From Larkinella humicola (GTDB taxonomy: Bacteria; Bacteroidota; Bacteroidia; Cytophagales; Spirosomataceae), in assembly GCF_008727875.1 (NCBI RefSeq), contig NZ_VTWS01000003.1, forward strand, positions 620,001-684,000: 64,000 nt of DNA, given 5' to 3'. Of this stretch, positions 1 through 64,000 are shown one piece after another. The first letter of the stretch is position 1; every line of letters starts with the position of its first letter. The notes beneath the pieces were generated by a model, which was given only the letters and a program-made list of their open reading frames with translations, searched no databases and had not been told where the DNA came from. The position numbers were made by a program, and so were the translations under genes.

Positions 1-1
1 T

Positions 2-1387
2 TTGGGCGATTACGCGTTCTGGGGTGGTATTTTTGCGGTATTTCTCTTCGTCATCGCCATCAGTTTTTTCTTCTATCTGACGACATTCGACCGGATTTAT
101 GCGAAGTATATTCTCTGCGTGATTGGCTTGGCGGGCTACTTTTTCATCAACGACGGTTTTTTATACCAGTTCTATTTCGACAGCCAGTTCCGAATGCCCA
201 ACCGAAACATCTATTTCGTGTTTCCTTTGCTGCTCTTTTTCTTCCAACTGCTGTTCGTGCGGTCGTTTTTGTCGCTGGAAAAAACCCCCAGCCGCCTGTG
301 GCATCGCGTAGCAACGGTGGCTCTGGTGGGTGGCGTCTTCTGTTTGACGTCCCTGCTGGTCGAATGGATCACCTACGTTCCGCCCCTGGTCGAGTTGATG
401 GTGATGCGACTTTTCATTGTTTTTTACTGGCTGCCGATGCCGTTGATCTGGGCTTTCATCGTTATCAACCTCATCCGGGGGTATCGCGTGCAGGAAGCCT
501 GGCTCTATCTGGTGGCCGTCAGCCCGTTTTATGCCCTCAATTTTCTGGTAATTCTGTGCAATCTCAAGTTGTTTCCGACCTACGCGTTTCTGGAAAGCTA
601 CGAGAATTTCGCCCTGGCAGCTTTGTTTGAAGTGATGGTGCTGACTTTCGGGCTGGCGTACCGGTATAAACTCATTCGAGACCACAACGAACGACTCAGC
701 GAAGAACGCACCCAGCAGCAACGGCTGGCGTTTGAAGCGCACGTGCAGGGGCTTCAGCTCAGAAATGAATCCTTACAGGAAAAAGAGCGCATTGCCCGCG
801 ACTTGCACGACAACGTAGGCGCGCAATTGTCGTTTATTGTCAACAGTTTGCAGCAAATCGCTCGTCAGGCCGAAAAACAGCCGGTCGCCAACACCCGGCC
901 GTTGTCGTCGCAGCTCCGTTCTGTCGTCGATTACACGCGCGAAGCCATCAAGATGCTCCGCGATACCATCTGGGCTATCCACCAGGAAAGTTTTACGCTG
1001 GAAGAATTTGAGGAGCGGATCAACCACTACGTCAGCCGGTATTTTCAGCAACTGGACCCGCTGCAGATTACGATCCATACCGAAGGTGAACTCGCCCAGC
1101 CGCTGACCTCGGTTCAGGCCCTGAACATGTTCCGAATCATGCAGGAAGCCTTACACAACGTGGTCAAACACGCCCACGCGACGGAAGTGACGGTTTTGCT
1201 GCTCGCCAAACCCGACGGTTCTTTCCAACTGAGTGTCAGCGATAACGGCAACGGTTTGGCCTGGAATCAGGACGAATCGCTCGACAACCATTACGGCTTA
1301 CAAAACATGAAAAAACGTGCTGAGGAGTTGGGCGGTCAGTTCCGGATTTACTCCGATCGTGGCACGGTCGTGGAAGTGGCGGTCTGA
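2..1387 (+). CDS. 7TM-DISM sensor histidine kinase, LytS/NarL type (5' truncated by window edge)
   Basis: Membrane sensor kinase that autophosphorylates on His and passes phosphate to a response regulator not present in the window. The visible 461 residues begin inside a run of about six or seven hydrophobic helices (roughly residues 8-225), matching the 7TM-DISM sensor module. A short coiled coil follows (about 225-265), then a HisKA_3 dimerisation domain with the phospho-acceptor motif RIARDLHDNVGAQLS. The HATPase domain shows an N-box (QEALHNVVKHA), a G-box (SDNGNGL) and GLQNMKKRAEELGG. The TTG at the first in-frame codon is unlikely to be the true start: 7TM-DISM kinases normally carry an extracytoplasmic domain upstream, so the gene is probably cut by the window. 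It converges with the aldehyde dehydrogenase, with only three bases between the stop codons. The stimulus cannot be read from the sequence. Confidence 0.9.
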   Translation: MGDYAFWGGIFAVFLFVIAISFFFYLTTFDRIYAKYILCVIGLAGYFFINDGFLYQFYFDSQFRMPNRNIYFVFPLLLFFFQLLFVRSFLSLEKTPSRLWHRVATVALVGGVFCLTSLLVEWITYVPPLVELMVMRLFIVFYWLPMPLIWAFIVINLIRGYRVQEAWLYLVAVSPFYALNFLVILCNLKLFPTYAFLESYENFALAALFEVMVLTFGLAYRYKLIRDHNERLSEERTQQQRLAFEAHVQGLQLRNESLQEKERIARDLHDNVGAQLSFIVNSLQQIARQAEKQPVANTRPLSSQLRSVVDYTREAIKMLRDTIWAIHQESFTLEEFEERINHYVSRYFQQLDPLQITIHTEGELAQPLTSVQALNMFRIMQEALHNVVKHAHATEVTVLLLAKPDGSFQLSVSDNGNGLAWNQDESLDNHYGLQNMKKRAEELGGQFRIYSDRGTVVEVAV

Positions 1388-1390
1388 TCG

Positions 1391-2746
1391 TTATTCCATC
1401 CAGACGGTTTTGATATTCAGGAATTCTTTCATCCCGACTTCCGCCAACTCCCGGCCAAATCCCGACAATTTCACCCCGCCAAACGGCACCCTAGGGTCGG
1501 AACGCATCAGCGAATTGACAAACACCGACCCGGCCTGAATCTGCCGCGCCAGCCGATCAGCCCGCTCCAGATCCCGCGTCCAGAGCGCAGATCCCAGGCC
1601 GTAGTTGGATTGATTCGCGAGCTTCACCGCATCCTGTTCGTCTTTGGCTTCAACGATAACGGCCAGCGGTCCAAACGTTTCCTGATCGAAAGCCGTCATA
1701 CCCGGTTTTACTTTATCGAGCAAAATCGGTTGCACATTGCAGCCTTCCCGGTTTCCGCTATGCAAAATCCGGGCACCCTGCCGAACGGTTTCCGCGCACT
1801 GGCTTTCAATGGTTTCGGCCAGATCGACCCGTGCTACCGGCCCCATAGTCGTGGTTTCCAGGGTCGGATCGCCCTGCTGAATGGCTTGAATATGACTGAG
1901 AACCCGTTCTGTAAATTCTTTTTTAACCGATTTTTCGACGATAAACCGCTTGGCGGCAATGCAACTTTGTCCGGCGTTCTGCATCCGCGACTGCACGGCG
2001 GTTTGGGCGGCTTTTTCCAGATCGGCATCGGCCAGTACAATCAGGGCGTCGCTGCCGCCCAGTTCCAGCACCGATTTTTTGACCTGGCTACCGGCAATTG
2101 ACGCCACCGACATCCCGGCTTTTTCGCTGCCAGTCAACGTAACGGCTTTCACGCGCGGGTCTTTCAGAACGGTTTCGACGGTTTTCGATTCGATGAGCAG
2201 CGACTGAAACGTGCCGGTCGGAAAGTCGCAGGCCCGGAAGATTTCCTCAATCGCCAGTGAACAGCCGCTGACGTTGGCGGCATGTTTCAGCAAGCCGACG
2301 TTGCCCGCCAGCAGCGACGGAATGGCAAACCGGAAAACCTGCCAGAACGGAAAATTCCAGGGCATCACGGCCAGCACCGCGCCCAGCGGTTCATAGGCCA
2401 CAAAACTCTTTTTAGCTTCTGTCCTGATCGTCAGATCGGCCAGAAACCGGGGCGCGTGTTCGACGTAATAATCGCAGCCAACGGCGCATTTTTCCACTTC
2501 GGCCACGGCCTCCTTGAGCGTTTTGCCCATTTCAGCCGTCATTAACGCCCCATAGCGCTGTTTTTCCTGACGCAGATAAGCCGCTACTTTCCTAAAATAG
2601 GCCAGACGTTCTTCCAGCGAAAGGGCCGACCAACCCGTAAATGCGCGATCCGCCTGTTTGATTTTCTGGTCGAGCGACTGTGCACTCAGGGCCGGATAGG
2701 ACTTGATTTTTTTCTGGGTATAGGGGTTGACGGATGTAAAGTTCAT
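1391..2746 (-). CDS. NAD(P)-dependent aldehyde dehydrogenase, succinate-semialdehyde dehydrogenase type
   Basis: Oxidises an aldehyde to its acid in the cytoplasm. The best subfamily match by sequence feel is the short (about 450-460 residue) succinate-semialdehyde dehydrogenase group. The catalytic set is complete: Asn131 in AVMPWNFPFW, the general base Glu228 in LELGGSD and the nucleophile Cys262 in NAGQSCIAAKRF. The C-terminal PFGGVKLSGFGRE motif is also present. The length of 451 residues is normal for the subgroup. It is followed 3' by the convergent kinase gene and preceded by the MarR gene, which ends in its own terminator, so it is probably transcribed alone. The substrate is an inference: no GABA transaminase or other pathway gene is nearby. 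Confidence 0.88.
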   Translation of the reverse strand: MNFTSVNPYTQKKIKSYPALSAQSLDQKIKQADRAFTGWSALSLEERLAYFRKVAAYLRQEKQRYGALMTAEMGKTLKEAVAEVEKCAVGCDYYVEHAPRFLADLTIRTEAKKSFVAYEPLGAVLAVMPWNFPFWQVFRFAIPSLLAGNVGLLKHAANVSGCSLAIEEIFRACDFPTGTFQSLLIESKTVETVLKDPRVKAVTLTGSEKAGMSVASIAGSQVKKSVLELGGSDALIVLADADLEKAAQTAVQSRMQNAGQSCIAAKRFIVEKSVKKEFTERVLSHIQAIQQGDPTLETTTMGPVARVDLAETIESQCAETVRQGARILHSGNREGCNVQPILLDKVKPGMTAFDQETFGPLAVIVEAKDEQDAVKLANQSNYGLGSALWTRDLERADRLARQIQAGSVFVNSLMRSDPRVPFGGVKLSGFGRELAEVGMKEFLNIKTVWME

Positions 2747-2770
2747 GGCCTGTGGTTTTTATTCCTAAAC

Positions 2771-2805
2771 AAAAAAACACCCTAACCGACTGACCAGTTA
2801 GGGTG
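2771..2805 (-). terminator. Intrinsic terminator of the MarR gene
   Basis: Read on the minus strand, a perfect 9-bp stem (CACCCTAAC paired with GTTAGGGTG, loop of 10) is followed at once by seven T residues. It lies 19 bases after the MarR stop codon and before the aldehyde dehydrogenase start, so it separates the two transcription units. Confidence 0.85.
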
Positions 2806-2823
2806 AAATTTCAGCATCAATCG

Positions 2824-3342
2824 TTATTGAACGCAGTGAATCCCCGATAAGGGGCCGGTATCGTTCTCGATTTCCCGCACCAGCATCACCATCGTATCGA
2901 TCATTTGCTCGACCCGTTCGCGACCGGCAATAACCTCGAATTTCGCCCGAATCTCCTCCATGCAGTTGAAAACCGCTACCATCAACTGCTTGCCGCGTTC
3001 GTTGATAAAAATCTGGCTGGAACGCGAATCACGCTCGTTTTTCACCGTATAAATATAGCCGTCGTCTTCCAGCAATTTGACGACCTTGCTCATCGCCTGT
3101 TTGGTAACGCCCGCCCGTCTTGCCAGCTCATTGTTTGTAATGCCATCCTCCTCCAGATTGGCCAGAAAGGCAATGTAACTCGCTTTGAAATCCGGAAAAC
3201 CCAGCTCAGGAAGCCGTTGCTCAATATACCGGCCTATAAACCGCTTCATTTTCGACATGACCCGGCCTAACGTCCGCTCACGCACTTTGTAAAAAAACTG
3301 AAAATCAAACGGTTTTTCAACCGCCACCGCTTCGGTATTCAT
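2824..3342 (-). CDS. MarR-family transcriptional regulator of the efflux operon
   Basis: A 172-residue winged-helix regulator, probably a ligand-released repressor. The HTH lies at about residues 70-95 (NNELARRAGVTKQAMSKVVK) and is followed by the wing NERDSRSSQIF near residues 102-112, the conserved DNA-contacting region of MarR proteins. Helices at both ends would form the dimer interface. It is divergent from the EmrA/EmrB/TolC-like operon, and the 233-base intergenic region holds two matched 19-bp palindromes that fit a MarR dimer. A minus-strand TAGTTTTG at 3529-3522, with TTG about 20 bases upstream, is a candidate own promoter overlapping the second palindrome, which would allow autorepression. 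The regulatory target is inferred from position. Confidence 0.9.
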   Translation of the reverse strand: MNTEAVAVEKPFDFQFFYKVRERTLGRVMSKMKRFIGRYIEQRLPELGFPDFKASYIAFLANLEEDGITNNELARRAGVTKQAMSKVVKLLEDDGYIYTVKNERDSRSSQIFINERGKQLMVAVFNCMEEIRAKFEVIAGRERVEQMIDTMVMLVREIENDTGPLSGIHCVQ

Positions 3343-3476
3343 ACGTCTTCCTTTGCGTCGTTACAGAGCCGACAAGTTACAAACTTTTCACAAGGTGAGG
3401 AGCATCGACTGCGTAAACGGTCGTTCGCGAGGCTCCGTTGCCTGCTATTAAAATCCTGTTAAAGTACGAAAACAAC

Positions 3477-3495
3477 TAGTCAATTAAGTTGACTA
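3477..3495. promoter_or_regulatory. MarR operator O1 (palindrome)
   Basis: A perfect inverted repeat TAGTCAA-TTAAG-TTGACTA: 7-bp arms, 5-base spacer, 19 bp in all, the usual size of a MarR-dimer site. Its right arm contains the TTG used as the -33 element of the efflux promoter, so binding would block RNA polymerase. Confidence 0.75.
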
Positions 3496-3519
3496 TTCTC
3501 AAAACTTCTTCTACTTTTG
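3489..3519 (+). promoter_or_regulatory. Bacteroidota-type promoter of the efflux operon
   Basis: TTG at 3489-3491 and TACTTTTG at 3512-3519 are separated by 20 bases, matching the phylum's -33/-7 pattern (TTG, about 19-20 bases, TAnnTTTG). The predicted transcription start near 3524-3527 lies between operators O1 and O2, about 50 bases before the EmrA-like ATG. Confidence 0.7.
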
Positions 3520-3527
3520 CCCAAAAC

Positions 3528-3546
3528 TAGTCAACCAGGTTTACTA
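3528..3546. promoter_or_regulatory. MarR operator O2 (palindrome)
   Basis: TAGTCAA-CCAGG-TTTACTA repeats the O1 pattern with one arm mismatch and the same 5-base spacer. It begins 51 bases after O1, about five helical turns, so both dimers would sit on the same face of the DNA. It lies just downstream of the predicted transcription start. Confidence 0.7.
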
Positions 3547-3575
3547 AAACAAGATTCGTATAACTTTTCCTAAAA

Positions 3576-4661
3576 ATGGCAACAGAACAAACCACACCCG
3601 TAAAAAAGTATCTCCCCCGTCTGCTCGTGTTGGTCGTTGTGGTGGCGGCTGCTTTCTACGGTTTTCAATCGTATCGCTATAATCAACAGTACGAAACGAC
3701 CGATAACGCCCAAATTGAGGGCAACACGGCTCCGGTTCTGGCGCGGGTTGCCGGGTATGTGCAACAGGTTGGCATTGAAGATTATGCCGCCGTCCGGCGC
3801 GGTCAGGAGCTGATCACCGTCGACCCGCAGGAATATGAAGTGGCGCTGCAACAGGCGGAGGCTGATTACCAGCAAACGCTGGCCGATATTCAAACCGCCC
3901 GGGCCGATTTGCAAAATGCCCAGGCCAGTTTCCGTAATGTGCAGCAAAATCTGAAAGTCACCCAGTCGAATGCCAATGTGCAATCACTGCGCGTCTCGAA
4001 AGCCGCCAACGACCTCAAACGCGACGAAAATCTGTACAAAGGCCAGTCGCTGACGCAAAAGCAACTGGAAGACAGCCGCAACAACTCCGAGGTTCAGGCC
4101 CGGCAATTCGACGCCAACGTGCAGCAGATCGGGCTGGCCAAAACCTCCGAAGCCGTTGCGCAGGCCTCCATTGCAAAGGCTCAGGCCAACATTCTGAAAG
4201 CGCAGGCGCTGCTGAAAGTGAAACAGGCCGCCATCGACAACGCCAAACTCCGGTTGGGCTACGCCAAAATTACCGCTCCTATCGCCGGTAAGATCGGCAA
4301 GAAAAACGTGGTGGTTGGTCAGTATGTGCAGCCTGGCCAGAACCTGTTCACCATCGTCAACGATTCGACGTTCTGGGTGGTGGCCAATTTTAAGGAAACG
4401 CAACTGCAACACATGCGCGTCGGGCAACCGGTCGACGTGAAGATCGATGCGTACCCGGATCTGGAAGTCAAAGGCAAAGTCGTTTCGCTCTCGGAAGCGA
4501 CCGGGGCCAAATTTGCCCTGCTGCCCGCCGACAATGCCTCCGGCAACTTTGTAAAAGTAACGCAACGGGTTCCGGTGAAAATTGAAATCGAAAATCCGGC
4601 GAAATACAAAGATCTGCTACGCGCGGGTTTGAGTACGGACGTAGCCGTGAAAGTGCAATAA
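3576..4661 (+). CDS. HlyD/EmrA-family membrane fusion protein of a multidrug efflux pump
   Basis: The periplasmic adaptor that links the inner-membrane pump to an outer-membrane channel. It has a short cytoplasmic N-terminus and one membrane anchor at about residues 13-29. A first lipoyl/barrel half-motif is at about 40-70 (TTDNAQIEGNTAPVLARVAG). A long coiled-coil hairpin rich in Gln, Ala and Leu spans about 85-215, and the second lipoyl half (APIAGKIGKKNVVVGQYVQP) is at about 228-250. The 361 residues are normal for EmrA-type adaptors. It is the first gene of the operon; its stop is followed by one base and then the EmrB-like start, so the two are tightly coupled. The drug specificity cannot be read. 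Confidence 0.92.
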   Translation: MATEQTTPVKKYLPRLLVLVVVVAAAFYGFQSYRYNQQYETTDNAQIEGNTAPVLARVAGYVQQVGIEDYAAVRRGQELITVDPQEYEVALQQAEADYQQTLADIQTARADLQNAQASFRNVQQNLKVTQSNANVQSLRVSKAANDLKRDENLYKGQSLTQKQLEDSRNNSEVQARQFDANVQQIGLAKTSEAVAQASIAKAQANILKAQALLKVKQAAIDNAKLRLGYAKITAPIAGKIGKKNVVVGQYVQPGQNLFTIVNDSTFWVVANFKETQLQHMRVGQPVDVKIDAYPDLEVKGKVVSLSEATGAKFALLPADNASGNFVKVTQRVPVKIEIENPAKYKDLLRAGLSTDVAVKVQ

Positions 4662-4662
4662 G

Positions 4663-6237
4663 ATGGCATCAGCAGGATTCAAAAAGTGGATTATCGTCAT
4701 CACAACCGTATCAGCAGCCATTCTGGAGCTGATCGATACGTCGATTGTCAACGTCGGGATCACCCAGATGGCGGGCAATCTCGGCGTCACGATTGAAGAC
4801 ATTTCGTGGGTTGTCACGGCCTACGCGATTGCCAACGTGATCATCATTCCGATGACCGGTTTTCTCCAGAACTATTTTGGCCGGAAAACCTACTACATCG
4901 GTTCCATCATTCTCTTTACGATTGCGTCCTATTTCTGCGGGATTGCCGACAATCTGTGGACGCTGGTGGCATTCCGTTTTTTGCAGGGAATCGGCGGGGG
5001 CGCATTGCTCTCGACCTCGCAGGGCATTATGTACGACGCGTTTCCGCCCTCGCAACGCGCCATTGCCTCGGCTCTTTTCGGGATGGGTATTGTGATGGGT
5101 CCTACCCTAGGGCCTACCCTGGGCGGCTACATCATCGACAATTACCACTGGAGCTGGATGTTTTTCATCAACGTTCCGATCGGGATTCTGGCGGTTTTTC
5201 TGTGTTCGACCTTTATCGACAAACAGCCGTCCGAATACAGCATCGATCGCAGTACGATCAAGATCGACCAGATCGGGATTCTGTTGCTGGCCGTGGGCGT
5301 CGGGAGTTTGCAGTATGTGCTGGAACGGGGCGAGGCCGACGACTGGTTCGACGACCGCGCCATTCTGTACCTGACCATCGTAGCCATCATTTCCATTCCG
5401 CTGTTTCTGTGGTGGGAATTGAAAACCAAGAGTCCGGTGATGGATTTACGGGTGGTGAAAAACCGCAATCTGGCCGTCGGTTCGGTGCTGGTGTTCATCA
5501 TCGGCTACGGTTTGTTCACCTCAATTTTGCTGTTTCCCCTGTTTGCCCAGCGGATTGTCGGGTATACGGCAACCAAAACCGGGAACATCCTGATTCCTGG
5601 CGGAGCGGTGGCGTTGATCATGTTCCCGGTGGTCGGGCGATCGATGGCGGCTGGCGTTTCTCCCCGCATTTTCGCCATTCTCGGCTATCTGGCGTTCATT
5701 CTTTTCTGCTACATGATGTCGAACCTCAACGCAGACGCCAGCGAGCGCGATTTTACGTGGGCATTGCTGGTACGCGGGGCCGGTTTGGCGATGATCAATG
5801 CGCCGTTGATCAACCAGTCGATTTCGACCTTAAAACCGTCTGAACTGCCGACCGGTATTGCCTTCACCAACATGGTGAGGCAATTGGGCGGAGCCTTCGG
5901 GGTTGCGATCACCAACACGTACATCGCCCAGCGCAGTGCCGTCCACCGCAACGATCTGGTTTCGAACCTGCAACCCGGTGATGCGTTGACCACCGACCGG
6001 TTGAATGCGATGGCCCAGAGCCTGGCATCCCGGGGCATGAATGCATTCGACTCCGTTACAGCAGCCTACCGAAACATGGATGCGCTGATTTCCAAACAGG
6101 CCCTGATGGTTTCGTATCTGGACACGTTCCGACTCGCCGGGCTCTTTTTCGTGGTGACCCTTCCGCTGCTGTTTCTGATGCAGAACAAAAAAATGGACCC
6201 CGCAGCCGCCAAAGCCGCAGCCGATGCTGCCCACTAA
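4663..6237 (+). CDS. MFS multidrug transporter, DHA2 (EmrB/QacA) family
   Basis: An inner-membrane proton-driven exporter of 524 residues with about 14 hydrophobic segments, the DHA2 topology. Visible signatures are the acidic residue in the first helix (LELIDTSIVNVG), a motif-A-like loop (QNYFGRKTYYIG) and a strong antiporter motif C (GIVMGPTLGPTLGGYIID) followed by WSWMFFINVPIG. The start at 4663 lies one base after the EmrA-like stop, and the frame agrees with the conserved N-terminal helix. The C-terminal Ala/Lys-rich tail is cytoplasmic. It forms the pump core with the adaptor upstream and the TolC-like channel downstream. Confidence 0.93.
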   Translation: MASAGFKKWIIVITTVSAAILELIDTSIVNVGITQMAGNLGVTIEDISWVVTAYAIANVIIIPMTGFLQNYFGRKTYYIGSIILFTIASYFCGIADNLWTLVAFRFLQGIGGGALLSTSQGIMYDAFPPSQRAIASALFGMGIVMGPTLGPTLGGYIIDNYHWSWMFFINVPIGILAVFLCSTFIDKQPSEYSIDRSTIKIDQIGILLLAVGVGSLQYVLERGEADDWFDDRAILYLTIVAIISIPLFLWWELKTKSPVMDLRVVKNRNLAVGSVLVFIIGYGLFTSILLFPLFAQRIVGYTATKTGNILIPGGAVALIMFPVVGRSMAAGVSPRIFAILGYLAFILFCYMMSNLNADASERDFTWALLVRGAGLAMINAPLINQSISTLKPSELPTGIAFTNMVRQLGGAFGVAITNTYIAQRSAVHRNDLVSNLQPGDALTTDRLNAMAQSLASRGMNAFDSVTAAYRNMDALISKQALMVSYLDTFRLAGLFFVVTLPLLFLMQNKKMDPAAAKAAADAAH

Positions 6238-6255
6238 ACATCTCACCCCCCCCAA

Positions 6256-6334
6256 TCGAAACACCCCCAACCCCCTAAAGGGGGCTTTCAAAACAGAGGT
6301 TTTAGCCCCCTTTAGGGGGTTGGGGGTGTTTCGA
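6256..6334. repeat. Long palindrome of the CCCCCAACCCCCT type between pump and channel genes
   Basis: Two perfect 31-bp arms (6256-6286 and 6304-6334) with a 17-base loop. Each arm starts TCGAAACACCCCC and ends AGGGGGCT and contains the sub-palindrome CCCCCTAAAGGGGG. It lies 18 bases after the transporter stop and before the TolC-like gene. It could stop or stabilise part of the transcript and so set the ratio of pump to channel (inference). Confidence 0.9.
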
Positions 6335-6379
6335 AATCTGTTAGAAACTAATTTTCAGGTAGTTGCTCACACTAATAAA

Positions 6380-7678
6380 ATGAAAAAGTTAAGCCTATTC
6401 ATAGTTACCGCCTTAATCACAAACCTTGCAGAAGCCCAGTCGATTCCGGACGACTTGCGGGGGCTTATCAATCAGGCCAACACCAATTATCCGCGTCTGA
6501 AAGAGCAGCAGCAACAGCTCCGGGCGGGCGAGGTACACGTGGCCATTGCCCGTTCGGCCTACCAGCCCAACATTACCGGCAACGGTATTTATCAGTATGT
6601 TACGCCTGTCGCAAAGGCCACTTTGCCGGTTAACGGCCAGGACGCCACGATTCAATTTCAGCCCAATCACAACGTCAATGCGAACATCGGCATCGGACAA
6701 ACCCTGTACGACTTTGGCCGGACGGATGCCAGCATTAAACAAGCCGTCGATCAGGTGCAGTTGCTGCGCCGAAATCTGGAGCTGACCCGGCAAAACCTGG
6801 GTTATCAGGTGGCTGCGGTTTATTACGGCATCGGCTTTCTGGAAAAAAGTATGGTCGTGCAGGATTCGGTTATTAAAGTTGCGCAAGGCAATATTCAGAT
6901 TTTTGCCAACCGCTTACAGAATGGCGAAGCGTTACAGTATGATTTGCTGACGCAACAGGTTCGGTTGAAAACCGCCCAGAATCGAAAAATTGATCTGCAA
7001 AACAATCTGGAGCGGCAACGGGCGTTATTGACGTATCTGACCGGCGATCCAAATCCGGCCATCAGCCCTGTTGCCGTCCAGTTCGATGCACAGGTTCAGC
7101 CATTCACACTGGAAGGAAGCCTGCAAACGGCTCAATCAACAAATAAAGAAGTACAACTAGCGCAAGACCGGGTAAGGGCGGCCCAAACCGATGTGTTGGC
7201 CAACGACCGCAGTGGACGGCCTAACCTGAGTTTTAACGGTTCAGCGGGGTACAAAAACGGGTATTTACCGGAAATTGGCGCGCTGAGGTTTAACGTAGCC
7301 GCCGGGGTCAATCTGACAATACCGATTTATGCCGGCAAACGATACAGCTTGCAAAACCAGGCCGCCCGTCTGAATCTGGACGCCAGCCGGTATGCCGTTG
7401 AGAACGCCAACGCCCAGTTGCGGCAGAGTCTGGAACAATTGAATGCTGATATTCGGAGCAACCAGCAACGGTTACAGAACCTGGAAACGCAGGTGTTACA
7501 GGCCCGGAAAGCGCTCGAAATTGCCCAGATCCGGTTAACCTCCGGCGTCATTACACCCGTTGAATTGCAGAGCGCAGAAACCGGTGTGGAAGAAGCGGAA
7601 CTGGCCCGATTGAACTATCAGTACCAACTATTACTCAATCATTTGGAGTACAAACGATTGCTGGGCGAAAATTTATAG
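6380..7678 (+). CDS. TolC-family outer-membrane efflux protein
   Basis: An outer-membrane channel that completes the tripartite exporter. The ATG at 6380 is chosen because it gives a clean signal peptide (MKKLSLFIVTALITNLAEAQ, cleavage near AEAQ-S); an in-frame extension upstream would run through the palindrome and has no export signal. The 432 residues show the duplicated helical layout of OEP proteins: Gln/Leu/Asn-rich coiled-coil stretches at about 130-215 and 330-415, separated by beta-strand regions such as ITGNGIYQYV and GRPNLSFNGSAGYKNG. The family length is usually 400-500. It is the third gene of the MarR-controlled operon, 142 bases after the EmrB-like gene. Confidence 0.9.
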   Translation: MKKLSLFIVTALITNLAEAQSIPDDLRGLINQANTNYPRLKEQQQQLRAGEVHVAIARSAYQPNITGNGIYQYVTPVAKATLPVNGQDATIQFQPNHNVNANIGIGQTLYDFGRTDASIKQAVDQVQLLRRNLELTRQNLGYQVAAVYYGIGFLEKSMVVQDSVIKVAQGNIQIFANRLQNGEALQYDLLTQQVRLKTAQNRKIDLQNNLERQRALLTYLTGDPNPAISPVAVQFDAQVQPFTLEGSLQTAQSTNKEVQLAQDRVRAAQTDVLANDRSGRPNLSFNGSAGYKNGYLPEIGALRFNVAAGVNLTIPIYAGKRYSLQNQAARLNLDASRYAVENANAQLRQSLEQLNADIRSNQQRLQNLETQVLQARKALEIAQIRLTSGVITPVELQSAETGVEEAELARLNYQYQLLLNHLEYKRLLGENL

Positions 7679-7825
7679 GTACCGGAAACGAAAAGTTGAT
7701 TGTCTGGCAAACTAAAAAAGAAAACAGACGGTTCTTTCAGCGTGGCCACGTACACAAATAGCCGCTCTCACACACCAGCAGATGCTCGTCTGCACGACTA
7801 GACAACCTGAAAACAGTTTACGACT

Positions 7826-8065
7826 ATGAAAGATCGCGTAACCAACATCCTCAAGAACTTCGGCATCAAGGAATCGGCCATTCATCCTACCGTTCACTTT
7901 ACGCGCGACCTGGGCCTCGACAGCCTGGACACAGTTGATTTGATTATGCAGTTGGAACAGGAATTCGGCGTTCGGATTCCCGACGAAGATTACTCGAAAC
8001 TGACCACTTTTCAGGGCGTTGTTGACTATTTGCAGACGGAGCAGCACGTTGCCATGCAGGACTAA
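7826..8065 (+). CDS. Acyl carrier protein, stand-alone copy
   Basis: A 79-residue carrier protein whose Ser33 in DLGLDSLDTVDL is the attachment site for 4'-phosphopantetheine; the acidic helix II that follows (DLIMQLEQEFGV) is the usual partner-binding surface. The length is typical. No fatty-acid or polyketide synthase gene is adjacent: upstream is the TolC-like gene (147-base gap, no clear gene or terminator in it) and downstream a strong terminator. It may be the housekeeping acpP or a second, dedicated copy. Its sequence departs from typical acpP in the first helix (KNFGIKESAIHPTVHF), so I leave the symbol empty. Confidence 0.9.
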   Translation: MKDRVTNILKNFGIKESAIHPTVHFTRDLGLDSLDTVDLIMQLEQEFGVRIPDEDYSKLTTFQGVVDYLQTEQHVAMQD

Positions 8066-8089
8066 GCCAGCCTAAAAAATAGCATATGA

Positions 8090-8137
8090 AACGAGCCGAC
8101 GTGCGATTCCGGAAGGAGATGCGCGTCGGCTCGTTTT
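8090..8137 (+). terminator. Intrinsic terminator after the acyl carrier protein gene
   Basis: A perfect 12-bp stem (AACGAGCCGACG paired with CGTCGGCTCGTT) with a 22-base loop, followed by a run of T. It lies 24 bases after the ACP stop and just before the convergent ComB-like stop at 8142, so it separates the two units. Confidence 0.85.
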
Positions 8138-8141
8138 TTGG

Positions 8142-8858
8142 CTACACTTCCATACTGACCAGCGCACTACCCCGCAAAACCGGGATGACGTCGTACAGAT
8201 CGTGCTGCAAACAGTAAATAATGTCTTTGTGAATGCTAAGCCGGTGGAGCCGCCGGACGTGGGAAGAAGGTGCCAGATACGCGGGTAAATCGTTTTTCGC
8301 TTGGGCATACAGCCGCAAGGCCATCAGCCCGCTGTCTTCCGGAACCATGTATTCGTCCTTCAGCCGCTCGATCAGCGCCCCGGCAAACAGGGTATCTTCC
8401 AGATTGACGCGCCCTTTCCAGCCCGCACACAAGATCAGAACATCGTAGCGTTCGCCCTGAAGAAACCGCACCACGGCTTCCAGATTCAGGAATGACCCGA
8501 CGAGCACCTTCACGGCATTTCGTGAACGCGTGATAGCATAGGTGCCGTTGGTGGTGGTCATGGCGATGTTGGCGCCGATCAGCCGCTCGTCCATGTAGCT
8601 GAACGGCGAATTGTCCAGATCGAAACCGTCCACTTTTTTGGCGTTTCGTTCGGCTGCGGCCAGATAGCCCCGGCCCTGCAATTGGCTGCACTCCTCGACC
8701 GTTGCCACCGGTGTGATGCTGTTGACCCCGTGGGCAAAGGCCGTCACCATACAGGAGGTAGCCCGGAACACGTCCGCTACGACAACAATGGAATTTTCGA
8801 GGGAATCGGTATGCAGGTGGAGTAAATCGGGAGTCAGGCAGACGTCAATGGTTTTCAT
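8142..8858 (-). CDS. ComB-family 2-phosphosulfolactate phosphatase-like protein
   Basis: A 238-residue protein of the ComB family, first described as 2-phosphosulfolactate phosphatase of coenzyme M synthesis but widespread in bacteria without that pathway. Supporting stretches are VVVADVFRATSCMVTAFAHG near the N-terminus, the central AMTTTNGTYAITRS and LCAGWKGRVNLEDTLFAGAL. The start at 8858 (MKTIDVCLTP) is chosen because the 12 codons upstream in frame are translated from one arm of the adjacent palindrome. It lies downstream of gcvT on the same strand, with the palindrome filling the gap. The true substrate in this organism is unknown; coenzyme M synthesis is unlikely. Confidence 0.8.
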   Translation of the reverse strand: MKTIDVCLTPDLLHLHTDSLENSIVVVADVFRATSCMVTAFAHGVNSITPVATVEECSQLQGRGYLAAAERNAKKVDGFDLDNSPFSYMDERLIGANIAMTTTNGTYAITRSRNAVKVLVGSFLNLEAVVRFLQGERYDVLILCAGWKGRVNLEDTLFAGALIERLKDEYMVPEDSGLMALRLYAQAKNDLPAYLAPSSHVRRLHRLSIHKDIIYCLQHDLYDVIPVLRGSALVSMEV

Positions 8859-8867
8859 ACGGGGAGG

Positions 8868-8939
8868 GATGGGAACACAGATTGTGCGGATCAAAACTGA
8901 TTTTTATCTGTGCAAATCCGCACAATCCGTGTTCCCATC
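8868..8939. repeat. Palindrome, GGAACACAGAT family, copy 1
   Basis: Arms 8868-8890 and 8917-8939 (23 bp, one mismatch) with a 26-base loop. It begins four bases after the gcvT stop (minus strand) and ends nine bases before the comB-like start. Loop and inner arm (CAAAACTGATTTTTATCTG, AAATCCG) resemble the palindrome at 43813-43899, so the two belong to one family. Confidence 0.85.
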
Positions 8940-8943
8940 TACG

Positions 8944-10038
8944 TTAATTTTTTACAAAAGGTAATTTCACGACTTGCGCCTTCAACAGCCGGTCGCGGAC
9001 TTTGACAAATAGTTCGGAACCCGGTTTGCTGTATTCCGTCGGAACGTAGCCCATGCCGATGCCCTTGCTGAGCGTGGGCGACTGGGTGCCGGACGTGACT
9101 TCACCGATGCGGTTTCCATCAGCGTCGCAAAGCTCGTAATGGCTCCGCGGAATGCCCCGGTCGATGAGTTCAAATCCGACCAGTTTCCGTTTCAAACCGT
9201 CCTTCTTCTGATTTTGCAGGTTTTCGGAATTGACAAACGGCTTGGTAAATTTCGTCACCCAGCCCAAACCGGCTTCCAGCGGAGAAATCGTGTCGTCTAC
9301 GTCGTTTCCGTAGAGACAATAGCCCATTTCGAGTCGCAACGTATCCCGCGCGCCCAATCCGATGGGCTGGATGCCGTAAGATTCGCCGGCTTTCATGATC
9401 GCATTCCAAACAGCTTCGGCCTGTTCGTTGGCCACGTAAATTTCAAAACCGCCCGCACCGGTGTAGCCCGTTGCCGAGACAATGACGTTGGGAAAACCGG
9501 CAAAATCCGTTTTTTCGAAGGTATAATACGACATCGACTCCAGCAGGACGTTGGTCAGCGGTTGCAGTGCCTGAGCCGCCAGGGGCCCCTGAACGGCGAA
9601 CAGACAGGTGCCGTCCGAGATGTTGATCATCTCCAGGCCGCTTTCGAAATCGTTCTGGCTCTGGATCCAGTTCCAATCTTTTTCGATGTTCGACGCATTT
9701 ACCACCAGCATATATTCTAACTTGCTGATCTGATAAATGAGCAGATCGTCGACCACACCCCCCTGATCGTTGGGCAGGTAGCTGTATTGCACTTTGCCGT
9801 CGTAGAGCAGCGAGGCATCATTGGCCGACACTTTCTGAATCAGATCAAGGGCTTTTTCACCTTTCAAAATGAACTCACCCATGTGGGACACATCGAAAAT
9901 TCCGACGGCATTGCGGACGGTCTGGTGCTCCAGAAGATCGGACGAATACCGCACCGGCATCAAAAATCCGGCAAACGGCACCATTTTTGCCCCAAGTTGT
10001 TCGTGAATCGTTTCGAGCGGTACGTGCTTTAAATCCAT
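8944..10038 (-). CDS. gcvT: Aminomethyltransferase (glycine cleavage system T protein)
   Basis: Takes the methylamine group from the lipoyl H protein and passes the one-carbon unit to tetrahydrofolate, releasing ammonia. The 364 residues match the usual T-protein length. Recognisable parts are VPFAGFLMPVRYSS and GIFDVSHMGEF near the N-terminus, the folate-binding region with VNASNIEKDWNWI, GYTGAGGFEIYV, and IGLGARDTLRLEMGYCLYGND. The start at 10038 (MDLKHVPLETIHEQLG) fits the family; the upstream in-frame ATG would add 22 charged residues with no counterpart. gcvH and gcvP are not in the window. A minus-strand TAGTTTTG at 10134-10127 is a possible -7 element. Confidence 0.95.
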   Translation of the reverse strand: MDLKHVPLETIHEQLGAKMVPFAGFLMPVRYSSDLLEHQTVRNAVGIFDVSHMGEFILKGEKALDLIQKVSANDASLLYDGKVQYSYLPNDQGGVVDDLLIYQISKLEYMLVVNASNIEKDWNWIQSQNDFESGLEMINISDGTCLFAVQGPLAAQALQPLTNVLLESMSYYTFEKTDFAGFPNVIVSATGYTGAGGFEIYVANEQAEAVWNAIMKAGESYGIQPIGLGARDTLRLEMGYCLYGNDVDDTISPLEAGLGWVTKFTKPFVNSENLQNQKKDGLKRKLVGFELIDRGIPRSHYELCDADGNRIGEVTSGTQSPTLSKGIGMGYVPTEYSKPGSELFVKVRDRLLKAQVVKLPFVKN

Positions 10039-10126
10039 AAAACGGAAGAATTGTGAATGCGATTCGGATTCCGGTTCAACGCATTGATCGCGCTCTTTAT
10101 CCATTCACCCGAATTACAAAACTACC

Positions 10127-10134
10127 GAATTGTT
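10127..10134 (-). promoter_or_regulatory. Candidate -7 element of gcvT
   Basis: The minus strand reads TAGTTTTG, a full match to TAnnTTTG, about 90 bases before the gcvT ATG. No clear TTG lies at the -33 distance, so this is only a candidate. Confidence 0.35.
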
Positions 10135-10145
10135 GACGGTTTTCC

Positions 10146-11057
10146 ATGTATACGACCACCTGCTGCCGGTTTCTGTTTGCCTTTGTTTTTTTATTCAGCC
10201 CTGTATGGATGCTTGCTCAAACGACTATCAAGGGACAAGTTCAGATTGACAGCACGAACCAGCCGGTTTCCTACGCGCTGATCAGCGAGCCACAGCACCG
10301 GTTTGGCACCTACGCCGACGCGCAGGGACGGTTTTCGGCCCGGATTCCGGAGGGCATCGACACCCTTCTGATTAGCTGCGTCGGTTTTGAGAACCTGATG
10401 CTGCCGCTGGCCGGTTTGTCGGACAGCACGGCGGTTTACCGGCTACGGGCCAAACCGAACGTGCTGACCGAAATTGTGGTTCGGGGCCGAAAACCGAAGG
10501 TGGTGGCCGTTGGGGCCATTCGGAAGCGCGCGCCGATTGTCTGGGGCAACTGCTCGGGCCGGAACATCGAGTTTGCGCTGCACGTTCGCAATGTCAAAGG
10601 CATTCGGGGCTATTTGCACCGGGTTTCGTATCTGATTGCACGCGGGGGCGTGGCGACGGCACCGTTTCGGGTGCGCGTCTACGCCAACGCGGACGGCGAA
10701 CCGGGCGAGGACCGGCTGCCTCAGAGCGTAGTGACGGCGGCCCGGCGGGGCAACGCTTGGTGCGAGGTCGATCTGTCGCGCTACCAGATTGAATTTCCGA
10801 AAGAAGGTCTCTTCATCGCGATGGAATGGCTCCCGACCAACGAAGACCGGTATAAATTTGCGACCTCGTTCAAAATGCCGGACGGTCAGAAGAATGTGCG
10901 GGAGTGTTTCGGGCAATACCTGGCCTTTAACCGGGAGCTACGAACGGCAACCTACTGGGAGCGCATCAACGGCGGCACCTGGCGACGCAACGCGCCCCTC
11001 TCGCGGGTGGGAATAGGCGAGCATCCGGTGATTCAGGCGAAGATTGCGCTGGAGTGA
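10146..11057 (+). CDS. Secreted protein with carboxypeptidase D regulatory-like domain
   Basis: A 303-residue exported protein. It starts with a signal peptide (about residues 1-25, ending PVWMLAQ). A CarbopepD_reg_2/TonB-dependent-receptor-like beta-sandwich follows at about 26-100 (TIKGQVQIDSTNQPVSYALI, DTLLISCVGFENLML, with LTEIVVRGRKPK after it). The C-terminal 190 residues form a beta-rich region (GNCSGRNIEFALHVRNVKG, VYANADGEPGEDRLPQSVV) that I do not recognise as an enzyme. The N-terminal module usually heads outer-membrane receptors or envelope proteins in this phylum, but no beta-barrel follows, so it is probably periplasmic or surface-attached. It is divergent from gcvT. Function unknown. 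Confidence 0.8.
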   Translation: MYTTTCCRFLFAFVFLFSPVWMLAQTTIKGQVQIDSTNQPVSYALISEPQHRFGTYADAQGRFSARIPEGIDTLLISCVGFENLMLPLAGLSDSTAVYRLRAKPNVLTEIVVRGRKPKVVAVGAIRKRAPIVWGNCSGRNIEFALHVRNVKGIRGYLHRVSYLIARGGVATAPFRVRVYANADGEPGEDRLPQSVVTAARRGNAWCEVDLSRYQIEFPKEGLFIAMEWLPTNEDRYKFATSFKMPDGQKNVRECFGQYLAFNRELRTATYWERINGGTWRRNAPLSRVGIGEHPVIQAKIALE

Positions 11058-11110
11058 TATAATTTTAAATCACAGTTGTTCACTATAAGTAAACTTCTTT
11101 CGATACAGCG

Positions 11111-11422
11111 ATGTTCAACATAATAGCGCGTCGTACGTTACTGGATTATTGCAGGTTGTATCCACAGGCCGCTAACGCGTTGAAACAATGGTACGCGGAA
11201 CTACAAGGGCGGGAATTTGCTAACTTCAATGAATTGAAATCCGTCTACGGTAATGTTAGTGTTGTTGCTGATGACCGAGTAGTTTTTAACATCATGGGCA
11301 ATAAATACCGGCTGGTGGTTCGAATGGTATTCGATTATAAAACCATCCAAATCAAGTGGTTTGGTACGCATGCAGAATACGATAAAATTGATGTGACAAC
11401 AGTACAATACCAGAAACTATGA
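11111..11422 (+). CDS. higB: HigB-type mRNA interferase toxin
   Basis: A 103-residue RelE-superfamily toxin of the HigB group: N-terminal helices (RRTLLDYCRLYPQAANALKQ, WYAELQG) and a beta-sheet core with YGNVSVVADDRVVFNI, YRLVVRMVFDYKTIQI and the C-terminal KWFGTHAEYDKI that is characteristic of HigB toxins. Such toxins cleave mRNA on the ribosome. The toxin gene comes first and overlaps the antitoxin by four bases (ATGA), the reverse order typical of higBA. It has a lower GC content than its neighbours, consistent with acquisition. Confidence 0.88.
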   Translation: MFNIIARRTLLDYCRLYPQAANALKQWYAELQGREFANFNELKSVYGNVSVVADDRVVFNIMGNKYRLVVRMVFDYKTIQIKWFGTHAEYDKIDVTTVQYQKL

Positions 11423-11775
11423 AACTAAAGCCTATTAAAACTGAACAGGAATACGACAAAATGATGACATGGGTAGACGAACAATTTGATAGAAAGCTGC
11501 AACCAGATAGCGCCGAAGGAGAAATTTTGCAAGTTGCCTTATTGCTGATAAAAGCTTACGAAGATGAGCATTATCCCATTCCAGCTCCCGATCCCATTGA
11601 AGCTATTCGACTCAAAATGGAAGAAAAAGGGGTTAGAAATAAGGATTTTGTTGGAAAGCTGGGCAGCAAAAGTTACATCTCAGCCGTATTAAATAGGCGT
11701 AAACCGCTAACGCTGGCCATGGCAAAATTCTTCCACAAAGAGTTAGGAATACCGGCCAGTGTATTGCTGGCTTAA
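11419..11775 (+). CDS. higA: HigA-type antitoxin with HTH domain
   Basis: A 118-residue antitoxin and likely autorepressor. The acidic N-terminal half (TEQEYDKMMTWVDEQFD) should contact the toxin, and the C-terminal half carries an XRE-like HTH (VRNKDFVGKLGSKSYISAVL followed by NRRKPLTLAMAKFFHKELG). The start overlaps the toxin stop, so the two are translationally coupled. The layout matches the HigA2/YgjM group of antitoxins. Confidence 0.88.
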   Translation: MKLKPIKTEQEYDKMMTWVDEQFDRKLQPDSAEGEILQVALLLIKAYEDEHYPIPAPDPIEAIRLKMEEKGVRNKDFVGKLGSKSYISAVLNRRKPLTLAMAKFFHKELGIPASVLLA

Positions 11776-11856
11776 GAAAACAGCACTTATTGATTAGGCG
11801 GAGTTAATCGTTATGCGACCGGAAGACCCCTGGCAATTTCCTTTTACCTTATTCAA

Positions 11857-11891
11857 GCAAACGCCCTGACTCGATTGGTCAAGGCGTTTGC
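11857..11891. terminator. Hairpin between convergent higA and an unknown gene
   Basis: A near-perfect stem (GCAAACGCCCTGAC against GGTCAAGGCGTTTGC) with a loop of about six bases, between the higA stop at 11775 and the convergent gene ending at 11913. There is no T-run on either strand, so it is a structural terminator candidate only. Confidence 0.5.
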
Positions 11892-11912
11892 AATCAGAGA
11901 ACCGGCGTAGCG

Positions 11913-12275
11913 TCAACTCGCCAGAAAGTTAACAGCCTGTTTCAGGGTGCGCTCGTTCCCGGTTTCGGGGTCGCTATACGACCGCTCACCCACCTCGATC
12001 GTTAATTCTTTCCCCATCAACTGTTTGGTATCGAGTTCTTTGCCTTCCTGGGCTTTGATCCCAACCTGATCGAACAGGCTGATGATCGCGGGCATACCCG
12101 CCGGGGATTGATAAAACCGGTGGGAAACGTAACCCGATTCGTTTTCAAACCGGACGGCAAAGAACGGAATGCCTTTGCGTTCGCTAACGCCCTCCTCAAT
12201 GTGCGTGATCGTAACGGTTTGCCGGCCATTGGCCAGTACCGCTTTGTCCTGCCCTTCTTCTACTGCGATTTTCAT
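11913..12275 (-). CDS. Conserved-looking small cytoplasmic protein of unknown function
   Basis: 120 residues, no signal peptide or membrane segment. It is predicted to be mostly beta: KAVLANGRQTVTITHIEEGV, IPFFAVRFENESGYVSHRFY, LTIEVGERSYSDPETGNERT. The pattern recalls small single-strand-DNA-binding or DUF669-like proteins of phage recombination cassettes, but I see no decisive motif and do not assign a function. The codon use and frame look coding. The ATG at 12275 is followed upstream by an AT-rich region with a small palindrome at 12284-12309. It converges with higA. Confidence 0.6.
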   Translation of the reverse strand: MKIAVEEGQDKAVLANGRQTVTITHIEEGVSERKGIPFFAVRFENESGYVSHRFYQSPAGMPAIISLFDQVGIKAQEGKELDTKQLMGKELTIEVGERSYSDPETGNERTLKQAVNFLAS

Positions 12276-12537
12276 AGCGTTGATTGTATCGTATATTTAT
12301 ATCATACAACCGACTAAAAGCAAGAGTTGTTTAAATCTTCAGGCTTTAAGGTGACAAAAAATGCTTTTTCGATGGAAATAGCCCTAATTTGGATCATTTT
12401 TTATATTTTAGATATATTATAAATTTTGGAACAACAAGTTTTTACGATTCGCCCAACCGGAAATCCTTTCAATCAGTTTTTATATCCTTTTCCTTCAACG
12501 AACGCTTTCTGATGGTATACTTATCTTCTATCAATTC
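12276..12537. other. AT-rich intergenic region with a small palindrome
   Basis: 262 bases between divergent genes. TTGTAT at 12284-12289 and ATACAA at 12304-12309 form an inverted repeat with a 14-base AT spacer, nine bases before the 11913-12275 gene's ATG; it may be an operator. Nothing else is recognisable apart from strong AT richness at 12370-12440. Confidence 0.4.
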
Positions 12538-12960
12538 ATGTGGATCGTTTTTTCATTACTGGCCGCTTTAGCTTCCGCTGTCGTGGTGACATTGTCTAAA
12601 GCGGGCATCAAGCAGGTCGATTCCAGCCTGGCGTTTGCGATCCAATCGGTTTGCATCCTCCTGGTGTCGTGGGGCGTTGTGATCGGGCAAGGCAATCTGC
12701 CGGACGTCAGTCGCATTGAACGGCGGGTCTGGATTTACCTGATCGCTGCGGGCATCATCACCTGCGTCTCGTCACTGCTCACATTTCGGGCGTTGAAGTT
12801 AGGCGATGCCTCCCGCACGTCTCCACTGGACAAAATCTCGCTGGTGTTTACGATTATCCTGGCGGTTATCTTCCTGAAAGAAAAAATCAACTGGCAAGTC
12901 ATTGCGGGCGCCGTCCTGATGGCCGGTGGGGCCGTACTGATCGCCCTGTCGAAGGAGTAG
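12538..12960 (+). CDS. Small EamA-type (DMT superfamily) transporter
   Basis: 140 residues with about five hydrophobic helices (residues 1-20, 35-55, 63-85, 95-112, 118-137), corresponding to one EamA repeat. Small proteins of this size form dimers in the drug/metabolite transporter superfamily. Typical pieces are SLLTFRALKLGDASRTSPLD and IFLKEKINWQVIAGAVLMAG, the repeat end seen in most EamA domains. It converges with the DinB gene with three bases between stops. The substrate is unknown. Confidence 0.85.
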   Translation: MWIVFSLLAALASAVVVTLSKAGIKQVDSSLAFAIQSVCILLVSWGVVIGQGNLPDVSRIERRVWIYLIAAGIITCVSSLLTFRALKLGDASRTSPLDKISLVFTIILAVIFLKEKINWQVIAGAVLMAGGAVLIALSKE

Positions 12961-12963
12961 CAT

Positions 12964-13608
12964 TCAATCCTTCGCCGGTTTCGCGCCGGGCAGGCGACTT
13001 TTCAGAAAAGCAATCTGGCCCCGGTGGTTCGATTCGTGCTCGCAGACGTGGAACCATTTCCAGTAGGTATTGACAGGTTGCTGTTTCGACCAGACCGGGT
13101 CGAGCGCCAGCAGCCACTCATCATCTTTGGTTTTTAGCAGGTTCAGCGTTTTATCACGCACGGCAGCCAGTTTGTCCAGGTAATAATTCACCTCGTGGCC
13201 TTTGATCTCTTTCCGCCCGGCATCGCCCAGCGCCATCGCGGCCCCCCATTCCTTTTTTTCCTCCTCGTTGAATTCCTGCCGTCCTTCGAATGTATTGATC
13301 TGGTAGAACTTATCCGTTGCCCCCAGATGCAGCAACAAACTGCCGATGGTGTTGGCGTGGGCATCGAACAGAAAATCGAGTTGGGCCTTCGTCATCCCTT
13401 TCACCGAACGGATGATGGTGTCCCGGTTGTAGTTCAGCATCGAAACGAGCGTGCCAATTTGGGGACTGTAGCCCTTCAACGGCCCGATCACGAGCAGGTT
13501 GTCTTCCGGAGCAAAACCGTGGGCGGTGGGAGAAAGCAGCCCCGGCAGGCTGAGCCCTGCCGTTAAACTACCATTCAGAAAGGTTCGACGCGAAATGAGA
13601 GAATTCAT
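12964..13608 (-). CDS. DinB-family protein with twin-arginine signal
   Basis: A 214-residue protein that begins with a Tat-type signal (ISRRTFLNGSLTAGLSLPGL) and is therefore probably exported folded. The rest is a DinB/YfiT-like four-helix bundle: MLNYNRDTIIRSVKGMTKAQ, ANTIGSLLLHLGATDKFYQI and FHVCEHESNHRGQIAFLK. The three His that bind the metal in DinB proteins can be placed in LLLHLGA and in HESNHRGQ. DinB-fold proteins include thiol-dependent metal enzymes, and this genome makes bacillithiol (bshC in the window), so a bacillithiol link is possible, though export would argue against it. Confidence 0.82.
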   Translation of the reverse strand: MNSLISRRTFLNGSLTAGLSLPGLLSPTAHGFAPEDNLLVIGPLKGYSPQIGTLVSMLNYNRDTIIRSVKGMTKAQLDFLFDAHANTIGSLLLHLGATDKFYQINTFEGRQEFNEEEKKEWGAAMALGDAGRKEIKGHEVNYYLDKLAAVRDKTLNLLKTKDDEWLLALDPVWSKQQPVNTYWKWFHVCEHESNHRGQIAFLKSRLPGAKPAKD

Positions 13609-13717
13609 ATCCGTAGCGTTTACATGTGAGATGGTGAGCCGGTTGCAGTAGCAGTTGCCTGGCTACCCTAAATTACGCAATCTTTCTCTATTTTCTACAC
13701 AAACCCGCAGGCAATGA

Positions 13718-14491
13718 TCACGTAAGTGTCTCTTCAACAGCACACTGCTGCAATCTGGTCTGATAGAAGTCGTACAGATACAATCCGATCAACTCGTGAC
13801 CAATCGCGTTCAGATGACCCGAATCGCCGGTGATGAAATACTGTTTCTGAGCGCGAATGTAGAGGTGTGTATCCAGCACCGAAACGCCCTTCTGCCGACC
13901 AATCTGACAAAATAGTTGCCGACCCCGTTGCCGGAGCCAGTACGTGACGGGGTCGAGGTGCGGAAACGGAGTCAGCAAAACCACTTTCCGGCGATGGGCG
14001 TGCAAGGCATGCATGACATTGCTCAATTGCTGTCCTACTTCGTTCAGCCGCTCCACGTTCCGGGTCATGTCCAGTGCTTTCAGCGCCATGATTTTAATGC
14101 CGGTTTTTAGCCGTTTGCCGAGGGTATTCGGGCCGGTTGGAAAGGGAGCCTGCGATTGGCTCCGCAAGGTGACAATCCGGACAGGCGTTGTCCACTTGAT
14201 GGGGTCCGGTTTCGGGCCAGCCGTCTGCATCCGGTTTTTGAGGAGGGTTTTAAACGCCGACGGATGCTGGAGCCGGTAGTTGCCCAGTTGGAGCAAAATG
14301 AGGTCGTACTGATCCAGATTCAGGTTACGCACCAGCGAAGCGGCAACAGGTAAGTCGAAAGGGGTGTAATAATCAATTTCCACATACGCACCGATCTGCT
14401 CCAGACGCCGGCCAAATTGCTCCACAAAACTCTGTCCGGGGCGCACACCATAGCCATAGGTGTGGCATCCGCCAATTACCAGCATCCTCAT
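13718..14491 (-). CDS. SGNH/GDSL-like hydrolase with Cys at the nucleophile position
   Basis: 257 residues with no signal peptide. The fold is suggested by the start LVIGGCHTYGYGVRPGQSF, by a block-III-like LILLQLGNYRL, and by the C-terminal ITGDSGHLNAIGHELIGLYL, which supplies the Asp and His of the SGNH triad (D-S-G-H). In ordinary members the first block reads GDS; here it reads GGC, so Cys9 stands where the nucleophilic Ser should be. I checked the codon: it is TGC. The protein could be a Cys-nucleophile hydrolase or a non-catalytic relative. Genes of this type often lie in polysaccharide loci, but none is adjacent here. Confidence 0.75.
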   Translation of the reverse strand: MRMLVIGGCHTYGYGVRPGQSFVEQFGRRLEQIGAYVEIDYYTPFDLPVAASLVRNLNLDQYDLILLQLGNYRLQHPSAFKTLLKNRMQTAGPKPDPIKWTTPVRIVTLRSQSQAPFPTGPNTLGKRLKTGIKIMALKALDMTRNVERLNEVGQQLSNVMHALHAHRRKVVLLTPFPHLDPVTYWLRQRGRQLFCQIGRQKGVSVLDTHLYIRAQKQYFITGDSGHLNAIGHELIGLYLYDFYQTRLQQCAVEETLT

Positions 14492-14800
14492 TCGTTTAGT
14501 ACGGTAGTCAGGTTGTATTCTCTTTCCTGTCCTTACGCCAGCGCACGGATGAGCGTTGCAGATGGTCGCCGAAAGAATGAAAAATGAAGTAATCCGGGGG
14601 AAAACCGCTCTCTTAATACACTTACTATCGACCGGATACTAAAATTAACGCGAACTATGAGATTATTGGACGCGTAGCGGACTGATGTTTCCGGGTGATT
14701 CCTTTTGCTATCGCACCGGCGACCCGGAAACATATCGTACCTATGGCACGTAATTAACTCACAATCAAGCAGTAAACCTCATAATCAGTAACCTACTCAA
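14492..14800. other. Intergenic region, 309 bases, nothing recognised
   Basis: It lies between two minus-strand genes, upstream of the SGNH-like gene and downstream of the subtilase stop. I see no convincing ORF, RNA gene, terminator with T-run or repeat. Confidence 0.5.
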
Positions 14801-17800
14801 TCACTCTTTTAGCAATTTACTGCGCCGAACGGTTTGCCCGTCTTCATCCTGAATCAATACAAAAAACAGGCCCGGCGACAAGGTAGACACGTCGATGTTT
14901 GCGGAGTAATCGGTAGCGGTTCGGGTCAGGAGCGCCGAGCGAAGGACGATGCCCCGGACATCCACCAGCGTAAACCGGTAGGTTCGGCTCTTGACCGATT
15001 CCGGTATAAACGCAATCGTCACCTGCCGGGAAGCCGGATTCGGCGAAATCCGCAGGCTGACTCCAGAACTGACGGGCGGATTTACTGACGTAATGACATC
15101 CAGCGTGATTTCTGCCGAAACCAGTTCCGCACAGCCGTTGGCGTTGGCGCGCACCGAATACCGCCCCGATTGGGTGGCCGTATAGGATTGCTGCGTGGCC
15201 CCCGCAATCGGAACGCCGTTCAACAACCACTGGTTGCCCGTCGTTGCGTTGGATCGCAGGGTGTAGCCATCGCGGGTAATCACCGGTACCTGTGGATCTT
15301 TGACCGTAACGACCACAGCCGCCGAGGTCGCCGTGGGGCACTCGCCCGACACCCGGACGCTGTAGGAACCGGCAGATGCCACCGCCAGCGTAGCGGAGGT
15401 AGCCGCTGAAATCGCCTGTCCGTTCAACAACCACTGATAGGCATATCCGGCCACATTCTGCGCCCGCAGCACCACCGAACTGCCCCGGCAAATGTCCGTT
15501 GCGCCATCGGGCGTTACCACCGCCACCACCGCAGAACCCGGTTTCGGCGTCACGGCCACGCGCTCCGATGCCGGACAACCCGTTGCTTTCACCCGCAGGT
15601 TGTAGAGGTAATAATAGGCATTCGTCAGCGTATCCCCATTAAACAGCGATCCTTTCAGACTGATGACACCGGGAATCTGGAACGGAAAACCCGTGACGCC
15701 GACATTGCTTCGAAAAATAGTAGCACCATCTTCATAAGCAATACCAATTGTATAATTGCCCGCTTCCGGAATCGACAGATTGAGCAAATAGTCGGCACCC
15801 GGATCGGTGGGGTCGTCCGATTGCTGTCCCGATGGGGGCGTTCCGACGGGCGTGTTGGGGCTTCGCGTAGGCGTTACGTCGAGCGTTACGCTGGAAACGA
15901 AGGCGCCATCCGGTTTCTGAACCGTAAACGTAATCCGTCCTGCGCTGCCGATATACAGCCGGGCACTTTCCAGAATGATCGGAACCTGCGTCGAAATTAC
16001 CGGTTGTGGACCAAAATTCCCCGAATACGTTCCTCCGCCAAACGCCTGTTTGGTCGCCGGGCCGAACGTACCGGTAAATTGGTTGAGTGCCGCATAGTAA
16101 ATACCGCTGGCTGGTTGGCTGAGTGCCGTTGCCTGATTACCCGCGCCGATCAGGTTTCCGCCTGTCGGAGCATCGTACCAGAAAGCCGTGCCACTGCCGG
16201 TATTTCGGAGTGAAACTGCACTGTTGTCACAAGCCGAAACCGAAAAACTGCCCTGATCGGTGAGGGCTGCCGTAGTCGTCAGAATGCTTACCAGTTGGTC
16301 GTTTGCCGCATTTTGATCCGCTGGCAAACGCGTCTGAACCGTGAAGCGATAGGCGGTTGTGGTTCTGAATTCCGCCGGGCCGCGCAGAACCAACCGGGCT
16401 TCCTGCGATGGCCCCAATGTCACTTTCAGCGTGTCGCTCAGGCTGGCAACAGCACCACCAAACGGGGCCAGAATCTGAACCGTCACCGGAATGTTCCGCT
16501 GCTCGGTGGAGCCATAATTCCGAACCGTTACGGCTACCTGAATCTCGGACTGGCTGCAAAAACCGTTCTGGGGCGACACCAGCGCACTGATTCCGACATC
16601 GCTTTGCGGACGAACGAAGCGCACCAGATAATCCTGGGTTTCGCCGTTGGGATAATTTCCACAGGCCTGCACGGCGCTGGCATCACTCGTTTCGACCGTC
16701 ACAATCCGCAGGCGCGTAGATTGCCCTTCGACCAAACCGCCCGGCACCGTTACGGTTGTCGAAAAGGTTGCCGGAGTCGTCAGCACACCCGAGGTGGCGA
16801 CCAGTTCGTCCGCGTCATCAAAATCACCGTCTAGATTCCAGTCAATGAACGCTCTGGTAACGGTCTGCCGGTTTTCGCCACAACTGCCGAGGGTCACGTT
16901 CAGCGGCAGTTGCTGACCGATAGAAACGTTGGTGATTACACTCGTGAAATCAGAATACGACTGGCAGCCGTCGCGCCCGGCCTGGTCGATGGTGCCGAAG
17001 CGAACGCGGTCGATGTTGGCCGCACCCGCCGAAGCAGCCGCCGAAGCACAATACGCTTTCCCGCCGGTTGCACTGACGATCAGACCGAAATCTTGCCGGC
17101 CGTTCAACAGGCTGTTTTTGTGCGAAATAGTCAGCGTGTAGGTCTTTCCGGGAATGGCGTCAGCAATCAGAATCTGCTCGACATTGTCCCGAAGGTTATC
17201 ACCGCGCGTCGCCGGATTCGCCGGGTTGGCCGGATCGAGCACCCAGGGTAACAGTGTCTGCGAACCATCCGCCACCCGAATGTCCAGGTCGTTGACCAGT
17301 CGCGGACTGCGGTTATTGAAATTCGCGACTGAAGCGCCCAGACTCGTTCCGGCCGGATCGGTCCAGCAAATCGTGACCACCAGCGGCCCTCGCCCCGAGG
17401 CTACGATCTGCACGGTTTGGCGTTCGCCCTGATTCAGCGTTCGCTCTTCCAGCAAATGACTTTTGTCGGTATTGGCAATAACGCGCGCGGCTTTTTCCAC
17501 GTTGAGCAGCCCCCAGCCAAACCGGTAGTCGGGGCCGGGCGCGTCACCGGCTTCGTTGGCGGTGTGCAACGCCAGCCCTTTCAGCGTCGACGCTCGCATG
17601 AGCTGTCCACTGTGCGATTGAGCGTATTGCTCCTGCAACAACAGCAGCGACCCCGACACATTGGGTGCCGCCATCGACGTACCGGAAAGTGTGGCGTAGG
17701 CATTGTCATTGGCCGACCCGGCAGCCAGCACGCTGACGCCCACGCCCACCAGATCCGGTTTAATGCGCCCGTCGTCGGTTGGACCCCAGGAGCTGAAACC

Positions 17801-18811
17801 CGCCAGCCGGACGTCCGAGGGTTGGGCATATTCAGTGGCAATGCTGCTGACGGCGCCCACCGACAGAATATTTTTGGCGTTGCAATCCGTCGAAATCTGA
17901 TCGTAGCCGGTCTGGTTGTTGCGGGGAGTGCGGCTGGCGGCATTCCGGTTGACGAGCCAGTAGGGTTCGTTGGCTCCCGGGCCATTCTGCCCGTGCGTAT
18001 TTCCCGCCGATTTCACCAGCAGATAATACGGAGCCGCCACGGCGATGCGGTCCAGATCGCGGGCACCGCTGTTGTAAATCCCGAATTTGTAATCGTCCAA
18101 CGCATTGACCGTCGTATCGCCCCACCATTCCCATTTGACGTCACCCGCGCGGTCGGCATTAAAAACCCAACCGGCCTGAATGTTGTACGAATGGTTGGAA
18201 AGCAGCAAATCAGCTGCAGCCGCAGCGATTTCGGCGTCATCATTGCTGAAGTCATACGCTTTCAGATTGGCCCCGAAAGCCATTCCCCGCGCCCGTTCGT
18301 TTACCCCGGCACCGATCATGATGCCGGCCACGTGGGTCGGGTGATTGCTGATGACCCCGCTGCTGTCCACCTGCGTTATCCGTCCGGTCAGTTCCGCGTG
18401 GGTCGAGCGCACTTTGCCGCCATCCCAGATGCCCAGTTTGTCGCGCACAGCCGCGCTATTGCCCGACAGGTTCAGGCCGAGCGAACCGCCGGTATACAGC
18501 GATGAGGTACGGGTCGTATTGCCCGCCCGGGTGGCACTGGTGGTCGCCTTGAAGAGCAGATTATGGTGTTCATCGACGCCGTGGAGGAGAAGAATCGTTC
18601 CGTCTGAGCGTTCCTGACGCAGCGGAATCTTCTGTTTCTGAGCGATTTCTACGGCCCGGAGGTACGCCGGACGACGGTTTTGCTGCAAACCCTGACTGAG
18701 CTGGTTGAGAAACGACCGCTGTTGCCGGTTATAAAGCGGTTTTTGAGCATTGGCTCCGAGCGCCATCCCCACCAGCAAGCCAATCCACAGAAATCGGAAA
18801 CGTGAAGCCAT
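14801..18811 (-). CDS. Secreted subtilisin-like (S8) protease with GEVED, Ig-like and T9SS sorting domains
   Basis: A 1336-residue extracellular protease. A signal peptide (residues 1-22, ending GANAQ) is followed by the S8 domain with the triad Asp130 (GIWDGG), His160 (HPTHVAG) and Ser379 (LSGTSMAAP), and the oxyanion Asn in KSAGNTHG. The domain closes with FGWGLLNVEKAARV near 440. Beyond it lie a P-domain-like region (about 460-590), a GEVED domain (DWNLDGDFDDADEL to NGETQDYLV), a CARDB-like stretch, and two Ig-like repeats typified by YAYQWLLNGQAIS and NQWLLNGVPIAG. The last 85 residues are a type IX secretion sorting domain (RISPNPASRQVTI, FFVLIQDEDGQTVRRSKLL). It should be exported through Sec, then T9SS, and released or anchored at the surface. 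The start abuts the terminator of the upstream gene. Confidence 0.93.
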   Translation of the reverse strand: MASRFRFLWIGLLVGMALGANAQKPLYNRQQRSFLNQLSQGLQQNRRPAYLRAVEIAQKQKIPLRQERSDGTILLLHGVDEHHNLLFKATTSATRAGNTTRTSSLYTGGSLGLNLSGNSAAVRDKLGIWDGGKVRSTHAELTGRITQVDSSGVISNHPTHVAGIMIGAGVNERARGMAFGANLKAYDFSNDDAEIAAAAADLLLSNHSYNIQAGWVFNADRAGDVKWEWWGDTTVNALDDYKFGIYNSGARDLDRIAVAAPYYLLVKSAGNTHGQNGPGANEPYWLVNRNAASRTPRNNQTGYDQISTDCNAKNILSVGAVSSIATEYAQPSDVRLAGFSSWGPTDDGRIKPDLVGVGVSVLAAGSANDNAYATLSGTSMAAPNVSGSLLLLQEQYAQSHSGQLMRASTLKGLALHTANEAGDAPGPDYRFGWGLLNVEKAARVIANTDKSHLLEERTLNQGERQTVQIVASGRGPLVVTICWTDPAGTSLGASVANFNNRSPRLVNDLDIRVADGSQTLLPWVLDPANPANPATRGDNLRDNVEQILIADAIPGKTYTLTISHKNSLLNGRQDFGLIVSATGGKAYCASAAASAGAANIDRVRFGTIDQAGRDGCQSYSDFTSVITNVSIGQQLPLNVTLGSCGENRQTVTRAFIDWNLDGDFDDADELVATSGVLTTPATFSTTVTVPGGLVEGQSTRLRIVTVETSDASAVQACGNYPNGETQDYLVRFVRPQSDVGISALVSPQNGFCSQSEIQVAVTVRNYGSTEQRNIPVTVQILAPFGGAVASLSDTLKVTLGPSQEARLVLRGPAEFRTTTAYRFTVQTRLPADQNAANDQLVSILTTTAALTDQGSFSVSACDNSAVSLRNTGSGTAFWYDAPTGGNLIGAGNQATALSQPASGIYYAALNQFTGTFGPATKQAFGGGTYSGNFGPQPVISTQVPIILESARLYIGSAGRITFTVQKPDGAFVSSVTLDVTPTRSPNTPVGTPPSGQQSDDPTDPGADYLLNLSIPEAGNYTIGIAYEDGATIFRSNVGVTGFPFQIPGVISLKGSLFNGDTLTNAYYYLYNLRVKATGCPASERVAVTPKPGSAVVAVVTPDGATDICRGSSVVLRAQNVAGYAYQWLLNGQAISAATSATLAVASAGSYSVRVSGECPTATSAAVVVTVKDPQVPVITRDGYTLRSNATTGNQWLLNGVPIAGATQQSYTATQSGRYSVRANANGCAELVSAEITLDVITSVNPPVSSGVSLRISPNPASRQVTIAFIPESVKSRTYRFTLVDVRGIVLRSALLTRTATDYSANIDVSTLSPGLFFVLIQDEDGQTVRRSKLLKE

Positions 18812-18859
18812 AAAAAAATGCTAAGCCCAACAAGTTATTAAAACTGTTGGGCTTAGCAT
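18812..18859 (-). terminator. Intrinsic terminator directly in front of the subtilase ATG
   Basis: On the minus strand a perfect 15-bp stem (ATGCTAAGCCCAACA with its complement, loop 12) is followed by a run of T that runs straight into the subtilase ATG at 18811. It ends the transcript of the 18892-19236 gene 32 bases after its stop. Any subtilase transcript would have to read through it or start inside it. Confidence 0.85.
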
Positions 18860-18891
18860 GTAATCAGAACGGATTTTTAATCCGTTTCGTA

Positions 18892-19236
18892 TTAAACCGC
18901 CTTCTGGGCAGACAGAACTACGTCTTTTACCTTTTTAGTGGTCGCGTTGGAAACTTCAACCCGGTAGGTACCGTTTACGGCATCTTTCAAACCGAAATGA
19001 ACCGTGTTTCCTTCTCCCAATTCTTTGCTGGCAATCACTTCGCCGTTCAATTTTGACAACCGAACCGTAATCGGCTGATCATCAACTCTATTGACAACGA
19101 CGGTTACATTCGCCTGTGGACCAGATTGGCCCATTAACGAACCAAGCAGTGATTTAGGAGTAACGGCGTCGACTACGCAAATCATAATAAAGCCCATCCC
19201 AAGGGCCATCAACGAAGCTTTCAGTGTGGTGTTCAT
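18892..19236 (-). CDS. Small exported beta-rich protein of unknown function
   Basis: 114 residues: a hydrophobic N-terminal segment (about 6-25, SLMALGMGFIMICVVDAV) that can serve as signal peptide or anchor, then an about 75-residue beta-sandwich (ANVTVVVNRVDDQPITVRLS, YRVEVSNATTKKVKDVVLS). The second part resembles a single FlgD-Ig or T9SS-like sheet, but there is no full sorting signal. It is transcribed alone: a terminator follows, and 480 AT-rich bases precede. I do not recognise a function. Confidence 0.7.
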   Translation of the reverse strand: MNTTLKASLMALGMGFIMICVVDAVTPKSLLGSLMGQSGPQANVTVVVNRVDDQPITVRLSKLNGEVIASKELGEGNTVHFGLKDAVNGTYRVEVSNATTKKVKDVVLSAQKAV

Positions 19237-19692
19237 CTTTCTATTTGTTTACAGTGGAAAACCTTTTTTCGAACTATTCAACAAAGTAACTATTAAAAGA
19301 TGATATAAAGTTCTACCCATTTAAGGCACTGGTTTTCAGTGCAATTTCAATTTCAACAGCTTATTACAATTGTACTTATACGCACCAAATATTATTTGGC
19401 ATCTATACAAAACGGATTCATTTAATTTTCAGATAAGCCGCTTGCTCAAGTATCAGAAATAATTGAAAAATTCAAAAATTCTTTATATAATACAATTTTA
19501 TTTTTCACGAACTGGAGATAAATCGAGGTTTTACCGTCATCAGGCTATTTTCAAAGTACCGTAAACAGCGCTGGAACGGCCGTTTTAGCCTTATAGGATA
19601 GAAACGGAGTGTATTGAATAGTAAACACAATACCGCAGAATAATACAACACGACTCTTCCATTCTATCAGCCTTTGTGTGAAAGACAAACGC
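19237..19692. other. AT-rich intergenic region, about 450 bases
   Basis: It is markedly richer in A+T than the coding flanks (notably 19310-19510). It presumably holds the promoter of the small exported protein (minus strand). I find no ORF with coding character, no tRNA and no long inverted repeat. Confidence 0.4.
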
Positions 19693-19728
19693 AAAAAAAA
19701 AGCGGTGTAGGTTGATCCTACACCGCTT
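19693..19728 (-). terminator. Intrinsic terminator overlapping the end of the glycosyltransferase gene
   Basis: On the minus strand the stem AAGCGGTGTAGG pairs perfectly with CCTACACCGCTT (12 bp, loop 5) and is followed by nine T. The left half of the stem contains the last codons and the TAG stop (19718-19720) of the GT2 gene, so a terminating ribosome would sit on the terminator. Confidence 0.88.
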
Positions 19729-20518
19729 CTGTGGTTTCCGGCTCAGCCAGAACCGGTTTTGGTTGCTTCGGCGGGGGAATATACTGCCGGAAAAAGCTGG
19801 CAATTTTCATTTGCAAAACGCCAAATACGGCTTCTTTGAAAATCCCGCTCGACATTTTGGAGGCTCCCCGGGTTCGATCGGTGAAGATAATCGGCACTTC
19901 GGTGATGCGATACCCGTATTTCCAGGCCAGAAACTTCATCTCGATCTGGAACGCGTAACCAACAAACCGAATATTATTTTGCAGGACGGTTTTCAGTACA
20001 TCCCGGCTGTAGCAGATGAATCCGGCGGTGGGGTCCATGACCGACATACCGGTGATGAAGCGAACGTAAATCCCGGCAAAGTACGACATCAAAACGCGCC
20101 CCATCGGCCAGTTTACCACATTAACACCCGTAATGTACCGGGAGCCGATGGCCACGTCGTTGCCGGTGTCGACACAGGCTTCGTAGAGCCGCGCCAGATC
20201 GTCAGGGTTATGCGAGAAATCGGCATCCATTTCACAAATATACCGGTAACCCTGCTCCAGTGCCCAGCGAAAACCGGTGATGTAGGCCGTGCCCAGGCCC
20301 AGCTTGCCTTTCCGTTCCATCAGATGAAGCCGCCACGGCAACCCGTCGGCGCCGTACTCCTGCTGCAATTCTTTCACCCGCCGGGCCGTGCCATCCGGTG
20401 ATCCATCATCGACAATCAGCATATCGAAAGGCGTCGGCAGGCTCATGACCTTTCGAATGATGAGTTCGATGTTTTCAATTTCGTTATAGGTCGGAATGAC
20501 CACCAAGCATTCTTTCAA
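19718..20518 (-). CDS. Family 2 glycosyltransferase, polyprenol-phosphate mannosyltransferase-like
   Basis: A 266-residue cytoplasmic or membrane-associated transferase resembling DPM1: it would move a sugar, probably mannose, from a nucleotide sugar to a polyprenyl phosphate. Typical motifs are VVIPTYNEIENIELIIRKV, MLIVDDGSPDGTARRV, GLGTAYITGFRWAL, EMDADFSHNPDDL (metal-binding DAD) and DRTRGASKMSSGIFKEAV near residue 220. It ends in a Pro/Lys/Glu-rich tail with no obvious membrane anchor. Length and motif spacing fit the polyprenol monophosphomannose synthase subgroup. The acceptor and sugar are inferred from family. Confidence 0.9.
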   Translation of the reverse strand: MKECLVVIPTYNEIENIELIIRKVMSLPTPFDMLIVDDGSPDGTARRVKELQQEYGADGLPWRLHLMERKGKLGLGTAYITGFRWALEQGYRYICEMDADFSHNPDDLARLYEACVDTGNDVAIGSRYITGVNVVNWPMGRVLMSYFAGIYVRFITGMSVMDPTAGFICYSRDVLKTVLQNNIRFVGYAFQIEMKFLAWKYGYRITEVPIIFTDRTRGASKMSSGIFKEAVFGVLQMKIASFFRQYIPPPKQPKPVLAEPETTEAV

Positions 20519-20614
20519 GGCAACAGTCGGGTTAGAGTATGTTACTCATAAAATAACAAAAAAAAATACCGGAATCAGGTACTGCTTCCCTTAAAATTTG
20601 TTAAAAACCGGGTA

Positions 20615-21937
20615 TTACTCAGCGATTTCCAACCCGGCCAGTCGCGCACCCAACGTTTTGGCTTTCCGGATGCAGTCAGACAGACTCGGTCCCTCATACC
20701 AGTTGGCGCACACATACAAACCGTCCGTTTCCAGTGCCGGCGTCTGCTCCCGAACCGGCACCATCCGGGCGTCATACTGCGGAATAGCCCGTTCCCAGCG
20801 CGTGAGCCACTGCCGCACCGGCGCTTCGGCCCGAATGCCAAACGCCTGAACGAGTTCGTGATGCACCCGATGCCGGATGACCTCGTCCGGGTGTTGGGTG
20901 TTTTCTGCGCCCTGCTGTCCGCCCACCAAACTGGTAAACAACACTTCGTCCGCCGGGCAGCGGTCGTCGAAAACCGAACTGCTCCAGATGTGGCCAGCCG
21001 CAAACTGGTTTTCGACCCGCGGATTCAGACCGCCAAAACCGTCGAGCGGGTGAGTAACATCGGCACGTTTATAGACCGAATGAACGGCGGTCATGGGTGG
21101 ATAGGTGATCTGCCGGAGCCGGTTGGCCACCTCCGGCCAGGTTGCCTCGAGCAGGTGAGCCGCAGCGGCTGTATCGCAGGCCAGCACGACAGCATCGGCA
21201 GAATACGTTCCGCTCTGTGCTTCGAGCAGCCAGCCGGTTGCGGTTTTGGTCAGGCGGTTTACCGAATCGTTCAGGTTGAGGGCCGTAAGTTGGGCCGCCA
21301 GGGCATTGGGCAATGTTTGCAATCCCTCACGGAAACTGAACGACTGCCGACGCTCCGCCGAACCCGCCTTTTTGATGAAGCCTTTGAGCACCGAACCATA
21401 TTGTTTTTCGTAGTCCAGCAGCATCGGATAGGTTTCCGAAACCAGCAACTGATCCGGATCACCGGCATAGACACCGGCCACGAACGGCGCCAGCGCATAA
21501 TCGACCACTTCCTGCGAAAACCGCCGGCGAAAAAAAGCACTCAAGGTTTCACCCGGGGGCGAAACCGTCGGGTTGGAACGCTCCCGCCAGAATGCCTTTT
21601 TGGTTTCCCAGCTGAAGAACGACGAGAAAAGCAGCGACAACGGCCCCGCGGGCAGTTTTCGATAGGCTCCGTTCCGGTAAATATACCGCGCTTTACTTAC
21701 CGGTTTGGCAAACCGAATGTCCGGCGTCAGCCCCAACTGGTCGAGCCAGGCCAGCAAAGCCGCATCACCCAGCAGCGAATTCGGTCCGCGTTCGATCAAA
21801 TACGCTCCGTCGCGCCGGGACTGCATAAGGCCGCCCGGTTCACGTCCGCGATCGAACAACCGATACGGGATCTGGCGTTGCTGAAGGTCATACGCCAGCG
21901 TCAGGCCCGAGATACCTGCTCCAATAATGGCAATCAT
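20615..21937 (-). CDS. hemY: Protoporphyrinogen oxidase
   Basis: A 440-residue FAD enzyme that oxidises protoporphyrinogen IX, or coproporphyrinogen III in related branches, in haem synthesis. The N-terminal dinucleotide fold MIAIIGAGISGLTLAYDLQQ and the following EPGGLMQSRRDGAYLIERGP are typical of PPOX, as is the C-terminal FAD-binding stretch GLYVCANWYEGPSLSDCIR. The ATG overlaps the stop of the upstream DUF4296 gene (ATGA), so the two are one operon. Other haem genes are not in the window. The choice between protoporphyrinogen and coproporphyrinogen as substrate cannot be made from sequence alone. Confidence 0.92.
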   Translation of the reverse strand: MIAIIGAGISGLTLAYDLQQRQIPYRLFDRGREPGGLMQSRRDGAYLIERGPNSLLGDAALLAWLDQLGLTPDIRFAKPVSKARYIYRNGAYRKLPAGPLSLLFSSFFSWETKKAFWRERSNPTVSPPGETLSAFFRRRFSQEVVDYALAPFVAGVYAGDPDQLLVSETYPMLLDYEKQYGSVLKGFIKKAGSAERRQSFSFREGLQTLPNALAAQLTALNLNDSVNRLTKTATGWLLEAQSGTYSADAVVLACDTAAAAHLLEATWPEVANRLRQITYPPMTAVHSVYKRADVTHPLDGFGGLNPRVENQFAAGHIWSSSVFDDRCPADEVLFTSLVGGQQGAENTQHPDEVIRHRVHHELVQAFGIRAEAPVRQWLTRWERAIPQYDARMVPVREQTPALETDGLYVCANWYEGPSLSDCIRKAKTLGARLAGLEIAE

Positions 21938-22353
21938 TTCGCTAAATTTTTCAGTCGGGTCGGCAGCTTGCTTTTTGTCACGCTGCTGGTATCCGTCGTT
22001 TTTTTACGCCGTTCCAACTCTTCCGTCACCTTTTTATAAATTTCGGCTAACTGTTCCGGGTCCGATGAGTAATAGGTATAACTCTTCGAATAAGCGGCTG
22101 TATCGACCTGGTATTTTCGAAAAATCTGTTTTTCGATATGCTTGTAAATCAGCGTATTGCTATCCTGCGAAATCCGGTTCAGTTTCGTAACCCGGGCTTC
22201 GGCCAAGTGGATTTCGGTCAGAATCTGCGCCATTTTTGCTTCCGGAATCAGGTTTTCGGGCGCTTCTGCCACGGGCGTTTGGCAGGCCTGCGACAGAGCC
22301 AGAAACAGGAACAGCAGGCCTATTCGGAATTGGCTGCACAGTTGCGCGTTCAT
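21934..22353 (-). CDS. DUF4296 lipoprotein
   Basis: 139 residues from the ATG at 22353, which places a signal peptide in front of a lipobox-like LSQAC. An alternative ATG at 22380 adds nine residues. The body is helical and charged (EAKMAQILTEIHLAEARVTK, KHIEKQIFRKYQVDTAAY, SDPEQLAEIYKKVTEELERR) and agrees with DUF4296, a small Bacteroidota lipoprotein domain of unknown function. It is the first gene of an operon with hemY, overlapping it by four bases. It is probably periplasmic, anchored in a membrane. Confidence 0.8.
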   Translation of the reverse strand: MNAQLCSQFRIGLLFLFLALSQACQTPVAEAPENLIPEAKMAQILTEIHLAEARVTKLNRISQDSNTLIYKHIEKQIFRKYQVDTAAYSKSYTYYSSDPEQLAEIYKKVTEELERRKKTTDTSSVTKSKLPTRLKNLAK

Positions 22354-22388
22354 TTTCGTTATTTTTGTCAAAGCTGGCATTTGAATAG

Positions 22389-22480
22389 CCCCTAAATCCG
22401 TAACGACGGCCCGGCCCTAAAGGGGACTTGGACACCGAAGTATCCAGATTCATAAAATCCTCTGAAGGGAATTTAGGGAT
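22389..22480. repeat. CCCCTAAATCC interspersed element, degenerate copy
   Basis: The left arm CCCCTAAATCC (22389-22399) is interrupted by about 15 foreign bases, then continues CCCTAAAGGGGACTTGGACAC. The loop TATCCAGATTCAT and a decayed right arm (AAATCCTCTGAAGGGAATTT) follow. Loop and layout match the copies at 37968, 47504 and 52647. It sits in the divergent region between DUF4296 and the DUF58 operon. Confidence 0.75.
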
Positions 22481-22598
22481 ATCGAAAGTTATGCAAATGT
22501 CGGGAATCCTGTTCTTAGTAACACGCTGTTCAACGCGGCTATTCTTGACTGAATTCTTTTTCTCGGGATTTTCAGCCGCATTGAACCGAAAAAACACC

Positions 22599-23465
22599 AT
22601 GCACGAGTTTTTGGCAAGACTATATCAGTTTGAAATTCGGATCCGGAAAGCCGTCAATTCGCAGATGCGCGGCAATTTTCGATCCATTTTCAAAGGTTCC
22701 GGACTGGAGTTCAGCGATTTGCGGACGTATCAGTACGGCGACGACGTGCGGGCAATCGACTGGAACGTATCGTCGAAAGGCCACGGAACGTTCGTAAAAA
22801 TCTTCCGGGAAGAAAAAGACCAGACGGTTTTTTTCCTCATCGACGTCAGCGCGTCGCAGGAAATTGGCACCACCACCCGCTCCAAACTCGATACGACCCG
22901 CGAAGTGTGTGGCGTTCTGGCGTTGTCGGCCATCAAGGAAGCCAGTCACGTGGGCATGTATTGTTTCTCGGATCAAAAGGAAAAATACCTGAAACCGTCG
23001 AACAGCATGAAACACGGTTATCAGTTGATTGTCAACCTGTTCAAGCTAAAACCGGAGTCCGTCCGAACCAGCCTGACCGATGCGCTGCTGTTTACGCTCA
23101 ACGTACTGAAACGCCGGAGTGTGGTTTTTCTGGTGTCGGATTTTATCGACTCCGGCTACGAACACAGCCTAAAAGCCCTCGCCCGAAAACATGATCTGGT
23201 GGTGATTCACATGTACGACCAGCGGGAAACCAGCCTGCCGCGATTGGGCATCATTCCGGTCTATGACACGGAAAGCCGCCGAACGGTTTGGGTCAACACC
23301 TCCTCTTCGGGCTTTCGGAATGGCATCAAACAGACCTTTCGGCAGAGTCAGCAGCAGTTGGAGCGGTTTTGTAAACAATATAACGCCAATTACGTGGCCC
23401 TCGATTCGCAGGCGGATTACGTTCCGCAACTGATCGAGCTGTTCCGTGTCCGAAAAACCCGATGA
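22599..23465 (+). CDS. DUF58 protein (MoxR-associated operon type)
   Basis: 288 residues from ATG 22599 (MHEFLARLYQFEIRI), which removes 57 upstream codons that have no DUF58 counterpart. The family signature YQYGDDVRAIDWNVSSK lies at about residues 45-60, followed by a VWA-like domain with LIDVSASQEIG as a MIDAS variant and VVFLVSDFIDSGYE later. DUF58 proteins usually stand next to a MoxR AAA+ ATPase and Bat proteins. Here BatD-like and VWA proteins follow, but no MoxR gene precedes: the upstream neighbour is the divergent DUF4296 gene. It overlaps the next reading frame by ATGA if that frame starts at its first ATG. Confidence 0.88.
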   Translation: MHEFLARLYQFEIRIRKAVNSQMRGNFRSIFKGSGLEFSDLRTYQYGDDVRAIDWNVSSKGHGTFVKIFREEKDQTVFFLIDVSASQEIGTTTRSKLDTTREVCGVLALSAIKEASHVGMYCFSDQKEKYLKPSNSMKHGYQLIVNLFKLKPESVRTSLTDALLFTLNVLKRRSVVFLVSDFIDSGYEHSLKALARKHDLVVIHMYDQRETSLPRLGIIPVYDTESRRTVWVNTSSSGFRNGIKQTFRQSQQQLERFCKQYNANYVALDSQADYVPQLIELFRVRKTR

Positions 23466-23533
23466 ATAGTATGACAGGAACACAGCCGGGTCGTCGCACG
23501 CTAAAACGGATTCAACCGACTAAAACGGATTTT

Positions 23534-24475
23534 ATGCGCCGACAGATCGGTATTCGTTATTCGCTGTTCGCTATTCATTATTTATTCTTAACTCTTAACT
23601 CTTCATTCTTAACTCCCTCACCCGCCCAGCCTCCCAAAGGCGTTTTCCTCACCGACACGATTGAAATCGGCAAACCGTTCCAGTATTCCCTGAGCATTCG
23701 CCACCGGTCCAGGGTCGATGTGTTGTTTCCGGACACCTCCCGTCACTTCGCTCCGTTTCTGGTGCGTGACATTGCGATTTTTTCGACCAAAACCGACGCC
23801 AAAGGCAGCCTCGACAGTTCGGTGTATACGCTCGTATCGTTCGAAACGAGTCCGACCCAGACGTTGAAAGTGCCGGTGTTTCTGCTGCGCACCCCCACCG
23901 ACTGCACTGTTGTTTTCTCCAATGTCGATACGATCCGGCTGCGGGAGCGCATTCAGACGCTGCGCCCCGACACGCTCCGGCTGTCGACCAATACCACCGT
24001 CGTTTCGCTTCGGCAGCAGATGAATTATCCGTTGCTAATGACGATTGTGGCGGGGTTATGCCTGCTGGCGGGGATCCTGTTTCTGTTTTTCGGACGAACC
24101 ATCCGAACGCGCATCCGGCGGTATCAGTTGTATCGGCAGTACCTGGATTTTCAACGGGCGTTCACCCGTCTGACGCGCGGCATTGGCCCCGAAACCGCCC
24201 ACGAAGACGCCGGACGGGCCGTCGTGATCTGGAAACAGTACATGGAACGGCTGGAGCGAAAACCGTATACATCGCTGACGACCCGCGAAATTGTTGAATC
24301 GGTGCAGGATAACCGGCTGGCCGACGCGCTGAAAGAAATCGACGGTGTGATTTACGGAAGTGTGTATTCCGACCAGACGCAGCAGTCCCTCCGCATCCTG
24401 AACGAGGTGGCGGATACGGCCTACCGCCGGAGCAGCGTTCGGATGGAGGAAGTAAATCAGGAAGTGCCTATTTGA
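23534..24475 (+). CDS. BatD-like membrane protein
   Basis: 313 residues from the ATG at 23534. A signal peptide (RRQIGIRYSLFAIHYLFLT to about SPAQ) leads into an extracytoplasmic beta-rich domain (PFQYSLSIRHRSRVDVLFPD, VYTLVSFETSPTQTLKVPVF). One membrane helix at about 180-200 (LLMTIVAGLCLLAGILFLFF) is followed by a basic, helical cytoplasmic tail. The topology matches BatD or DUF4381-type proteins of Bat operons, though it is much shorter than classical BatD. An in-frame ATG at 23462, overlapping the DUF58 stop, would add 24 residues before the signal. The DNA of the signal peptide is unusual: it is built from short AT-rich near-repeats (see findings). Confidence 0.7.
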   Translation: MRRQIGIRYSLFAIHYLFLTLNSSFLTPSPAQPPKGVFLTDTIEIGKPFQYSLSIRHRSRVDVLFPDTSRHFAPFLVRDIAIFSTKTDAKGSLDSSVYTLVSFETSPTQTLKVPVFLLRTPTDCTVVFSNVDTIRLRERIQTLRPDTLRLSTNTTVVSLRQQMNYPLLMTIVAGLCLLAGILFLFFGRTIRTRIRRYQLYRQYLDFQRAFTRLTRGIGPETAHEDAGRAVVIWKQYMERLERKPYTSLTTREIVESVQDNRLADALKEIDGVIYGSVYSDQTQQSLRILNEVADTAYRRSSVRMEEVNQEVPI

Positions 24476-24485
24476 ACAGTTGCCT

Positions 24486-25496
24486 ATGGAATGGTTTTCG
24501 TATCAATGGTTTACAATTTCGCAACTGCGCCAGTTTACCTGGGCGCAACCGATTTATTTGTACGCCATTCCGGCCATTCTCCTGCTCTTTGGCTTACGAT
24601 CGTTGTTGTCCAGTCCATCGCGGCAACGGCTGAATGTGGCCCTCAACAAGACCGAACTCCAGCCTTCGCTGGTGGGGAGTTTGCGGTATCTACTGCCCCT
24701 CAGCCTGTTTATTGCCACCACACTTCTGCTGATGACGCTTGCGCGGCCCCAGATCATTCGCGAAGAAACCGAGCGGGTGGCCGAAGGAATCGATTTGATG
24801 CTCGCCATTGATATTTCGTCGTCGATGGCCGAAACCGACCTGAAGCCCAATCGCCTGGAAGCCGCCAAGCGCGTGGCCCGCAGTTTCGTTAAAAGCCGCC
24901 GGAACGACCGGATTGGGCTGGTTATTTTTGCCGGCGAAGCCTATTCGCTCTGCCCGCTAACGACTGACCACGACCTCCTGAACGGCTACCTGAACGACCT
25001 GGATGACAGCATGATCAAAACGTCCGGAACCGCCATCGGCAGCGCCCTGGCGGTTTGCATCAACCGGATGCGCGAATCGAAGGTCAAGAGTAAGGTGACC
25101 ATTCTGCTCAGCGACGGCGACAATACGGCGGGCAACCTCGACCCGGTGACGGTGGCGCGGCTGGCGAAAGCGTTTAACATCCGGATTTACACCGTAGCCA
25201 TCGGCCGCCCACCGATGCCGAGTGTGTCCAGCAACCTGACGACGGTGACGGTGGACGAAGGCATTCTGACTACTATTGCCAACATCGGGAGCGGCAGTTT
25301 TTTCCGGGCGGGCGATGCCCCGCGTCTCCAGGCCGTTTTCAACGAAATCGACCGACTGGAAAAAGCGCCGGTTAAAACCGTGATTTACAAGGATGTCAAA
25401 GATTTTTACCGCGTTTATCTGTACTGGGCCATCGTGTTCCTGTTGCTGACGCTGTTCCTGAAGAACACGATTTTTGGAAATATACTGGAAGATTAA
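24486..25496 (+). CDS. VWA-domain membrane protein, BatA/BatB-like
   Basis: 336 residues from ATG 24486; an in-frame TTG two codons earlier is less likely. Two membrane helices at about 23-40 and 68-85 precede a von Willebrand A domain with a complete MIDAS (Asp109-x-Ser-x-Ser in AIDISSSMAET, the later Thr, and LLSDGDNTAGN). A final membrane helix is at about 313-330. This is the BatA/BatB layout. It starts ten bases after the BatD-like stop and ends the DUF58/BatD/VWA set. Such operons are linked to envelope stress or metalloprotein assembly, but the mechanism is not settled. Confidence 0.88.
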   Translation: MEWFSYQWFTISQLRQFTWAQPIYLYAIPAILLLFGLRSLLSSPSRQRLNVALNKTELQPSLVGSLRYLLPLSLFIATTLLLMTLARPQIIREETERVAEGIDLMLAIDISSSMAETDLKPNRLEAAKRVARSFVKSRRNDRIGLVIFAGEAYSLCPLTTDHDLLNGYLNDLDDSMIKTSGTAIGSALAVCINRMRESKVKSKVTILLSDGDNTAGNLDPVTVARLAKAFNIRIYTVAIGRPPMPSVSSNLTTVTVDEGILTTIANIGSGSFFRAGDAPRLQAVFNEIDRLEKAPVKTVIYKDVKDFYRVYLYWAIVFLLLTLFLKNTIFGNILED

Positions 25497-25568
25497 AGAT
25501 GTTAGACAAGAGAGTAAAGACCGTTTTGCCGTTGTTGTCGCTTGTCTCACCTCTATCCTCTCACATCT
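25497..25568. repeat. Imperfect palindrome, GACAAGAGAGT family, copy 1
   Basis: It starts at the base after the VWA stop. AGATGT (25497-25502) pairs with ACATCT (25563-25568), and GACAAG (25505-25510) with CTTGTC (25541-25546). The string GACAAGAGAGTAAAGACC recurs with one change in the palindrome at 40318-40379. Confidence 0.6.
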
Positions 25569-25571
25569 CGT

Positions 25572-26162
25572 ATGCTACTTTCTTACTACAACGAAAACTA
25601 CATTGAAGCGGGGCTGGATGAGGTTGGGCGGGGGTGTTTGGCGGGGCCGGTGGTGGCGGCAGCGGTTATTTTGCCGAAAAACTACACCCATCCTATTCTG
25701 ACTGACTCAAAGCAACTAAGCCGTTTTCAGCGCGAGCAACTGCGGACAGAATTGCAGCGCGACGCTTTGGCCTGGGCCGTTGCGGAGGTGTCGAACGAGG
25801 AAATCGACCGGATTAACATCCTGAAAGCCAGCTTTCTGGCGATGCATCAGGCACTGGACTCGATCATGAGTCAGATTGGTGGTGTCAAACCGGATCATTT
25901 GCTGGTCGACGGCAACCGGTTTGTGAACTACCCGATGATTCCGCACACCTGCATTGTCAAAGGCGACACCAAGTTTCTGTCGATTGCGGCCGCGTCGGTG
26001 CTGGCCAAAACGTATCGGGATGAGTTGATGGAAAACCTGGCGATTGAGTTTCCGCACTACGGCTGGGAGCGGAACGTAGGTTATCCGACGCCCTACCACC
26101 GCCGGGCGATTCAGGAATTCGGGCCGTGCCGGTGGCACCGGATGAGTTTCCGGCTGGTATAG
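25572..26162 (+). CDS. rnhB: Ribonuclease HII
   Basis: A 196-residue nuclease that removes ribonucleotides embedded in DNA and RNA of RNA-DNA hybrids. Asp16 and Glu17 in GLDEVGRGCLAGPVVAAAV are the first two metal ligands; the third Asp lies in LLVDGNRF and the fourth in TYRDELM. The start at 25572 (MLLSYYNENYIEAGLDEVG) is preferred because the ten codons upstream come from the palindrome. The length is normal. It may be co-transcribed with the VWA gene across the short palindrome. Confidence 0.95.
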   Translation: MLLSYYNENYIEAGLDEVGRGCLAGPVVAAAVILPKNYTHPILTDSKQLSRFQREQLRTELQRDALAWAVAEVSNEEIDRINILKASFLAMHQALDSIMSQIGGVKPDHLLVDGNRFVNYPMIPHTCIVKGDTKFLSIAAASVLAKTYRDELMENLAIEFPHYGWERNVGYPTPYHRRAIQEFGPCRWHRMSFRLV

Positions 26163-26233
26163 AAATTCCGTCGCCGATTACAACGGTTTGTGACCCAACG
26201 GAATCCTGTCGGTATCTGCTTTTCCAACCCTTT

Positions 26234-27052
26234 ATGAAAATTCTGAACCTGCTGTTTCTGCTCCTTCTGGTAACGGCCTGTAACCGCAAGAACGACGACG
26301 CGATTCTGGCGAGAGGCTCCTCCTTTCGTTTGATTCGAACAGATTACTACGAAAATCCGGCGAATCCGGCTTCGTTTCGATCCACCCGCTACGACTACGA
26401 CGAGAACAACCTGCTCCGCGAGGTCATTTCGGCAAACACAAACGGCACGGTGGACAGCAAACAGGTTTACCGGTGGACAGACGGAAATACGCTCCGCGTG
26501 GAACAGCATTTTACCAATCCGCCCTGGTCGAGCAGCATTCAATCGGGACAACCCCTGAAAATCTATTCCTACGATGATACGGTTTTCAATCCCGACACGA
26601 CCATCCGCAAACGACAAAACTATACCCAGACTGATACAAAAACCGAGTATCGCTCCTCCACTACATTTGAGTATGCCTACGGGAATCGAATCACGCGGAA
26701 AAACACTTACACGAGCGATGGAAAGCTGGCTTCGTACACCGTATTCCAGTACGATAACCGGGGAAACGTAACGATGGAGGAGCTATATACAAACGTTTCC
26801 GATAATGCCCGGCCCAATGTCAGCACAACCTACGAATACGATACTGCGCCAAATCCCTATCGCACGGTCCGCCTGAACTCCGAGATTAGCTGGTACATGA
26901 GTCCCAACAACATTGTCCGGCAAAAGTCGATCAACCTGGTTTCGTTAATCAGCACCGACGAACAATGGAAATACGAATACCGCCCCGACGGCTATCCCGC
27001 CCGGATGATATATGCCGATGGCCGGAAAGAGGAGTTTATTTATAACGAATAG
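26234..27052 (+). CDS. Lipoprotein with YD-like repeats, function unknown
   Basis: 272 residues from ATG 26234, giving a lipoprotein signal (MKILNLLFLLLLVTAC, lipobox VTAC, Cys16). The mature part contains repeated strands of the type YDYDENNLLREVISANT, YGNRITRKNTYTSDGK, YDNRGNVTMEELYTN and YEYRPDGYPARMIYADGR. These resemble RHS/YD or DUF4595-like sheets found in many Bacteroidota lipoproteins. It is probably anchored in the periplasm or at the cell surface. It stands alone after rnhB (71-base gap) and its stop codon merges with a long palindrome shared with the convergent DUF2480 gene. Confidence 0.78.
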   Translation: MKILNLLFLLLLVTACNRKNDDAILARGSSFRLIRTDYYENPANPASFRSTRYDYDENNLLREVISANTNGTVDSKQVYRWTDGNTLRVEQHFTNPPWSSSIQSGQPLKIYSYDDTVFNPDTTIRKRQNYTQTDTKTEYRSSTTFEYAYGNRITRKNTYTSDGKLASYTVFQYDNRGNVTMEELYTNVSDNARPNVSTTYEYDTAPNPYRTVRLNSEISWYMSPNNIVRQKSINLVSLISTDEQWKYEYRPDGYPARMIYADGRKEEFIYNE

Positions 27053-27162
27053 GTTTTCAGTATACGGTTTTCTGTTTTCGGTGGCTGACGTATGACAGCT
27101 AACGCAGTTGCAAATCCGCCAGGAAGCATGCGTCAGCCACCGAGAACCGTATACTGAAAACC
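27052..27162. repeat. Long palindrome between convergent lipoprotein and DUF2480 genes
   Basis: Outer arms GGTTTTCAGTATACGG (27052-27067) and its exact complement (27147-27162), and inner arms CGGTGGCTGACG (27079-27090) and complement (27131-27142), with unequal bulges between them. It begins on the last base of the lipoprotein stop and ends eight bases before the DUF2480 stop, so it can serve as a two-way 3' end. Confidence 0.85.
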
Positions 27163-27170
27163 GTAAACCA

Positions 27171-27689
27171 TTACCCCTGCTTCGGGCGCTTGTATAGTGG
27201 CACGGTGCTGCACGGCTCGCCGAACATAATACTCTGGGCAACGGGGCGCAACCGGCGGGTGATTTCGACGTAAGCCGCGGTCGGCACCGGAACTTTGCTG
27301 CAGCCTTTCACCACCACGCGGGTGTCGCGGTAGTCTTCGATGTTGATGCGGGCAATGGCGTCGAAATAGAGTTTTTCTTCCAGATCCTGCAGCGAACCGA
27401 ACACCACGGTGTGGGCGTAGGGTTCCAGGTGAATCGTCAGGAGCATGAACGCCCAGGTCGGAACGATGGCGTCTTCGGTGCAGGTGACGGCCACATTTTT
27501 ATCAGCGTATTGGCTCCAGTCGTGGGTTTTCAGGAATTCACGGAAATCTTTCTCCTTGAGAATCAGCCCCATAAACAGGTTGCCCTTCAAGTCGTAGACA
27601 ATCCGCTCGCCGGGGTGGTAATAATCTTCCAAATCCAGGGATACCAGGCCGCTTTTGGCGACCCGATTGACAATCAGTTCCGTTTCCAT
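27171..27689 (-). CDS. DUF2480 family protein
   Basis: A 172-residue cytoplasmic protein without signal or membrane segment. The start METELIVNRVAKSGLVSLDL and the middle WSQYADKNVAVTCTEDAIVP and AVKGCSKVPVP-like stretch (VVVKGCSKVPVPTAAYVEIT) match my memory of DUF2480, a small family confined to Bacteroidota. No biochemical function is known to me. It begins five bases after the tsaB stop, so it is the last gene of the rpmH-to-DUF2480 run. Confidence 0.72.
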   Translation of the reverse strand: METELIVNRVAKSGLVSLDLEDYYHPGERIVYDLKGNLFMGLILKEKDFREFLKTHDWSQYADKNVAVTCTEDAIVPTWAFMLLTIHLEPYAHTVVFGSLQDLEEKLYFDAIARINIEDYRDTRVVVKGCSKVPVPTAAYVEITRRLRPVAQSIMFGEPCSTVPLYKRPKQG

Positions 27690-27694
27690 ACCCG

Positions 27695-28387
27695 CTAAAC
27701 AACCAGCTTCTTCGGCTTGGTTCCCACAAAATCTTTTAAGTAGTAGGGCTCAAAATCAGCGACACGTTCAAACCGGCCTTCCCGATACGCCAGAGCGGCC
27801 AGTTGGCCCACCGTTCGGGCCGAGGGATGAATGAGCTGTTCGGTAAAAATCGCATTCGGTTGATGCGCCAAAACCGCCCGGCATTTGGCCGCACCATTCC
27901 CGAAAAACACGACGGGCTGTTGCGCCAGTAAGTCCGCGAACGATTGTTCATCAATGATTTGCGCTGAGGTCGGCACCTTTTCACGGCCTTCCGAATCATA
28001 AACCGCACAGTAGACTTCCATCCGCCGGGCATCGAGCAACGGGCAAAGGGCGTAAGACGCAGGATAAAAACCGTTCACCTGCCACGCCATCGCTTCGAGC
28101 GTGTTGATCGCCAGCAGCGGTTTATCGAGCGCAAAACACAGCCCTTTGGCCGTCGAAACGCCAATCCGCAAACCGGTGTAGGACCCCGGCCCTTTGGCCA
28201 CGGTGACTGCGTCCAGTTCAGAAAGCTGGTGTCCACTCTGATGAACCACATTCTGAATCAGCGTCGTCAACATGCCCGACGATGATTTTTCGGTAAACAA
28301 TTCGAAACAGGCCAAAACCGCTCCGTCGCGATGAAGGGCTACCGAACAGACGGTGGTAGAGGTATCGAGGGAGAGAATAAGAGACAT
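27695..28387 (-). CDS. tsaB: tRNA threonylcarbamoyladenosine biosynthesis protein TsaB
   Basis: 230 residues. A partner of TsaD in the t6A37 modification of tRNAs reading ANN codons. The ASKHA fold shows LILSLDTSTTVCSVALHRDG at the N-terminus and VAKGPGSYTGLRIGVSTAKG at about 70-90, the TsaB hallmark. The ATG at 28387 is selected because an upstream in-frame start would add 19 residues (MNLCASPFIVHRSSFIIHF) translated from the palindrome between this gene and the S41 protease. It lies between the S41 gene and DUF2480 on the same strand. Confidence 0.93.
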   Translation of the reverse strand: MSLILSLDTSTTVCSVALHRDGAVLACFELFTEKSSSGMLTTLIQNVVHQSGHQLSELDAVTVAKGPGSYTGLRIGVSTAKGLCFALDKPLLAINTLEAMAWQVNGFYPASYALCPLLDARRMEVYCAVYDSEGREKVPTSAQIIDEQSFADLLAQQPVVFFGNGAAKCRAVLAHQPNAIFTEQLIHPSARTVGQLAALAYREGRFERVADFEPYYLKDFVGTKPKKLVV

Positions 28388-28393
28388 GAAATG

Positions 28394-28469
28394 AATGATG
28401 AACGATGAACGATGAACGATGAATGGGCTGGCGCACAAATTCATCGTTCATCGTTCATCATTCATCATT
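28394..28469. repeat. Palindrome built of GATGAAC/GATGAAT heptamers
   Basis: Arms 28394-28424 and 28439-28469 (31 bp, one mismatch), each a tandem of the heptamer ATGAACG and relatives, separated by 14 bases. It starts six bases after the S41 stop (28476) and ends seven bases before the tsaB ATG on the minus strand. The same TTCATC unit is found inside the 5-formyl-THF cyclo-ligase gene at about 43567-43597. Confidence 0.85.
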
Positions 28470-28475
28470 AAAAAA

Positions 28476-30131
28476 TTAAGGTTTTCCTTTCAAAATAGAC
28501 TGATACCGGTTCATGTCTTTGAACAGGTCGAGGGCGGCTTTGACTTCCGGATCGGTCGCGAACGAAACTTCTTTCATGCCTTTCTGGAGGTAATAATGCC
28601 CGACAATTTCCTGTTCCAGCAACGTTTTCAGTTCGCTTTTGAACGTCACCAGATCGACATCCTTGCTGTGCGACAGTTTCGTACGCAACGCTTTTAGCTG
28701 ATCCTGAATCTGATCGAACGATTTTTCTTTCTTGGCCGAGGCTTCGAGCGTTCCCAGTTCTTTTTCAACCTGCGTGGTGTAATCGTATTCCTTGTCTTTC
28801 AGCCATGTCACAAAATTCTGGTATTCGGCGTCAGTCAGGCTGAACTCACGCGCGGGCTTGATGGTCGGGTGGTCGTGCCGGTATTTGATGGCGTAATCGA
28901 AAATCAACCCCTTGTTGGTCAGGCTAATCGCGATCGGGGCGGGAGTTATCGGTTCGACCAGCACATCCGGCGTAACGCCACCACCGTCGTAAACCGGGCG
29001 ACCGGCTTTGGTTTTGAAGGCGGTTTTCAGCGAATCCGGAATCTTGCCCACGCTGCCGTCCGGGTTGCGGTGGCTGTAGTCGATGGCCTGAATGCAGCGA
29101 CCACTCGGAATGTAGTATTTGGCCGTGGTAATTTTCAGCTTGGTGTTGTACGACAGTTCGCGGGTGGTTTGCACCAGCCCTTTTCCGTAGGTCAGTTGCC
29201 CTACCAGAACGCCCCGGTCGTAGTCCTGAATAACGCCCGAAACGATTTCGGCCGCCGAAGCACTCCGGCTGTTGGTCAGCACGACGATCGGAATTTCCAG
29301 ATCCAGGGGCGGGTTCAAAGCCGTGTAGGTTTTGTTCCATTCGGTTACTTTGCCTTTGGTCGTCACAATTTCCGATTCGCGCGGCAACCAGATGTTGGCG
29401 ATATCGATGGCCATATTGAGCAAACCGCCCGGATTTTCGCGTACATCCAGCACCAGTTTTTTCATGCCCTTGCCTTTGAGTTCGACAAACGCATTCCGCA
29501 CCTCACGCGATGCCGTACCGGTAAAGTCTTTCAGATCGATGTAGCCTACGTCGCTCGAAATCATGCCGGAATACGGCACGTTGGTCATTTTGACCACATC
29601 GCGCGTCACATTCAGATCAATGGGGTCTTTGGCTCCAAAGCGTTTCACCGTCAGTTTAACCGCCGTATTGGTTTGCCCCCGGAGCAGTTTGTCAGAATCC
29701 AGTTCGCGCCGGGCTTTGATGTCCACACCGTCGACCTTGAGAATCTCATCGCCAATCTGCAAACCGGATTTCTCGGCGGGTGTGCCTTCATAAATCATCA
29801 TCACGATGCTGCGTCCCTGCCGCGAGCCAATGAGCGCCCCGATGCCATTGTAGCGTCCGGTGGTCATCGTCATGTAATCCTCGATTTCGTCTTCGGCGAA
29901 GAAGTTGGTATACGGGTCGAGCGATTTCAGCATGGCGTCGATGCTGTTCTTCACCATCCGGTTCGGATTCAGTTCGTCGACGTAATACAGATTCAGCTCT
30001 TTGAACAGCGTCGCGTAAATGTCCAGGTTGCGGGCAATTTCAAAAAACCGGTCGTCGTTGCGGAACGAATAAAAACCCAGGCTTCCTGCCAGAAGGGTCG
30101 CTCCCAGGGCGACAGTCAGACGTTTGCGCAT
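28476..30131 (-). CDS. S41 family C-terminal processing protease with PDZ domain
   Basis: A 551-residue envelope protease of the CtpA/Prc group. An N-terminal signal or anchor (about 5-22, TVALGATLLAGSLGFYSF) is followed by a helical region, a PDZ domain (about 90-170: YEGTPAEKSGLQIGDEILKV) and the S41 core. The core has the catalytic Ser in LTNSRSASAAEIVSG and the Lys in LVGQLTYGKGLVQT, the normal Ser/Lys dyad. Acidic and coiled-coil C-terminal residues extend to the end. It follows rnpA after 117 bases that include a palindrome. Its role in this phylum is likely the trimming of envelope proteins; the substrate is unknown. Confidence 0.93.
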   Translation of the reverse strand: MRKRLTVALGATLLAGSLGFYSFRNDDRFFEIARNLDIYATLFKELNLYYVDELNPNRMVKNSIDAMLKSLDPYTNFFAEDEIEDYMTMTTGRYNGIGALIGSRQGRSIVMMIYEGTPAEKSGLQIGDEILKVDGVDIKARRELDSDKLLRGQTNTAVKLTVKRFGAKDPIDLNVTRDVVKMTNVPYSGMISSDVGYIDLKDFTGTASREVRNAFVELKGKGMKKLVLDVRENPGGLLNMAIDIANIWLPRESEIVTTKGKVTEWNKTYTALNPPLDLEIPIVVLTNSRSASAAEIVSGVIQDYDRGVLVGQLTYGKGLVQTTRELSYNTKLKITTAKYYIPSGRCIQAIDYSHRNPDGSVGKIPDSLKTAFKTKAGRPVYDGGGVTPDVLVEPITPAPIAISLTNKGLIFDYAIKYRHDHPTIKPAREFSLTDAEYQNFVTWLKDKEYDYTTQVEKELGTLEASAKKEKSFDQIQDQLKALRTKLSHSKDVDLVTFKSELKTLLEQEIVGHYYLQKGMKEVSFATDPEVKAALDLFKDMNRYQSILKGKP

Positions 30132-30177
30132 ATCTTTAAGGAAAATGAGTTGTTTCTCAGAGCTAATCAGAGAAAAT

Positions 30178-30231
30178 CAGGGTTTATCAGAGAAAACTTT
30201 GATTACCTCTGGTTTTCTCTGATAAACTCTG
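30178..30231. repeat. Palindrome, TTTATCAGAGAAAA type
   Basis: Arms 30178-30197 and 30212-30231 (20 bp, one mismatch), loop 14. The unit ATCAGAGAAAA also occurs once more just upstream (30167-30178). It starts 17 bases after the rnpA stop and lies before the S41 start. Confidence 0.8.
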
Positions 30232-30248
30232 TGAAATAGCTTTTTTAC

Positions 30249-30644
30249 TCACACACGAGCTAAAGCTAATTTCATACTTTTTTCTATCTCTTCAAACGAA
30301 ATTATTGCGCGGGCGGTATATAAAAAGACAATATAGGCGGGAGGTTGCTTCGGTTTTTCAGCGGTTCCGAACAGAAGTGCCTTATTCAGGCGGTAGGCTT
30401 CGCGGACCCGGCGACGGATGAGGTTGCGGTCGACGGCTTTTTTGAAGTTTCGGCTGGAGACCGAAATCAGGACGGCAGGCAGCGGATCAGTCCCGGCTGG
30501 ATTGCCCCGCTCGGGGTCGTCCATATAGAGGAGTCGAAATGGAAAAAGGTAGAACGTCCGCGTGGTCGCACTACCTTTCTGAAATAACTGACCGATGGTT
30601 TTTTTACTGCAAAGCCGTTCGGATTTTTTGAACGTTTGCTTCAT
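30249..30644 (-). CDS. rnpA: Ribonuclease P protein component
   Basis: 131 residues, the basic protein subunit that helps the RNase P RNA cut tRNA 5' leaders. The signature KKAVDRNLIRRRVREAYR lies near residue 75-92, and the N-terminal KSERLCSKKTIGQLFQKGSA is typical of Bacteroidota RnpA. It lies directly downstream of rpmH, as in most bacteria, with a palindrome between them. Confidence 0.95.
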   Translation of the reverse strand: MKQTFKKSERLCSKKTIGQLFQKGSATTRTFYLFPFRLLYMDDPERGNPAGTDPLPAVLISVSSRNFKKAVDRNLIRRRVREAYRLNKALLFGTAEKPKQPPAYIVFLYTARAIISFEEIEKSMKLALARV

Positions 30645-30648
30645 AATG

Positions 30649-30726
30649 CGTTTAAGGTTTAATGTTTAACGTTTAAGGCTGCTTCTTGCGCAGAAACGTT
30701 AAACCTTAAACTTCAAACCTTAAACG
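30649..30726. repeat. Palindrome between rpmH and rnpA, TTTAAGGTTTAA type
   Basis: CGTTTAAGGTTT (30649-30660) pairs with AAACCTTAAACG (30715-30726), and GTTTAACGTTT (30664-30674) with AAACGTTAAAC (30694-30704). It starts one base after the rpmH stop and ends four bases before the rnpA ATG, occupying the whole gap. Confidence 0.85.
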
Positions 30727-30727
30727 A

Positions 30728-30895
30728 TTAGATTTTAAACCGATCGCCTTTTTTCTCGTCCGAAACCGTCAGTTTATGACGTCCTTTTGCGCGACGGGCG
30801 GCCAGTACTCTGCGGCCATTGGCTGATGCCATGCGCTCGCGGAAGCCGTGCTTGTTCCGGCGCTTACGGTTCGAAGGTTGAAACGTTCTTTTCAT
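30728..30895 (-). CDS. rpmH: 50S ribosomal protein L34
   Basis: 55 residues beginning [20 protein letters not shown] and continuing with [20 protein letters not shown], an unmistakable L34; the C-terminal extension [15 protein letters not shown] is seen in Bacteroidota. A strong promoter precedes it. It heads the minus-strand run rpmH, rnpA, S41, tsaB, DUF2480. dnaA is not adjacent, unlike in many other phyla. Confidence 0.98.
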
Positions 30896-30936
30896 GACTA
30901 ACTATATCTTGGATGCCTATTTTTCAAATGAGTCTG

Positions 30937-30967
30937 CAAAGGTAGAGAATGTTACGGAACGAAACAA
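30937..30967 (-). promoter_or_regulatory. Promoter of rpmH
   Basis: On the minus strand TTG (30967-30965), 20 bases, then TACCTTTG (30944-30937): a perfect match to the Bacteroidota -7 element with correct spacing. The transcription start would be near 30930, giving a leader of about 35 bases. Confidence 0.75.
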
Positions 30968-31019
30968 GTTTGATTTTCACATTTAGCGTTTTCACAAACA
31001 AGCGGTTATATTCGCAGGT

Positions 31020-32483
31020 ATGCACTACCGTATTTCGTCTACCAACCCTTCGTCCCGGCTCCTTGAAGTTGATTTTTTGCTGACGGCCATTTCATCGTCC
31101 ACCGTTGACCTGCAGCTCCCCGCCTGGCGCCCCGGCCGGTATGAGATTCAGAACTTCGCCAAAAACATTCAGCGGTTCGAAATCTTTGATCAAACCGGAA
31201 AACCGCTGGCGTTTCAGAAACTCACCAAAGACCGCTGGCGGGTACAAACCGAAGGCGTTTCGGAACTCGTCGCCCGGTACACGTATTACAGCAACACCAT
31301 CAACGCGGGAACCAGCTACGCCGACGAGCGGCTGTTGTACCTCAATCCGGTCAATTTGTGTCTGTATGCCGACGGTCGTCTGCTGGAACCCTGCACGCTC
31401 GAACTGGCCATTCCGGACGATTGGCAGATGGCCTGCGGAATGAAGCAAACCGCACCTAACATCCTGGTTGCCTCCGATTTCTATGAACTGGTCGACTGCC
31501 CGCTCATCGCTTCGCCCGATTTGCAACACCTGGAATATGAAGTCGATGAGACCCTGTTTCACCTCTGGATCTGCGGCAACATCAAACCGGATTGGGAACG
31601 AATCCGGCGCGATTTCAGCCGGTTTTCGGAAACCCAAATCCGGCTCTTCGGCGAATTTCCCGAGAAAGACTACCATTTTCTGACGCTGATTCTGCCGACG
31701 GCGCATTACCACGGCGTCGAACACCGCAACTCCACCATGCTCGTGCTGGGCCCCAACGACGAAGGCGAGGGCCTGTATACGGATTTGCTGGGCGTTTCGT
31801 CACACGAATTGTTTCACGCCTGGAATGTCATTCGCATTCGGCCAATGGAGTTATTGCCGTATGATTTTACCCGGGAAACGTACTTTACGACCTGCTTTGT
31901 GGCTGAAGGCGTCACGACCTATTACGGGGATTTGCTCCTTCGCCGGGCGAACGTTTTCACCGATGCCGCCTATTGGAAAGAGCTTCAGGTGCTGTTGAAA
32001 CGGCATTTTGAACCCAACGGACGATCGTTCCAGTCGCTTACCGAATCGTCCTGGGATTTGTGGCTGGACGGCTACGACAAAGGCGTACCGAACCGGAAAG
32101 TGTCGGTGTATTACAAGGGCGCTACGGTTGCGCTCATTCTGGACTTGCACATCCGCCGAAAATGGAACCACGCCCGTTCACTCGATGACGTCATGCGGCT
32201 GATGTGGGAACGATTCGGAAAACCGTTCGTGGGGTATACGCTGGAGGAGTACCGCGCCATCACGGAAGAAGTGGCCGATGAACCGCTCGACTGGTATTAT
32301 GACCGCTGCATCTTTGGCAATGAACCGCTGGAATCGCTCCTGAACGAATACCTGGCGTTTGTCGGCCTGCAACTGGAATACGATACCACCGACCTAGTTA
32401 GTGCGCCGTCGGTGCTGCTCGTTCAGCACGACGACGAGGCCGGTTTGCAAAACCGCTACCAGTGGCTGGGTGTTCAATCCTGA
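31020..32483 (+). CDS. M61 (glycyl aminopeptidase-like) metallopeptidase
   Basis: A 487-residue zinc peptidase. An N-terminal beta domain (LPAWRPGRYEIQNFAKNIQR is the M61 hallmark at about 34-53) precedes the thermolysin-like catalytic domain with His262-Glu-Leu-Phe-His266 in SSHELFHAWNVIRIRP; a later Glu in FVAEGVTTYYGDLLL is the third ligand. No signal peptide is visible, so the protein is probably cytoplasmic. It is shorter than classical M61 members because there is no clear full PDZ domain at the C-terminus. It is divergent from rpmH and shares its 124-base intergenic region. Confidence 0.92.
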   Translation: MHYRISSTNPSSRLLEVDFLLTAISSSTVDLQLPAWRPGRYEIQNFAKNIQRFEIFDQTGKPLAFQKLTKDRWRVQTEGVSELVARYTYYSNTINAGTSYADERLLYLNPVNLCLYADGRLLEPCTLELAIPDDWQMACGMKQTAPNILVASDFYELVDCPLIASPDLQHLEYEVDETLFHLWICGNIKPDWERIRRDFSRFSETQIRLFGEFPEKDYHFLTLILPTAHYHGVEHRNSTMLVLGPNDEGEGLYTDLLGVSSHELFHAWNVIRIRPMELLPYDFTRETYFTTCFVAEGVTTYYGDLLLRRANVFTDAAYWKELQVLLKRHFEPNGRSFQSLTESSWDLWLDGYDKGVPNRKVSVYYKGATVALILDLHIRRKWNHARSLDDVMRLMWERFGKPFVGYTLEEYRAITEEVADEPLDWYYDRCIFGNEPLESLLNEYLAFVGLQLEYDTTDLVSAPSVLLVQHDDEAGLQNRYQWLGVQS

Positions 32484-32542
32484 TCGGGTTGGAAGACGGG
32501 TAAAAGTCAATCGTAAAGACACCTGTTATTTTTTCTTTTTCC

Positions 32543-34132
32543 ATGAGACTCCTTGCCAAAACCGCCCTGCTCCTCCTGATTGTATTGACCGGCACCAGCC
32601 ACCGAACCGGTTTCACGGAACCGGCCAAACCGCTCGCTTCGGCGGTGACGATCAACCTGAATGAGGAGTTTCAAACCATCCATAGCTTCGGCGCGTCCGA
32701 TTGCTGGTCGGCCAAGTTTATTGGGAAATGGAGCGATGAGGCCAAAAAGAACCAGATCGCCGATCTGCTCTTCAGTCAGGATACCCTGGCCAGCGGCCAG
32801 CCGAAAGGCATTGGATTGTCGTTGTGGCGGGTCAACATCGGTGCCGGAAGCTTTGAACAGAAAGACAGCAGCACCATCCGGGATGAATGGCGCCGGGAAG
32901 CGTGTTTTCTAACTCCTGATGGCCGTTACGACTGGAGTAAACAGGCTGGCAATCAATGGTTTTTACAGGCGGCCCGCCAGCGGGGTGTTCGCTACACCCT
33001 CGGGTTTACCAACTCCCCGCCCGTGCAAATGACCCGAAACGGCAAAGCCTTTTCGCCGGGCGGAAAAGCGTTCAATCTCAAACCAACCGCGCTGGAACCC
33101 TTCGCCGATTTTCTGGTCACCGTGGCCGAACACTTCAACTTTGATTACCTGAGCCCCATCAACGAACCGCAGTGGGACTGGACCGCCGGCAAAAACGGCA
33201 AAGCCAATCAGGAAGGCTCCCCGGCGGAAAATGCGGATATTCTGGCGGTAACCAAAGCCTTAGCGACCAAACTGGCATCCGGTAAATCCAAAACAAAGGT
33301 GGTAACGGGTGAAGCGGGCCAGCTTGATTACCTCTACGAGAAAGCCGAAAGTGGACGCGGCAATCAGCTTGACTACTTTTTTGGCACGAACCAAACCGCT
33401 TCGCTACCCAAACTCCCGAATGTGGAACCGATCTGGGCGTATCACAGCTATTTTTCGACCTGCCGGGATTCGACACTCGTGGCAATGCGCCAGAAAGCGG
33501 CTCAACGCGCCAAAACCGTGGGGAGTCCGCCACTCTGGCAAAGTGAGTTTGGTGTTCTGGGCGACATCTGCGGCCAGTACAACGGCAGTCCACGCCACAC
33601 CGACATCGACTATGGGCTCTACGTGGCAAAGGTGATTCACAACGACCTAACCATCGCCAACGTGACCTCGTGGCAATGGTGGCTGGCCATCAATCCGTAC
33701 GATTACAGCGATGGGCTGGTGTATATCAACGGCCCCGACGGCGGGTACAAAAACCACGACAACGCCCGGCTTGACGGGCAGGTGATCGACTCCAAACAAC
33801 TCTGGGCGTTCGGCAATTATGCCCGCTTCATCCGGCCCGGCATGAAACGGGTGGCGGTCCGCATCGGTGAGGTGGCGAACCCGGTGGCCGAAGCAAGTCA
33901 GGGTATGGTGTCGGCCTACAAAGATGCTGCCCGTAAACAGCTTGTGCTGGTTTGCATCAACATGACCTCCGACGCCCTGACCGTATCCCTCAGCGGAGTA
34001 AAAATTCGGAACGGACGCTTTGCCGGTTATACCACCTCCGCCACCCAAACCCTGACGAAATCCACCGTACGGGCCGATCAGATTCGGCTGGAACCCAAGT
34101 CGGTCGTTACGCTGGTGGGGACGTATCAATAA
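32543..34132 (+). CDS. Secreted glycoside hydrolase family 30 enzyme, endo-beta-1,6-galactanase-like
   Basis: 529 residues with an N-terminal signal peptide (about 1-20). The clan A barrel shows GIGLSLWRVNIGAGSFEQ, TLGFTNSPPVQMTRNG, acid/base Glu208 in SPINEPQWDW and nucleophile Glu335 in LWQSEFGVLGD, then WQWWLAINPYDYSDGLVYI. A C-terminal beta domain (about 420-529) is the side sandwich of GH30. The NEPQWDW form and overall pattern recall fungal-type endo-beta-1,6-galactanases more than glucosylceramidases. The likely substrate is therefore a beta-1,6-linked galactan of plant arabinogalactan protein; this is an inference. It stands 59 bases after the M61 gene on the same strand. Confidence 0.85.
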   Translation: MRLLAKTALLLLIVLTGTSHRTGFTEPAKPLASAVTINLNEEFQTIHSFGASDCWSAKFIGKWSDEAKKNQIADLLFSQDTLASGQPKGIGLSLWRVNIGAGSFEQKDSSTIRDEWRREACFLTPDGRYDWSKQAGNQWFLQAARQRGVRYTLGFTNSPPVQMTRNGKAFSPGGKAFNLKPTALEPFADFLVTVAEHFNFDYLSPINEPQWDWTAGKNGKANQEGSPAENADILAVTKALATKLASGKSKTKVVTGEAGQLDYLYEKAESGRGNQLDYFFGTNQTASLPKLPNVEPIWAYHSYFSTCRDSTLVAMRQKAAQRAKTVGSPPLWQSEFGVLGDICGQYNGSPRHTDIDYGLYVAKVIHNDLTIANVTSWQWWLAINPYDYSDGLVYINGPDGGYKNHDNARLDGQVIDSKQLWAFGNYARFIRPGMKRVAVRIGEVANPVAEASQGMVSAYKDAARKQLVLVCINMTSDALTVSLSGVKIRNGRFAGYTTSATQTLTKSTVRADQIRLEPKSVVTLVGTYQ

Positions 34133-34151
34133 TCAGTGAATACCGCCCGAA

Positions 34152-34406
34152 TCAGTTTTTCTTTTTAGCGCGCATTTCCGGGAGCGTCTGTCCGGTATCG
34201 CCCTGGGCTGCTTGTGGTGCATCCAGCGAATTGGTGGTCGTGTCGCCCTGAATTCCCATAATGCTCGTATCATTCGCCATGGCCGTCGAATCGGTGCCTG
34301 ATTGCGTGCTTTCCGGTTTGGAATTACAACTCAGGCAAAAGGTTGTCGAAAGAATACCAAACCCGACAATCAGGCTCCGGTATGCATTTTTCAGGTTATT
34401 TTTCAT
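34152..34406 (-). CDS. Small lipoprotein, function unknown
   Basis: 84 residues from ATG 34406. MKNNLKNAYRSLIVGFGILS leads to a lipobox-like CLSC, and the mature part is a low-complexity chain rich in Ser, Thr, Asp, Gly and Gln (ESTQSGTDSTAMANDTS) ending in basic RAKKKN. It is probably an unstructured envelope lipoprotein. It converges with the GH30 gene. Confidence 0.6.
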   Translation of the reverse strand: MKNNLKNAYRSLIVGFGILSTTFCLSCNSKPESTQSGTDSTAMANDTSIMGIQGDTTTNSLDAPQAAQGDTGQTLPEMRAKKKN

Positions 34407-34565
34407 GGTAATTGAACGTTGAGTGACTACTATCGTAACCGGGAGGTGGGCGAGTTGTTTGGAAAAAAATGACAGAATGAGCATACGCTAACAATCCTGA
34501 CAAAGTGCGGTTATCTTTAAAACCGTTCTTGTTTCAATCTTGCTTTTTTCGTATCTTAGCTTGTT

Positions 34566-36596
34566 ATGAATTTCAAGCTGACTTCAGAATTTAAACCGAC
34601 TGGCGACCAGCCACAGGCCATTGAAAAGCTGGTAAAAGGCATTAAGGAAGGCGAACCGTCGCAGGTGTTGTTGGGTGTTACCGGATCTGGCAAAACGTTT
34701 ACAGTTGCCAACGTCATTGCCCAACTCGACCGCCCGACGCTCGTGCTGAGCCACAACAAAACATTGGCAGCTCAGCTCTACGGCGAGTTCAAGCAGTTTT
34801 TCCCCGAAAATGCCGTTCAATATTTCATCTCTTACTACGATTACTACCAGCCGGAAGCGTTCATCGCGACGACCAACACGTACATCGAAAAAGATCTGGC
34901 CATCAACGAAGAGATCGACAAGCTCCGGCTGGCGACGGTTTCGGCGCTGATGAGCGGTCGGCGGGATATTGTGGTGATTGCGTCGGTTTCCTGCATCTAC
35001 GGCGCGGGTAACCCGAACGAATACCAGAAAAGCATCGTGCGGCTGGGCGTGGGCGAAACCATCAGCCGCAACCAGTTTCTCTTCAAACTGGTCGAAATTC
35101 TGTATAGCCGTACCGAGGTGGAATTCACGCGTGGTTCGTTCCGGGTAAAGGGCGATACGGTCGATATTTTTCCCGGTTATGCCGACTTTGCGTACCGGAT
35201 TGTTTTCTTCGGCGACGAAATTGAAGCCATTCAGCGCATCGATCCGGCGTCGGGCAAGAAGATCGGCGACGACCGGATCATTGCCATTTTCCCGGCAAAC
35301 CTCTTCGTAACGGGCCGGGATACCCTGAACATGGCCATCGGCGAAATTCAGAATGACCTGGTGGCGCAGATTCGCTATTTTCAATCCGAATTCCGGAATA
35401 TGGAGGCCGAGCGAATCAAGGAGCGGACCGAGTTCGACATCGAAATGATGCGCGAACTGGGCTATTGTTCCGGTATTGAAAACTACTCCCGGTATTTCGA
35501 CCGCCGGCAACCCGGCCAGCGTCCCTTCTGTTTGCTCGACTATTTCCCCGACGACTTTCTGACGATTGTGGATGAAAGCCACGCGACGATGCCGCAAATC
35601 CGGGCGATGTGGGGCGGTGACCGTTCGCGCAAGGAAGCCCTGGTTGACTACGGTTTTCGGCTGCCATCGGCGCTCGATAACCGTCCGCTTACGTTTCAGG
35701 AATTTGAGCAAATGGCCGGGCAAACGGTTTTTGTTAGCGCAACCCCTTCTGATTACGAATTACGCCGGAGCGAAGGCGTAGTGGTCGAACAGTTGATTCG
35801 CCCGACCGGTTTGCTGGACCCTGCGATTGAAGTACGGCCCAGTCTGAACCAGATCGATGATTTGCTGGAAGAGATCGACATCCGCGTCAAACGCAAAGAA
35901 CGGGTGCTGGTGACGACGCTGACCAAACGCATGGCCGAGGAGTTGAGCAAATACCTGGAACGGGTGGGCGTCAAAGGCCGCTACATTCACTCGGAAGTGA
36001 AAACGCTGGATCGGGTTGAAATCCTGCGGGAGTTGCGACTGGGTGTTTTCGATGTGCTGGTGGGTGTCAACCTCTTGCGCGAAGGACTCGATTTGCCGGA
36101 AGTGTCATTGGTGGCCATCATGGACGCCGATAAAGAAGGTTTCCTGCGCGACATTCGATCCCTGATTCAGACCATTGGCCGGGCGGCCCGGAACTCCAAC
36201 GGGCGCGTGCTCATGTATGCCGACCGCATCACCGGTTCGATGGAGAAAGCCATCAGCGAAACCAACCGACGACGGGAAATCCAGATGGAGTACAATGAGA
36301 AACACGGTATTACGCCAATGACCATTTTGCGATCCCACGACGCCATTATGGGCCAAACCAGCATTGCCGATTCGCGTCCGGAGGCCAAACAATACTACGT
36401 TGAACCCGACGAATTCCGGATTGCTGCCGATCCCGTGGTGCAATACATGGGGAAAAATGACCTGGAGCAGGTCATCAAAGAGACTCAGAATAAAATGGAA
36501 CGAGCCGCCAAAGACCTGGATTTCATGGAAGCGGCCCGGCTGCGGGATGAGTTGTTTCAACTCCGCGACCGGTTGAAAGCGACTCAAAATGTCTAA
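34566..36596 (+). CDS. uvrB: Excinuclease ABC subunit B
   Basis: 676 residues, the damage-verifying helicase-like subunit of nucleotide excision repair. Walker A is LLGVTGSGKTFTVANV (Lys43). The damage-wedging beta-hairpin is in FISYYDYYQPEAFIATTNTY, and the DEAD-like box is in LTIVDESHATMPQI. Helicase motif VI lies at TIGRAARNSNGRVLMYADRI, and the C-terminal UVR domain is DLEQVIKETQNKMERAAKDL. The length is full. A weak promoter (TTG at 34529, TATCTTAG at 34552) would put the transcription start almost at the ATG, suggesting a very short leader. Confidence 0.98.
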   Translation: MNFKLTSEFKPTGDQPQAIEKLVKGIKEGEPSQVLLGVTGSGKTFTVANVIAQLDRPTLVLSHNKTLAAQLYGEFKQFFPENAVQYFISYYDYYQPEAFIATTNTYIEKDLAINEEIDKLRLATVSALMSGRRDIVVIASVSCIYGAGNPNEYQKSIVRLGVGETISRNQFLFKLVEILYSRTEVEFTRGSFRVKGDTVDIFPGYADFAYRIVFFGDEIEAIQRIDPASGKKIGDDRIIAIFPANLFVTGRDTLNMAIGEIQNDLVAQIRYFQSEFRNMEAERIKERTEFDIEMMRELGYCSGIENYSRYFDRRQPGQRPFCLLDYFPDDFLTIVDESHATMPQIRAMWGGDRSRKEALVDYGFRLPSALDNRPLTFQEFEQMAGQTVFVSATPSDYELRRSEGVVVEQLIRPTGLLDPAIEVRPSLNQIDDLLEEIDIRVKRKERVLVTTLTKRMAEELSKYLERVGVKGRYIHSEVKTLDRVEILRELRLGVFDVLVGVNLLREGLDLPEVSLVAIMDADKEGFLRDIRSLIQTIGRAARNSNGRVLMYADRITGSMEKAISETNRRREIQMEYNEKHGITPMTILRSHDAIMGQTSIADSRPEAKQYYVEPDEFRIAADPVVQYMGKNDLEQVIKETQNKMERAAKDLDFMEAARLRDELFQLRDRLKATQNV

Positions 36597-36628
36597 GAAG
36601 TGGTTTGAACTAAGGCCGGAGGCCTTCC

Positions 36629-36744
36629 CTGTCAATAGTCAAAAGGTTATCCACAACTGGTAGCTCCGGCGGAGCGGGCTAAAAACAACTTCAGGCCGCT
36701 CCGCCGGAGCTACCAGTTGTGGATAACCTTTTGACTATTGACAG
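36629..36744. repeat. 49-bp-arm palindrome carrying two consensus DnaA boxes
   Basis: Arms 36629-36677 and 36696-36744 are exact complements with an 18-base loop. The consensus DnaA box TTATCCACA occurs once in each arm (36647-36655 on plus, 36726-36718 on minus). The arm also contains GCTCCGGCGGAGC, itself a small palindrome. Further partial complementarity (CCGGAGGCC against GGGCTTCCGG) extends it to about 36614-36767. It lies between the convergent uvrB and prfA genes. Confidence 0.9.
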
Positions 36745-36782
36745 ACTGCCCTTCCAGGGCTTCCGGATTAACCCAAATAGAT

Positions 36783-36840
36783 TCTAGTCCGTAAGATCCC
36801 TGTCCAAGCTCCTAAAATGATAAGAATCTCACGGACTAGA
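36783..36840. repeat. Second hairpin between uvrB and prfA
   Basis: TCTAGTCCGT (36783-36792) and ACGGACTAGA (36831-36840) are exact complements, and the inner bases AAGAT/ATCTC pair in part. It lies 28 bases from the prfA stop and is the probable 3' end of prfA. There is no T-run. Confidence 0.65.
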
Positions 36841-36867
36841 GCGGCAGCGGCTTTCCGACCAGAGTAC

Positions 36868-37941
36868 TTACACCAACGCGGCTTCTTTCATCCGTTCAGC
36901 GTTTTCGGCCATGCGGAGTTGCTCGATAAAGTTGTCGATGTCGCCGTCCATCACTGTCGGCAGGTTATACACCGTCAGGCCGATGCGGTGGTCGGTGACG
37001 CGGCTCTGCGGGTAATTGTAGGTCCTGATTTTGTCGGAACGGTCGCCACTGCCCACCATCGACTTGCGCTGCGAACTGATTTCGTCGTTGTGTTTCTGCA
37101 ATTCAATTTCATATAACCGTGACCGCAAAACCGTCAGGGCTTTCTCGGTATTCTTGATCTGCGAACGTTCATCCTGACACTGCACGACCAGACCCGACGG
37201 AATGTGCGTGAGCCGAACCGCCGAATAGGTGGTGTTGACCGACTGGCCACCCGCACCTGACGAGCAGAAGGTATCTTTCCGAATGTCATTCATATTGATC
37301 TGAACGTCAACCTCTTCGGCTTCGGGCAAAACCGCTACGCTGGAGGCTGAGGTATGAATCCGTCCCTGCGATTCGGTGGCCGGAACCCGCTGAACGCGGT
37401 GAACGCCGGATTCGAATTTCAGTTTGCCGTAGACGTCCTCGCCTTCGACCTGACAGATAATTTCCTTATAACCACCCGAAGTTCCGTCGGTGAAGTCCAT
37501 CAGCGACATCCGCCAGCCCATGCGGTCGCACAGCCGCTGGTACATGCGGAACAGATCCCCCGCAAAAATGGAGGCTTCGTCGCCACCGGTTCCGGCGCGG
37601 ATTTCGAGAATGACGTTCTTGCTGTCGTTGGGATCTTTCGGAATTAGCATTTCTTTCAAGACATTCTCCATCGGTTCGCGCTGCGGCACCAGCTCATCGA
37701 GTTCGGCTTTGGCCATTTCGCGCAAATCTTCGTCCTTTTCGGTCGCCAGCAACTCTTTCGCGCCGTCGATATCGTTCATCAGTTTTTTATACAACTGATA
37801 CTGTTTGACGATCTTTTCGAGGTCTTTGTATTCTTTGCTCAGCTTGGTGTATTTCTTCTGATCCGAAACGATTTCCGGCATCATGATTTGCTGAGACACC
37901 TCCTCAAACCGTTCTTTTATGGATTCTAATTGATCAATCAT
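36868..37941 (-). CDS. prfA: Peptide chain release factor 1
   Basis: 357 residues. It ends translation at UAA and UAG. The codon-reading PxT motif is in [18 protein letters not shown], and the GGQ motif that triggers peptide release is in [20 protein letters not shown], followed by [13 protein letters not shown]. The N-terminal domain is helical and charged ([20 protein letters not shown]). The PAT tripeptide rather than SPF assigns it as RF1, not RF2. It is divergent from the 38167 lipoprotein gene across an interspersed element. Confidence 0.97.
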
Positions 37942-37967
37942 TGTTCAGAAACTTTATGCCTAACTTA

Positions 37968-38040
37968 CCCCTAAATCCCCGGAAGGGGACTTGGACACGA
38001 AATAATCCATGTGCAAAAGTCCCCTTCAGGGGATTTAGGA
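37968..38040. repeat. CCCCTAAATCCCC interspersed element, copy 2
   Basis: The left arm at 37968-37992 (CCCCTAAATCCCCGGAAGGG and on to GACTT) and a right arm ending near 38040 are complementary apart from one or two bases. The loop GGACACGAAATAATCCATGT follows the family pattern GGACAC-ATCC-AAAAGT. It is located in the divergent promoter region of prfA and the 38167 gene. Confidence 0.88.
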
Positions 38041-38166
38041 GTATTTTGATACAAATCTACGAAAATTCGGTCAGTCAACGCTTCGGTCGTACATTTGTCA
38101 ACGAAACGGCCAACCCCATCGTTATCCTGATTGATGACACGAATTCACCACACTAAGTTCCTGGCA

Positions 38167-38757
38167 ATGAACCGCATCTTTTCTCCATTCCTTTTTCTGA
38201 TTTGTCCGGCCTTTTTTCTCTTTTTCGCATCCGCCTGCAACCCCGAACGGAACCAGAATACGAAGGCGCTGGTGCAGGAGATGAACGACAACAAGATCAA
38301 GCGGGTCACCAATGTCCAACTGACCACCACCGTTGACGAGTGGGGCAAAGCCCTCGTTCTGACTACCCGAAAAGTGCTAATCCGTGAGCTGACCAAAAAG
38401 CCCGGAGACTCCACCTTTTGCAACCTGAAAAATGTACCGGCTATTCGGCGGTTGGAAAAACAATACGCTATTACGATCGATTTGCTGAAGGCGAAGGACG
38501 TGACCAACCCGGCCCTGAACCCCAAAGAGCGGGATTTGCTGGGAGCGTATGTCTATAACGCTCAGAATAAACTGGAGCAGAACGATAACGTCCAGAAACT
38601 GAACGACACGCTTTTTGTCTACAATTCACCCGTTGCGACGGATGATATCATCTGCAAAACCTGCACCGACAATGCGGCTTTGCCGTTCGTGATCTGGCGA
38701 ATCGTGTTCAACAAACGGGAAGTGATCCGGCGGATTAATCCGAAAAAATTGAAGTAA
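38167..38757 (+). CDS. DUF3365 (Tll0287-like) lipoprotein
   Basis: 196 residues from ATG 38167. A lipoprotein signal (FLFLICPAFFLFFASAC, lipobox ASAC) is followed by a helical domain (KALVQEMNDNKIKRVTNVQL, IRRLEKQYAITIDLLKAKDV, NPKERDLLGAYVYNAQNKLE). The segment with ATDDIICKTCTDNAALPFVI agrees with the DUF3365/Tll0287-like periplasmic sensor fold. The Cys-x-x-Cys is not followed by His, so haem binding as in some relatives is not supported. The protein is probably membrane-anchored. There are no obvious operon partners. Confidence 0.7.
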   Translation: MNRIFSPFLFLICPAFFLFFASACNPERNQNTKALVQEMNDNKIKRVTNVQLTTTVDEWGKALVLTTRKVLIRELTKKPGDSTFCNLKNVPAIRRLEKQYAITIDLLKAKDVTNPALNPKERDLLGAYVYNAQNKLEQNDNVQKLNDTLFVYNSPVATDDIICKTCTDNAALPFVIWRIVFNKREVIRRINPKKLK

Positions 38758-38758
38758 T

Positions 38759-38845
38759 CCTGACAGCGGTCTGAAGACCCTGTCAGCGGTTGATCTGGCT
38801 AATAGATTTTTCAACCGCTGACAGGGTCTTCAGACCGCTGTCAGG
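38759..38845. repeat. Perfect 35-bp palindrome, CCCTGWCRGCGGTT family, copy 1
   Basis: Arms 38759-38793 and 38811-38845 are exact complements with a 17-base loop. Each arm itself contains CCTGACAGCGGT and a second, nearly repeated CCCTGTCAGCGG, giving a nested structure. It begins one base after the DUF3365 stop. Part of the arm (TGAAGACCCTGTCAGCGGTT) is close to the palindrome at 45960-46082. Confidence 0.92.
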
Positions 38846-38953
38846 GTTACACAGAATAGTATGAAAATACGATTGAATAGTACGACACAAACAATGATTT
38901 TGTACTTTTAACACATTCGTATTCCATCCCTTAACAAACATACTGTTTCACGT

Positions 38954-40303
38954 ATGAGCAATCTGAAAAACAAAGCCGATCAGGCGGTGAGCCGACGCGG
39001 GTTTGTCAAAGCCTCGTCGCTCGCTCTGGCTGGCGTAACCATTCTGCCCCGGCACGTGCTGGGTGGTAAAGGCTTCATCGCGCCGTCTGATAAACTGAAC
39101 GTCGCCGGGGTCGGCATCGGCGGCATGGGAAAAAGCAACCTCAACGCCCTGGCGCCCACCGAAAACATCGTCGCGCTTTGCGATGTTGATGAGAAATACG
39201 CCGGCCCGGTTTTCGAAAAATACCCGAACGCCAAGCGGTACAAAGACTACCGCAAGATGCTCGAAGCCCAGAAGGACATCGACGGCATCGTGGTAGCAAC
39301 GCCCGATCACCTGCACGGCATCATTGCGTCAGCCGCCATGAAACTCGGCAAGCACGTTTACGTGCAAAAACCGCTGACCGTTACGGTGTGGGAATCGCGC
39401 GAACTGGCGCGGCTGGCGAAAGAAAATCCGAAAGTCGTTACCCAAATGGGAAATCAGGGCCACTCGAACGACGATGCCCGGCTGATCAACGAATGGATTG
39501 CCGACGGCGCCATTGGCAAAGTACAGGAAGTCCACGTCTGGACTAACCGCCCCATCTGGCCACAAGGCATGGAGGTACCGAAGGAAGCCGTCGACGCACC
39601 GTCAACGCTGGACTGGGAGTTGTTTTTAGGCCCCGCTCCGCACCGGGCCTACAATCCGGCGTATACCCCGTTCAAATGGCGCGGCTGGGTCGACTACGGT
39701 GCCGGGGCGCTGGGCGATATGGGCGCTCACCTGGTCGATCACCCGTTCTGGGCGCTGGGGCTCAACCCACCGATCACCGTCGAGGCTTCCTCGACGCCGT
39801 TTAACAAGCAAAGCTACCCGGTTTCGTCGCTGGTGACTTTCGAGTTTGAAACCAAAGACAAGAAAAATCCGCTGACGATGACGTGGTACGACGGCGGTAT
39901 TCTGCCACCCAAACCGATCGAATTCGGCGACGGCCCCGTTCCGAAAGGTGGTGGCGTTTTGTATGTCGGAACGAAAGGAAAACTCTTTCATGAGACATAC
40001 GGCTCCAAACCGCGGCTACTGCCGCAGGAAAAAATGGATTCCTACAAAAAACCGGCGCAGACGATTCCTCGCGTGGGCATGAGTCACGAACGCAACTGGG
40101 CGGAAGCCTGTAAAGGAAACGGCAAGGCGGTTTCTCCCTTCGAATATGCCGGTCCGTTGTGCGAAACCATGCTGCTGGGCATCGTGGCGCTCTACAAACA
40201 GGGCACCAAACTGAACTGGGATACGAAAACCATGGCCTTCACCAACGCCCCGGAATTGAACCCCTACCTGAAACGCGAATACCGCCCGGGCTGGGCGATG
40301 TAA
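38954..40303 (+). CDS. Gfo/Idh/MocA family oxidoreductase with Tat signal (1)
   Basis: 449 residues. The Tat signal [20 protein letters not shown] is followed by a Rossmann fold ([20 protein letters not shown]) and the family's catalytic region with [20 protein letters not shown], then [20 protein letters not shown]. The EKP motif is present as QKP. The long form (about 430-450 residues) with WFGPA/LGPAP-type loops ([20 protein letters not shown]) is the group common in Bacteroidota and Planctomycetota. Likely role: NAD(P)-dependent oxidation or reduction of a sugar or cyclitol, exported to the periplasm with its cofactor. It precedes the DUF1080 gene on the same strand. Confidence 0.92.
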
Positions 40304-40317
40304 TTTTGTTAGAATAC

Positions 40318-40379
40318 AGAGCAGAGACAAGAGAGTAGAGACCTGAAAACCCGCGTCTTTCTTCTCTTGTCTCTGCTCT
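40318..40379. repeat. Palindrome, GACAAGAGAGT family, copy 2
   Basis: Arms 40318-40342 and 40355-40379 (25 bp, a few mismatches in the inner part), loop 12. It shares GACAAGAGAGTAGAGACC with the element at 25497. It begins 14 bases after the Gfo/Idh/MocA stop and ends 19 bases before the DUF1080 ATG. Confidence 0.82.
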
Positions 40380-40398
40380 TTTCTCTCTTTCAAAACCT

Positions 40399-41121
40399 AT
40401 GAAAAAAATCTCACTAACTGTGCTGTTCTTCCTATCGGTCGTCCACCTGTTTGCGCAGGCTCCGAACACCTTGACTGCACAGGAAAAGAAAGAAGGCTGG
40501 AAACTGCTCTTCAACGGAAAAGATGTCAGCGGATGGCATACGTACGGCAAAACCGGTGTCGGCTCGGCCTGGATTATTGAGAATGGCGCACTGAAATTGA
40601 ATGTACCGGAACGCGCCGGAAACAAAGCCAAAAACGGGGGCGATCTGGTGACGGATCAGACGTTTAAAGGGGATTTTGAATTCAAGGCGGATTGTAAAGT
40701 CGAACGGTTTACGAACAGTGGTATTTTCTTTTTTGTAACCGAAGCCCCGGAATACAAGGAGATTTACCATACTGGCCTGGAGCTTCAGGTGCTCGACAAC
40801 GCCATCTACGAAGGAGCCCCGGAAAACAAACACCGTGCGGGTGATTTCTTCAGTGTGGCCAACGCCCGCATTCGCGAACCGAAAGCCGTGGGCGAGTGGA
40901 ACCAGATTCATTTCAAGCTGAAAGGGAAAGTCCTGTCGGTCTACATGAACGGTTATCTCATTCAGGAACACAACGTTGAGAGTGCCGACTGGAAAAAACG
41001 AATCGCCGAAAGCAACCTAAAAAATGCTCCGATCAGCAAAGGCAAGCTAGAAGGAAGCATTGGTTTGCAGGACTGGGGCAGCCCGGTTTACTACCGGAAC
41101 ATCAAGATTCGGGCACTTTAA
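40399..41121 (+). CDS. DUF1080 (3-keto-disaccharide hydrolase) family protein
   Basis: 240 residues with a signal peptide (MKKISLTVLFFLSVVHLFAQ). The concanavalin-like domain shows GWKLLFNGKDVSGWHTYGK, DFEFKADCKVERFTNSGIFF, TGLELQVLDNAIYE and WGSPVYYRNIKIRAL, all hallmarks of DUF1080. Members have been assigned as hydrolases of 3-ketoglycosides and as lectin-like modules. It lies 95 bases downstream of a Tat Gfo/Idh/MocA gene, the usual partner, which supports a joint role in periplasmic glycoside breakdown (inference). Confidence 0.9.
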   Translation: MKKISLTVLFFLSVVHLFAQAPNTLTAQEKKEGWKLLFNGKDVSGWHTYGKTGVGSAWIIENGALKLNVPERAGNKAKNGGDLVTDQTFKGDFEFKADCKVERFTNSGIFFFVTEAPEYKEIYHTGLELQVLDNAIYEGAPENKHRAGDFFSVANARIREPKAVGEWNQIHFKLKGKVLSVYMNGYLIQEHNVESADWKKRIAESNLKNAPISKGKLEGSIGLQDWGSPVYYRNIKIRAL

Positions 41122-41175
41122 TAAATTAATTTTCCGTCATTTTCCGCCAAAAAACGATGATTTCCCGACCGGTTC

Positions 41176-41205
41176 TTTGCTGCTAAAAGAATCTGGATAT
41201 ATTTG
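41176..41205 (+). promoter_or_regulatory. Promoter of the PadR gene
   Basis: TTTG at 41176-41179 and TATATTTG at 41198-41205, 18 bases apart, match the Bacteroidota -33/-7 consensus. The start would be near 41212, about 15 bases before the ATG. Confidence 0.65.
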
Positions 41206-41226
41206 TTTTACAAAACCTAAACAAAT

Positions 41227-41553
41227 ATGAATCGTCCGTACTTAGGCGAATTTGAGGAACTGGTTCTGCTAACGGTTGCCATGCTGAACGGGCAGGCTTA
41301 CGGCGTAACCATTCTGGAAGAAATCGAGAAGCAAACCGGTCGTACCGTCAGTCTGAGCGCCATTCACGCGACGCTGCAACGACTCGAAGAAAAAGGCTAC
41401 CTTAAATCGCAGATGGGCGGGGCCACCGCCGAACGCGGGGGTCGGCGAAAGCGGTTTTTCAGCGTGACGCTGGGCGGAACCCGGGCATTGCAGGAAATTC
41501 ACACGACCCGAAACAACCTCTGGAACCAGATTCCGAAAACCGGGCTGGCCTGA
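41227..41553 (+). CDS. PadR-family transcriptional regulator
   Basis: 108 residues, a winged-helix dimer of the short PadR type. GEFEELVLLTVAMLNGQAYG, ILEEIEKQTGRTVSLSAIHA and TLQRLEEKGYLKS form the HTH and wing start; GGRRKRFFSVTLGGTRAL is the wing and following strand. The last helix is short, as in PadR-s1 members. Short PadR genes usually precede a membrane or ABC gene that they control, but here bshC follows 131 bases later, so the target is unclear. It may be autoregulated. Confidence 0.9.
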   Translation: MNRPYLGEFEELVLLTVAMLNGQAYGVTILEEIEKQTGRTVSLSAIHATLQRLEEKGYLKSQMGGATAERGGRRKRFFSVTLGGTRALQEIHTTRNNLWNQIPKTGLA

Positions 41554-41683
41554 TTTCTGGATACGATTGCGGGGGCCAAACCGTAGCCGATCGGCATGCG
41601 TTGCTTTGCCATTCGTGTATTCACCTTAACTCGTCCGAACCTTGATCCCCGATTCTGTGTTCAGTGACAAAAATCCCATTTTC

Positions 41684-43231
41684 ATGGACTGTCAGTACCT
41701 GCCACTCACCGCCACCGGCCAGTTTTCGAATCTGTTCCTCGATTATATCTCGCAAAAAGAAGCCCTCCAACCCTATTACAACCACTTTCCAACCCTGGAA
41801 GCGTTTGAGGAACAAGTCAAAAACCGGGCGTTCGACGACAGCAAACGGCAGACGCTGGTGGAAGTTCTGGAACGGCAGTACCAGCACATTCCCAACAAAC
41901 CCGACTTCTCGGTCCTGACCCAGCCCAATACCTTTACGGTGACGACGGGCCACCAGCTCAATATTTTCACCGGGCCACTTTACGTGTTGTATAAGTGGAT
42001 TACGACGGTAAATCTGGCGAAAAAACTGAACGAAACGTATCCAAATTACCGGTTTGTGCCAATCTACTGGTTGGCCGCCGAAGACCATGATTTTGCGGAA
42101 ATCAACCATTTTACGCTGTTTGGCAAAAACTATACCTGGGAGACGGAGCAACGCGGAGCCGTTGGGCGAATGAACCCGAAAGAATTGAAAACCGTGTTCG
42201 ACCAGATGCCGGAAAAGCTGTTTCTGTTTGAGGAGGCTTACCTGAAACACGATACGTTGTCGGACGCCGTTCGCTGGTACGCCAACGAATTGCTCGGCAA
42301 AGAGGGCCTGATTTGCCTCGACCCCGACGATGCAGACTTGAAACGGCTGTTTGCGCCCATCATTAAAGACGAGTTGCTAAACCGTCCAACCGATGGCATT
42401 GTGACCAAAACCACCCAGCAACTGGAAGCACTCGGGTACAAAACGCAGATAACGCCCCGCGAAATCAATCTCTTTTACCTGGACGACCAGTTGCGCGAGC
42501 GAATCGTTACCGATGGCGAGGATTCTTACGAAGTACTGAACACGGAAATCCGGTTTTCGCAGGCAGAATTGCTGGCGTTAGTTGACGAACATCCGGAGCG
42601 GTTTAGCCCCAATGTAGTGCTGCGGCCGGTTTATCAGGAAGTCATTTTGCCGAATCTGGCCTACATCGGCGGCCCGTCGGAAGTGCCATACTGGCTTCAA
42701 CTGAAAGGCGTTTTCGATCATTTCAAGATTCCGTTTCCGCTGCTGATGCCCCGCAATTTTGCGTTGTACGTGAATCCGGCCAGCGCCAAAAAGATGGACA
42801 AACTGGGTGTATCGCCCGAAGAGCTGTTCTGGGACGAGGTGAAATTGCGCCGGGCGTATACGGAACGGATTTCGGGAAACTCCCTCGATCTGTCGGAACA
42901 GAAAGCGTGTCTGGAACAATGTTTTGCCGAGATTTTACACAAATCCGTCAAAGTGGATCGATCGCTGGAAGGGGCCGTTCTGGCCGAAAAAACCCGATTG
43001 ATGCACACGATCGATCATTTGGAAAAGCGGCTGAAGAAAACCGAGGAGAAGAATTACGAGACGGTTCTCAGCCAGTTGATGACCCTGAAACAGAAGCTCT
43101 TCCCGAACGGCGGTATTCAGGAACGCTCCGAAAACTACCTGAATTTCCAGCTCAACGACCCGCAGTTTATCCCGAAATTGCTGACCGCTTTTGATCCGCT
43201 GGCCTACCAGATGCTGGTGCTGAAAGACTAA
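41684..43231 (+). CDS. bshC: Bacillithiol biosynthesis cysteine-adding enzyme
   Basis: 515 residues. Joins L-cysteine to glucosamine-malate in the last step of bacillithiol synthesis, giving the cell its low-molecular-weight thiol. The N-terminal Rossmann-type core carries TVTTGHQLNIFTGPLYVLYK, FVPIYWLAAEDHDFAEINHF and later ILPNLAYIGGPSEVPYWLQL, which are diagnostic. The C-terminal coiled coil includes LMHTIDHLEKRLKKTEEKNY. The start at 41684 (MDCQYLPLTATGQFSNLF) is the family start; an upstream TTG at 41642 is possible but unlikely. It is followed three bases later by the cyclo-ligase gene. bshA and bshB are not in the window. Confidence 0.95.
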   Translation: MDCQYLPLTATGQFSNLFLDYISQKEALQPYYNHFPTLEAFEEQVKNRAFDDSKRQTLVEVLERQYQHIPNKPDFSVLTQPNTFTVTTGHQLNIFTGPLYVLYKWITTVNLAKKLNETYPNYRFVPIYWLAAEDHDFAEINHFTLFGKNYTWETEQRGAVGRMNPKELKTVFDQMPEKLFLFEEAYLKHDTLSDAVRWYANELLGKEGLICLDPDDADLKRLFAPIIKDELLNRPTDGIVTKTTQQLEALGYKTQITPREINLFYLDDQLRERIVTDGEDSYEVLNTEIRFSQAELLALVDEHPERFSPNVVLRPVYQEVILPNLAYIGGPSEVPYWLQLKGVFDHFKIPFPLLMPRNFALYVNPASAKKMDKLGVSPEELFWDEVKLRRAYTERISGNSLDLSEQKACLEQCFAEILHKSVKVDRSLEGAVLAEKTRLMHTIDHLEKRLKKTEEKNYETVLSQLMTLKQKLFPNGGIQERSENYLNFQLNDPQFIPKLLTAFDPLAYQMLVLKD

Positions 43232-43234
43232 GCA

Positions 43235-43812
<578 letters not shown>

Positions 43813-43813
<1 letters not shown>

Positions 43814-43899
43814 TAGGAACGCTGATCTGACGGATGGAACGGATTAAAACCGATTTTATCCGTGAAAATCCGTTCCATCCGTCAAATCTGTGTTCCTAT
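43813..43899. repeat. Palindrome, GGAACACAGAT family, copy 2
   Basis: Arms 43813-43845 and 43867-43899 (33 bp, three mismatches), loop 21. The first base is the last base of the cyclo-ligase stop. The string CGGATTAAAACCGATTTTAT and the flank GGAACACAGAT link it to the copy at 8868-8939. It ends 16 bases before the next ATG. Confidence 0.88.
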
Positions 43900-43915
43900 T
43901 TCGTAGATTGCCGCA

Positions 43916-45007
43916 ATGAAAATCCTCGTTTTCTGGTGTTGTATGCTTCATACGGTTTTGGCTCAAAAGCTCCCGGCGGCTCTCGATTCGGTGATGCACC
44001 GCCACTTTTCGATCGACCAGCCCGGTGGCGCCCTGCTGGTGGTGATCGATGGAAAAACCGTCTACAACCGGGGTGTTGGCCTGGCGAATCTGGAGACCAA
44101 AGCACTGATTTCGCCGGAAACCAATTTTCGGATGGCGTCGGTTTCCAAACAGTTTACGGCGATGTGTATTCTGCTGCTGGAAAAACAGAAAAAGCTTTCC
44201 TTAGACGATAATCTGCTTAAATTCTTCCCGGACTTCAACCAGAAAGTGGGCAAAAGTATCAAACTACGTTACTTATTGACGCACACTTCCGGGATTCTGG
44301 ATTACGAATCACTTCTGTCGTCCGGTCGAAAGGAGCCGGTTTTTGATACGGAAGTGTTGACGCTGCTGAAGTCGCGGGACTCGACATATTTCGAACCGGG
44401 GAGCCGGTTTCGCTACAGCAATTCGGCCTTCTGTTTGCTTACCCAAGTCGTGGAGCGGGTCACGAAAAAACCGTATCTGGCGTTCATTACCGAAAACCTT
44501 TTCAAACCGCTGGGCATGAGGCAGACCACGCTCTATGAACCAACGCGGATGATTCCCAACCGGGCGATGGGCTATGCCCGGAATCAGGACCAAACCGTCC
44601 GGTTTTCGGACCAGAGCGTGACGAGCGGAACCAAAGGCGACGGCTGTGTTTACACTTCCCTGGCGGACTATAAAAAGTGGGACAACGCGCTGACAACCGG
44701 CCAACTGGTCGATGTCGTGGAAAAACTCAAAACCGTCCAACATCCGATTGAAGGACAGCCAAACGGTTTTTACGGGTTGGGCTGGTTTTTCACCCAAACA
44801 AACGGCGAAGCATCGGAGTTTTTTCATTCCGGCAGTACATGCGGTTTTAGCAACTGCGTCGTTCGCATTCCGCAGAAAAAGACATTGGTTGTTCTGTTTT
44901 CAAATCTGGCCGACAATCACCGGCCTTTTGCCGACGTTTTAAACGTGCTAGAAGCAGACACGGAAAGCTCTATTGACGTTTGGGCATTGCACAATCTGAC
45001 GAATTGA
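43916..45007 (+). CDS. Secreted serine hydrolase, class C beta-lactamase fold
   Basis: 363 residues with a short signal peptide (about 1-16, ending TVLAQ). Active-site motifs are complete: Ser75-x-x-Lys78 in RMASVSKQFTAM, the Tyr-x-Asn in FRYSNSAFCLLTQ, and His-x-Gly in EFFHSGSTCGFSN replacing KTG, as in esterases and DD-peptidases of family S12. It could be a D-amino peptidase, esterase or PBP-like protein; a true beta-lactamase is less likely. It stands alone between a palindrome and the inositol oxygenase promoter. Confidence 0.9.
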   Translation: MKILVFWCCMLHTVLAQKLPAALDSVMHRHFSIDQPGGALLVVIDGKTVYNRGVGLANLETKALISPETNFRMASVSKQFTAMCILLLEKQKKLSLDDNLLKFFPDFNQKVGKSIKLRYLLTHTSGILDYESLLSSGRKEPVFDTEVLTLLKSRDSTYFEPGSRFRYSNSAFCLLTQVVERVTKKPYLAFITENLFKPLGMRQTTLYEPTRMIPNRAMGYARNQDQTVRFSDQSVTSGTKGDGCVYTSLADYKKWDNALTTGQLVDVVEKLKTVQHPIEGQPNGFYGLGWFFTQTNGEASEFFHSGSTCGFSNCVVRIPQKKTLVVLFSNLADNHRPFADVLNVLEADTESSIDVWALHNLTN

Positions 45008-45033
45008 CTGGCTATTTCGGGTAAGCGATAGAC

Positions 45034-45063
45034 TTGAAATAGTTGGGGGAATGATTATCTTTA
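45034..45063 (+). promoter_or_regulatory. Candidate promoter of the inositol oxygenase gene
   Basis: TTG at 45034-45036 and TATCTTTA at 45056-45063, 19 bases apart; one mismatch to TAnnTTTG. The start would be near 45070, about 28 bases before the ATG. Confidence 0.5.
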
Positions 45064-45097
45064 CACCATTAATTGGCTTATTAACAGCTACCTTACT

Positions 45098-45961
45098 ATG
45101 GCATTCACCGACACCGAACGCAACCCCCTCTCCAGCCTGGAACAATGGGAAGATGATCTGCTGATCCGCTACCCCGAACCCGAACACAAGGCCAAGGAAG
45201 AATACCGCAATTATGATGACCCCGCCCGCGATACCGTCCGGGAGTTTTACCGCCTGAATCACACCTACCAGACGTACGATTTTGTGCAGGAAAAACGGGC
45301 TGAATTCCTCAAATTCGACAAAAAAGAAATCCCGGTTTGGGGCGCGATGGAGTTTCTGAACACCCTCGTCGATGATTCCGATCCGGATATTGAACTCGAC
45401 CAGTTGCAACATTTGCTGCAAACCGCCGAAGCCATCCGCGCCGATGGTCACCCCGACTGGTTTGTGCTGACCGGTTTTCTGCACGACATGGGCAAAGTCC
45501 TGTGTCTGTTCGGTGAACCGCAATGGGCGGTTGTTGGCGACACGTTCCCGGTGGGCTGTGCGCATTCCGACAAGATCGTTTATCCCGAGTATTTTTCGGC
45601 CAATCCGGATACGTATAACAAGGATTTCAACACCAAATACGGGGTTTACGAACCGAATTGCGGTCTGAAAAACGTCACGATGTCGTGGGGTCACGACGAA
45701 TATTTGTACCACATTACGAAAGATCACCTGCCCGAACCGGCCCTGTACATGATCCGGTATCACTCGTTCTACGCGCAACACCGCGAAAAAGCGTATGATC
45801 ACCTGATGGACGATCACGACCGGGCGATGTTCAAGTGGGTCGATAAATTCAATCCGTACGATTTGTATTCGAAAAGCCCGGTAACGCCGGTCGTTTCAGA
45901 ACTGAAACCGTATTACGAAGACCTGATCGCGAAGTATTTGCCTGCGACGATTCGGTTGTAA
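45098..45961 (+). CDS. myo-Inositol oxygenase (MIOX), eukaryote-like
   Basis: 287 residues. A diiron oxygenase that opens myo-inositol to D-glucuronate with O2. The HD-domain core is clear: [20 protein letters not shown] (metal His and Asp), [60 protein letters not shown] and [16 protein letters not shown], ending in the C-terminal [11 protein letters not shown] typical of animal and plant enzymes. The length agrees. Downstream, beyond a palindrome and a terminator, lies an SSS symporter that might import the substrate. No glucuronate isomerase is present in the window. Confidence 0.96.
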
Positions 45962-46082
45962 CCCCGTCAGCGCCGGGCCGTCGATACGGTTGAAAACCCT
46001 GACGGCGGTTATAAAGCCAGATTTAAAAACAAACCGCCGTCAGGGTTTTCAACCGTATCGACGGCCCGGCGCTGACGGGGTT
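45960..46082. repeat. Perfect 51-bp palindrome, CCCTGWCRGCGGTT family, copy 2
   Basis: Arms 45960-46010 and 46032-46082 are exact complements with a 21-base loop, the longest perfect arms in the window. It starts on the last two bases of the inositol oxygenase stop. TGAAAACCCTGACGGCGGTT in each arm resembles TGAAGACCCTGTCAGCGGTT of the palindrome at 38759. Confidence 0.93.
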
Positions 46083-46086
46083 ACAC

Positions 46087-46118
46087 AAAAAACCGATGTT
46101 TCCGACATCGGTTTTTTT
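46087..46118 (+). terminator. Intrinsic terminator after inositol oxygenase
   Basis: AACCGATGT (46091-46099) pairs with ACATCGGTT (46105-46113), loop 5, followed by seven T, with an A-run on the other side that makes it usable in both directions. It follows the 51-bp palindrome by a few bases. Confidence 0.88.
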
Positions 46119-46151
46119 GTTTATTTTGGTGACGACAAGCCTACTCGCCGG

Positions 46152-47600
46152 ATGCTCCTCACTTTCATTGCGCTTTACCTCCTCTCCAACCTCGCCATCG
46201 GTGCCTGGGCGGCCCGAAAAGTAACCAGTAGTCAGGATTTTGTGCTGGCTGGTCGGCGGCTCCCGCTGGCGCTGGCGGCTTCAGCCACGTTTGCCACCTG
46301 GTTTGGCTCGGAAACGATCATGGGCGCGCCGGCGATGTTTGTCGATGGCGGTTTTCTGGCCGTTATCGAAGAACCGTTCGGGTCGGCCTTGTGCCTGTTT
46401 CTGGTTGGGGCCTTTTACGCCCGACCGCTGTATCGGCTGGGAATCACCACGTTTTCGGATTATTTCAGCATCCGCTTTGGCCGTTCGGCGGAGTTTCTGT
46501 CGGCAGCACTGGTCATTCCGTCGTATTTTAGCTGGATTTCCGCCCAGTTCATCGCCATCGGGATTGTCCTTAATCTGGTCACGGGTGTGCCTATTTTCTG
46601 GTGCATTGCCTCCAGCGCAACCATCGTGATGATCTACACGATGATGGGCGGCATGTGGTCGCTTTCCATCACCGATTTCCTCCACAACATCATCATCGTC
46701 ATTGCGTTGATCATCATTGCCGTTATTCTGTATAATCAGACCGACGGGATAGCCAGCATCGTCCAGAAAACCAAGCCCGGTTTTTTCCATTTCCTGCCCA
46801 AACCGACGTTCAAAGACAGCGTCGGCTGGGTGGCCGCCTGGATCACCATCGGCCTGGGTTCCATTCCGCAACAGGACGTTTTCCAGCGCGTGATGTCGGC
46901 CAAAAACGAGCGGACCACGGTCCGGGCTTCCTATCTGGCCTCGCTTCTGTACATCACCATTGCCATGCTGCCCCTGTTTATTGGGCTGGTGGGAAAGCAG
47001 CTACACCCGGATTTGAACCTGGACAACCAGATGCTGATTCCGAACATGGTGTTGCGACAAGCCAGCATGCCGCTGCAAATTCTCTTTTTCGGGGCCTTGT
47101 TATCGGCCATTCTCAGCGTATCGAGTGGGGCGATTCTGGCACCGGCCACGGTTTTTGGCGAGAATATCTACCGGTTTTTCCGGCCCGACATCAGCGACAA
47201 AACGCTGCTGCGTACCATCCGGCTGGCGGTGGCGGTGATCACCCTGATTTGCGTCTGGATGACCGCAGCCCGCGACGTCAACATTTTCGAACTGGTTGGC
47301 GAGTCGTCGGCGTTTAGTCTGGTATCGTTATTCGTGCCGCTCACAGCCGGTTTATACTGGAAACCGGCCAACACGCTGGGCTGTCTGTTGTCGATGGTGG
47401 GCGGAATCGTTGTCTGGCTAACCTGTCTGGCCATTGAAACGGAATATCCGGCCCTGGTCTATGGTTTACTGGCCAGTATAGCAGGCATGGTTCTGGGGGT
47501 GATGATTGCCCCTAAATCCCCTGAAGGGGACATGGACGCAGCTTATCCAGATCTAAAAGTCCCCTTCAGGGGATTTAGGGGCAATCAAAAAAACGCCTGA
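46152..47600 (+). CDS. Sodium:solute symporter (SSS) family with repeat-derived C-terminus
   Basis: 482 residues from ATG 46152 (MLLTFIALYLLSNLAIGAWA); the frame is open further upstream only through the terminator and palindrome. About 13 hydrophobic helices are visible, with SSS signatures FATWFGSETIMGAPAMFVDG near the start and GSIPQQDVFQRVMSAKNERT in the middle. It probably imports an organic solute with Na+. The gene neighbourhood suggests inositol or a uronate (inference). The final 30 residues (APKSPEGDMDAAYPDLKV and on) are encoded by the interspersed element at 47504-47586 and have no counterpart in the family. It converges with and slightly overlaps the Nudix gene. Confidence 0.92.
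   Translation: MLLTFIALYLLSNLAIGAWAARKVTSSQDFVLAGRRLPLALAASATFATWFGSETIMGAPAMFVDGGFLAVIEEPFGSALCLFLVGAFYARPLYRLGITTFSDYFSIRFGRSAEFLSAALVIPSYFSWISAQFIAIGIVLNLVTGVPIFWCIASSATIVMIYTMMGGMWSLSITDFLHNIIIVIALIIIAVILYNQTDGIASIVQKTKPGFFHFLPKPTFKDSVGWVAAWITIGLGSIPQQDVFQRVMSAKNERTTVRASYLASLLYITIAMLPLFIGLVGKQLHPDLNLDNQMLIPNMVLRQASMPLQILFFGALLSAILSVSSGAILAPATVFGENIYRFFRPDISDKTLLRTIRLAVAVITLICVWMTAARDVNIFELVGESSAFSLVSLFVPLTAGLYWKPANTLGCLLSMVGGIVVWLTCLAIETEYPALVYGLLASIAGMVLGVMIAPKSPEGDMDAAYPDLKVPFRGFRGNQKNA
47504..47586. repeat. CCCCTAAATCCCC interspersed element, copy 3, inside two gene ends
   Basis: Arms 47504-47531 and 47559-47586 are exact 28-bp complements; the loop ATGGACGCAGCTTATCCAGA fits the family pattern. 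Unlike the other copies it lies between convergent genes, covering the last 27 or so codons of the symporter and touching the Nudix stop (47585-47587). Confidence 0.92.
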
Positions 47601-48037
47601 TCGATTTTTCCGATGTATTCCAAATTGGTCTGCGACGTCAGCCAGCGCTGAATCTGCCGCCCGACATTCGGATACAGATTCAAATCGTCCAATTCGCCAA
47701 CCGGCTTCCAGCTAACGGCCAGTGCTGTGGTTTCTTCCGGGTTGATGCGGGGAATACCGCCAATCAGTTGGCTCACAAATACCACGTGCAACACATCCTC
47801 TTTGGTTTCCGACCCGTGGGTCGGGGGGAAAATCACTTCGCCAACAAACGCGATGGGCCCGACTTCGACATCAATGCCCAATTCTTCCTGCAACTCGCGC
47901 ATCACCGTCAGATCCAGGGTTTCGCCCCGGTCGGGATTGCCGCCGGGCAGGGCATACACGTCCGTGTCACCATACCGGTAATGCATCAACAACAAATGAT
48001 TATTCTCGATCAGGAGCACCGCAGGCCGTACTTTCAT
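47585..48037 (-). CDS. Nudix hydrolase
   Basis: 150 residues. The Nudix box is complete: GGNPDRGETLDLTVMRELQE then ELGI (G-x5-E-x7-R-E-x2-E-E-x-G). It cleaves a nucleoside diphosphate linked to some group; the substrate cannot be predicted. N-terminal VRPAVLLIENNHLLLMHYRY and C-terminal ETTALAVSWKPVGELDDLN are typical of small ADP-ribose or NTP pyrophosphohydrolases. It is divergent from the ThuA gene. Confidence 0.93.
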   Translation of the reverse strand: MKVRPAVLLIENNHLLLMHYRYGDTDVYALPGGNPDRGETLDLTVMRELQEELGIDVEVGPIAFVGEVIFPPTHGSETKEDVLHVVFVSQLIGGIPRINPEETTALAVSWKPVGELDDLNLYPNVGRQIQRWLTSQTNLEYIGKIDQAFF

Positions 48038-48088
48038 AACTCAGGAAGAAATTGATGGAACATGAACAGTAAAGTACAACAAAACCGA

Positions 48089-48096
48089 TACTTTTG
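48089..48096 (+). promoter_or_regulatory. Candidate -7 element of the ThuA gene
   Basis: TACTTTTG is a perfect TAnnTTTG, 24 bases before the ATG. No TTG lies at the expected -33 distance, so only the -7 part is supported. Confidence 0.45.
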
Positions 48097-48119
48097 ACAC
48101 TGTAATTTAACCTTGTGTA

Positions 48120-48848
48120 ATGAAAACGATTGTAAAGTTCCTCAGCATTCTGTGTGTATTGACCGGTCTGGCAACTACGACCGCAAACGCCAAAGATGCG
48201 ATTCTGGTTTTTTCGAAAACCGCAGGCTTCCGGCACAAGTCCATCGAAGTGGGTAAAATGAGTATTGTGAAGTTGGGGCAGGAAAACGGTTTCAGCGTCG
48301 ATACGACCGAAAATGCGGCTCTTTTTACACCCGAAAACCTGAAAAAATACAAGGCCGTCGTTTTTCTGAGCACAACCGGCGATATTCTGAACGCTGAACA
48401 ACAGGCGGCTTTTGAGCAATATATCAAAAAAGGGGGCGGTTTTGTCGGAATTCACGCGGCAGCCGACACCGAATACGAATGGCCGTGGTACAACCAATTG
48501 GTGGGGGCTTACTTCCTGAGCCACCCCAAACAACAGAACGCCGAAATCGAAATCGTGGATAAAAAACACCTTTCAACCAAAGCGCTGCCCGACCGCTGGA
48601 AACGCTACGACGAGTGGTACAACTACAAAAGCATTGTGCCAGGCCTGAAAATTCTGGGAAAACTGGATGAGAAAACCTACGAAGGTGGCAAAAACGGTGA
48701 CAATCACCCGTTCATCTGGTACCGTGAATTCGACGGTGGCCGGTCGTTCTACACCGGCGGGGGCCACACGGACGAATCCTACAGCGACGCCCAATTCCTG
48801 ACGCACATCCTGGGGGGGATTAAGTACGCGATGGGAAAGAAAAAGTAA
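48120..48848 (+). CDS. ThuA-domain secreted protein
   Basis: 242 residues with a signal peptide (to about GLATTTANA). The ThuA fold, related to class I glutamine amidotransferases, shows ILVFSKTAGFRHKSIEVGK, YKAVVFLSTTGDILNAEQQA, GGGFVGIHAAADTEYEWPWY and SFYTGGGHTDESYSDAQF. ThuA acts with the oxidoreductase ThuB in trehalose/maltitol use through 3-keto sugars in rhizobia, and related proteins accompany DUF1080 and Gfo/Idh/MocA genes. Here it converges with a Tat Gfo/Idh/MocA gene across a palindrome, and another Gfo/DUF1080 pair is 8 kb upstream. Confidence 0.9.
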   Translation: MKTIVKFLSILCVLTGLATTTANAKDAILVFSKTAGFRHKSIEVGKMSIVKLGQENGFSVDTTENAALFTPENLKKYKAVVFLSTTGDILNAEQQAAFEQYIKKGGGFVGIHAAADTEYEWPWYNQLVGAYFLSHPKQQNAEIEIVDKKHLSTKALPDRWKRYDEWYNYKSIVPGLKILGKLDEKTYEGGKNGDNHPFIWYREFDGGRSFYTGGGHTDESYSDAQFLTHILGGIKYAMGKKK

Positions 48849-48861
48849 AAAGAGATTTATT

Positions 48862-48956
48862 GTTTCGCGGAGTTGAGCGGAGAAAAAAGGGAGTTAAGCA
48901 GAGAAAATAATTAACTCCGCTTAACTCCCTTTTTTCTCCGCTCAACTCCGCGAAAC
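48862..48956. repeat. Perfect 38-bp palindrome between convergent ThuA and oxidoreductase genes
   Basis: Arms 48862-48899 and 48919-48956 are exact complements with a 19-base loop. Short motifs GGAGTTGAGCGGAG and GGGAGTTAAGC recur in the arm. It lies 13 bases after the ThuA stop and six bases after the oppositely oriented Gfo/Idh/MocA stop, so it can end both transcripts. Confidence 0.92.
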
Positions 48957-48962
48957 AACTCC

Positions 48963-50123
48963 TTAAATCTTAATCTTCCGCCCCGTTTCCGCAGCCTGAT
49001 ACGTTGCCTGGATGATTTTCACATCCTGCATTCCCTCTTCGCCCGTGATGTGCTTCGGCAGTTGTTTACCGTCGATCAGATCCTTGCAAATACCGTCCAT
49101 GTGCATCGCCTGGTGATTCACCACCGGTTTGTCGATCGGACCTTTGCTGGTCATGCCTTTCAGCGGACCGTAGCCAAAGGCCGGGCGCAACTCGAACCAG
49201 CCATTTTCGGCCGACGCATACAACCGCTCGACGCCCGCAGCGTAACTGGTAGTCGACGTTGAGGTGATACCGTTCGGAAATTCGAACTGCCAGTACATTG
49301 TCTCCTCCACATCCTTGAATTTCTGTGGGTCGGTTTTGGGTGCAAACTGGGCCGTTACCGAGATGGGTTCCAAACCCGTTACCAGCCGCACACCCTGAAT
49401 GGCGTAGATGCCCACGTCCATCATCGGGCCACCCCCCGCCATCGCTTTTTTGAGCCGCCACTGATTCGGATCACCAGCCTTGAAACCGTCGCTGGCTTCC
49501 AGAAATTTCAGATTTCCGAATACTTTCTCCCGACCCAGCCGCATCATTTCCTGCGTGAATGGTTCATAATGAAGCCGATAGCCAATCGCCAGTTGCACGT
49601 TGGCCTTCTTACAGGCATCGATCATATCCTGGCAATCCTTCACCGTAATCGCCATCGGTTTTTCGCAGATGACGTGTTTGCCAGCTTTGGCCGCCCGAAT
49701 GACGTATTCCGCGTGCATCGAATTCGGCAAAACAACGTAGACCACGTCGATGTCTTTGTTGTCGATAATGCGGTCAAACGTCTTGTAGTCGTACACATTC
49801 GCTTTCGGAATGTTGTACTTAGCCATCCATTCTTCTGCTTTGGCAGGCGTTCCGGTCACGATACCAGCCAGCCGAACGTGCTGTGTTTGTTGCAGAGCCG
49901 GGGCCAGTTGATTCTTGGCATACCCTCCCAGACCGACCAGCGCCATACCCAATTTACGGCCTTGCCGCAGCGGTTCGCCCAGATGCGAAACGAGCGTGTT
50001 GATGCGGGAAAATTCATCCTGCTGATTCAGCGAAGCCGCATAACCGGCTAAGGGCGAAGCGAGCGCCGAAGCGCCAATGCCTTTCGAAAGTTTTTGTAAA
50101 AAATCACGACGGTTGGAATTCAT
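48963..50123 (-). CDS. Gfo/Idh/MocA family oxidoreductase with Tat signal (2)
   Basis: 386 residues. Tat signal SNRRDFLQKLSKGIGASALA; Rossmann motif LGMALVGLGGYAKNQLAPAL; catalytic Glu-Lys-Pro in HVICEKPMAITVKDCQDMID; YRLHYEPFTQEMMRLG and GGGPMMDVGIYAIQGVR. This resembles glucose-fructose oxidoreductase, which is also a Tat-exported periplasmic enzyme, more closely than the other two copies in the window do. It would carry bound NADP into the periplasm. It converges with ThuA. The substrate is inferred to be a sugar. Confidence 0.92.
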   Translation of the reverse strand: MNSNRRDFLQKLSKGIGASALASPLAGYAASLNQQDEFSRINTLVSHLGEPLRQGRKLGMALVGLGGYAKNQLAPALQQTQHVRLAGIVTGTPAKAEEWMAKYNIPKANVYDYKTFDRIIDNKDIDVVYVVLPNSMHAEYVIRAAKAGKHVICEKPMAITVKDCQDMIDACKKANVQLAIGYRLHYEPFTQEMMRLGREKVFGNLKFLEASDGFKAGDPNQWRLKKAMAGGGPMMDVGIYAIQGVRLVTGLEPISVTAQFAPKTDPQKFKDVEETMYWQFEFPNGITSTSTTSYAAGVERLYASAENGWFELRPAFGYGPLKGMTSKGPIDKPVVNHQAMHMDGICKDLIDGKQLPKHITGEEGMQDVKIIQATYQAAETGRKIKI

Positions 50124-50276
50124 GCCAGAATGGTTTTAGGAGAAATACTACCAGAGTAAAGAAATCAGAGGTGTGACAAGATCCAAGTCCCTTGTCTTTC
50201 CTCCCATCATAAGTTGCACAAATCTAATGAAGTATAGCTGTTTTGAAAGGCGGTTCCGTAAAATTAACCAGACAAC

Positions 50277-52622
50277 TCATTCGGCTTTGATCGAAATCCG
50301 GATGTCGGTATTTCGCCCCTTGTCGTCGGCACAGGAAATTTTGAGCAAACCGGGTTGCGGACTGAAGAAAACGCCCTCCGTTGGGGCGGCTTTTCGGTAA
50401 AGTTTATCGTTCAGATACCAGTAAACCAGCTTCACTTCATTGTCGGCCTGACAACTCAGTTGCAACTGTTGCGGCTGATTGGGATTGATAAAATATTCAC
50501 TGCCGTCGTTCGGGCTCACAATCTGCGGCCCCTGTTGGGCAAATACCCGTGTGCAGGCCGGGTTGTGGGGCGGTATTTTCAGGTACGGAATCCGACGACT
50601 TTCGTAAAAAGCAATTAACTCCGGCGCCAGATTCGGGTAAAACCGTTGAACGGCAGGATCGGATTCCGAACCGGTATTTTCGGGCAAACAATGGGCGCAG
50701 TACGACACGGTTCCGGCCGGGTTGGTCCAGACGGTTTTCTGGTGTTGGCAACGGCGGTAGGGCGAAACGCCCATAATGGCATAATCAACGATTTTATGCG
50801 CACAGAATTCACCCGGCACATCGCCGGTTTCGGCGCAGACCTGACGCATCGACAAGCTTTTCGGCATTCGGAACCAGCCGCTGGTCGAGTTGTAGTCGAT
50901 GGCGTTGAAAATGCTGAATAACAACGGGGTAGCAATGTTGGCTCCGCTCAGTTCCGGCACGCCTTCGCCCGAAAAATTGCCAATCCAAACGCCCACCGTA
51001 TACCGCTTGTTGTAGCCGATGCTCCAGGCATCCCGCCGACCGTAGGACGTACCGGTTTTCCAGGCGATGCGCGGCAAATGGTAGCTATTGTCAAAGTTAT
51101 TCGGCAAATCCGGGCGGGTAATTTGGGTAAGCGTGTTGGTAATCAAAAAGGCAGCATCCTCCGAAATCAGGCGGCTTTTTTTCGCGGGATTTTCAGTCGA
51201 ATGGGGAGCTATAAAGTTAAGATTGCTCATCTGACCGCCGTTGGCAAAAGCCGCAAACAGCCTCGTCAGTTCTTCCAGCGTGACACCACAACCGCCCAGA
51301 ATGACCGACAAACCCAGCCCTTTCGACTGTTTTTTGATGGTTTCAAAACCGGCTTTTTTCAAATAATTAATAAACGTCGGTGTGCCAAGCTGTTGCATCG
51401 TCTTCACCGCCGGAACGTTCAGCGAGTTCGCCAGCGCGGATTCCACCGTGATCGGGCCGTAGAACTGCCGGTCGTAGTTCTCGGGTTCGTAGCCGGAAAA
51501 GCTCGTCGGCACATCATTCAGGACGGTTTTCGGCGTCATCAGGCCTTTGTCGAAAGCCACGGCATACAGCAGTGGTTTCAAGGTGCTGCCCGGCGAACGC
51601 ACCGCCCGAACACCATCGACCTGCCCGCCGTCATAGCCATTCGCAAAATCCGCCGAACCAACGTAGGCTTCGACGGCCATTGTCTGGTTATTGAGCACCA
51701 GAACCGCAGCGTTGTGAATGTTCATCGAACGCACCCGCCCGACGTAATTGGCGACGAGTTGCTCCGCCTGCGCCTGTCGGTTGGGCCGCAGCAGCGTGTG
51801 AATAATCGGCTGATCGGGCTGGCTTTTTTTCAGCCGCAGCGCCAGGTGGGGGGCTTGTTTCGGTAAGGCCCGCCGGTGTGCCTCCAAGGGTTCGGCCAGG
51901 GCGTCGGCGATGGCTTCGGACGTGAACAGCCCGGTTTGTCGGAAGCGGTTCAGCCAGCGGTTTCGTTCCTGAACGATCAGCTTGTTATTGATTCCCAGCC
52001 GCAGGGTCGAAGGGCGGTTTGGAATGATCGTGAGCGTCGTGATTTCGGCCAGACTCAGCAATTGGGGCGGTTTTCCGAGGTACAGCATCGACGCCGATTT
52101 GATGCCCTCTACATTCCCGCCGTACGGAATCAGGTTCAGATACAGTTGCAGAATCTCGTCTTTGGAATAAAAAAGCTCCAGTTGAACGGCCCGGAATACT
52201 TCAACGAGTTTGCTGGTGTACGTCCGTTTTCGGGGTTCCAGCAGCCGGACCACCTGCATCGTGATCGTAGACGCCCCCGACGTTCGACGGCCCGTTGTCA
52301 GGTTTCGAACAGCCGCCCGCGCCATCGATAAGGGGTTAAAACCGGGGTGGTAATAGAAGAATCGGTCTTCCTTGTGTAAAATCGTTTTTCGCAACACCGG
52401 CGTGATTTCGTCCAGTTCTGTCATTAATCGCCATTTGTCGTCGTCACTCAGGAAGGCATGAAGAATGGTGCCATCGGCGGCCGTAATAACCGTTGAATAC
52501 CGTGGCCGGACCTTTAGCGGAAAAAACAAATTCAACCCCAGCAACAGCCCGACGAACGCAGCCAGGGCTTTTACCCCGCGTCGTTTCCAGAATTTTTTGG
52601 CGATATGAAGTAATTTTTCCAA
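50277..52622 (-). CDS. pbpC: Penicillin-binding protein 1C
   Basis: 781 residues, a bifunctional peptidoglycan synthase. One membrane anchor at about 17-33. The GT51 glycosyltransferase domain contains HKEDRFFYYHPGFNPLSMAR (catalytic Glu) and TITMQVVRLLEPRKRTYTSK. The transpeptidase domain has SPGSTLKPLLYAVA (Ser-x-x-Lys), SALANSLNVPAVK (Ser-x-Asn) and AWKTGTSYGRRDAW (Lys-Thr-Gly). The last 90 residues form the BiPBP_C domain (GSEYFINPNQPQQLQLSCQA). The alpha-2-macroglobulin partner often found next to pbpC is not in the window. It is divergent from the beta-CASP gene across an interspersed element. Confidence 0.95.
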   Translation of the reverse strand: MEKLLHIAKKFWKRRGVKALAAFVGLLLGLNLFFPLKVRPRYSTVITAADGTILHAFLSDDDKWRLMTELDEITPVLRKTILHKEDRFFYYHPGFNPLSMARAAVRNLTTGRRTSGASTITMQVVRLLEPRKRTYTSKLVEVFRAVQLELFYSKDEILQLYLNLIPYGGNVEGIKSASMLYLGKPPQLLSLAEITTLTIIPNRPSTLRLGINNKLIVQERNRWLNRFRQTGLFTSEAIADALAEPLEAHRRALPKQAPHLALRLKKSQPDQPIIHTLLRPNRQAQAEQLVANYVGRVRSMNIHNAAVLVLNNQTMAVEAYVGSADFANGYDGGQVDGVRAVRSPGSTLKPLLYAVAFDKGLMTPKTVLNDVPTSFSGYEPENYDRQFYGPITVESALANSLNVPAVKTMQQLGTPTFINYLKKAGFETIKKQSKGLGLSVILGGCGVTLEELTRLFAAFANGGQMSNLNFIAPHSTENPAKKSRLISEDAAFLITNTLTQITRPDLPNNFDNSYHLPRIAWKTGTSYGRRDAWSIGYNKRYTVGVWIGNFSGEGVPELSGANIATPLLFSIFNAIDYNSTSGWFRMPKSLSMRQVCAETGDVPGEFCAHKIVDYAIMGVSPYRRCQHQKTVWTNPAGTVSYCAHCLPENTGSESDPAVQRFYPNLAPELIAFYESRRIPYLKIPPHNPACTRVFAQQGPQIVSPNDGSEYFINPNQPQQLQLSCQADNEVKLVYWYLNDKLYRKAAPTEGVFFSPQPGLLKISCADDKGRNTDIRISIKAE

Positions 52623-52646
52623 TATGCGAACCCTTATTTTAAAAAG

Positions 52647-52719
52647 CCCCTAAATCCCCTAAAGGGGACTTTTGAATCCGGAGATTCTGTGTCCAAGTCC
52701 CCTTTGGGGGATTTAGGGG
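52647..52719. repeat. CCCCTAAATCCCC interspersed element, copy 4 (inverted)
   Basis: Arms 52647-52671 and 52695-52719 (25 bp, a few mismatches). Read on the minus strand its loop is TTGGACACAGAATCTCCGGA, matching the loop of the copies at 22389 and 37968, so this copy is in the opposite orientation. It occupies the divergent promoter region of pbpC and the beta-CASP gene. Confidence 0.9.
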
Positions 52720-52758
52720 TGTAAACGATTTTAAGGGCAGATAAAAATAAATCCTTTT

Positions 52759-54171
52759 ATGAAAATACAATTTTTTGGTGCCGCCCGCACCGTTACCGGC
52801 AGTAAACACCTGATTACGACCCAACGCGGAACACGCATTTTGCTCGACTGCGGTTTGTTTCAGGGCATCAATACCGACGATCTCAATCAGGATTTCCGGT
52901 TTAAAGCTTCCGACGTCGATTACCTCCTCCTGTCGCACGCCCACATCGACCATTGCGGATTGATTCCACGGCTGGTTCGTCAGGGGTTTACCGGCCCGAT
53001 TTACTGCACCCCTGCCACCGCTGATCTCTGCCAGCTCATGTTGCTCGACAGTGCGCACATTCAGGAAAAGGATCTGGAGCGGATCAACAAACGCCGGAAA
53101 AAGCAAGACCGCGCCTTGCTCGAGCTGTTGTACGAAACCGCCGATGTGGAACGCGCCCTGGAACTGTTGAAACCGGTCGAATACGGCGAAACGTTCTGGC
53201 TCAGCCGCGACGAAGTCAGCGTGGTCTTTACCGATACCGCCCACCTGCTGGGCAGCGCGGCCATTAGCCTGACCGTCCACGAAACCGCTCCGAACGGCGA
53301 TTCGGTGGAGAAACGCCTGTTTTTCAGTGGCGACATTGGCCGGCCGCACGACAAGATACTGAAAATGCCGGAACCCTTTCCGCAGGCGGATTACATTCTT
53401 TGCGAATCGACCTACGGCGACAAACTCCACGAGCCGGAAGTCGACATGAGTGCGCATTTGCTCCGGATTGTACACGAAACCTGCGTGGTGCGTCGGGGCA
53501 AGCTCATCATCCCGGCTTTTGCCGTCGACCGGACGCAGGAGCTGGTGTATGCGCTCGACCAGCTCGAAAACCGGGGCGAATTGCCGCGTCTTCCGGTGTA
53601 CATCGACAGTCCGATGGCCGTGAAAGCCACGCATTTGATGAAAGCGCACGAGGAATGTTTCAACCCGGAGATTCTGGCCTACATCGAAAAAGACGGCGAC
53701 GCCTTTGCTTTCCCGAACCTGCATTACGTGTCGGATGTGGATGAATCGAAGGCCATCAACGAGCGCGACGAACCCTGCATCATCATCTCGGCATCGGGTA
53801 TGGCCGAAGCCGGACGCATCAAACACCACATCAAAAACAACATCGAAGATTCGCGTTGCACGATTCTGATTGTGGGCTACTGCGGCCCCGAAACGCTGGG
53901 TGGGGCCCTGAAGCGGGGCGATTCGCAGGTGAAAATCTTTGGCGAAACGTTTCTGGTGAAAGCGGACGTGGAAGTGATGGATTCCTTCAGTGCCCACGGC
54001 GATTACCGGGAGATGCTCGAATTTCTGTCGTGCCAGGATGCGGGGCAGGTAAAACAGGTGTTTCTGGTCCACGGCGAATACGACCGGCAGGTGGTTTTCC
54101 GGCAGAAACTCCAGAGCGCCGGTTTCCAGAATGTCTACATCCCGGCGCTGTATGAGTCGGTGGAATTGTAG
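52759..54171 (+). CDS. Metallo-beta-lactamase/beta-CASP RNA-processing nuclease
   Basis: 470 residues. MKIQFFGAARTVTGSKHLIT is the typical start. The zinc motif HxHxDH is His60-Ala-His-Ile-Asp-His65 in LLLSHAHIDHCGLIPRLV. A metal Asp lies in FFSGDIGRPHDKIL, and the beta-CASP Asp/Glu and His lie in LCESTYGDKLHE and in VMDSFSAHGDYREM (motif B/C), with VFLVHGEYDR at the end. This is the YsgA/CPSF-like group annotated as MBL-fold RNA-specificity-domain hydrolases. It probably cleaves RNA; its role in this organism is not known. Confidence 0.93.
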   Translation: MKIQFFGAARTVTGSKHLITTQRGTRILLDCGLFQGINTDDLNQDFRFKASDVDYLLLSHAHIDHCGLIPRLVRQGFTGPIYCTPATADLCQLMLLDSAHIQEKDLERINKRRKKQDRALLELLYETADVERALELLKPVEYGETFWLSRDEVSVVFTDTAHLLGSAAISLTVHETAPNGDSVEKRLFFSGDIGRPHDKILKMPEPFPQADYILCESTYGDKLHEPEVDMSAHLLRIVHETCVVRRGKLIIPAFAVDRTQELVYALDQLENRGELPRLPVYIDSPMAVKATHLMKAHEECFNPEILAYIEKDGDAFAFPNLHYVSDVDESKAINERDEPCIIISASGMAEAGRIKHHIKNNIEDSRCTILIVGYCGPETLGGALKRGDSQVKIFGETFLVKADVEVMDSFSAHGDYREMLEFLSCQDAGQVKQVFLVHGEYDRQVVFRQKLQSAGFQNVYIPALYESVEL

Positions 54172-54250
54172 GCGGTTTGTAAAAAGCGCAGGCAAAAGAC
54201 GCCTGAAACCTAAAAAAACGAAGAAACCGTAAAAAATCTGTAGCGACGAC

Positions 54251-54281
54251 TTGCATAGAAAATCAAAACCCTGCATCTTTG
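54251..54281 (+). promoter_or_regulatory. Candidate promoter of tRNA-Leu
   Basis: TTG at 54251-54253, 20 bases, then CATCTTTG at 54274-54281: one mismatch to TAnnTTTG. The start would be near 54288, 16 bases before the mature tRNA. Confidence 0.55.
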
Positions 54282-54303
54282 CAATCCCATCTGGGGAATG
54301 TAT

Positions 54304-54387
54304 GCCGAAGTGGTGAAACTGGTAGACACGCACGTTTCAGGGGCGTGTGAGCGTAAGTTCATGCGAGTTCGAGTCTCGCCTTCGGCA
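54304..54387 (+). tRNA. tRNA-Leu(CAG)
   Basis: 84 bases. The acceptor arms GCCGAAG and CTTCGGC pair, and the discriminator is A. The D-loop contains GGTAGAC; the anticodon arm is CACGT-TTCAGGG-GCGTG with anticodon CAG reading CUG; an extended variable arm (class II) follows; the T arm is GCGAG-TTCGAGT-CTCGC. CCA is not encoded and must be added. It is expressed alone with its own promoter and terminator. Confidence 0.97.
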
Positions 54388-54396
54388 CAGCAATTT

Positions 54397-54427
54397 AGCC
54401 CGTAATCGCTTGATTACGGGCTTTTTG
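54397..54427 (+). terminator. Intrinsic terminator of tRNA-Leu
   Basis: AGCCCGTAATC pairs perfectly with GATTACGGGCT (loop GCTT), followed by five T, ten bases after the tRNA. Confidence 0.92.
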
Positions 54428-54504
54428 TTTTAGTGGGAAATGTCATTTGTGGCGATCATAAAAGTTTCAGTATGTGCAAGTAGTGACTTTTGCACCAATC
54501 CCCC

Positions 54505-54930
54505 TCACTTTTTCTCCCCAAACTCCTCCACCCACACCCGAATCTTTCGATCCGGCATTTCGGCAATTTCCATCAGGAACGTGAGTTGGTCGGCTTTGCC
54601 TTCGATGGTCAGCGTCACGTGGCGTTCTTCGCCGGACGGTTCTTTAAATAACGCTTTCATCACGGTTTTCCCTTCCTTGTACGGAACGCTCCAGGTGCAG
54701 GTGGTCGACTGAATGGTGCCGATCATTTTTTGATCGGCATTCCCCGGTACGATCAGCACATCGGTTTTCCCAATGTCAATGGTGCTTTGCTCCTCCACCG
54801 TCCGCTGAACCACACCGGCGGCATCCAGGTATTCCGTTTTTGAAGTGGTTAACTTGACTTCCTTGTCGCATTGGCCAAAGCTGAGGACGGTGCTGAAAAG
54901 CAGGGAAAAGGAGAAGAGGAACGTTTTCAT
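54505..54930 (-). CDS. Small secreted protein, function unknown
   Basis: 141 residues. A signal peptide (MKTFLFSFSLLFSTVLSFGQ) is followed by a beta-rich domain (KEVKLTTSKTEYLDAAGVVQ, TVMKALFKEPSGEERHVTLT, LTFLMEIAEMPDRKIRVWVE). One Cys after the signal and one in TSTTCTWSVPY-like QSTTCTWSVPY may form a disulfide. It looks like a conserved Bacteroidota periplasmic protein; I do not recognise a family. It is a single gene between the tRNA terminator and the divergent Gfo/Idh/MocA gene. Confidence 0.75.
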   Translation of the reverse strand: MKTFLFSFSLLFSTVLSFGQCDKEVKLTTSKTEYLDAAGVVQRTVEEQSTIDIGKTDVLIVPGNADQKMIGTIQSTTCTWSVPYKEGKTVMKALFKEPSGEERHVTLTIEGKADQLTFLMEIAEMPDRKIRVWVEEFGEKK

Positions 54931-55158
54931 CAGGATTTGTTGGTTTAGCGTGAAGGTTTAAAGATAAAAATCTATTTAATTACTGTGCAAAACCCAGTAC
55001 CTTTTATTGCAATCTATTAGATAAGTGGTAAACCGGTGGGATAAATGGCCTTTCGAAAGGTGAAAACCACCCGAATTTTGACTTTCCCGGTTGGACTGGC
55101 TATCTTTCCGGGAAAATCTTCACCGATTTTTCGACCCAAAATCCTAAACCACTTTCGT

Positions 55159-56448
55159 ATGAGTACTTCCCGTCGAGACGTCTTAAAAATGACTGGCATG
55201 GCGTTGGCCAGCAGCGTTTTACCCGCCGTCACTATTTTGCACCCCCAACGTTCATTTGCCGGTATCAACACCGACACCCTCAAAGTCGGCCTGGTCGGCT
55301 GTGGGGGCCGGGGTTCGGGCGCAGCCGCCCAGGCGCTGAAAGCCGACCCCAATGTGGTGCTGCACGCCGTTGGCGATATTTTCAAGGATAAACTGGATGA
55401 CTCGCTGAACAACCTGCGGAAAATCCACGGCGACAAGGTCAAAGTCGACGAAGAACACAAATTCGTGGGGTTCGATGCCTATAAAAAAGTGCTGGAGTCG
55501 GGGGTCGATGTGGTGATTCTGGCGACACCCCCGCATTTCCGTCCCGAACACCTGATGGCCACCGTGCAGGCCGGGAAACACGTTTTCTGCGAAAAACCGA
55601 TGGCCGTCGATGCACCCGGCGTCCGCAAGGTGCTGGAAGCGGCTAAAATTGCGAAGGAAAAGAAAATCTCGCTTCTCTCGGGCTTCTGCTGGCGGTTTCA
55701 TGAACCCAAACGGGCCACGTTTGAGAAAATTCAGGACGGTGCCATTGGCGACGTGCTTACTGTTTACAACACCTACAATACTGGCACCGTCTGGTCGCAC
55801 CCCCGAAAACCGGGCTGGACCGACGCCGAATATGTGCTCCGGAACTGGTATTATTACACCTGGCTATCGGGCGACCACCTGGTCGAGCAGGCGATTCACA
55901 GCGTCGATATGATGTCATGGGCCTTTGGTGACAAAATGCCGCTTTCGGCAGCCGGAACCGGTGGCCGTCAGGTTCGAACCGAACCGATCTATGGCAACAT
56001 TTACGACCACTTCGCCATTACCTACGAATACGAAGACGGAGCCAAGGGATTCCATTTCAGCCGCCAGCAGGTCAACTGCGAGGGGAGTTATATGTGCGAA
56101 GCCTTAGGAACGAAAGGCCGCGCGGTCGCCAACGTGTCCCGGAACGTACACGAAATCACCGGGCGGAAAAAATGGAAATATTCGGGAGTTGCCAACGACA
56201 TGTACCAGACGGAACACGACGAGCTGTTTGCGGCCATTCGGAAGGGCGAACCGATCAATCAGGGCGAATACATGGCCAACAGCACGCTGCTCGGCATCAT
56301 GGGGCGCATGGCGGCCTATACGGGCCGTCGAATCACCTGGGATGAAGCGATGAATTCTACCGAAAAATTAGGCCCGGACACCTATAGTTTTGACATGAAG
56401 CCCCCGGTTGCGGAAGTCGCCCGACCCGGTATTACCTCTTTCTCCTGA
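55159..56448 (+). CDS. Gfo/Idh/MocA family oxidoreductase with Tat signal (3)
   Basis: 429 residues from ATG 55159, which gives MSTSRRDVLKMTGMALASSV as Tat signal; an earlier in-frame ATG at 55045 would bury it. Rossmann motif LKVGLVGCGGRGSGAAAQAL; EKP in HVFCEKPMAVDAPGVRKVLE; GFCWRFHEPKRATFEKIQDG; WLSGDHLVEQAIHSVDMMSW with the catalytic-region His. It belongs to the Bacteroidota/Planctomycetota group acting on sugars or cyclitols. It is followed after five bases by a Tat TIM-barrel isomerase, a clear two-gene operon. Confidence 0.92.
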   Translation: MSTSRRDVLKMTGMALASSVLPAVTILHPQRSFAGINTDTLKVGLVGCGGRGSGAAAQALKADPNVVLHAVGDIFKDKLDDSLNNLRKIHGDKVKVDEEHKFVGFDAYKKVLESGVDVVILATPPHFRPEHLMATVQAGKHVFCEKPMAVDAPGVRKVLEAAKIAKEKKISLLSGFCWRFHEPKRATFEKIQDGAIGDVLTVYNTYNTGTVWSHPRKPGWTDAEYVLRNWYYYTWLSGDHLVEQAIHSVDMMSWAFGDKMPLSAAGTGGRQVRTEPIYGNIYDHFAITYEYEDGAKGFHFSRQQVNCEGSYMCEALGTKGRAVANVSRNVHEITGRKKWKYSGVANDMYQTEHDELFAAIRKGEPINQGEYMANSTLLGIMGRMAAYTGRRITWDEAMNSTEKLGPDTYSFDMKPPVAEVARPGITSFS

Positions 56449-56453
56449 AAACC

Positions 56454-57392
56454 ATGCAACGCAGAGAATTTCTAAAAAACGGCTCGCTGGCCGCTGTAGG
56501 CGGTTTTGCCGCTATTGAATCCGCACCTCATGTGATTGCATCGGTTTCCGCCCCGTTTGTCAATCCGGTTTCCAACCCGGTTCTTAAAACGCCGATGGTG
56601 AAGAAAAGCCTGAAATGGGGTATGGTGAAAGAGGATTTGTCGGTACTCGATAAATTCAAATTGCTGAAAGACCTGGGCTTCGACGGGGTGGAACTGGACA
56701 CGCCCAACAACCTCGACCTGAAGGAGGTACTGGACGCCCGCGACAAAACCGGCCTGGAACTGCCCGGCACGGTCAATTCGGCGCACTGGAAATCGCCCCT
56801 GTCGGATCCGGACCCGAAGGTTCGGGAAGTGTGCGTGAAAGCGATGGAAAAATCGCTGCAAGACACGAAGCAGTACGGCGGCACAACGGTTTTGCTGGTT
56901 CCCGGCGTGGTGAAAGCCGATGTTAGCTACGAAGATGCCTACGAACGCTGCCGCAAGGAAATCAAAAAGCTATTGCCGATGGCCGAAAAAACCGGCGTCA
57001 AGATTGCCTTCGAAAACGTCTGGAATGGTTTTCTGATCAGTCCGCTGGAAGCCGCCCGGTTTGTCGATGAGTTCAAACACCCGCTCGTGGGCTGGTATTT
57101 CGACGTGGGTAACATCCTCCGCTACGGCTGGCCAACCCACTGGATTGAAACCCTCGGCAAGCGGATTCTGAAACTGGACGTCAAAGAGTACAGTCTGAAG
57201 AAACAGCAGGACGAGGGTCTCTGGAAAGGGTTCGACGTTGAATTCCTGGAGGGCGATTGCAACTGGTCGGCGGTGAACAAAGCCCTTGTAAAGATTGGCT
57301 ATTCCGGCTGGGCGTCGGCCGAAGTCAACGGTGGCGACCGCACCCGGCTGCTGACCATCCGCGAGAAAATGGACGCTATTTTTACGGCCTAA
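56454..57392 (+). CDS. Tat-signal sugar phosphate isomerase/epimerase-like TIM barrel protein
   Basis: 312 residues. Tat signal MQRREFLKNGSLAAVGGFAA; xylose-isomerase-like barrel of the AP endonuclease 2 family with KLLKDLGFDGVELDTPNNLD, VNSAHWKSPLSDPDPKV, VLLVPGVVKADVSYEDAYER, KIAFENVWNGFLISPLEAAR (metal Glu) and GWYFDVGNILRYGWP (Asp). The fold isomerises or epimerises sugars such as inosose or 3-keto sugars; the precise reaction is not deducible. It is cotranscribed with the Gfo/Idh/MocA gene five bases upstream. Export of both suggests a periplasmic two-step conversion (inference). Confidence 0.9.
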   Translation: MQRREFLKNGSLAAVGGFAAIESAPHVIASVSAPFVNPVSNPVLKTPMVKKSLKWGMVKEDLSVLDKFKLLKDLGFDGVELDTPNNLDLKEVLDARDKTGLELPGTVNSAHWKSPLSDPDPKVREVCVKAMEKSLQDTKQYGGTTVLLVPGVVKADVSYEDAYERCRKEIKKLLPMAEKTGVKIAFENVWNGFLISPLEAARFVDEFKHPLVGWYFDVGNILRYGWPTHWIETLGKRILKLDVKEYSLKKQQDEGLWKGFDVEFLEGDCNWSAVNKALVKIGYSGWASAEVNGGDRTRLLTIREKMDAIFTA

Positions 57393-57419
57393 GGCTCATT
57401 CGCCGGAAAACCGCCCGTT

Positions 57420-58463
57420 TTACAACGTATTCATATCGATCACAAACCGGTAGCGCACGTCGCCTTTCAGCATCCGGTCGTATGCGTTTTGGATGTCTTT
57501 GATCGGAATCAGCTCGATATCCGAAACGATGTTGTGCTCGGCGCAAAAATCCAGCATCTCCTGCGTTTCGGGTATCCCGCCGATACCCGAACCAGCGATG
57601 CTTTTGCGACCGCCGATGAGGCTAAAGCCCATGATTTCGGCCGGTGTCGGGGGGGCGCCCACGCAAATGTGTATGCCGTTGGTTCTGAGCAGAGACAGAT
57701 ACAGGTTGTAGTCGTGCGGTGCCGAAACCGTATCGATGATGAAGTCGAAATACCCTTTCACTTCCTTCACCCGGGCCGGATCGCTGGTCAGCACAAACTT
57801 GTGAGCGCCCAACCGTTTGGCATCTTCTTCTTTCGAAGGGGAGGTACTCAGCATGGTTACTTCAGCACCAAAAGCCACGGCAAATTTAACGGCCATGTGT
57901 CCCAGGCCGCCCAGCCCCAACACAGCAACCTTGTGCCCTTTGCCCACTTTCCAGTGACGCAGGGGCGAGTAGGTGGTAATTCCGGCGCACAGTAGCGGAG
58001 CCACGGCGGCCAAATCCAGCTTTTCGGAGACGTGCAGCGCAAAATCTTCGTGGACCACAATCAGGTTCGAATACCCGCCGTAGGTCGGCGTTACACCGTC
58101 CTGCTCCCGGCCGTTGTAGGTTTGTGAATTGCCCACCAGACAGTATTGCTCCAGACCTTCCCGGCAATTTTCGCACTCGCGGCACGAATCGACCATACAG
58201 CCGACCCCGGCCAGATCGCCGACCTTAAATTTGGTAACTTCCGCGCCGACCTTGGTCACGCGCCCCACGATTTCGTGACCCGGCACCATCGGAAAAATCG
58301 ACCCGCCCCATTCGTCCCGAATCTGGTGTAAATCGGAATGACAAACCCCACAGTAGAGAATGTCGAACTGAACGTCGTGGGGTTTCACCTCGCGCCGTTC
58401 AAACTGAAACGGAGCCAGTGGTGTTTGCGCATTCTGGGCTGCGTATCCTTTAGCTGCAATCAT
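57420..58463 (-). CDS. Zinc-dependent NAD(P) alcohol dehydrogenase
   Basis: 347 residues, medium-chain dehydrogenase of the cinnamyl/YahK type. Catalytic zinc ligands: Cys41 in YCGVCHSDLHQIRDEWGG, then the His-Glu pair in VPGHEIVGRV, and a third ligand later. The structural zinc lobe is CMVDSCRECENCREGLEQYC with four Cys. The nucleotide fold is HKVAVLGLGGLGHMAVKFAV. It probably reduces aldehydes to alcohols with NADPH. It converges with the isomerase gene, 27 bases apart. Confidence 0.94.
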   Translation of the reverse strand: MIAAKGYAAQNAQTPLAPFQFERREVKPHDVQFDILYCGVCHSDLHQIRDEWGGSIFPMVPGHEIVGRVTKVGAEVTKFKVGDLAGVGCMVDSCRECENCREGLEQYCLVGNSQTYNGREQDGVTPTYGGYSNLIVVHEDFALHVSEKLDLAAVAPLLCAGITTYSPLRHWKVGKGHKVAVLGLGGLGHMAVKFAVAFGAEVTMLSTSPSKEEDAKRLGAHKFVLTSDPARVKEVKGYFDFIIDTVSAPHDYNLYLSLLRTNGIHICVGAPPTPAEIMGFSLIGGRKSIAGSGIGGIPETQEMLDFCAEHNIVSDIELIPIKDIQNAYDRMLKGDVRYRFVIDMNTL

Positions 58464-59067
58464 AATAGGGATGAATAAAATAGGGTGTAAAAGACCGTTC
58501 TTTCGCTGTGTTCAATGAGCCTCCGAATTGAGACCGGTTCTCTCTTTTCAACCTGGTTTTCCAGAATTGGTTTAACTATTAACCGGACTGGAAGCTAAAG
58601 TTCTATTGTCTGCACAAACTCTAATTCCTATTGTAATTTTTTTAGAAGTGATTATTTGGTTTGGGGCTATTTCGTAAAAGAAAACCACTTTCCATCTTTT
58701 TTGCCACTATCTAAGTAACCATTTGTATACGGTAAACTCCTAAAAACAGGGGTTATATCTTGTAATAATTAAATCGATTTATATTTTTTTAAGTAAAAAA
58801 AACAGCATTATTGAAATTTTATAAAAAACCTTTTGTTGATTACATTCAGTCTAAATAAGAAAAAATGCCCCTATTTTAAAAGCGATATAACCTTTCCAAT
58901 AAACCTGAACGGTCACTTTTAACGTACTGTTTATCAGACTATTTTCGTATTCCTGATTTTAACGAAACGTGAACGAAAAGAAGACTGGGGCGGCAAATTC
59001 GACACCTCTATGTGGAATAATCGGGTACGCAACCGCAGTCATCTCATCAATTAAACTGTTGAGAGCA
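58464..59067. other. AT-rich intergenic region, about 600 bases
   Basis: It is much richer in A+T than the rest of the window, with runs of A and T at 58770-58850. GGTTATATC (58751-58759) and GATATAACC (58883-58891) form a distant inverted repeat of 9 bp. No ORF of coding character is visible apart from weak upstream in-frame codons of the HTH gene. It may be a remnant of a mobile element or a long control region. Confidence 0.45.
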
Positions 59068-59484
59068 ATGAAAAACATTAAAGCACTTACCCCGGATGAA
59101 ATGAAGCAACTTCGTCAGTTGATTTCTACCACGGATAATGTCATCTTGCGACGACGCTGTCAGTGCATTCTCTACAGTTTTCAGGGGATGCAGGTCAATG
59201 AACTCGTAAGCATGTTCCAGGTCGACCGCCGGAGTATTTACAACTGGATGAATCGGTGGAACAAAGGCCGAATCGAAGCACTGATCGATAAACCGGGCCG
59301 TGGTCTGAAGCCCAAGTTGAATGTAGCCCGCCAGGATCATGTAGAAGAAGTAAAACAGGCTTTTCAGATGTATCAGGGCAATTACAACCAGGTTTTAGAA
59401 CACGTCAATACCCGAATAACCAAACCCGTCAGTCACGACACCCTGCGTCGCTTTGTAAAAAAACTGATGGTTCCCGGCGTCTAG
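59068..59484 (+). CDS. Stand-alone HTH protein of IS630 transposase type, without DDE domain
   Basis: 138 residues from ATG 59068 (MKNIKALTPDEMKQLRQLIS). Two HTH units are visible: ILRRRCQCILYSFQGMQVNE / LVSMFQVDRRSIYNWMNRWN, then GRIEALIDKPGRGLKPKLN and a second winged unit (HVEEVKQAFQMYQGNYNQVL, THDTLRRFVKKL-like VSHDTLRRFVKKLMVPGV). This is the N-terminal DNA-binding half of IS630/Tc1-type transposases. The frame stops cleanly before any DDE catalytic region, and nothing resembling one follows. It may be a decayed element or a domesticated DNA-binding protein. It is preceded by 600 AT-rich bases. Confidence 0.75.
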   Translation: MKNIKALTPDEMKQLRQLISTTDNVILRRRCQCILYSFQGMQVNELVSMFQVDRRSIYNWMNRWNKGRIEALIDKPGRGLKPKLNVARQDHVEEVKQAFQMYQGNYNQVLEHVNTRITKPVSHDTLRRFVKKLMVPGV

Positions 59485-59607
59485 CCGCCTTTTCCATACC
59501 TCCAACGTCTTGCTATCGATAAAACGCTGTACGCTCTAGTAACAAAATAGGCGGTCCCGGTTTGCCCGAACTCCGGCATCAACCGGGGCCGTTCTATCTT
59601 TTCTTCC

Positions 59608-61215
59608 TTACTTCTTATCCCGTGCGGCTTTAAACTCCGAGCCGGTTTTCCAGCCGGGAAAGGTGGATTCGTTGCTCAGGCGATAGCCCACGTTGAACAG
59701 CAACTGCATGTCTTCGAGGATGCCGGACAAATCCCAGGACGATGAATATTCGTCCGAGGGCGCGTGGTAGCGGTTCAGGTTGTGGTCTTCCAGTTGGGCT
59801 TTTCCCCAGGCTTCGCCGTTTTTCACCGACCGAACACCGGTTTTGAGGTACAAGGCTGGCACACCGACTTTGGCAAAGTTGAAGTGATCGGAGCGGAAAT
59901 AACTCCCCGCCGACGGATTGAAATCGCCCCGGATAAACCGCCCCTGTCTGGCGGCCGCAGCCTCCGCGTAATCTTCCAGATCGGACTGTCCCTTGCCGAC
60001 AATTACCACATCTTTGGTCCGTCCCACCGGAATGAACGCGTCCATGTTGATGTTGGCAACGGTTTTGGCTAACGGGAAAACCGGGTGCGTTGCGTAGTAT
60101 TCCGACCCCAGCAAGCCCTGTTCCTCCGCCGTCACGGCCAGAAACAGGATGGATCGTGACGGTTTCTTTTTCAGTTTGGCAAACGTCTCGGCCAGTTCGA
60201 GCAAAGCCGCCGTGCCGGACGCATTATCGGACGCCCCGTTGTAAATCGAGTCGCCTTTGATGGCTTCGCTTTTGCCCAGATGATCCCAATGTGAAGTGTA
60301 AATGATGTATTCGTTCTTTCGATCGGTGCCGGGGAGCAAGGCCAGCACATTCTGGGAGGTCGATTTCGTAATCTGGTTGTTGATCACCAGCGAAGTCGTC
60401 AGTCCCAGTTTGACGGGCTTAAAACCACGAACACCCGCTTCCCGAAACAGTTCCGGCGAAACGCCCGCGTGCTTGAACAGGCTCTTGGCCGCATCCAGCG
60501 TAAGCCAGCCTTCCACCGTCGCCCGCGATCGGTTGTTGTCGGCGGCCTGTAAGTACAGTTTTGATTTCGAGAAACTGCTGCGAACCACGGACCAGCCGTA
60601 ACTGGCGGCTTTGGATTCATGAACGATCAGAACGCCTGCCGCGCCCTGCCGGGCCGCTTCTTCATATTTGTACGTCCAGCGACCGTAGTAGGTCATGATG
60701 TTTCCCTTAAACAGCGTGCTGTCGATCAGGCCCGGATCGTTCACCATCACCACCACGGTTTTGCCCCTGACGTCCAGACCCGCGTAGTCGTTCCAGTTGT
60801 ATTCGGGTGCCACAATGCCGTAGCCCACAAACACCAGCTCCGAATCGGTAATCTTCACCTGATTTTCCACATGGGGCGTTGTTACGACAAAATCGGTCAG
60901 GTTCGCGAGCGAAACCGTGCCGTTTTTACCCTTCAGCATCAGTGGACCCGCCGGGGTCGAGGCAATGTTTACCATCGGTACATCCTGAAAATAGCTCTTG
61001 CCATTGCCGGGTTGCAAACCAGCTTTCTGAAACGCGGTTTTCAGGTAGTCGACGGTTTTCTTTTCACCGGCCGTAAACGGTTTTCGCCCTTCGAAGGCGT
61101 CTGAAGCCAGTACCTGAATGTGTTTGACAAACGCTTTGCCGTCGATCGCAACACTGTCGGCAGTGGCGAAAGCATAATTTCCGGCCAAAAGAAAGAGGAG
61201 AAAGAGTCGCATCAT
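59608..61215 (-). CDS. M28 family zinc aminopeptidase, secreted
   Basis: 535 residues with a signal peptide (about 1-18, ending NYAFA). A PA-insert domain (about 130-280) splits the peptidase. Zinc ligands and catalytic residues: His in IYTSHWDHLGKSEA, Asp in NGASDNASGTAALLELAETF, Glu-Glu in AVTAEEQGLLGSEYYA, Asp in NINMDAFIPVG and His in YFRSDHFNFAKVGVPAL. Processes peptides from the N-terminus, or acts as a glutaminyl cyclase relative; aminopeptidase is more likely. It starts 12 bases after the outer-membrane barrel stop, so both are likely cotranscribed and may work together on peptide uptake (inference). Confidence 0.93.
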   Translation of the reverse strand: MMRLFLLFLLAGNYAFATADSVAIDGKAFVKHIQVLASDAFEGRKPFTAGEKKTVDYLKTAFQKAGLQPGNGKSYFQDVPMVNIASTPAGPLMLKGKNGTVSLANLTDFVVTTPHVENQVKITDSELVFVGYGIVAPEYNWNDYAGLDVRGKTVVVMVNDPGLIDSTLFKGNIMTYYGRWTYKYEEAARQGAAGVLIVHESKAASYGWSVVRSSFSKSKLYLQAADNNRSRATVEGWLTLDAAKSLFKHAGVSPELFREAGVRGFKPVKLGLTTSLVINNQITKSTSQNVLALLPGTDRKNEYIIYTSHWDHLGKSEAIKGDSIYNGASDNASGTAALLELAETFAKLKKKPSRSILFLAVTAEEQGLLGSEYYATHPVFPLAKTVANINMDAFIPVGRTKDVVIVGKGQSDLEDYAEAAAARQGRFIRGDFNPSAGSYFRSDHFNFAKVGVPALYLKTGVRSVKNGEAWGKAQLEDHNLNRYHAPSDEYSSSWDLSGILEDMQLLFNVGYRLSNESTFPGWKTGSEFKAARDKK

Positions 61216-61227
61216 GCCTAAAGATAA

Positions 61228-63948
61228 CTAAAACTCATTCTCCGTCGGCGTATCATCCCGATCACGTTCCTGATCGCGATCTTTTTCCCGAACCACCTGC
61301 CGACTCAATCGGTAGCTGAAGCCAATGAAACCGATGCGGCTTTCGCGTTTGCTGCGCGTAGACGACACAAAGTTGGAGCCAAAACTCTCGTTCTGAAACT
61401 GCAGCGTATTGAAGATGTCACTGACGCGCAGGCTCACCGTTCCGCGCCCTTTCAGAATATTTTGTTTGACCCCCAGATCGACGTTAAAGAAGCCTTTGAT
61501 GGTTCCCTGTGCCACGATAAACGGCGACCGGTAATTCATCGCCACCTGAATATCGGTTCCTTTTTTCGGGTTCATGTTGGAGGTGACCCGGGCCGTCCAA
61601 CTCCGGTTCGTGCGGGTCAGAATGCCCGGAACATCGGCACTGGCCTGGATGTTTCGCTGGAAAAACGAGAAATTACCATTCACCTTCCACCAGCGCGTAA
61701 GATCCTGCGTCACGACCACTTCCAGCCCGTAATTCTGCGAACGGTTCAGGTTCAGCGACGTTTGCTCGGTAATACCGTCGGGTCGCAGCGTCCGGTAATT
61801 TGTAATTTCGTTGTTTGTCTGGCGGAAAAACAGCGACGATGTCAGCGTTGTGCTTTTGCCATACAGCAAATGGCTTATCTCAAACGAATTGATCAACTCC
61901 GGGTTCAGGTCCGGATTCCCGTAGCGGATGTTCAGCGGATCGGACAAGTCGATGAAGGGGTTGAGCGACCAGGTCGACGGCCGGTTGATCCGGCGGCTGT
62001 AGTTGATCTGCATCTTCTGCGATTCGCTGGCGTTGTAGTTCAGGAAAACACTGGGAAACAGGTAGATATAATCCCGCTGGCTTTTCACGTTGGTGGTCCG
62101 CTGATCCGTTGTGATGTTGGTATATTCGGTACGCAACCCCACCTGGTAGCTAAACTTTCTGATCTCGTTGCCGAAATTGACATAAGCCGCGCTGGTTCGT
62201 TCGTCGTAAATGAAATTATTGCTGATGGCGGGGTTTATCGTCCAGATGCCGTCCAGCAGGTTCTCAAACGTATAGTCGGAAGCCAGCCGCCGGTAGGTGT
62301 GTTTCAAGCCGGTTTCGAGTTTCTTCTTGTCTTTGAGCGGTTCCACAAAATCCAGTTGCAACACCGCCACCCGGTTTTCCCGGCCATTGTCGGCGCGCTG
62401 CTGGCCAATCAGGAAATTGGGCGTCAACAACGTTTCGGGCAAGGTCGTGGTGTTGCTGAAGTTCTGGTATTCCGTGCTTTCGTTAGTCGATGTAGTGGCA
62501 TCAAAGGTGAGTTCCCGCCCCTGTTTGTCGAACGTCCGGCGATACCCGAAAACGTAATCCAGTCCTCTTTCAGGTTCGGTTTCTTCGGTAATCCGCAGGG
62601 TTCGTCCCAGCGACACCCGGTTAGCATCCAATGTATTGAAATTCTCCTCTTCCGAATCGCGGCTGTATTCAGGCCGGTAGAGAATCGAAGCGGTAATGTT
62701 GTCGCGGGGCGACAGTGTGTAATCGAAACCGACGCGAAGGTTGTTGTTCACGCTCCTTCGGATGGCGTCGTTGCGTTGCGCCAGATAACTGATCGAGTCT
62801 CCGAATATATTCTGCCGTTCCGAAATCCGGTACTGAAACCGCCGGTTTGCCCGGAAATTATAACTGCTGAATAGGTTCAATTTCTTAAACCGTGTGTTCA
62901 GATTAATCGACGCATTGTATTTATCCCGCGTACCGACGTTCAGTTGCACATTGCCATTGAAACCCGCAGCACGTTCTTTTTTGAGAATAATGTTGATAAT
63001 CCCGGCCGCTCCGTCGGCATCGAATCGTGACGACGGATTGGTGATCATCTCGATTCGTTCGATGTTGCTGGCCGGAATCTGTTCCAAAATCGCCTGGCGG
63101 TCGAGCCCCGTCAAACCCGACGGTTTTCCATCGACCAGCACAATCACGTTGCTGCTGCCGCGTAAACTCAGTGTACCATCGACATCCACCGTTACGGAAG
63201 GTACATTCTGCAAAATATCGATGGCCGAACCGCCCTGCGCGATGGGCAACTGATCGACGTTCACAATTTTGCGGTCGAGGGAGTATTCATACGCCTGTTT
63301 CTGCCCCTGAACCACCACTTCCTGAAGCTGTTTGGCGGTTTCGGTCATCAGAATATTCCCCAGATCGACGATCGGTTTGTCCATACTGATCACAATGCGC
63401 GGCACCCGTTTGGCCGCGAAACCCAGGCTTTGAATGAGCAGGTAATAGGCATCCGGCGCCAGATTGTTCATCTGGAAAAACCCTTTTTCGTCCGTCAATG
63501 CGCCCGTCACCGAACTCGAATCCCGCGAGCGGAACAGGCCGATGCTGGCAAATTCGACGGGTTGGTTTTTTCCGGCTTGCGGAGTGAGGAGTTTTCCGCT
63601 GATTTTTCCGGAACCGACAACGGATTCCGGTGCCCCCGCATTGGCCCGACGACCCGCTGCTGTTCCTGTACCAGCCGGTTGGGTTGCCGACGTTGGCCCA
63701 TCCGTGGTTGGAAGGGCTGGTTGCAAAACCGGCTGCGTCGACGCGGAACGAACCGTATCAGGGCGGTCGGCCGAATTGTACTGCGTCGTGTCCGGACGAA
63801 TCGGAGCGGCTGGCTGGGTCGTATCCGCTTCCAGTCCAATGGCTTGCACCATCGCATTGGAAACCGGTGCTGGTTGCTGCGCCTGGGCGGTTCCCAACAC
63901 GAGCCAGAGGGCACAAATCACTAAAAAAGAAACCGGATCGGTCTTCAT
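61228..63948 (-). CDS. TonB-dependent-receptor-like outer-membrane beta-barrel protein
   Basis: 906 residues from ATG 63948, which gives the signal peptide FLVICALWLVLGTAQAQ; an ATG at 63996 would add 16 residues. A proline/threonine-rich linker (about 20-115) precedes a carboxypeptidase-regulatory domain (about 118-205, KNQPVEFASIGLFRSRDSSS). A plug follows (about 225-330, NVDQLPIAQGGSAIDILQNV, LSLRGSSNVIVLVDGKPSGL) and then a long barrel with alternating strands to the end (GFIGFSYRLSRQVVRE). This is the OMP_b-brl_3 type rather than SusC: no SusD follows. The ligand is unknown. The promoter lies beyond the window edge or in its last 50 bases. Confidence 0.9.
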   Translation of the reverse strand: MKTDPVSFLVICALWLVLGTAQAQQPAPVSNAMVQAIGLEADTTQPAAPIRPDTTQYNSADRPDTVRSASTQPVLQPALPTTDGPTSATQPAGTGTAAGRRANAGAPESVVGSGKISGKLLTPQAGKNQPVEFASIGLFRSRDSSSVTGALTDEKGFFQMNNLAPDAYYLLIQSLGFAAKRVPRIVISMDKPIVDLGNILMTETAKQLQEVVVQGQKQAYEYSLDRKIVNVDQLPIAQGGSAIDILQNVPSVTVDVDGTLSLRGSSNVIVLVDGKPSGLTGLDRQAILEQIPASNIERIEMITNPSSRFDADGAAGIINIILKKERAAGFNGNVQLNVGTRDKYNASINLNTRFKKLNLFSSYNFRANRRFQYRISERQNIFGDSISYLAQRNDAIRRSVNNNLRVGFDYTLSPRDNITASILYRPEYSRDSEEENFNTLDANRVSLGRTLRITEETEPERGLDYVFGYRRTFDKQGRELTFDATTSTNESTEYQNFSNTTTLPETLLTPNFLIGQQRADNGRENRVAVLQLDFVEPLKDKKKLETGLKHTYRRLASDYTFENLLDGIWTINPAISNNFIYDERTSAAYVNFGNEIRKFSYQVGLRTEYTNITTDQRTTNVKSQRDYIYLFPSVFLNYNASESQKMQINYSRRINRPSTWSLNPFIDLSDPLNIRYGNPDLNPELINSFEISHLLYGKSTTLTSSLFFRQTNNEITNYRTLRPDGITEQTSLNLNRSQNYGLEVVVTQDLTRWWKVNGNFSFFQRNIQASADVPGILTRTNRSWTARVTSNMNPKKGTDIQVAMNYRSPFIVAQGTIKGFFNVDLGVKQNILKGRGTVSLRVSDIFNTLQFQNESFGSNFVSSTRSKRESRIGFIGFSYRLSRQVVREKDRDQERDRDDTPTENEF

Positions 63949-64000
63949 AAAACGTTGAAATAAATGGTATCTATTTAAGAAAGCAGGCCTGTTCATCCGG

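What the first reader, a model, noticed from the sequence alone, without database searches (positions are those of the whole stretch)
25497..48956. Long palindromes placed directly at stop codons throughout the window
At least eleven long inverted repeats lie within 0-20 bases of a stop codon: 8868 (gcvT), 25497 (VWA), 27052 (lipoprotein/DUF2480), 28394 (S41), 30178 (rnpA), 30649 (rpmH), 38759 (DUF3365), 40318 (Gfo), 43813 (cyclo-ligase), 45960 (MIOX), 48862 (ThuA/Gfo). Three share bases with the stop codon itself. Arms are 16-51 bp and several are perfect, but sequences differ, so selection or copying acts on each palindrome as a whole. Few have a T-run, so most are not classical terminators. 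I infer a 3'-end system for mRNA protection, or insertion of several palindromic elements with preference for gene ends.
Basis: seen in the sequence. Interest (0 to 1): 0.72.

Follow-up and report, generated by a model that had tools for sequence, protein, structure and literature searches.

The report
Self-rewriting DNA hairpins at gene ends
In this bacterial lineage, long DNA hairpins built from degenerate seven-letter words sit against stop codons; sister species rewrite both arms together and sometimes flip the loop, which points to copying errors during DNA replication rather than to ordinary terminators.

Summary
The window is from a Larkinella genome. In 864 kb I found 124 long inverted repeats (none in shuffles), densest between convergent genes and beside stop codons; a further 400 kb agreed (59). 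Two populations are mixed. Word hairpins, often degenerate heptads (autocorrelation peaks at lags 7, 14, 21), lie a median 4-6 nt from a stop codon. Dispersed CCCC- and GAGCGG-type palindromes are less tied to stops; the CCCC-type are missing from one sister at all 8 junctions compared. In sister species word hairpins are rewritten on both arms together (51 compensated against 9 broken double changes, though 117 changes are one-sided), families swap, and at 8 of 26 usable sites the loop is inverted. Joint arm change plus loop inversion is the published signature of polymerase template switching. Sense-strand G.U and A.C mismatches are equal (163 to 159), T-runs are few and REP tags are at chance, which argues against terminators, RNA-level selection and REPs. 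At the S41/tsaB junction a hairpin persists in 15 of 16 Spirosoma-group and 8 of 9 Larkinella genomes with unrelated stems, so selection for some hairpin is not excluded. The ingredients are known; I found no report of the combination.

The parts
8868..8939 (.). word hairpin of the CGGATT type, arms 24 (23 paired), loop 24; 4 nt from the gcvT stop
   Evidence: in sister G004 arms 29 (28 paired), loop 4; in G006 the two genes overlap by 4 nt
25497..25571 (.). degenerate AGACAAGAG-type hairpin after the VWA gene
   Evidence: no ungapped arm >=10 in the window; hairpins in G007, G005, G001, and a TTGACGA-heptad one in G008
27052..27169 (.). CRGTWTW heptad hairpin with GGCTGACG module between convergent stops; shares the last base of the stop
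   Evidence: absent in G001 and G002 (gap 0 bp) and G007 (7 bp); loop inverted G005 vs G008
28394..28469 (.). ATGAACG heptad hairpin in the S41/tsaB-like gap, 6 nt from the S41 stop
   Evidence: loop inverted against G007; hairpin in 15 of 16 Spirosoma-group species with unrelated stems
30143..30246 (.). TCAGAG 10-mer hairpin between rnpA stop and S41 start
   Evidence: stem words differ among sisters (AGACAAGAG-like in G004, G002; GCGGAG in G003, G005, G008)
30649..30726 (.). GTTTAAN heptad hairpin in the rnpA/rpmH gap, 1 nt from the rpmH stop (30728-30730)
   Evidence: my gene caller missed rpmH
38754..38850 (.). CTGTCAG-type hairpin overlapping the DUF3365 stop, arms 40 (39 paired)
   Evidence: G004 differs by a 3-nt block mirrored in both arms
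40318..40379 (.). AGACAAGAG-type hairpin, 14 nt from the stop of 38954-40303
43813..43899 (.). CGGATT-type hairpin starting at the last base of the stop codon
   Evidence: G007 and G003 carry a GC-rich insert in the right arm only (by eye)
45957..46085 (.). 54-bp perfect arms, loop 21, overlapping the MIOX stop
   Evidence: G004 looks like a deletion derivative between two GTCAG copies (my reading)
46087..46117 (+). short intrinsic-terminator-like hairpin with T-run just after the MIOX palindrome
   Evidence: also picked up in G007, G004 and G001, recognisable by eye in G005 and G002
48860..48958 (.). GCGGAG 10-mer hairpin between convergent stops, arms 44 (43 paired)
   Evidence: rewritten in G007, G002, G001
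6256..6334 (.). dispersed CCCC-type palindrome (second population)
   Evidence: absent in G006
36629..36744 (.). dispersed GAGCGG-type palindrome, 49-bp perfect arms (second population); also present, shorter, in G007
37966..38043 (.). dispersed CCCC-type palindrome in a divergent gap (second population)
47503..47587 (.). dispersed CCCC-type palindrome inside the 3' end of predicted gene 46152-47600 (second population)
52647..52719 (.). dispersed CCCC-type palindrome in a divergent gap (second population)

Best explanation
The stop-adjacent palindromes are word hairpins: short degenerate repeat arrays, mostly of seven bases, paired with their own inverted copy. Shown: the period of seven, the stop-codon anchoring, joint change of both arms, inverted loops between sisters, and swaps of word family at the same site. 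Inferred: arrays arise by seven-base slippage at gene ends. They are doubled and kept self-complementary when DNA polymerase switches template between the arms: one arm is copied onto the other, and in the intermolecular form the loop is left inverted. Because only self-complementarity is restored, the sequence is free to drift and to be replaced. Genes tolerate this just after the stop codon, and many words themselves contain stop codons. At some junctions selection may in addition keep some hairpin in place. A separate population of dispersed palindromes is overlaid on this; its CCCC-type members look like recently inserted miniature elements.
For: Arms autocorrelate at lags 7, 14 and 21 (z 13.5, 11.7, 10.3; no other lag from 2 to 21 exceeds 2.0; 113 arms). 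Intergenic period-7 segments: 55, of which 47 have an inverted partner, against 0-9 for periods 5, 6 and 8-11. Between G000 and G007: 700 pairs unchanged, 51 changed on both sides and still paired, 9 changed on both sides and broken, 117 changed on one side (32 repeats used). At junction 7 there are four compensated changes per arm, an identical 19-nt loop and 2 changes in 56 flank bases. At junction 243 a 16-nt GC-rich block is present in both arms of G000 and in neither of G007. Loop orientation: of 36 orthologous comparisons clear enough to call, 11 are inverted, at 8 of 26 sites, exact at three; loops from different sites are alike in 34 of 5466 comparisons. Sense-strand G.U 163, A.C 159. 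PMC8604942 (abstract and passages) states that template switching homogenises arms and, when intermolecular, inverts spacers.
Against: One-sided changes (117) outnumber compensated ones (51). Template switching does not explain the period of seven, words shared across the phylum, or swaps between unrelated word families. Word hairpins are more stop-adjacent than the dispersed elements, so tolerance alone is not enough. At S41/tsaB a hairpin persists across genera, which suggests selection. The G.U test has a weak positive control (63 terminators, G.U 20 to A.C 12), and many of its repeats are orthologues of one another. SbcD is present in all 30 genomes tested, so its loss does not explain why these genera carry palindromes. 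Of 201 same-site repeat pairs only 36 could be called for loop orientation. Two of the eight inversion sites (c13:8, c13:15) lie in a series of paralogous genes whose hairpins share sequence, two (c13:8, c13:78) are in CCCC-type elements, and c13:178 is weak (0.86 against 0.64). Loop orientation could be mis-assembled where arms exceed the assembly k-mer.
Confidence: 0.6

Rival explanations
1. The hairpins work as RNA: intercistronic or 3'-end stems that protect or separate mRNAs (as REPs do in some operons, from recall), and compensatory selection keeps the arms paired.
For: Stop-adjacent place; a hairpin persists at S41/tsaB in 15 of 16 Spirosoma-group loci and 8 of 9 Larkinella genomes with unrelated stems, while 16 of 20 Dyadobacter loci have a 28-39 nt gap there and none shows a word hairpin (by eye); hairpins sit inside likely operons such as rpmH-rnpA.
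Against: Sense-strand G.U mismatches are no commoner than A.C (163 to 159; words only 93 to 94); loops invert, which compensatory selection does not predict; at MIOX and at junction 96 a separate terminator-like hairpin lies beside it.
Confidence: 0.22
2. The word hairpins are mobile palindromes (REP or MITE) moved by a RAYT or IS200-like transposase.
For: Families recur at many loci with similar stems; Y1 transposase genes exist in all 9 Larkinella genomes; the CCCC-type elements do look like insertions, absent in G007 at 8 of 8 junctions compared; some word hairpins too are seen in only one of G000 and G007.
Against: REP tags are not enriched at 138 hairpin feet (GTAG 5, 7.0 expected; CGTC 0, 0.7 expected); no word hairpin was found in the central stretch of the 28 Y1 loci examined; word hairpins are often shared between sisters and rewritten in place.
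Confidence: 0.08
3. The loop inversions come from site-specific recombination or from assembly errors, and only the arm covariation is real.
For: Bacteroidota are rich in invertible segments (recall); arms of 24-44 nt at most flipped sites could confuse a short k-mer assembly.
Against: The flipped loops are 10-26 nt, short for a site-specific invertase (recall); c13:129 has arms of only 17 nt in G000 and 25 nt in G004; the same genomes show direct loops in 25 of 36 comparisons.
Confidence: 0.1

Closest known systems
Quasipalindrome template-switch mutagenesis (PMC8604942 abstract and passages; PMC7202029 and PMC3820800 only the start of the abstract in a search listing)
   Same: arm homogenisation and spacer inversion
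   Different: in PMC8604942 ten spacer inversions in yeast coding genes, spacers of a few bp; here long intergenic hairpins, with loops of 10-26 nt inverted between bacterial species
P6b stem-loop of the Nostoc trnL intron (PMC4476775 abstract and section 18; PMC3488679 passages)
   Same: degenerate heptanucleotide repeats that pair into a hairpin; repeat class replaced repeatedly at the same site
   Different: one intron stem in cyanobacteria; here many gene ends in Bacteroidota, no intron
Heptamer arrays: GGGNATC type in Xanthomonas and Nostoc (PMC4692102 passages), TAACTGA in Beggiatoaceae, cyanobacteria and five Bacteroidetes (PMC4679880 abstract, outline and passages)
   Same: seven-base unit, intergenic, some inverted pairs (70 and 75 in two Xanthomonas), stop codons in all frames for TAACTGA
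   Different: direct arrays of one word; TAACTGA mostly sits before start codons; here many degenerate words, paired, after stop codons
REP elements (PMC3733652 passages)
   Same: extragenic palindromes, often downstream of genes
   Different: no GTAG or CGTC tag enrichment, most stems 20-58 bp instead of 5-13, no word hairpin at the Y1 genes
Gene-end inverted repeats of E. coli (PMC6060812 passages)
   Same: inverted repeats enriched just after stop codons
   Different: those have spacers up to 8 bp and are mostly parts of intrinsic terminators; these rarely have a T-run
Coding palindromes of Nematomorpha mitochondria (PMC6649704 start of abstract and passages)
   Same: long perfect inverted repeats; template switching proposed for concerted arms
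   Different: inside coding genes of animal mitochondria

Membership tests
Template-switch (quasipalindrome) product | arms change together | tested here: met
   51 compensated vs 9 broken double changes, with 117 one-sided changes
Template-switch (quasipalindrome) product | spacer inversion between relatives | tested here: met
   11 of 36 callable comparisons, 8 of 26 sites; caveats on paralogues and assembly in the text
Template-switch (quasipalindrome) product | mutation seen to arise in culture | not testable with these tools
   needs resequenced lines
Nostoc P6b heptad hairpin | period of seven, degenerate | tested here: met
   not met by every family (CGGATT and GCGGAG types run at 9-10)
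Nostoc P6b heptad hairpin | repeat class replaced at an orthologous site | tested here: met
Nostoc P6b heptad hairpin | lies in a group I intron | tested here: not met
   gene-end gaps; no intron family among the Rfam matches of window 25000-55000
Intrinsic terminator | T-run after the stem on the sense strand | tested here: not met
   8 of 70
REP/RAYT system | GTAG or CGTC tag at the foot | tested here: not met
   5 and 0 of 138 feet, at or below chance
REP/RAYT system | transposase flanked by the repeat | tested here: not met
   28 Y1 loci, no word hairpin in the central 1.3 kb or so
MITE (for the CCCC-type population) | insertion against an empty site | tested here: met
   8 of 8 junctions empty in G007; GAGCGG-type ones are shared with G007
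MITE (for the CCCC-type population) | target-site duplication and parent transposase | tested here: inconclusive
   no consistent duplication seen by eye; transposase not sought
Inverton | recombinase-mediated flip of a promoter-sized segment | not tested
   flipped loops are 10-26 nt; no recombinase search made

The most novel reading that the evidence does not exclude
A dedicated, unidentified machinery writes hairpins after stop codons: it adds seven-base words at gene ends, folds the array back to make the second arm, and keeps rewriting and flipping it, so that cells conserve the presence of a gene-end hairpin but not its sequence.
Probability: 0.12. Interest if true: 0.85.

Novelty: new variant of a known kind. 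Interest (0 to 1): 0.62.

Why it matters
If right, one genome carries many natural records of template switching: 183 long inverted repeats in 1.264 Mb read, which extrapolates to about a thousand in 7.86 Mb, not all of them word hairpins. That makes a mutational process otherwise studied in reporter genes measurable across species: arm copying, loop flipping and word replacement can be placed on a tree. It also warns that arm-to-arm covariation, usually read as proof of functional RNA structure, can come from DNA copying. The open question why seven-base repeats are so common in some bacteria gains a dense test case.

Tried and rejected
Stop-codon insurance: hairpin arms do not carry stops in all three frames more often than dinucleotide shuffles (16 of 113 against 12.9, sd 3.1).

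Loss of the palindrome nuclease SbcCD: SbcD is present in all 30 genomes tested, palindrome-rich and palindrome-poor; SbcC was not searched.

Rfam: the gathering search gave 0 matches for the window, but it also missed the tRNA-Leu that ARAGORN finds at 54304-54388, so it is weak evidence. The permissive search of 25000-55000 gave 17 matches: 16 to unrelated microRNA models below their cut-offs, and the tRNA.

Plasmid BLAST with two hairpins: one weak hit (74.7 percent, Bacteroides finegoldii plasmid) and none.

Vocabulary shared across the phylum: a GAGTKAW array occurs in 26 of 296 Bacteroidota genomes, 18 of 140 genera, but the reversed control pattern also occurs in 14 genomes (my count of the listing), so word specificity is modest. 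In the loci fetched from the other genomes (one or two each) the arrays are single: no inverted pair of 14 nt or more of the word was found. The upstream neighbour gene is on the same strand in 18 of 22, and in 14 of 22 its stop is within 30 nt (left out: 2 rows of the own genome, 2 inside ORFs, 1 with no neighbour).

I first read the G004 MIOX gap as a one-arm intermediate of arm copying; it fits better as a deletion derivative and is not used as evidence.

Word families are hand-made patterns written after looking; 18 of 124 repeats fell in no family, and the patterns misplace some (48860 and a few other GCGGAG or TCAGAG hairpins). The mixed remainder of 26 repeats (those 18 plus two small families) is stop-adjacent in 15 of 24 and was left out of the Fisher test.
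Full report
What was checked. The window is G000:C14:620001-684000 of a 7.86 Mb genome in 20 contigs. Named sisters with a 97-99 percent identical S41 protein are Larkinella sp. C7, L. punicea and L. terrae; nine genomes of the genus are held. I called genes with a simple coding model (53 in the window, rpmH and some small ORFs missed) and scanned 864 kb (the window, C11:1-400k, C13:200-600k) for ungapped inverted repeats with arms of at least 15 nt, score (matches minus two per mismatch) of at least 18, and loops up to 60 nt.

Is it real? Yes. There are 124 such repeats against none in three order-2 Markov shuffles of each sequence. By class: 40 in convergent gaps (2.46 per kb), 68 tandem (1.15), 12 divergent (0.40), 4 coding (0.005). 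With a stricter coding rule tandem becomes 70; of these, 46 lie within 20 nt of the stop against 25.9 expected for uniform placement (14 lie within 20 nt of the start), and the mean position is 0.25 of the free space from the stop. A held-out 400 kb (C13:600-1000k) gave 59 more, with 3.29 per kb convergent, 0.31 divergent, none coding, and 30 of 36 tandem ones nearer the stop. Together this is 183 in 1.264 Mb. The counts include ordinary terminators with long arms.

Two populations. Hand-made word classes split the 124. Word hairpins (54 heptad, 15 of 9-10-mers) lie within 20 nt of a stop in 51 of 64 measurable cases, median 6 and 4 nt. Dispersed CCCC-, GAGCGG- and CCAGGCGTGCC-type palindromes (29) do so in 7 of 22, median 34.5 nt (Fisher p = 1e-4); 5 lie in divergent gaps and 2 in coding sequence. 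The other 26 do so in 15 of 24. The CCCC-type elements are absent in G007 at 8 of 8 conserved junctions where G000 has one, although G004 shares some; GAGCGG-type ones at two C13 junctions and at window 36629 are shared with G007.

Anatomy. Arms repeat with a period of seven: lag-7, -14 and -21 identities are 0.42, 0.39 and 0.40 against 0.28 in shuffles (z 13.5, 11.7, 10.3; 113 arms), and no other lag from 2 to 21 exceeds z 2.0. Of 55 intergenic period-7 segments 47 have an inverted partner; periods 5, 6 and 8-11 give 0-9 segments. Typical words are GARTKAW, CRGTWTW, AATGNNA and AGACAAG; a GCTGRCGC module occurs in 21 of 124 repeats. In several cases the gene's own stop codon is in register inside the array (by eye). 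Other genera, from one 13-22 kb locus per genome: lag-7 identity is also raised in the Spirosoma/Fibrisoma/Fibrella/Rudanella group (0.40; 142 repeats per Mb) and the Larkinella sisters (0.43; 116 per Mb), while repeats are rare in Dyadobacter (17 per Mb) and Runella/Emticicia/Siphonobacter (27), and intermediate in Hymenobacteraceae (77).

Sister species. At the same junction hairpins are kept, rewritten, swapped or lost. Some gaps that hold a hairpin here are tight elsewhere: 27052 is 0 bp in G001 and G002, 28394 is 2 bp in G006, and 8868 is a 4-nt overlap in G006. Of 245 conserved G000/G007 junctions 32 have a repeat in both, 23 only in G000 and 11 only in G007. Base-pair fates: 47 G000 repeats were examined, 15 with more than a quarter of pairs gapped were dropped, and in the other 32 there were 700 pairs unchanged, 51 changed on both sides and still paired, 9 changed on both sides and broken, 117 changed on one side, 24 gapped; flanks differ at 319 of 3354 sites and loops at 90 of 492 (6 repeats below score 18 and 3 in gaps over 420 nt were also left out). 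Junction 7 has four compensated changes, an unchanged 19-nt loop and 2 changes in 56 flank bases. Junction 243 shows a 16-nt GC-rich block in both arms of G000 and in neither of G007. Junctions 183 and 239 swap word family.

Loops flip. At orthologous sites (nine species in the window region, up to four on C13) there were 201 repeat pairs; 122 were set aside for loop length, 39 had unlike loops, 4 were alike but ambiguous, and 36 could be called: 25 direct and 11 inverted; 8 of 26 sites show an inversion. Exact reverse complements occur at c13:15, c13:84 and c13:129; near-exact ones at window 27052 (G005 against G008) and 28394 (G000 against G007). Loops from different sites are alike in only 34 of 5466 comparisons. 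Caveats: c13:8 and c13:15 lie in a series of paralogous genes whose hairpins resemble each other; c13:8 and c13:78 are CCCC-type elements; c13:178 is weak; long arms could mislead a short-k assembly, but c13:129 has arms of 17-36 nt.

Mechanism. Arm homogenisation with spacer inversion is what PMC8604942 (abstract and passages) describes for template switching, spacer inversion needing the intermolecular form. An RNA-level cause predicts that G.U mismatches are tolerated on the transcribed strand and A.C are not; I found 163 against 159 in 196 tandem repeats of Larkinella (many of them orthologues of one another), 93 against 94 in the words, 39 against 38 in the Spirosoma group. The control on 63 canonical terminators gave 20 against 12, too few to prove the test's power. 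So DNA-level copying is best supported. Slippage as the source of the words is inferred; PMC4692102 (passages) reports polymerase slippage as a hypothesis for heptamer excess.

Against a purely neutral reading. At the S41/tsaB junction 15 of 16 Spirosoma-group loci (of 17 loci given, one had no such gap) and 8 of 9 Larkinella carry a hairpin with many unrelated stems, whereas the next junction has 4 of 17 in the Spirosoma group. Two more loci read split: a Cytophagaceae MAG (L057) has one, Arsenicibacter (L054) only a 9-nt stem. In 16 of 20 Dyadobacter loci that gap is 28-39 nt, and I see no word hairpin in any of the 20. The hairpin is therefore probably a derived insertion into a likely operon that has been kept while its sequence turned over. 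Selection for having some hairpin there is plausible and untested.

What is known. Inverted repeats after stop codons are known in E. coli, mostly as terminators (PMC6060812 passages). Degenerate heptads pairing into a hairpin with class replacement are known from the Nostoc trnL intron (PMC4476775 abstract and section 18; PMC3488679 passages). Heptamer arrays are known from Xanthomonas, Nostoc, Beggiatoaceae and some Bacteroidetes (PMC4692102 and PMC4679880). I found no report of stop-anchored, rewriting, flipping heptad hairpins in Bacteroidota in ten searches of the held open-access library; subscription papers are mostly not held. Hence: new variant of a known kind.

Noticed in passing
window 11111-11775: Two small ORFs that look like a HigB/HigA-type toxin-antitoxin pair (by eye and recall); in sister G007 the same gap begins with sequence that looks like a nucleotidyltransferase ORF (by eye).
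   Followed up: partly
window 54304-54388: tRNA-Leu (cag) found by ARAGORN and by the permissive Rfam search but missed by the Rfam gathering search.
   Followed up: yes
window 43813-43899; sisters G007 and G003: A GC-rich insert with a core like CGGCGACCCGGC sits in one hairpin arm only in two sisters; related inserts (CGACGGCCCGGC-like) occur in 5 of 124 repeats. It may be a further tiny dispersed element.
   Followed up: partly
window 47503-47587: A CCCC-type palindrome lies inside the 3' end of predicted gene 46152-47600 and touches the 3' end of the convergent gene, so it may have altered a protein C-terminus.
   Followed up: no
G000:C13 about 210-245 kb (my junctions 7-15 and the hairpin at C13 about 243.5 kb): A run of genes ending in similar CTTCGTTCGGA-like sequence, each followed by GARTKAW hairpins, some with shared loops: a likely place for gene conversion.
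   Followed up: partly
L175-L202: Some Larkinella Y1 transposase loci carry their own hairpins (for example GTCGCGTAGCGAC, CCCGTGTGCCG) unrelated to the word hairpins.
   Followed up: partly
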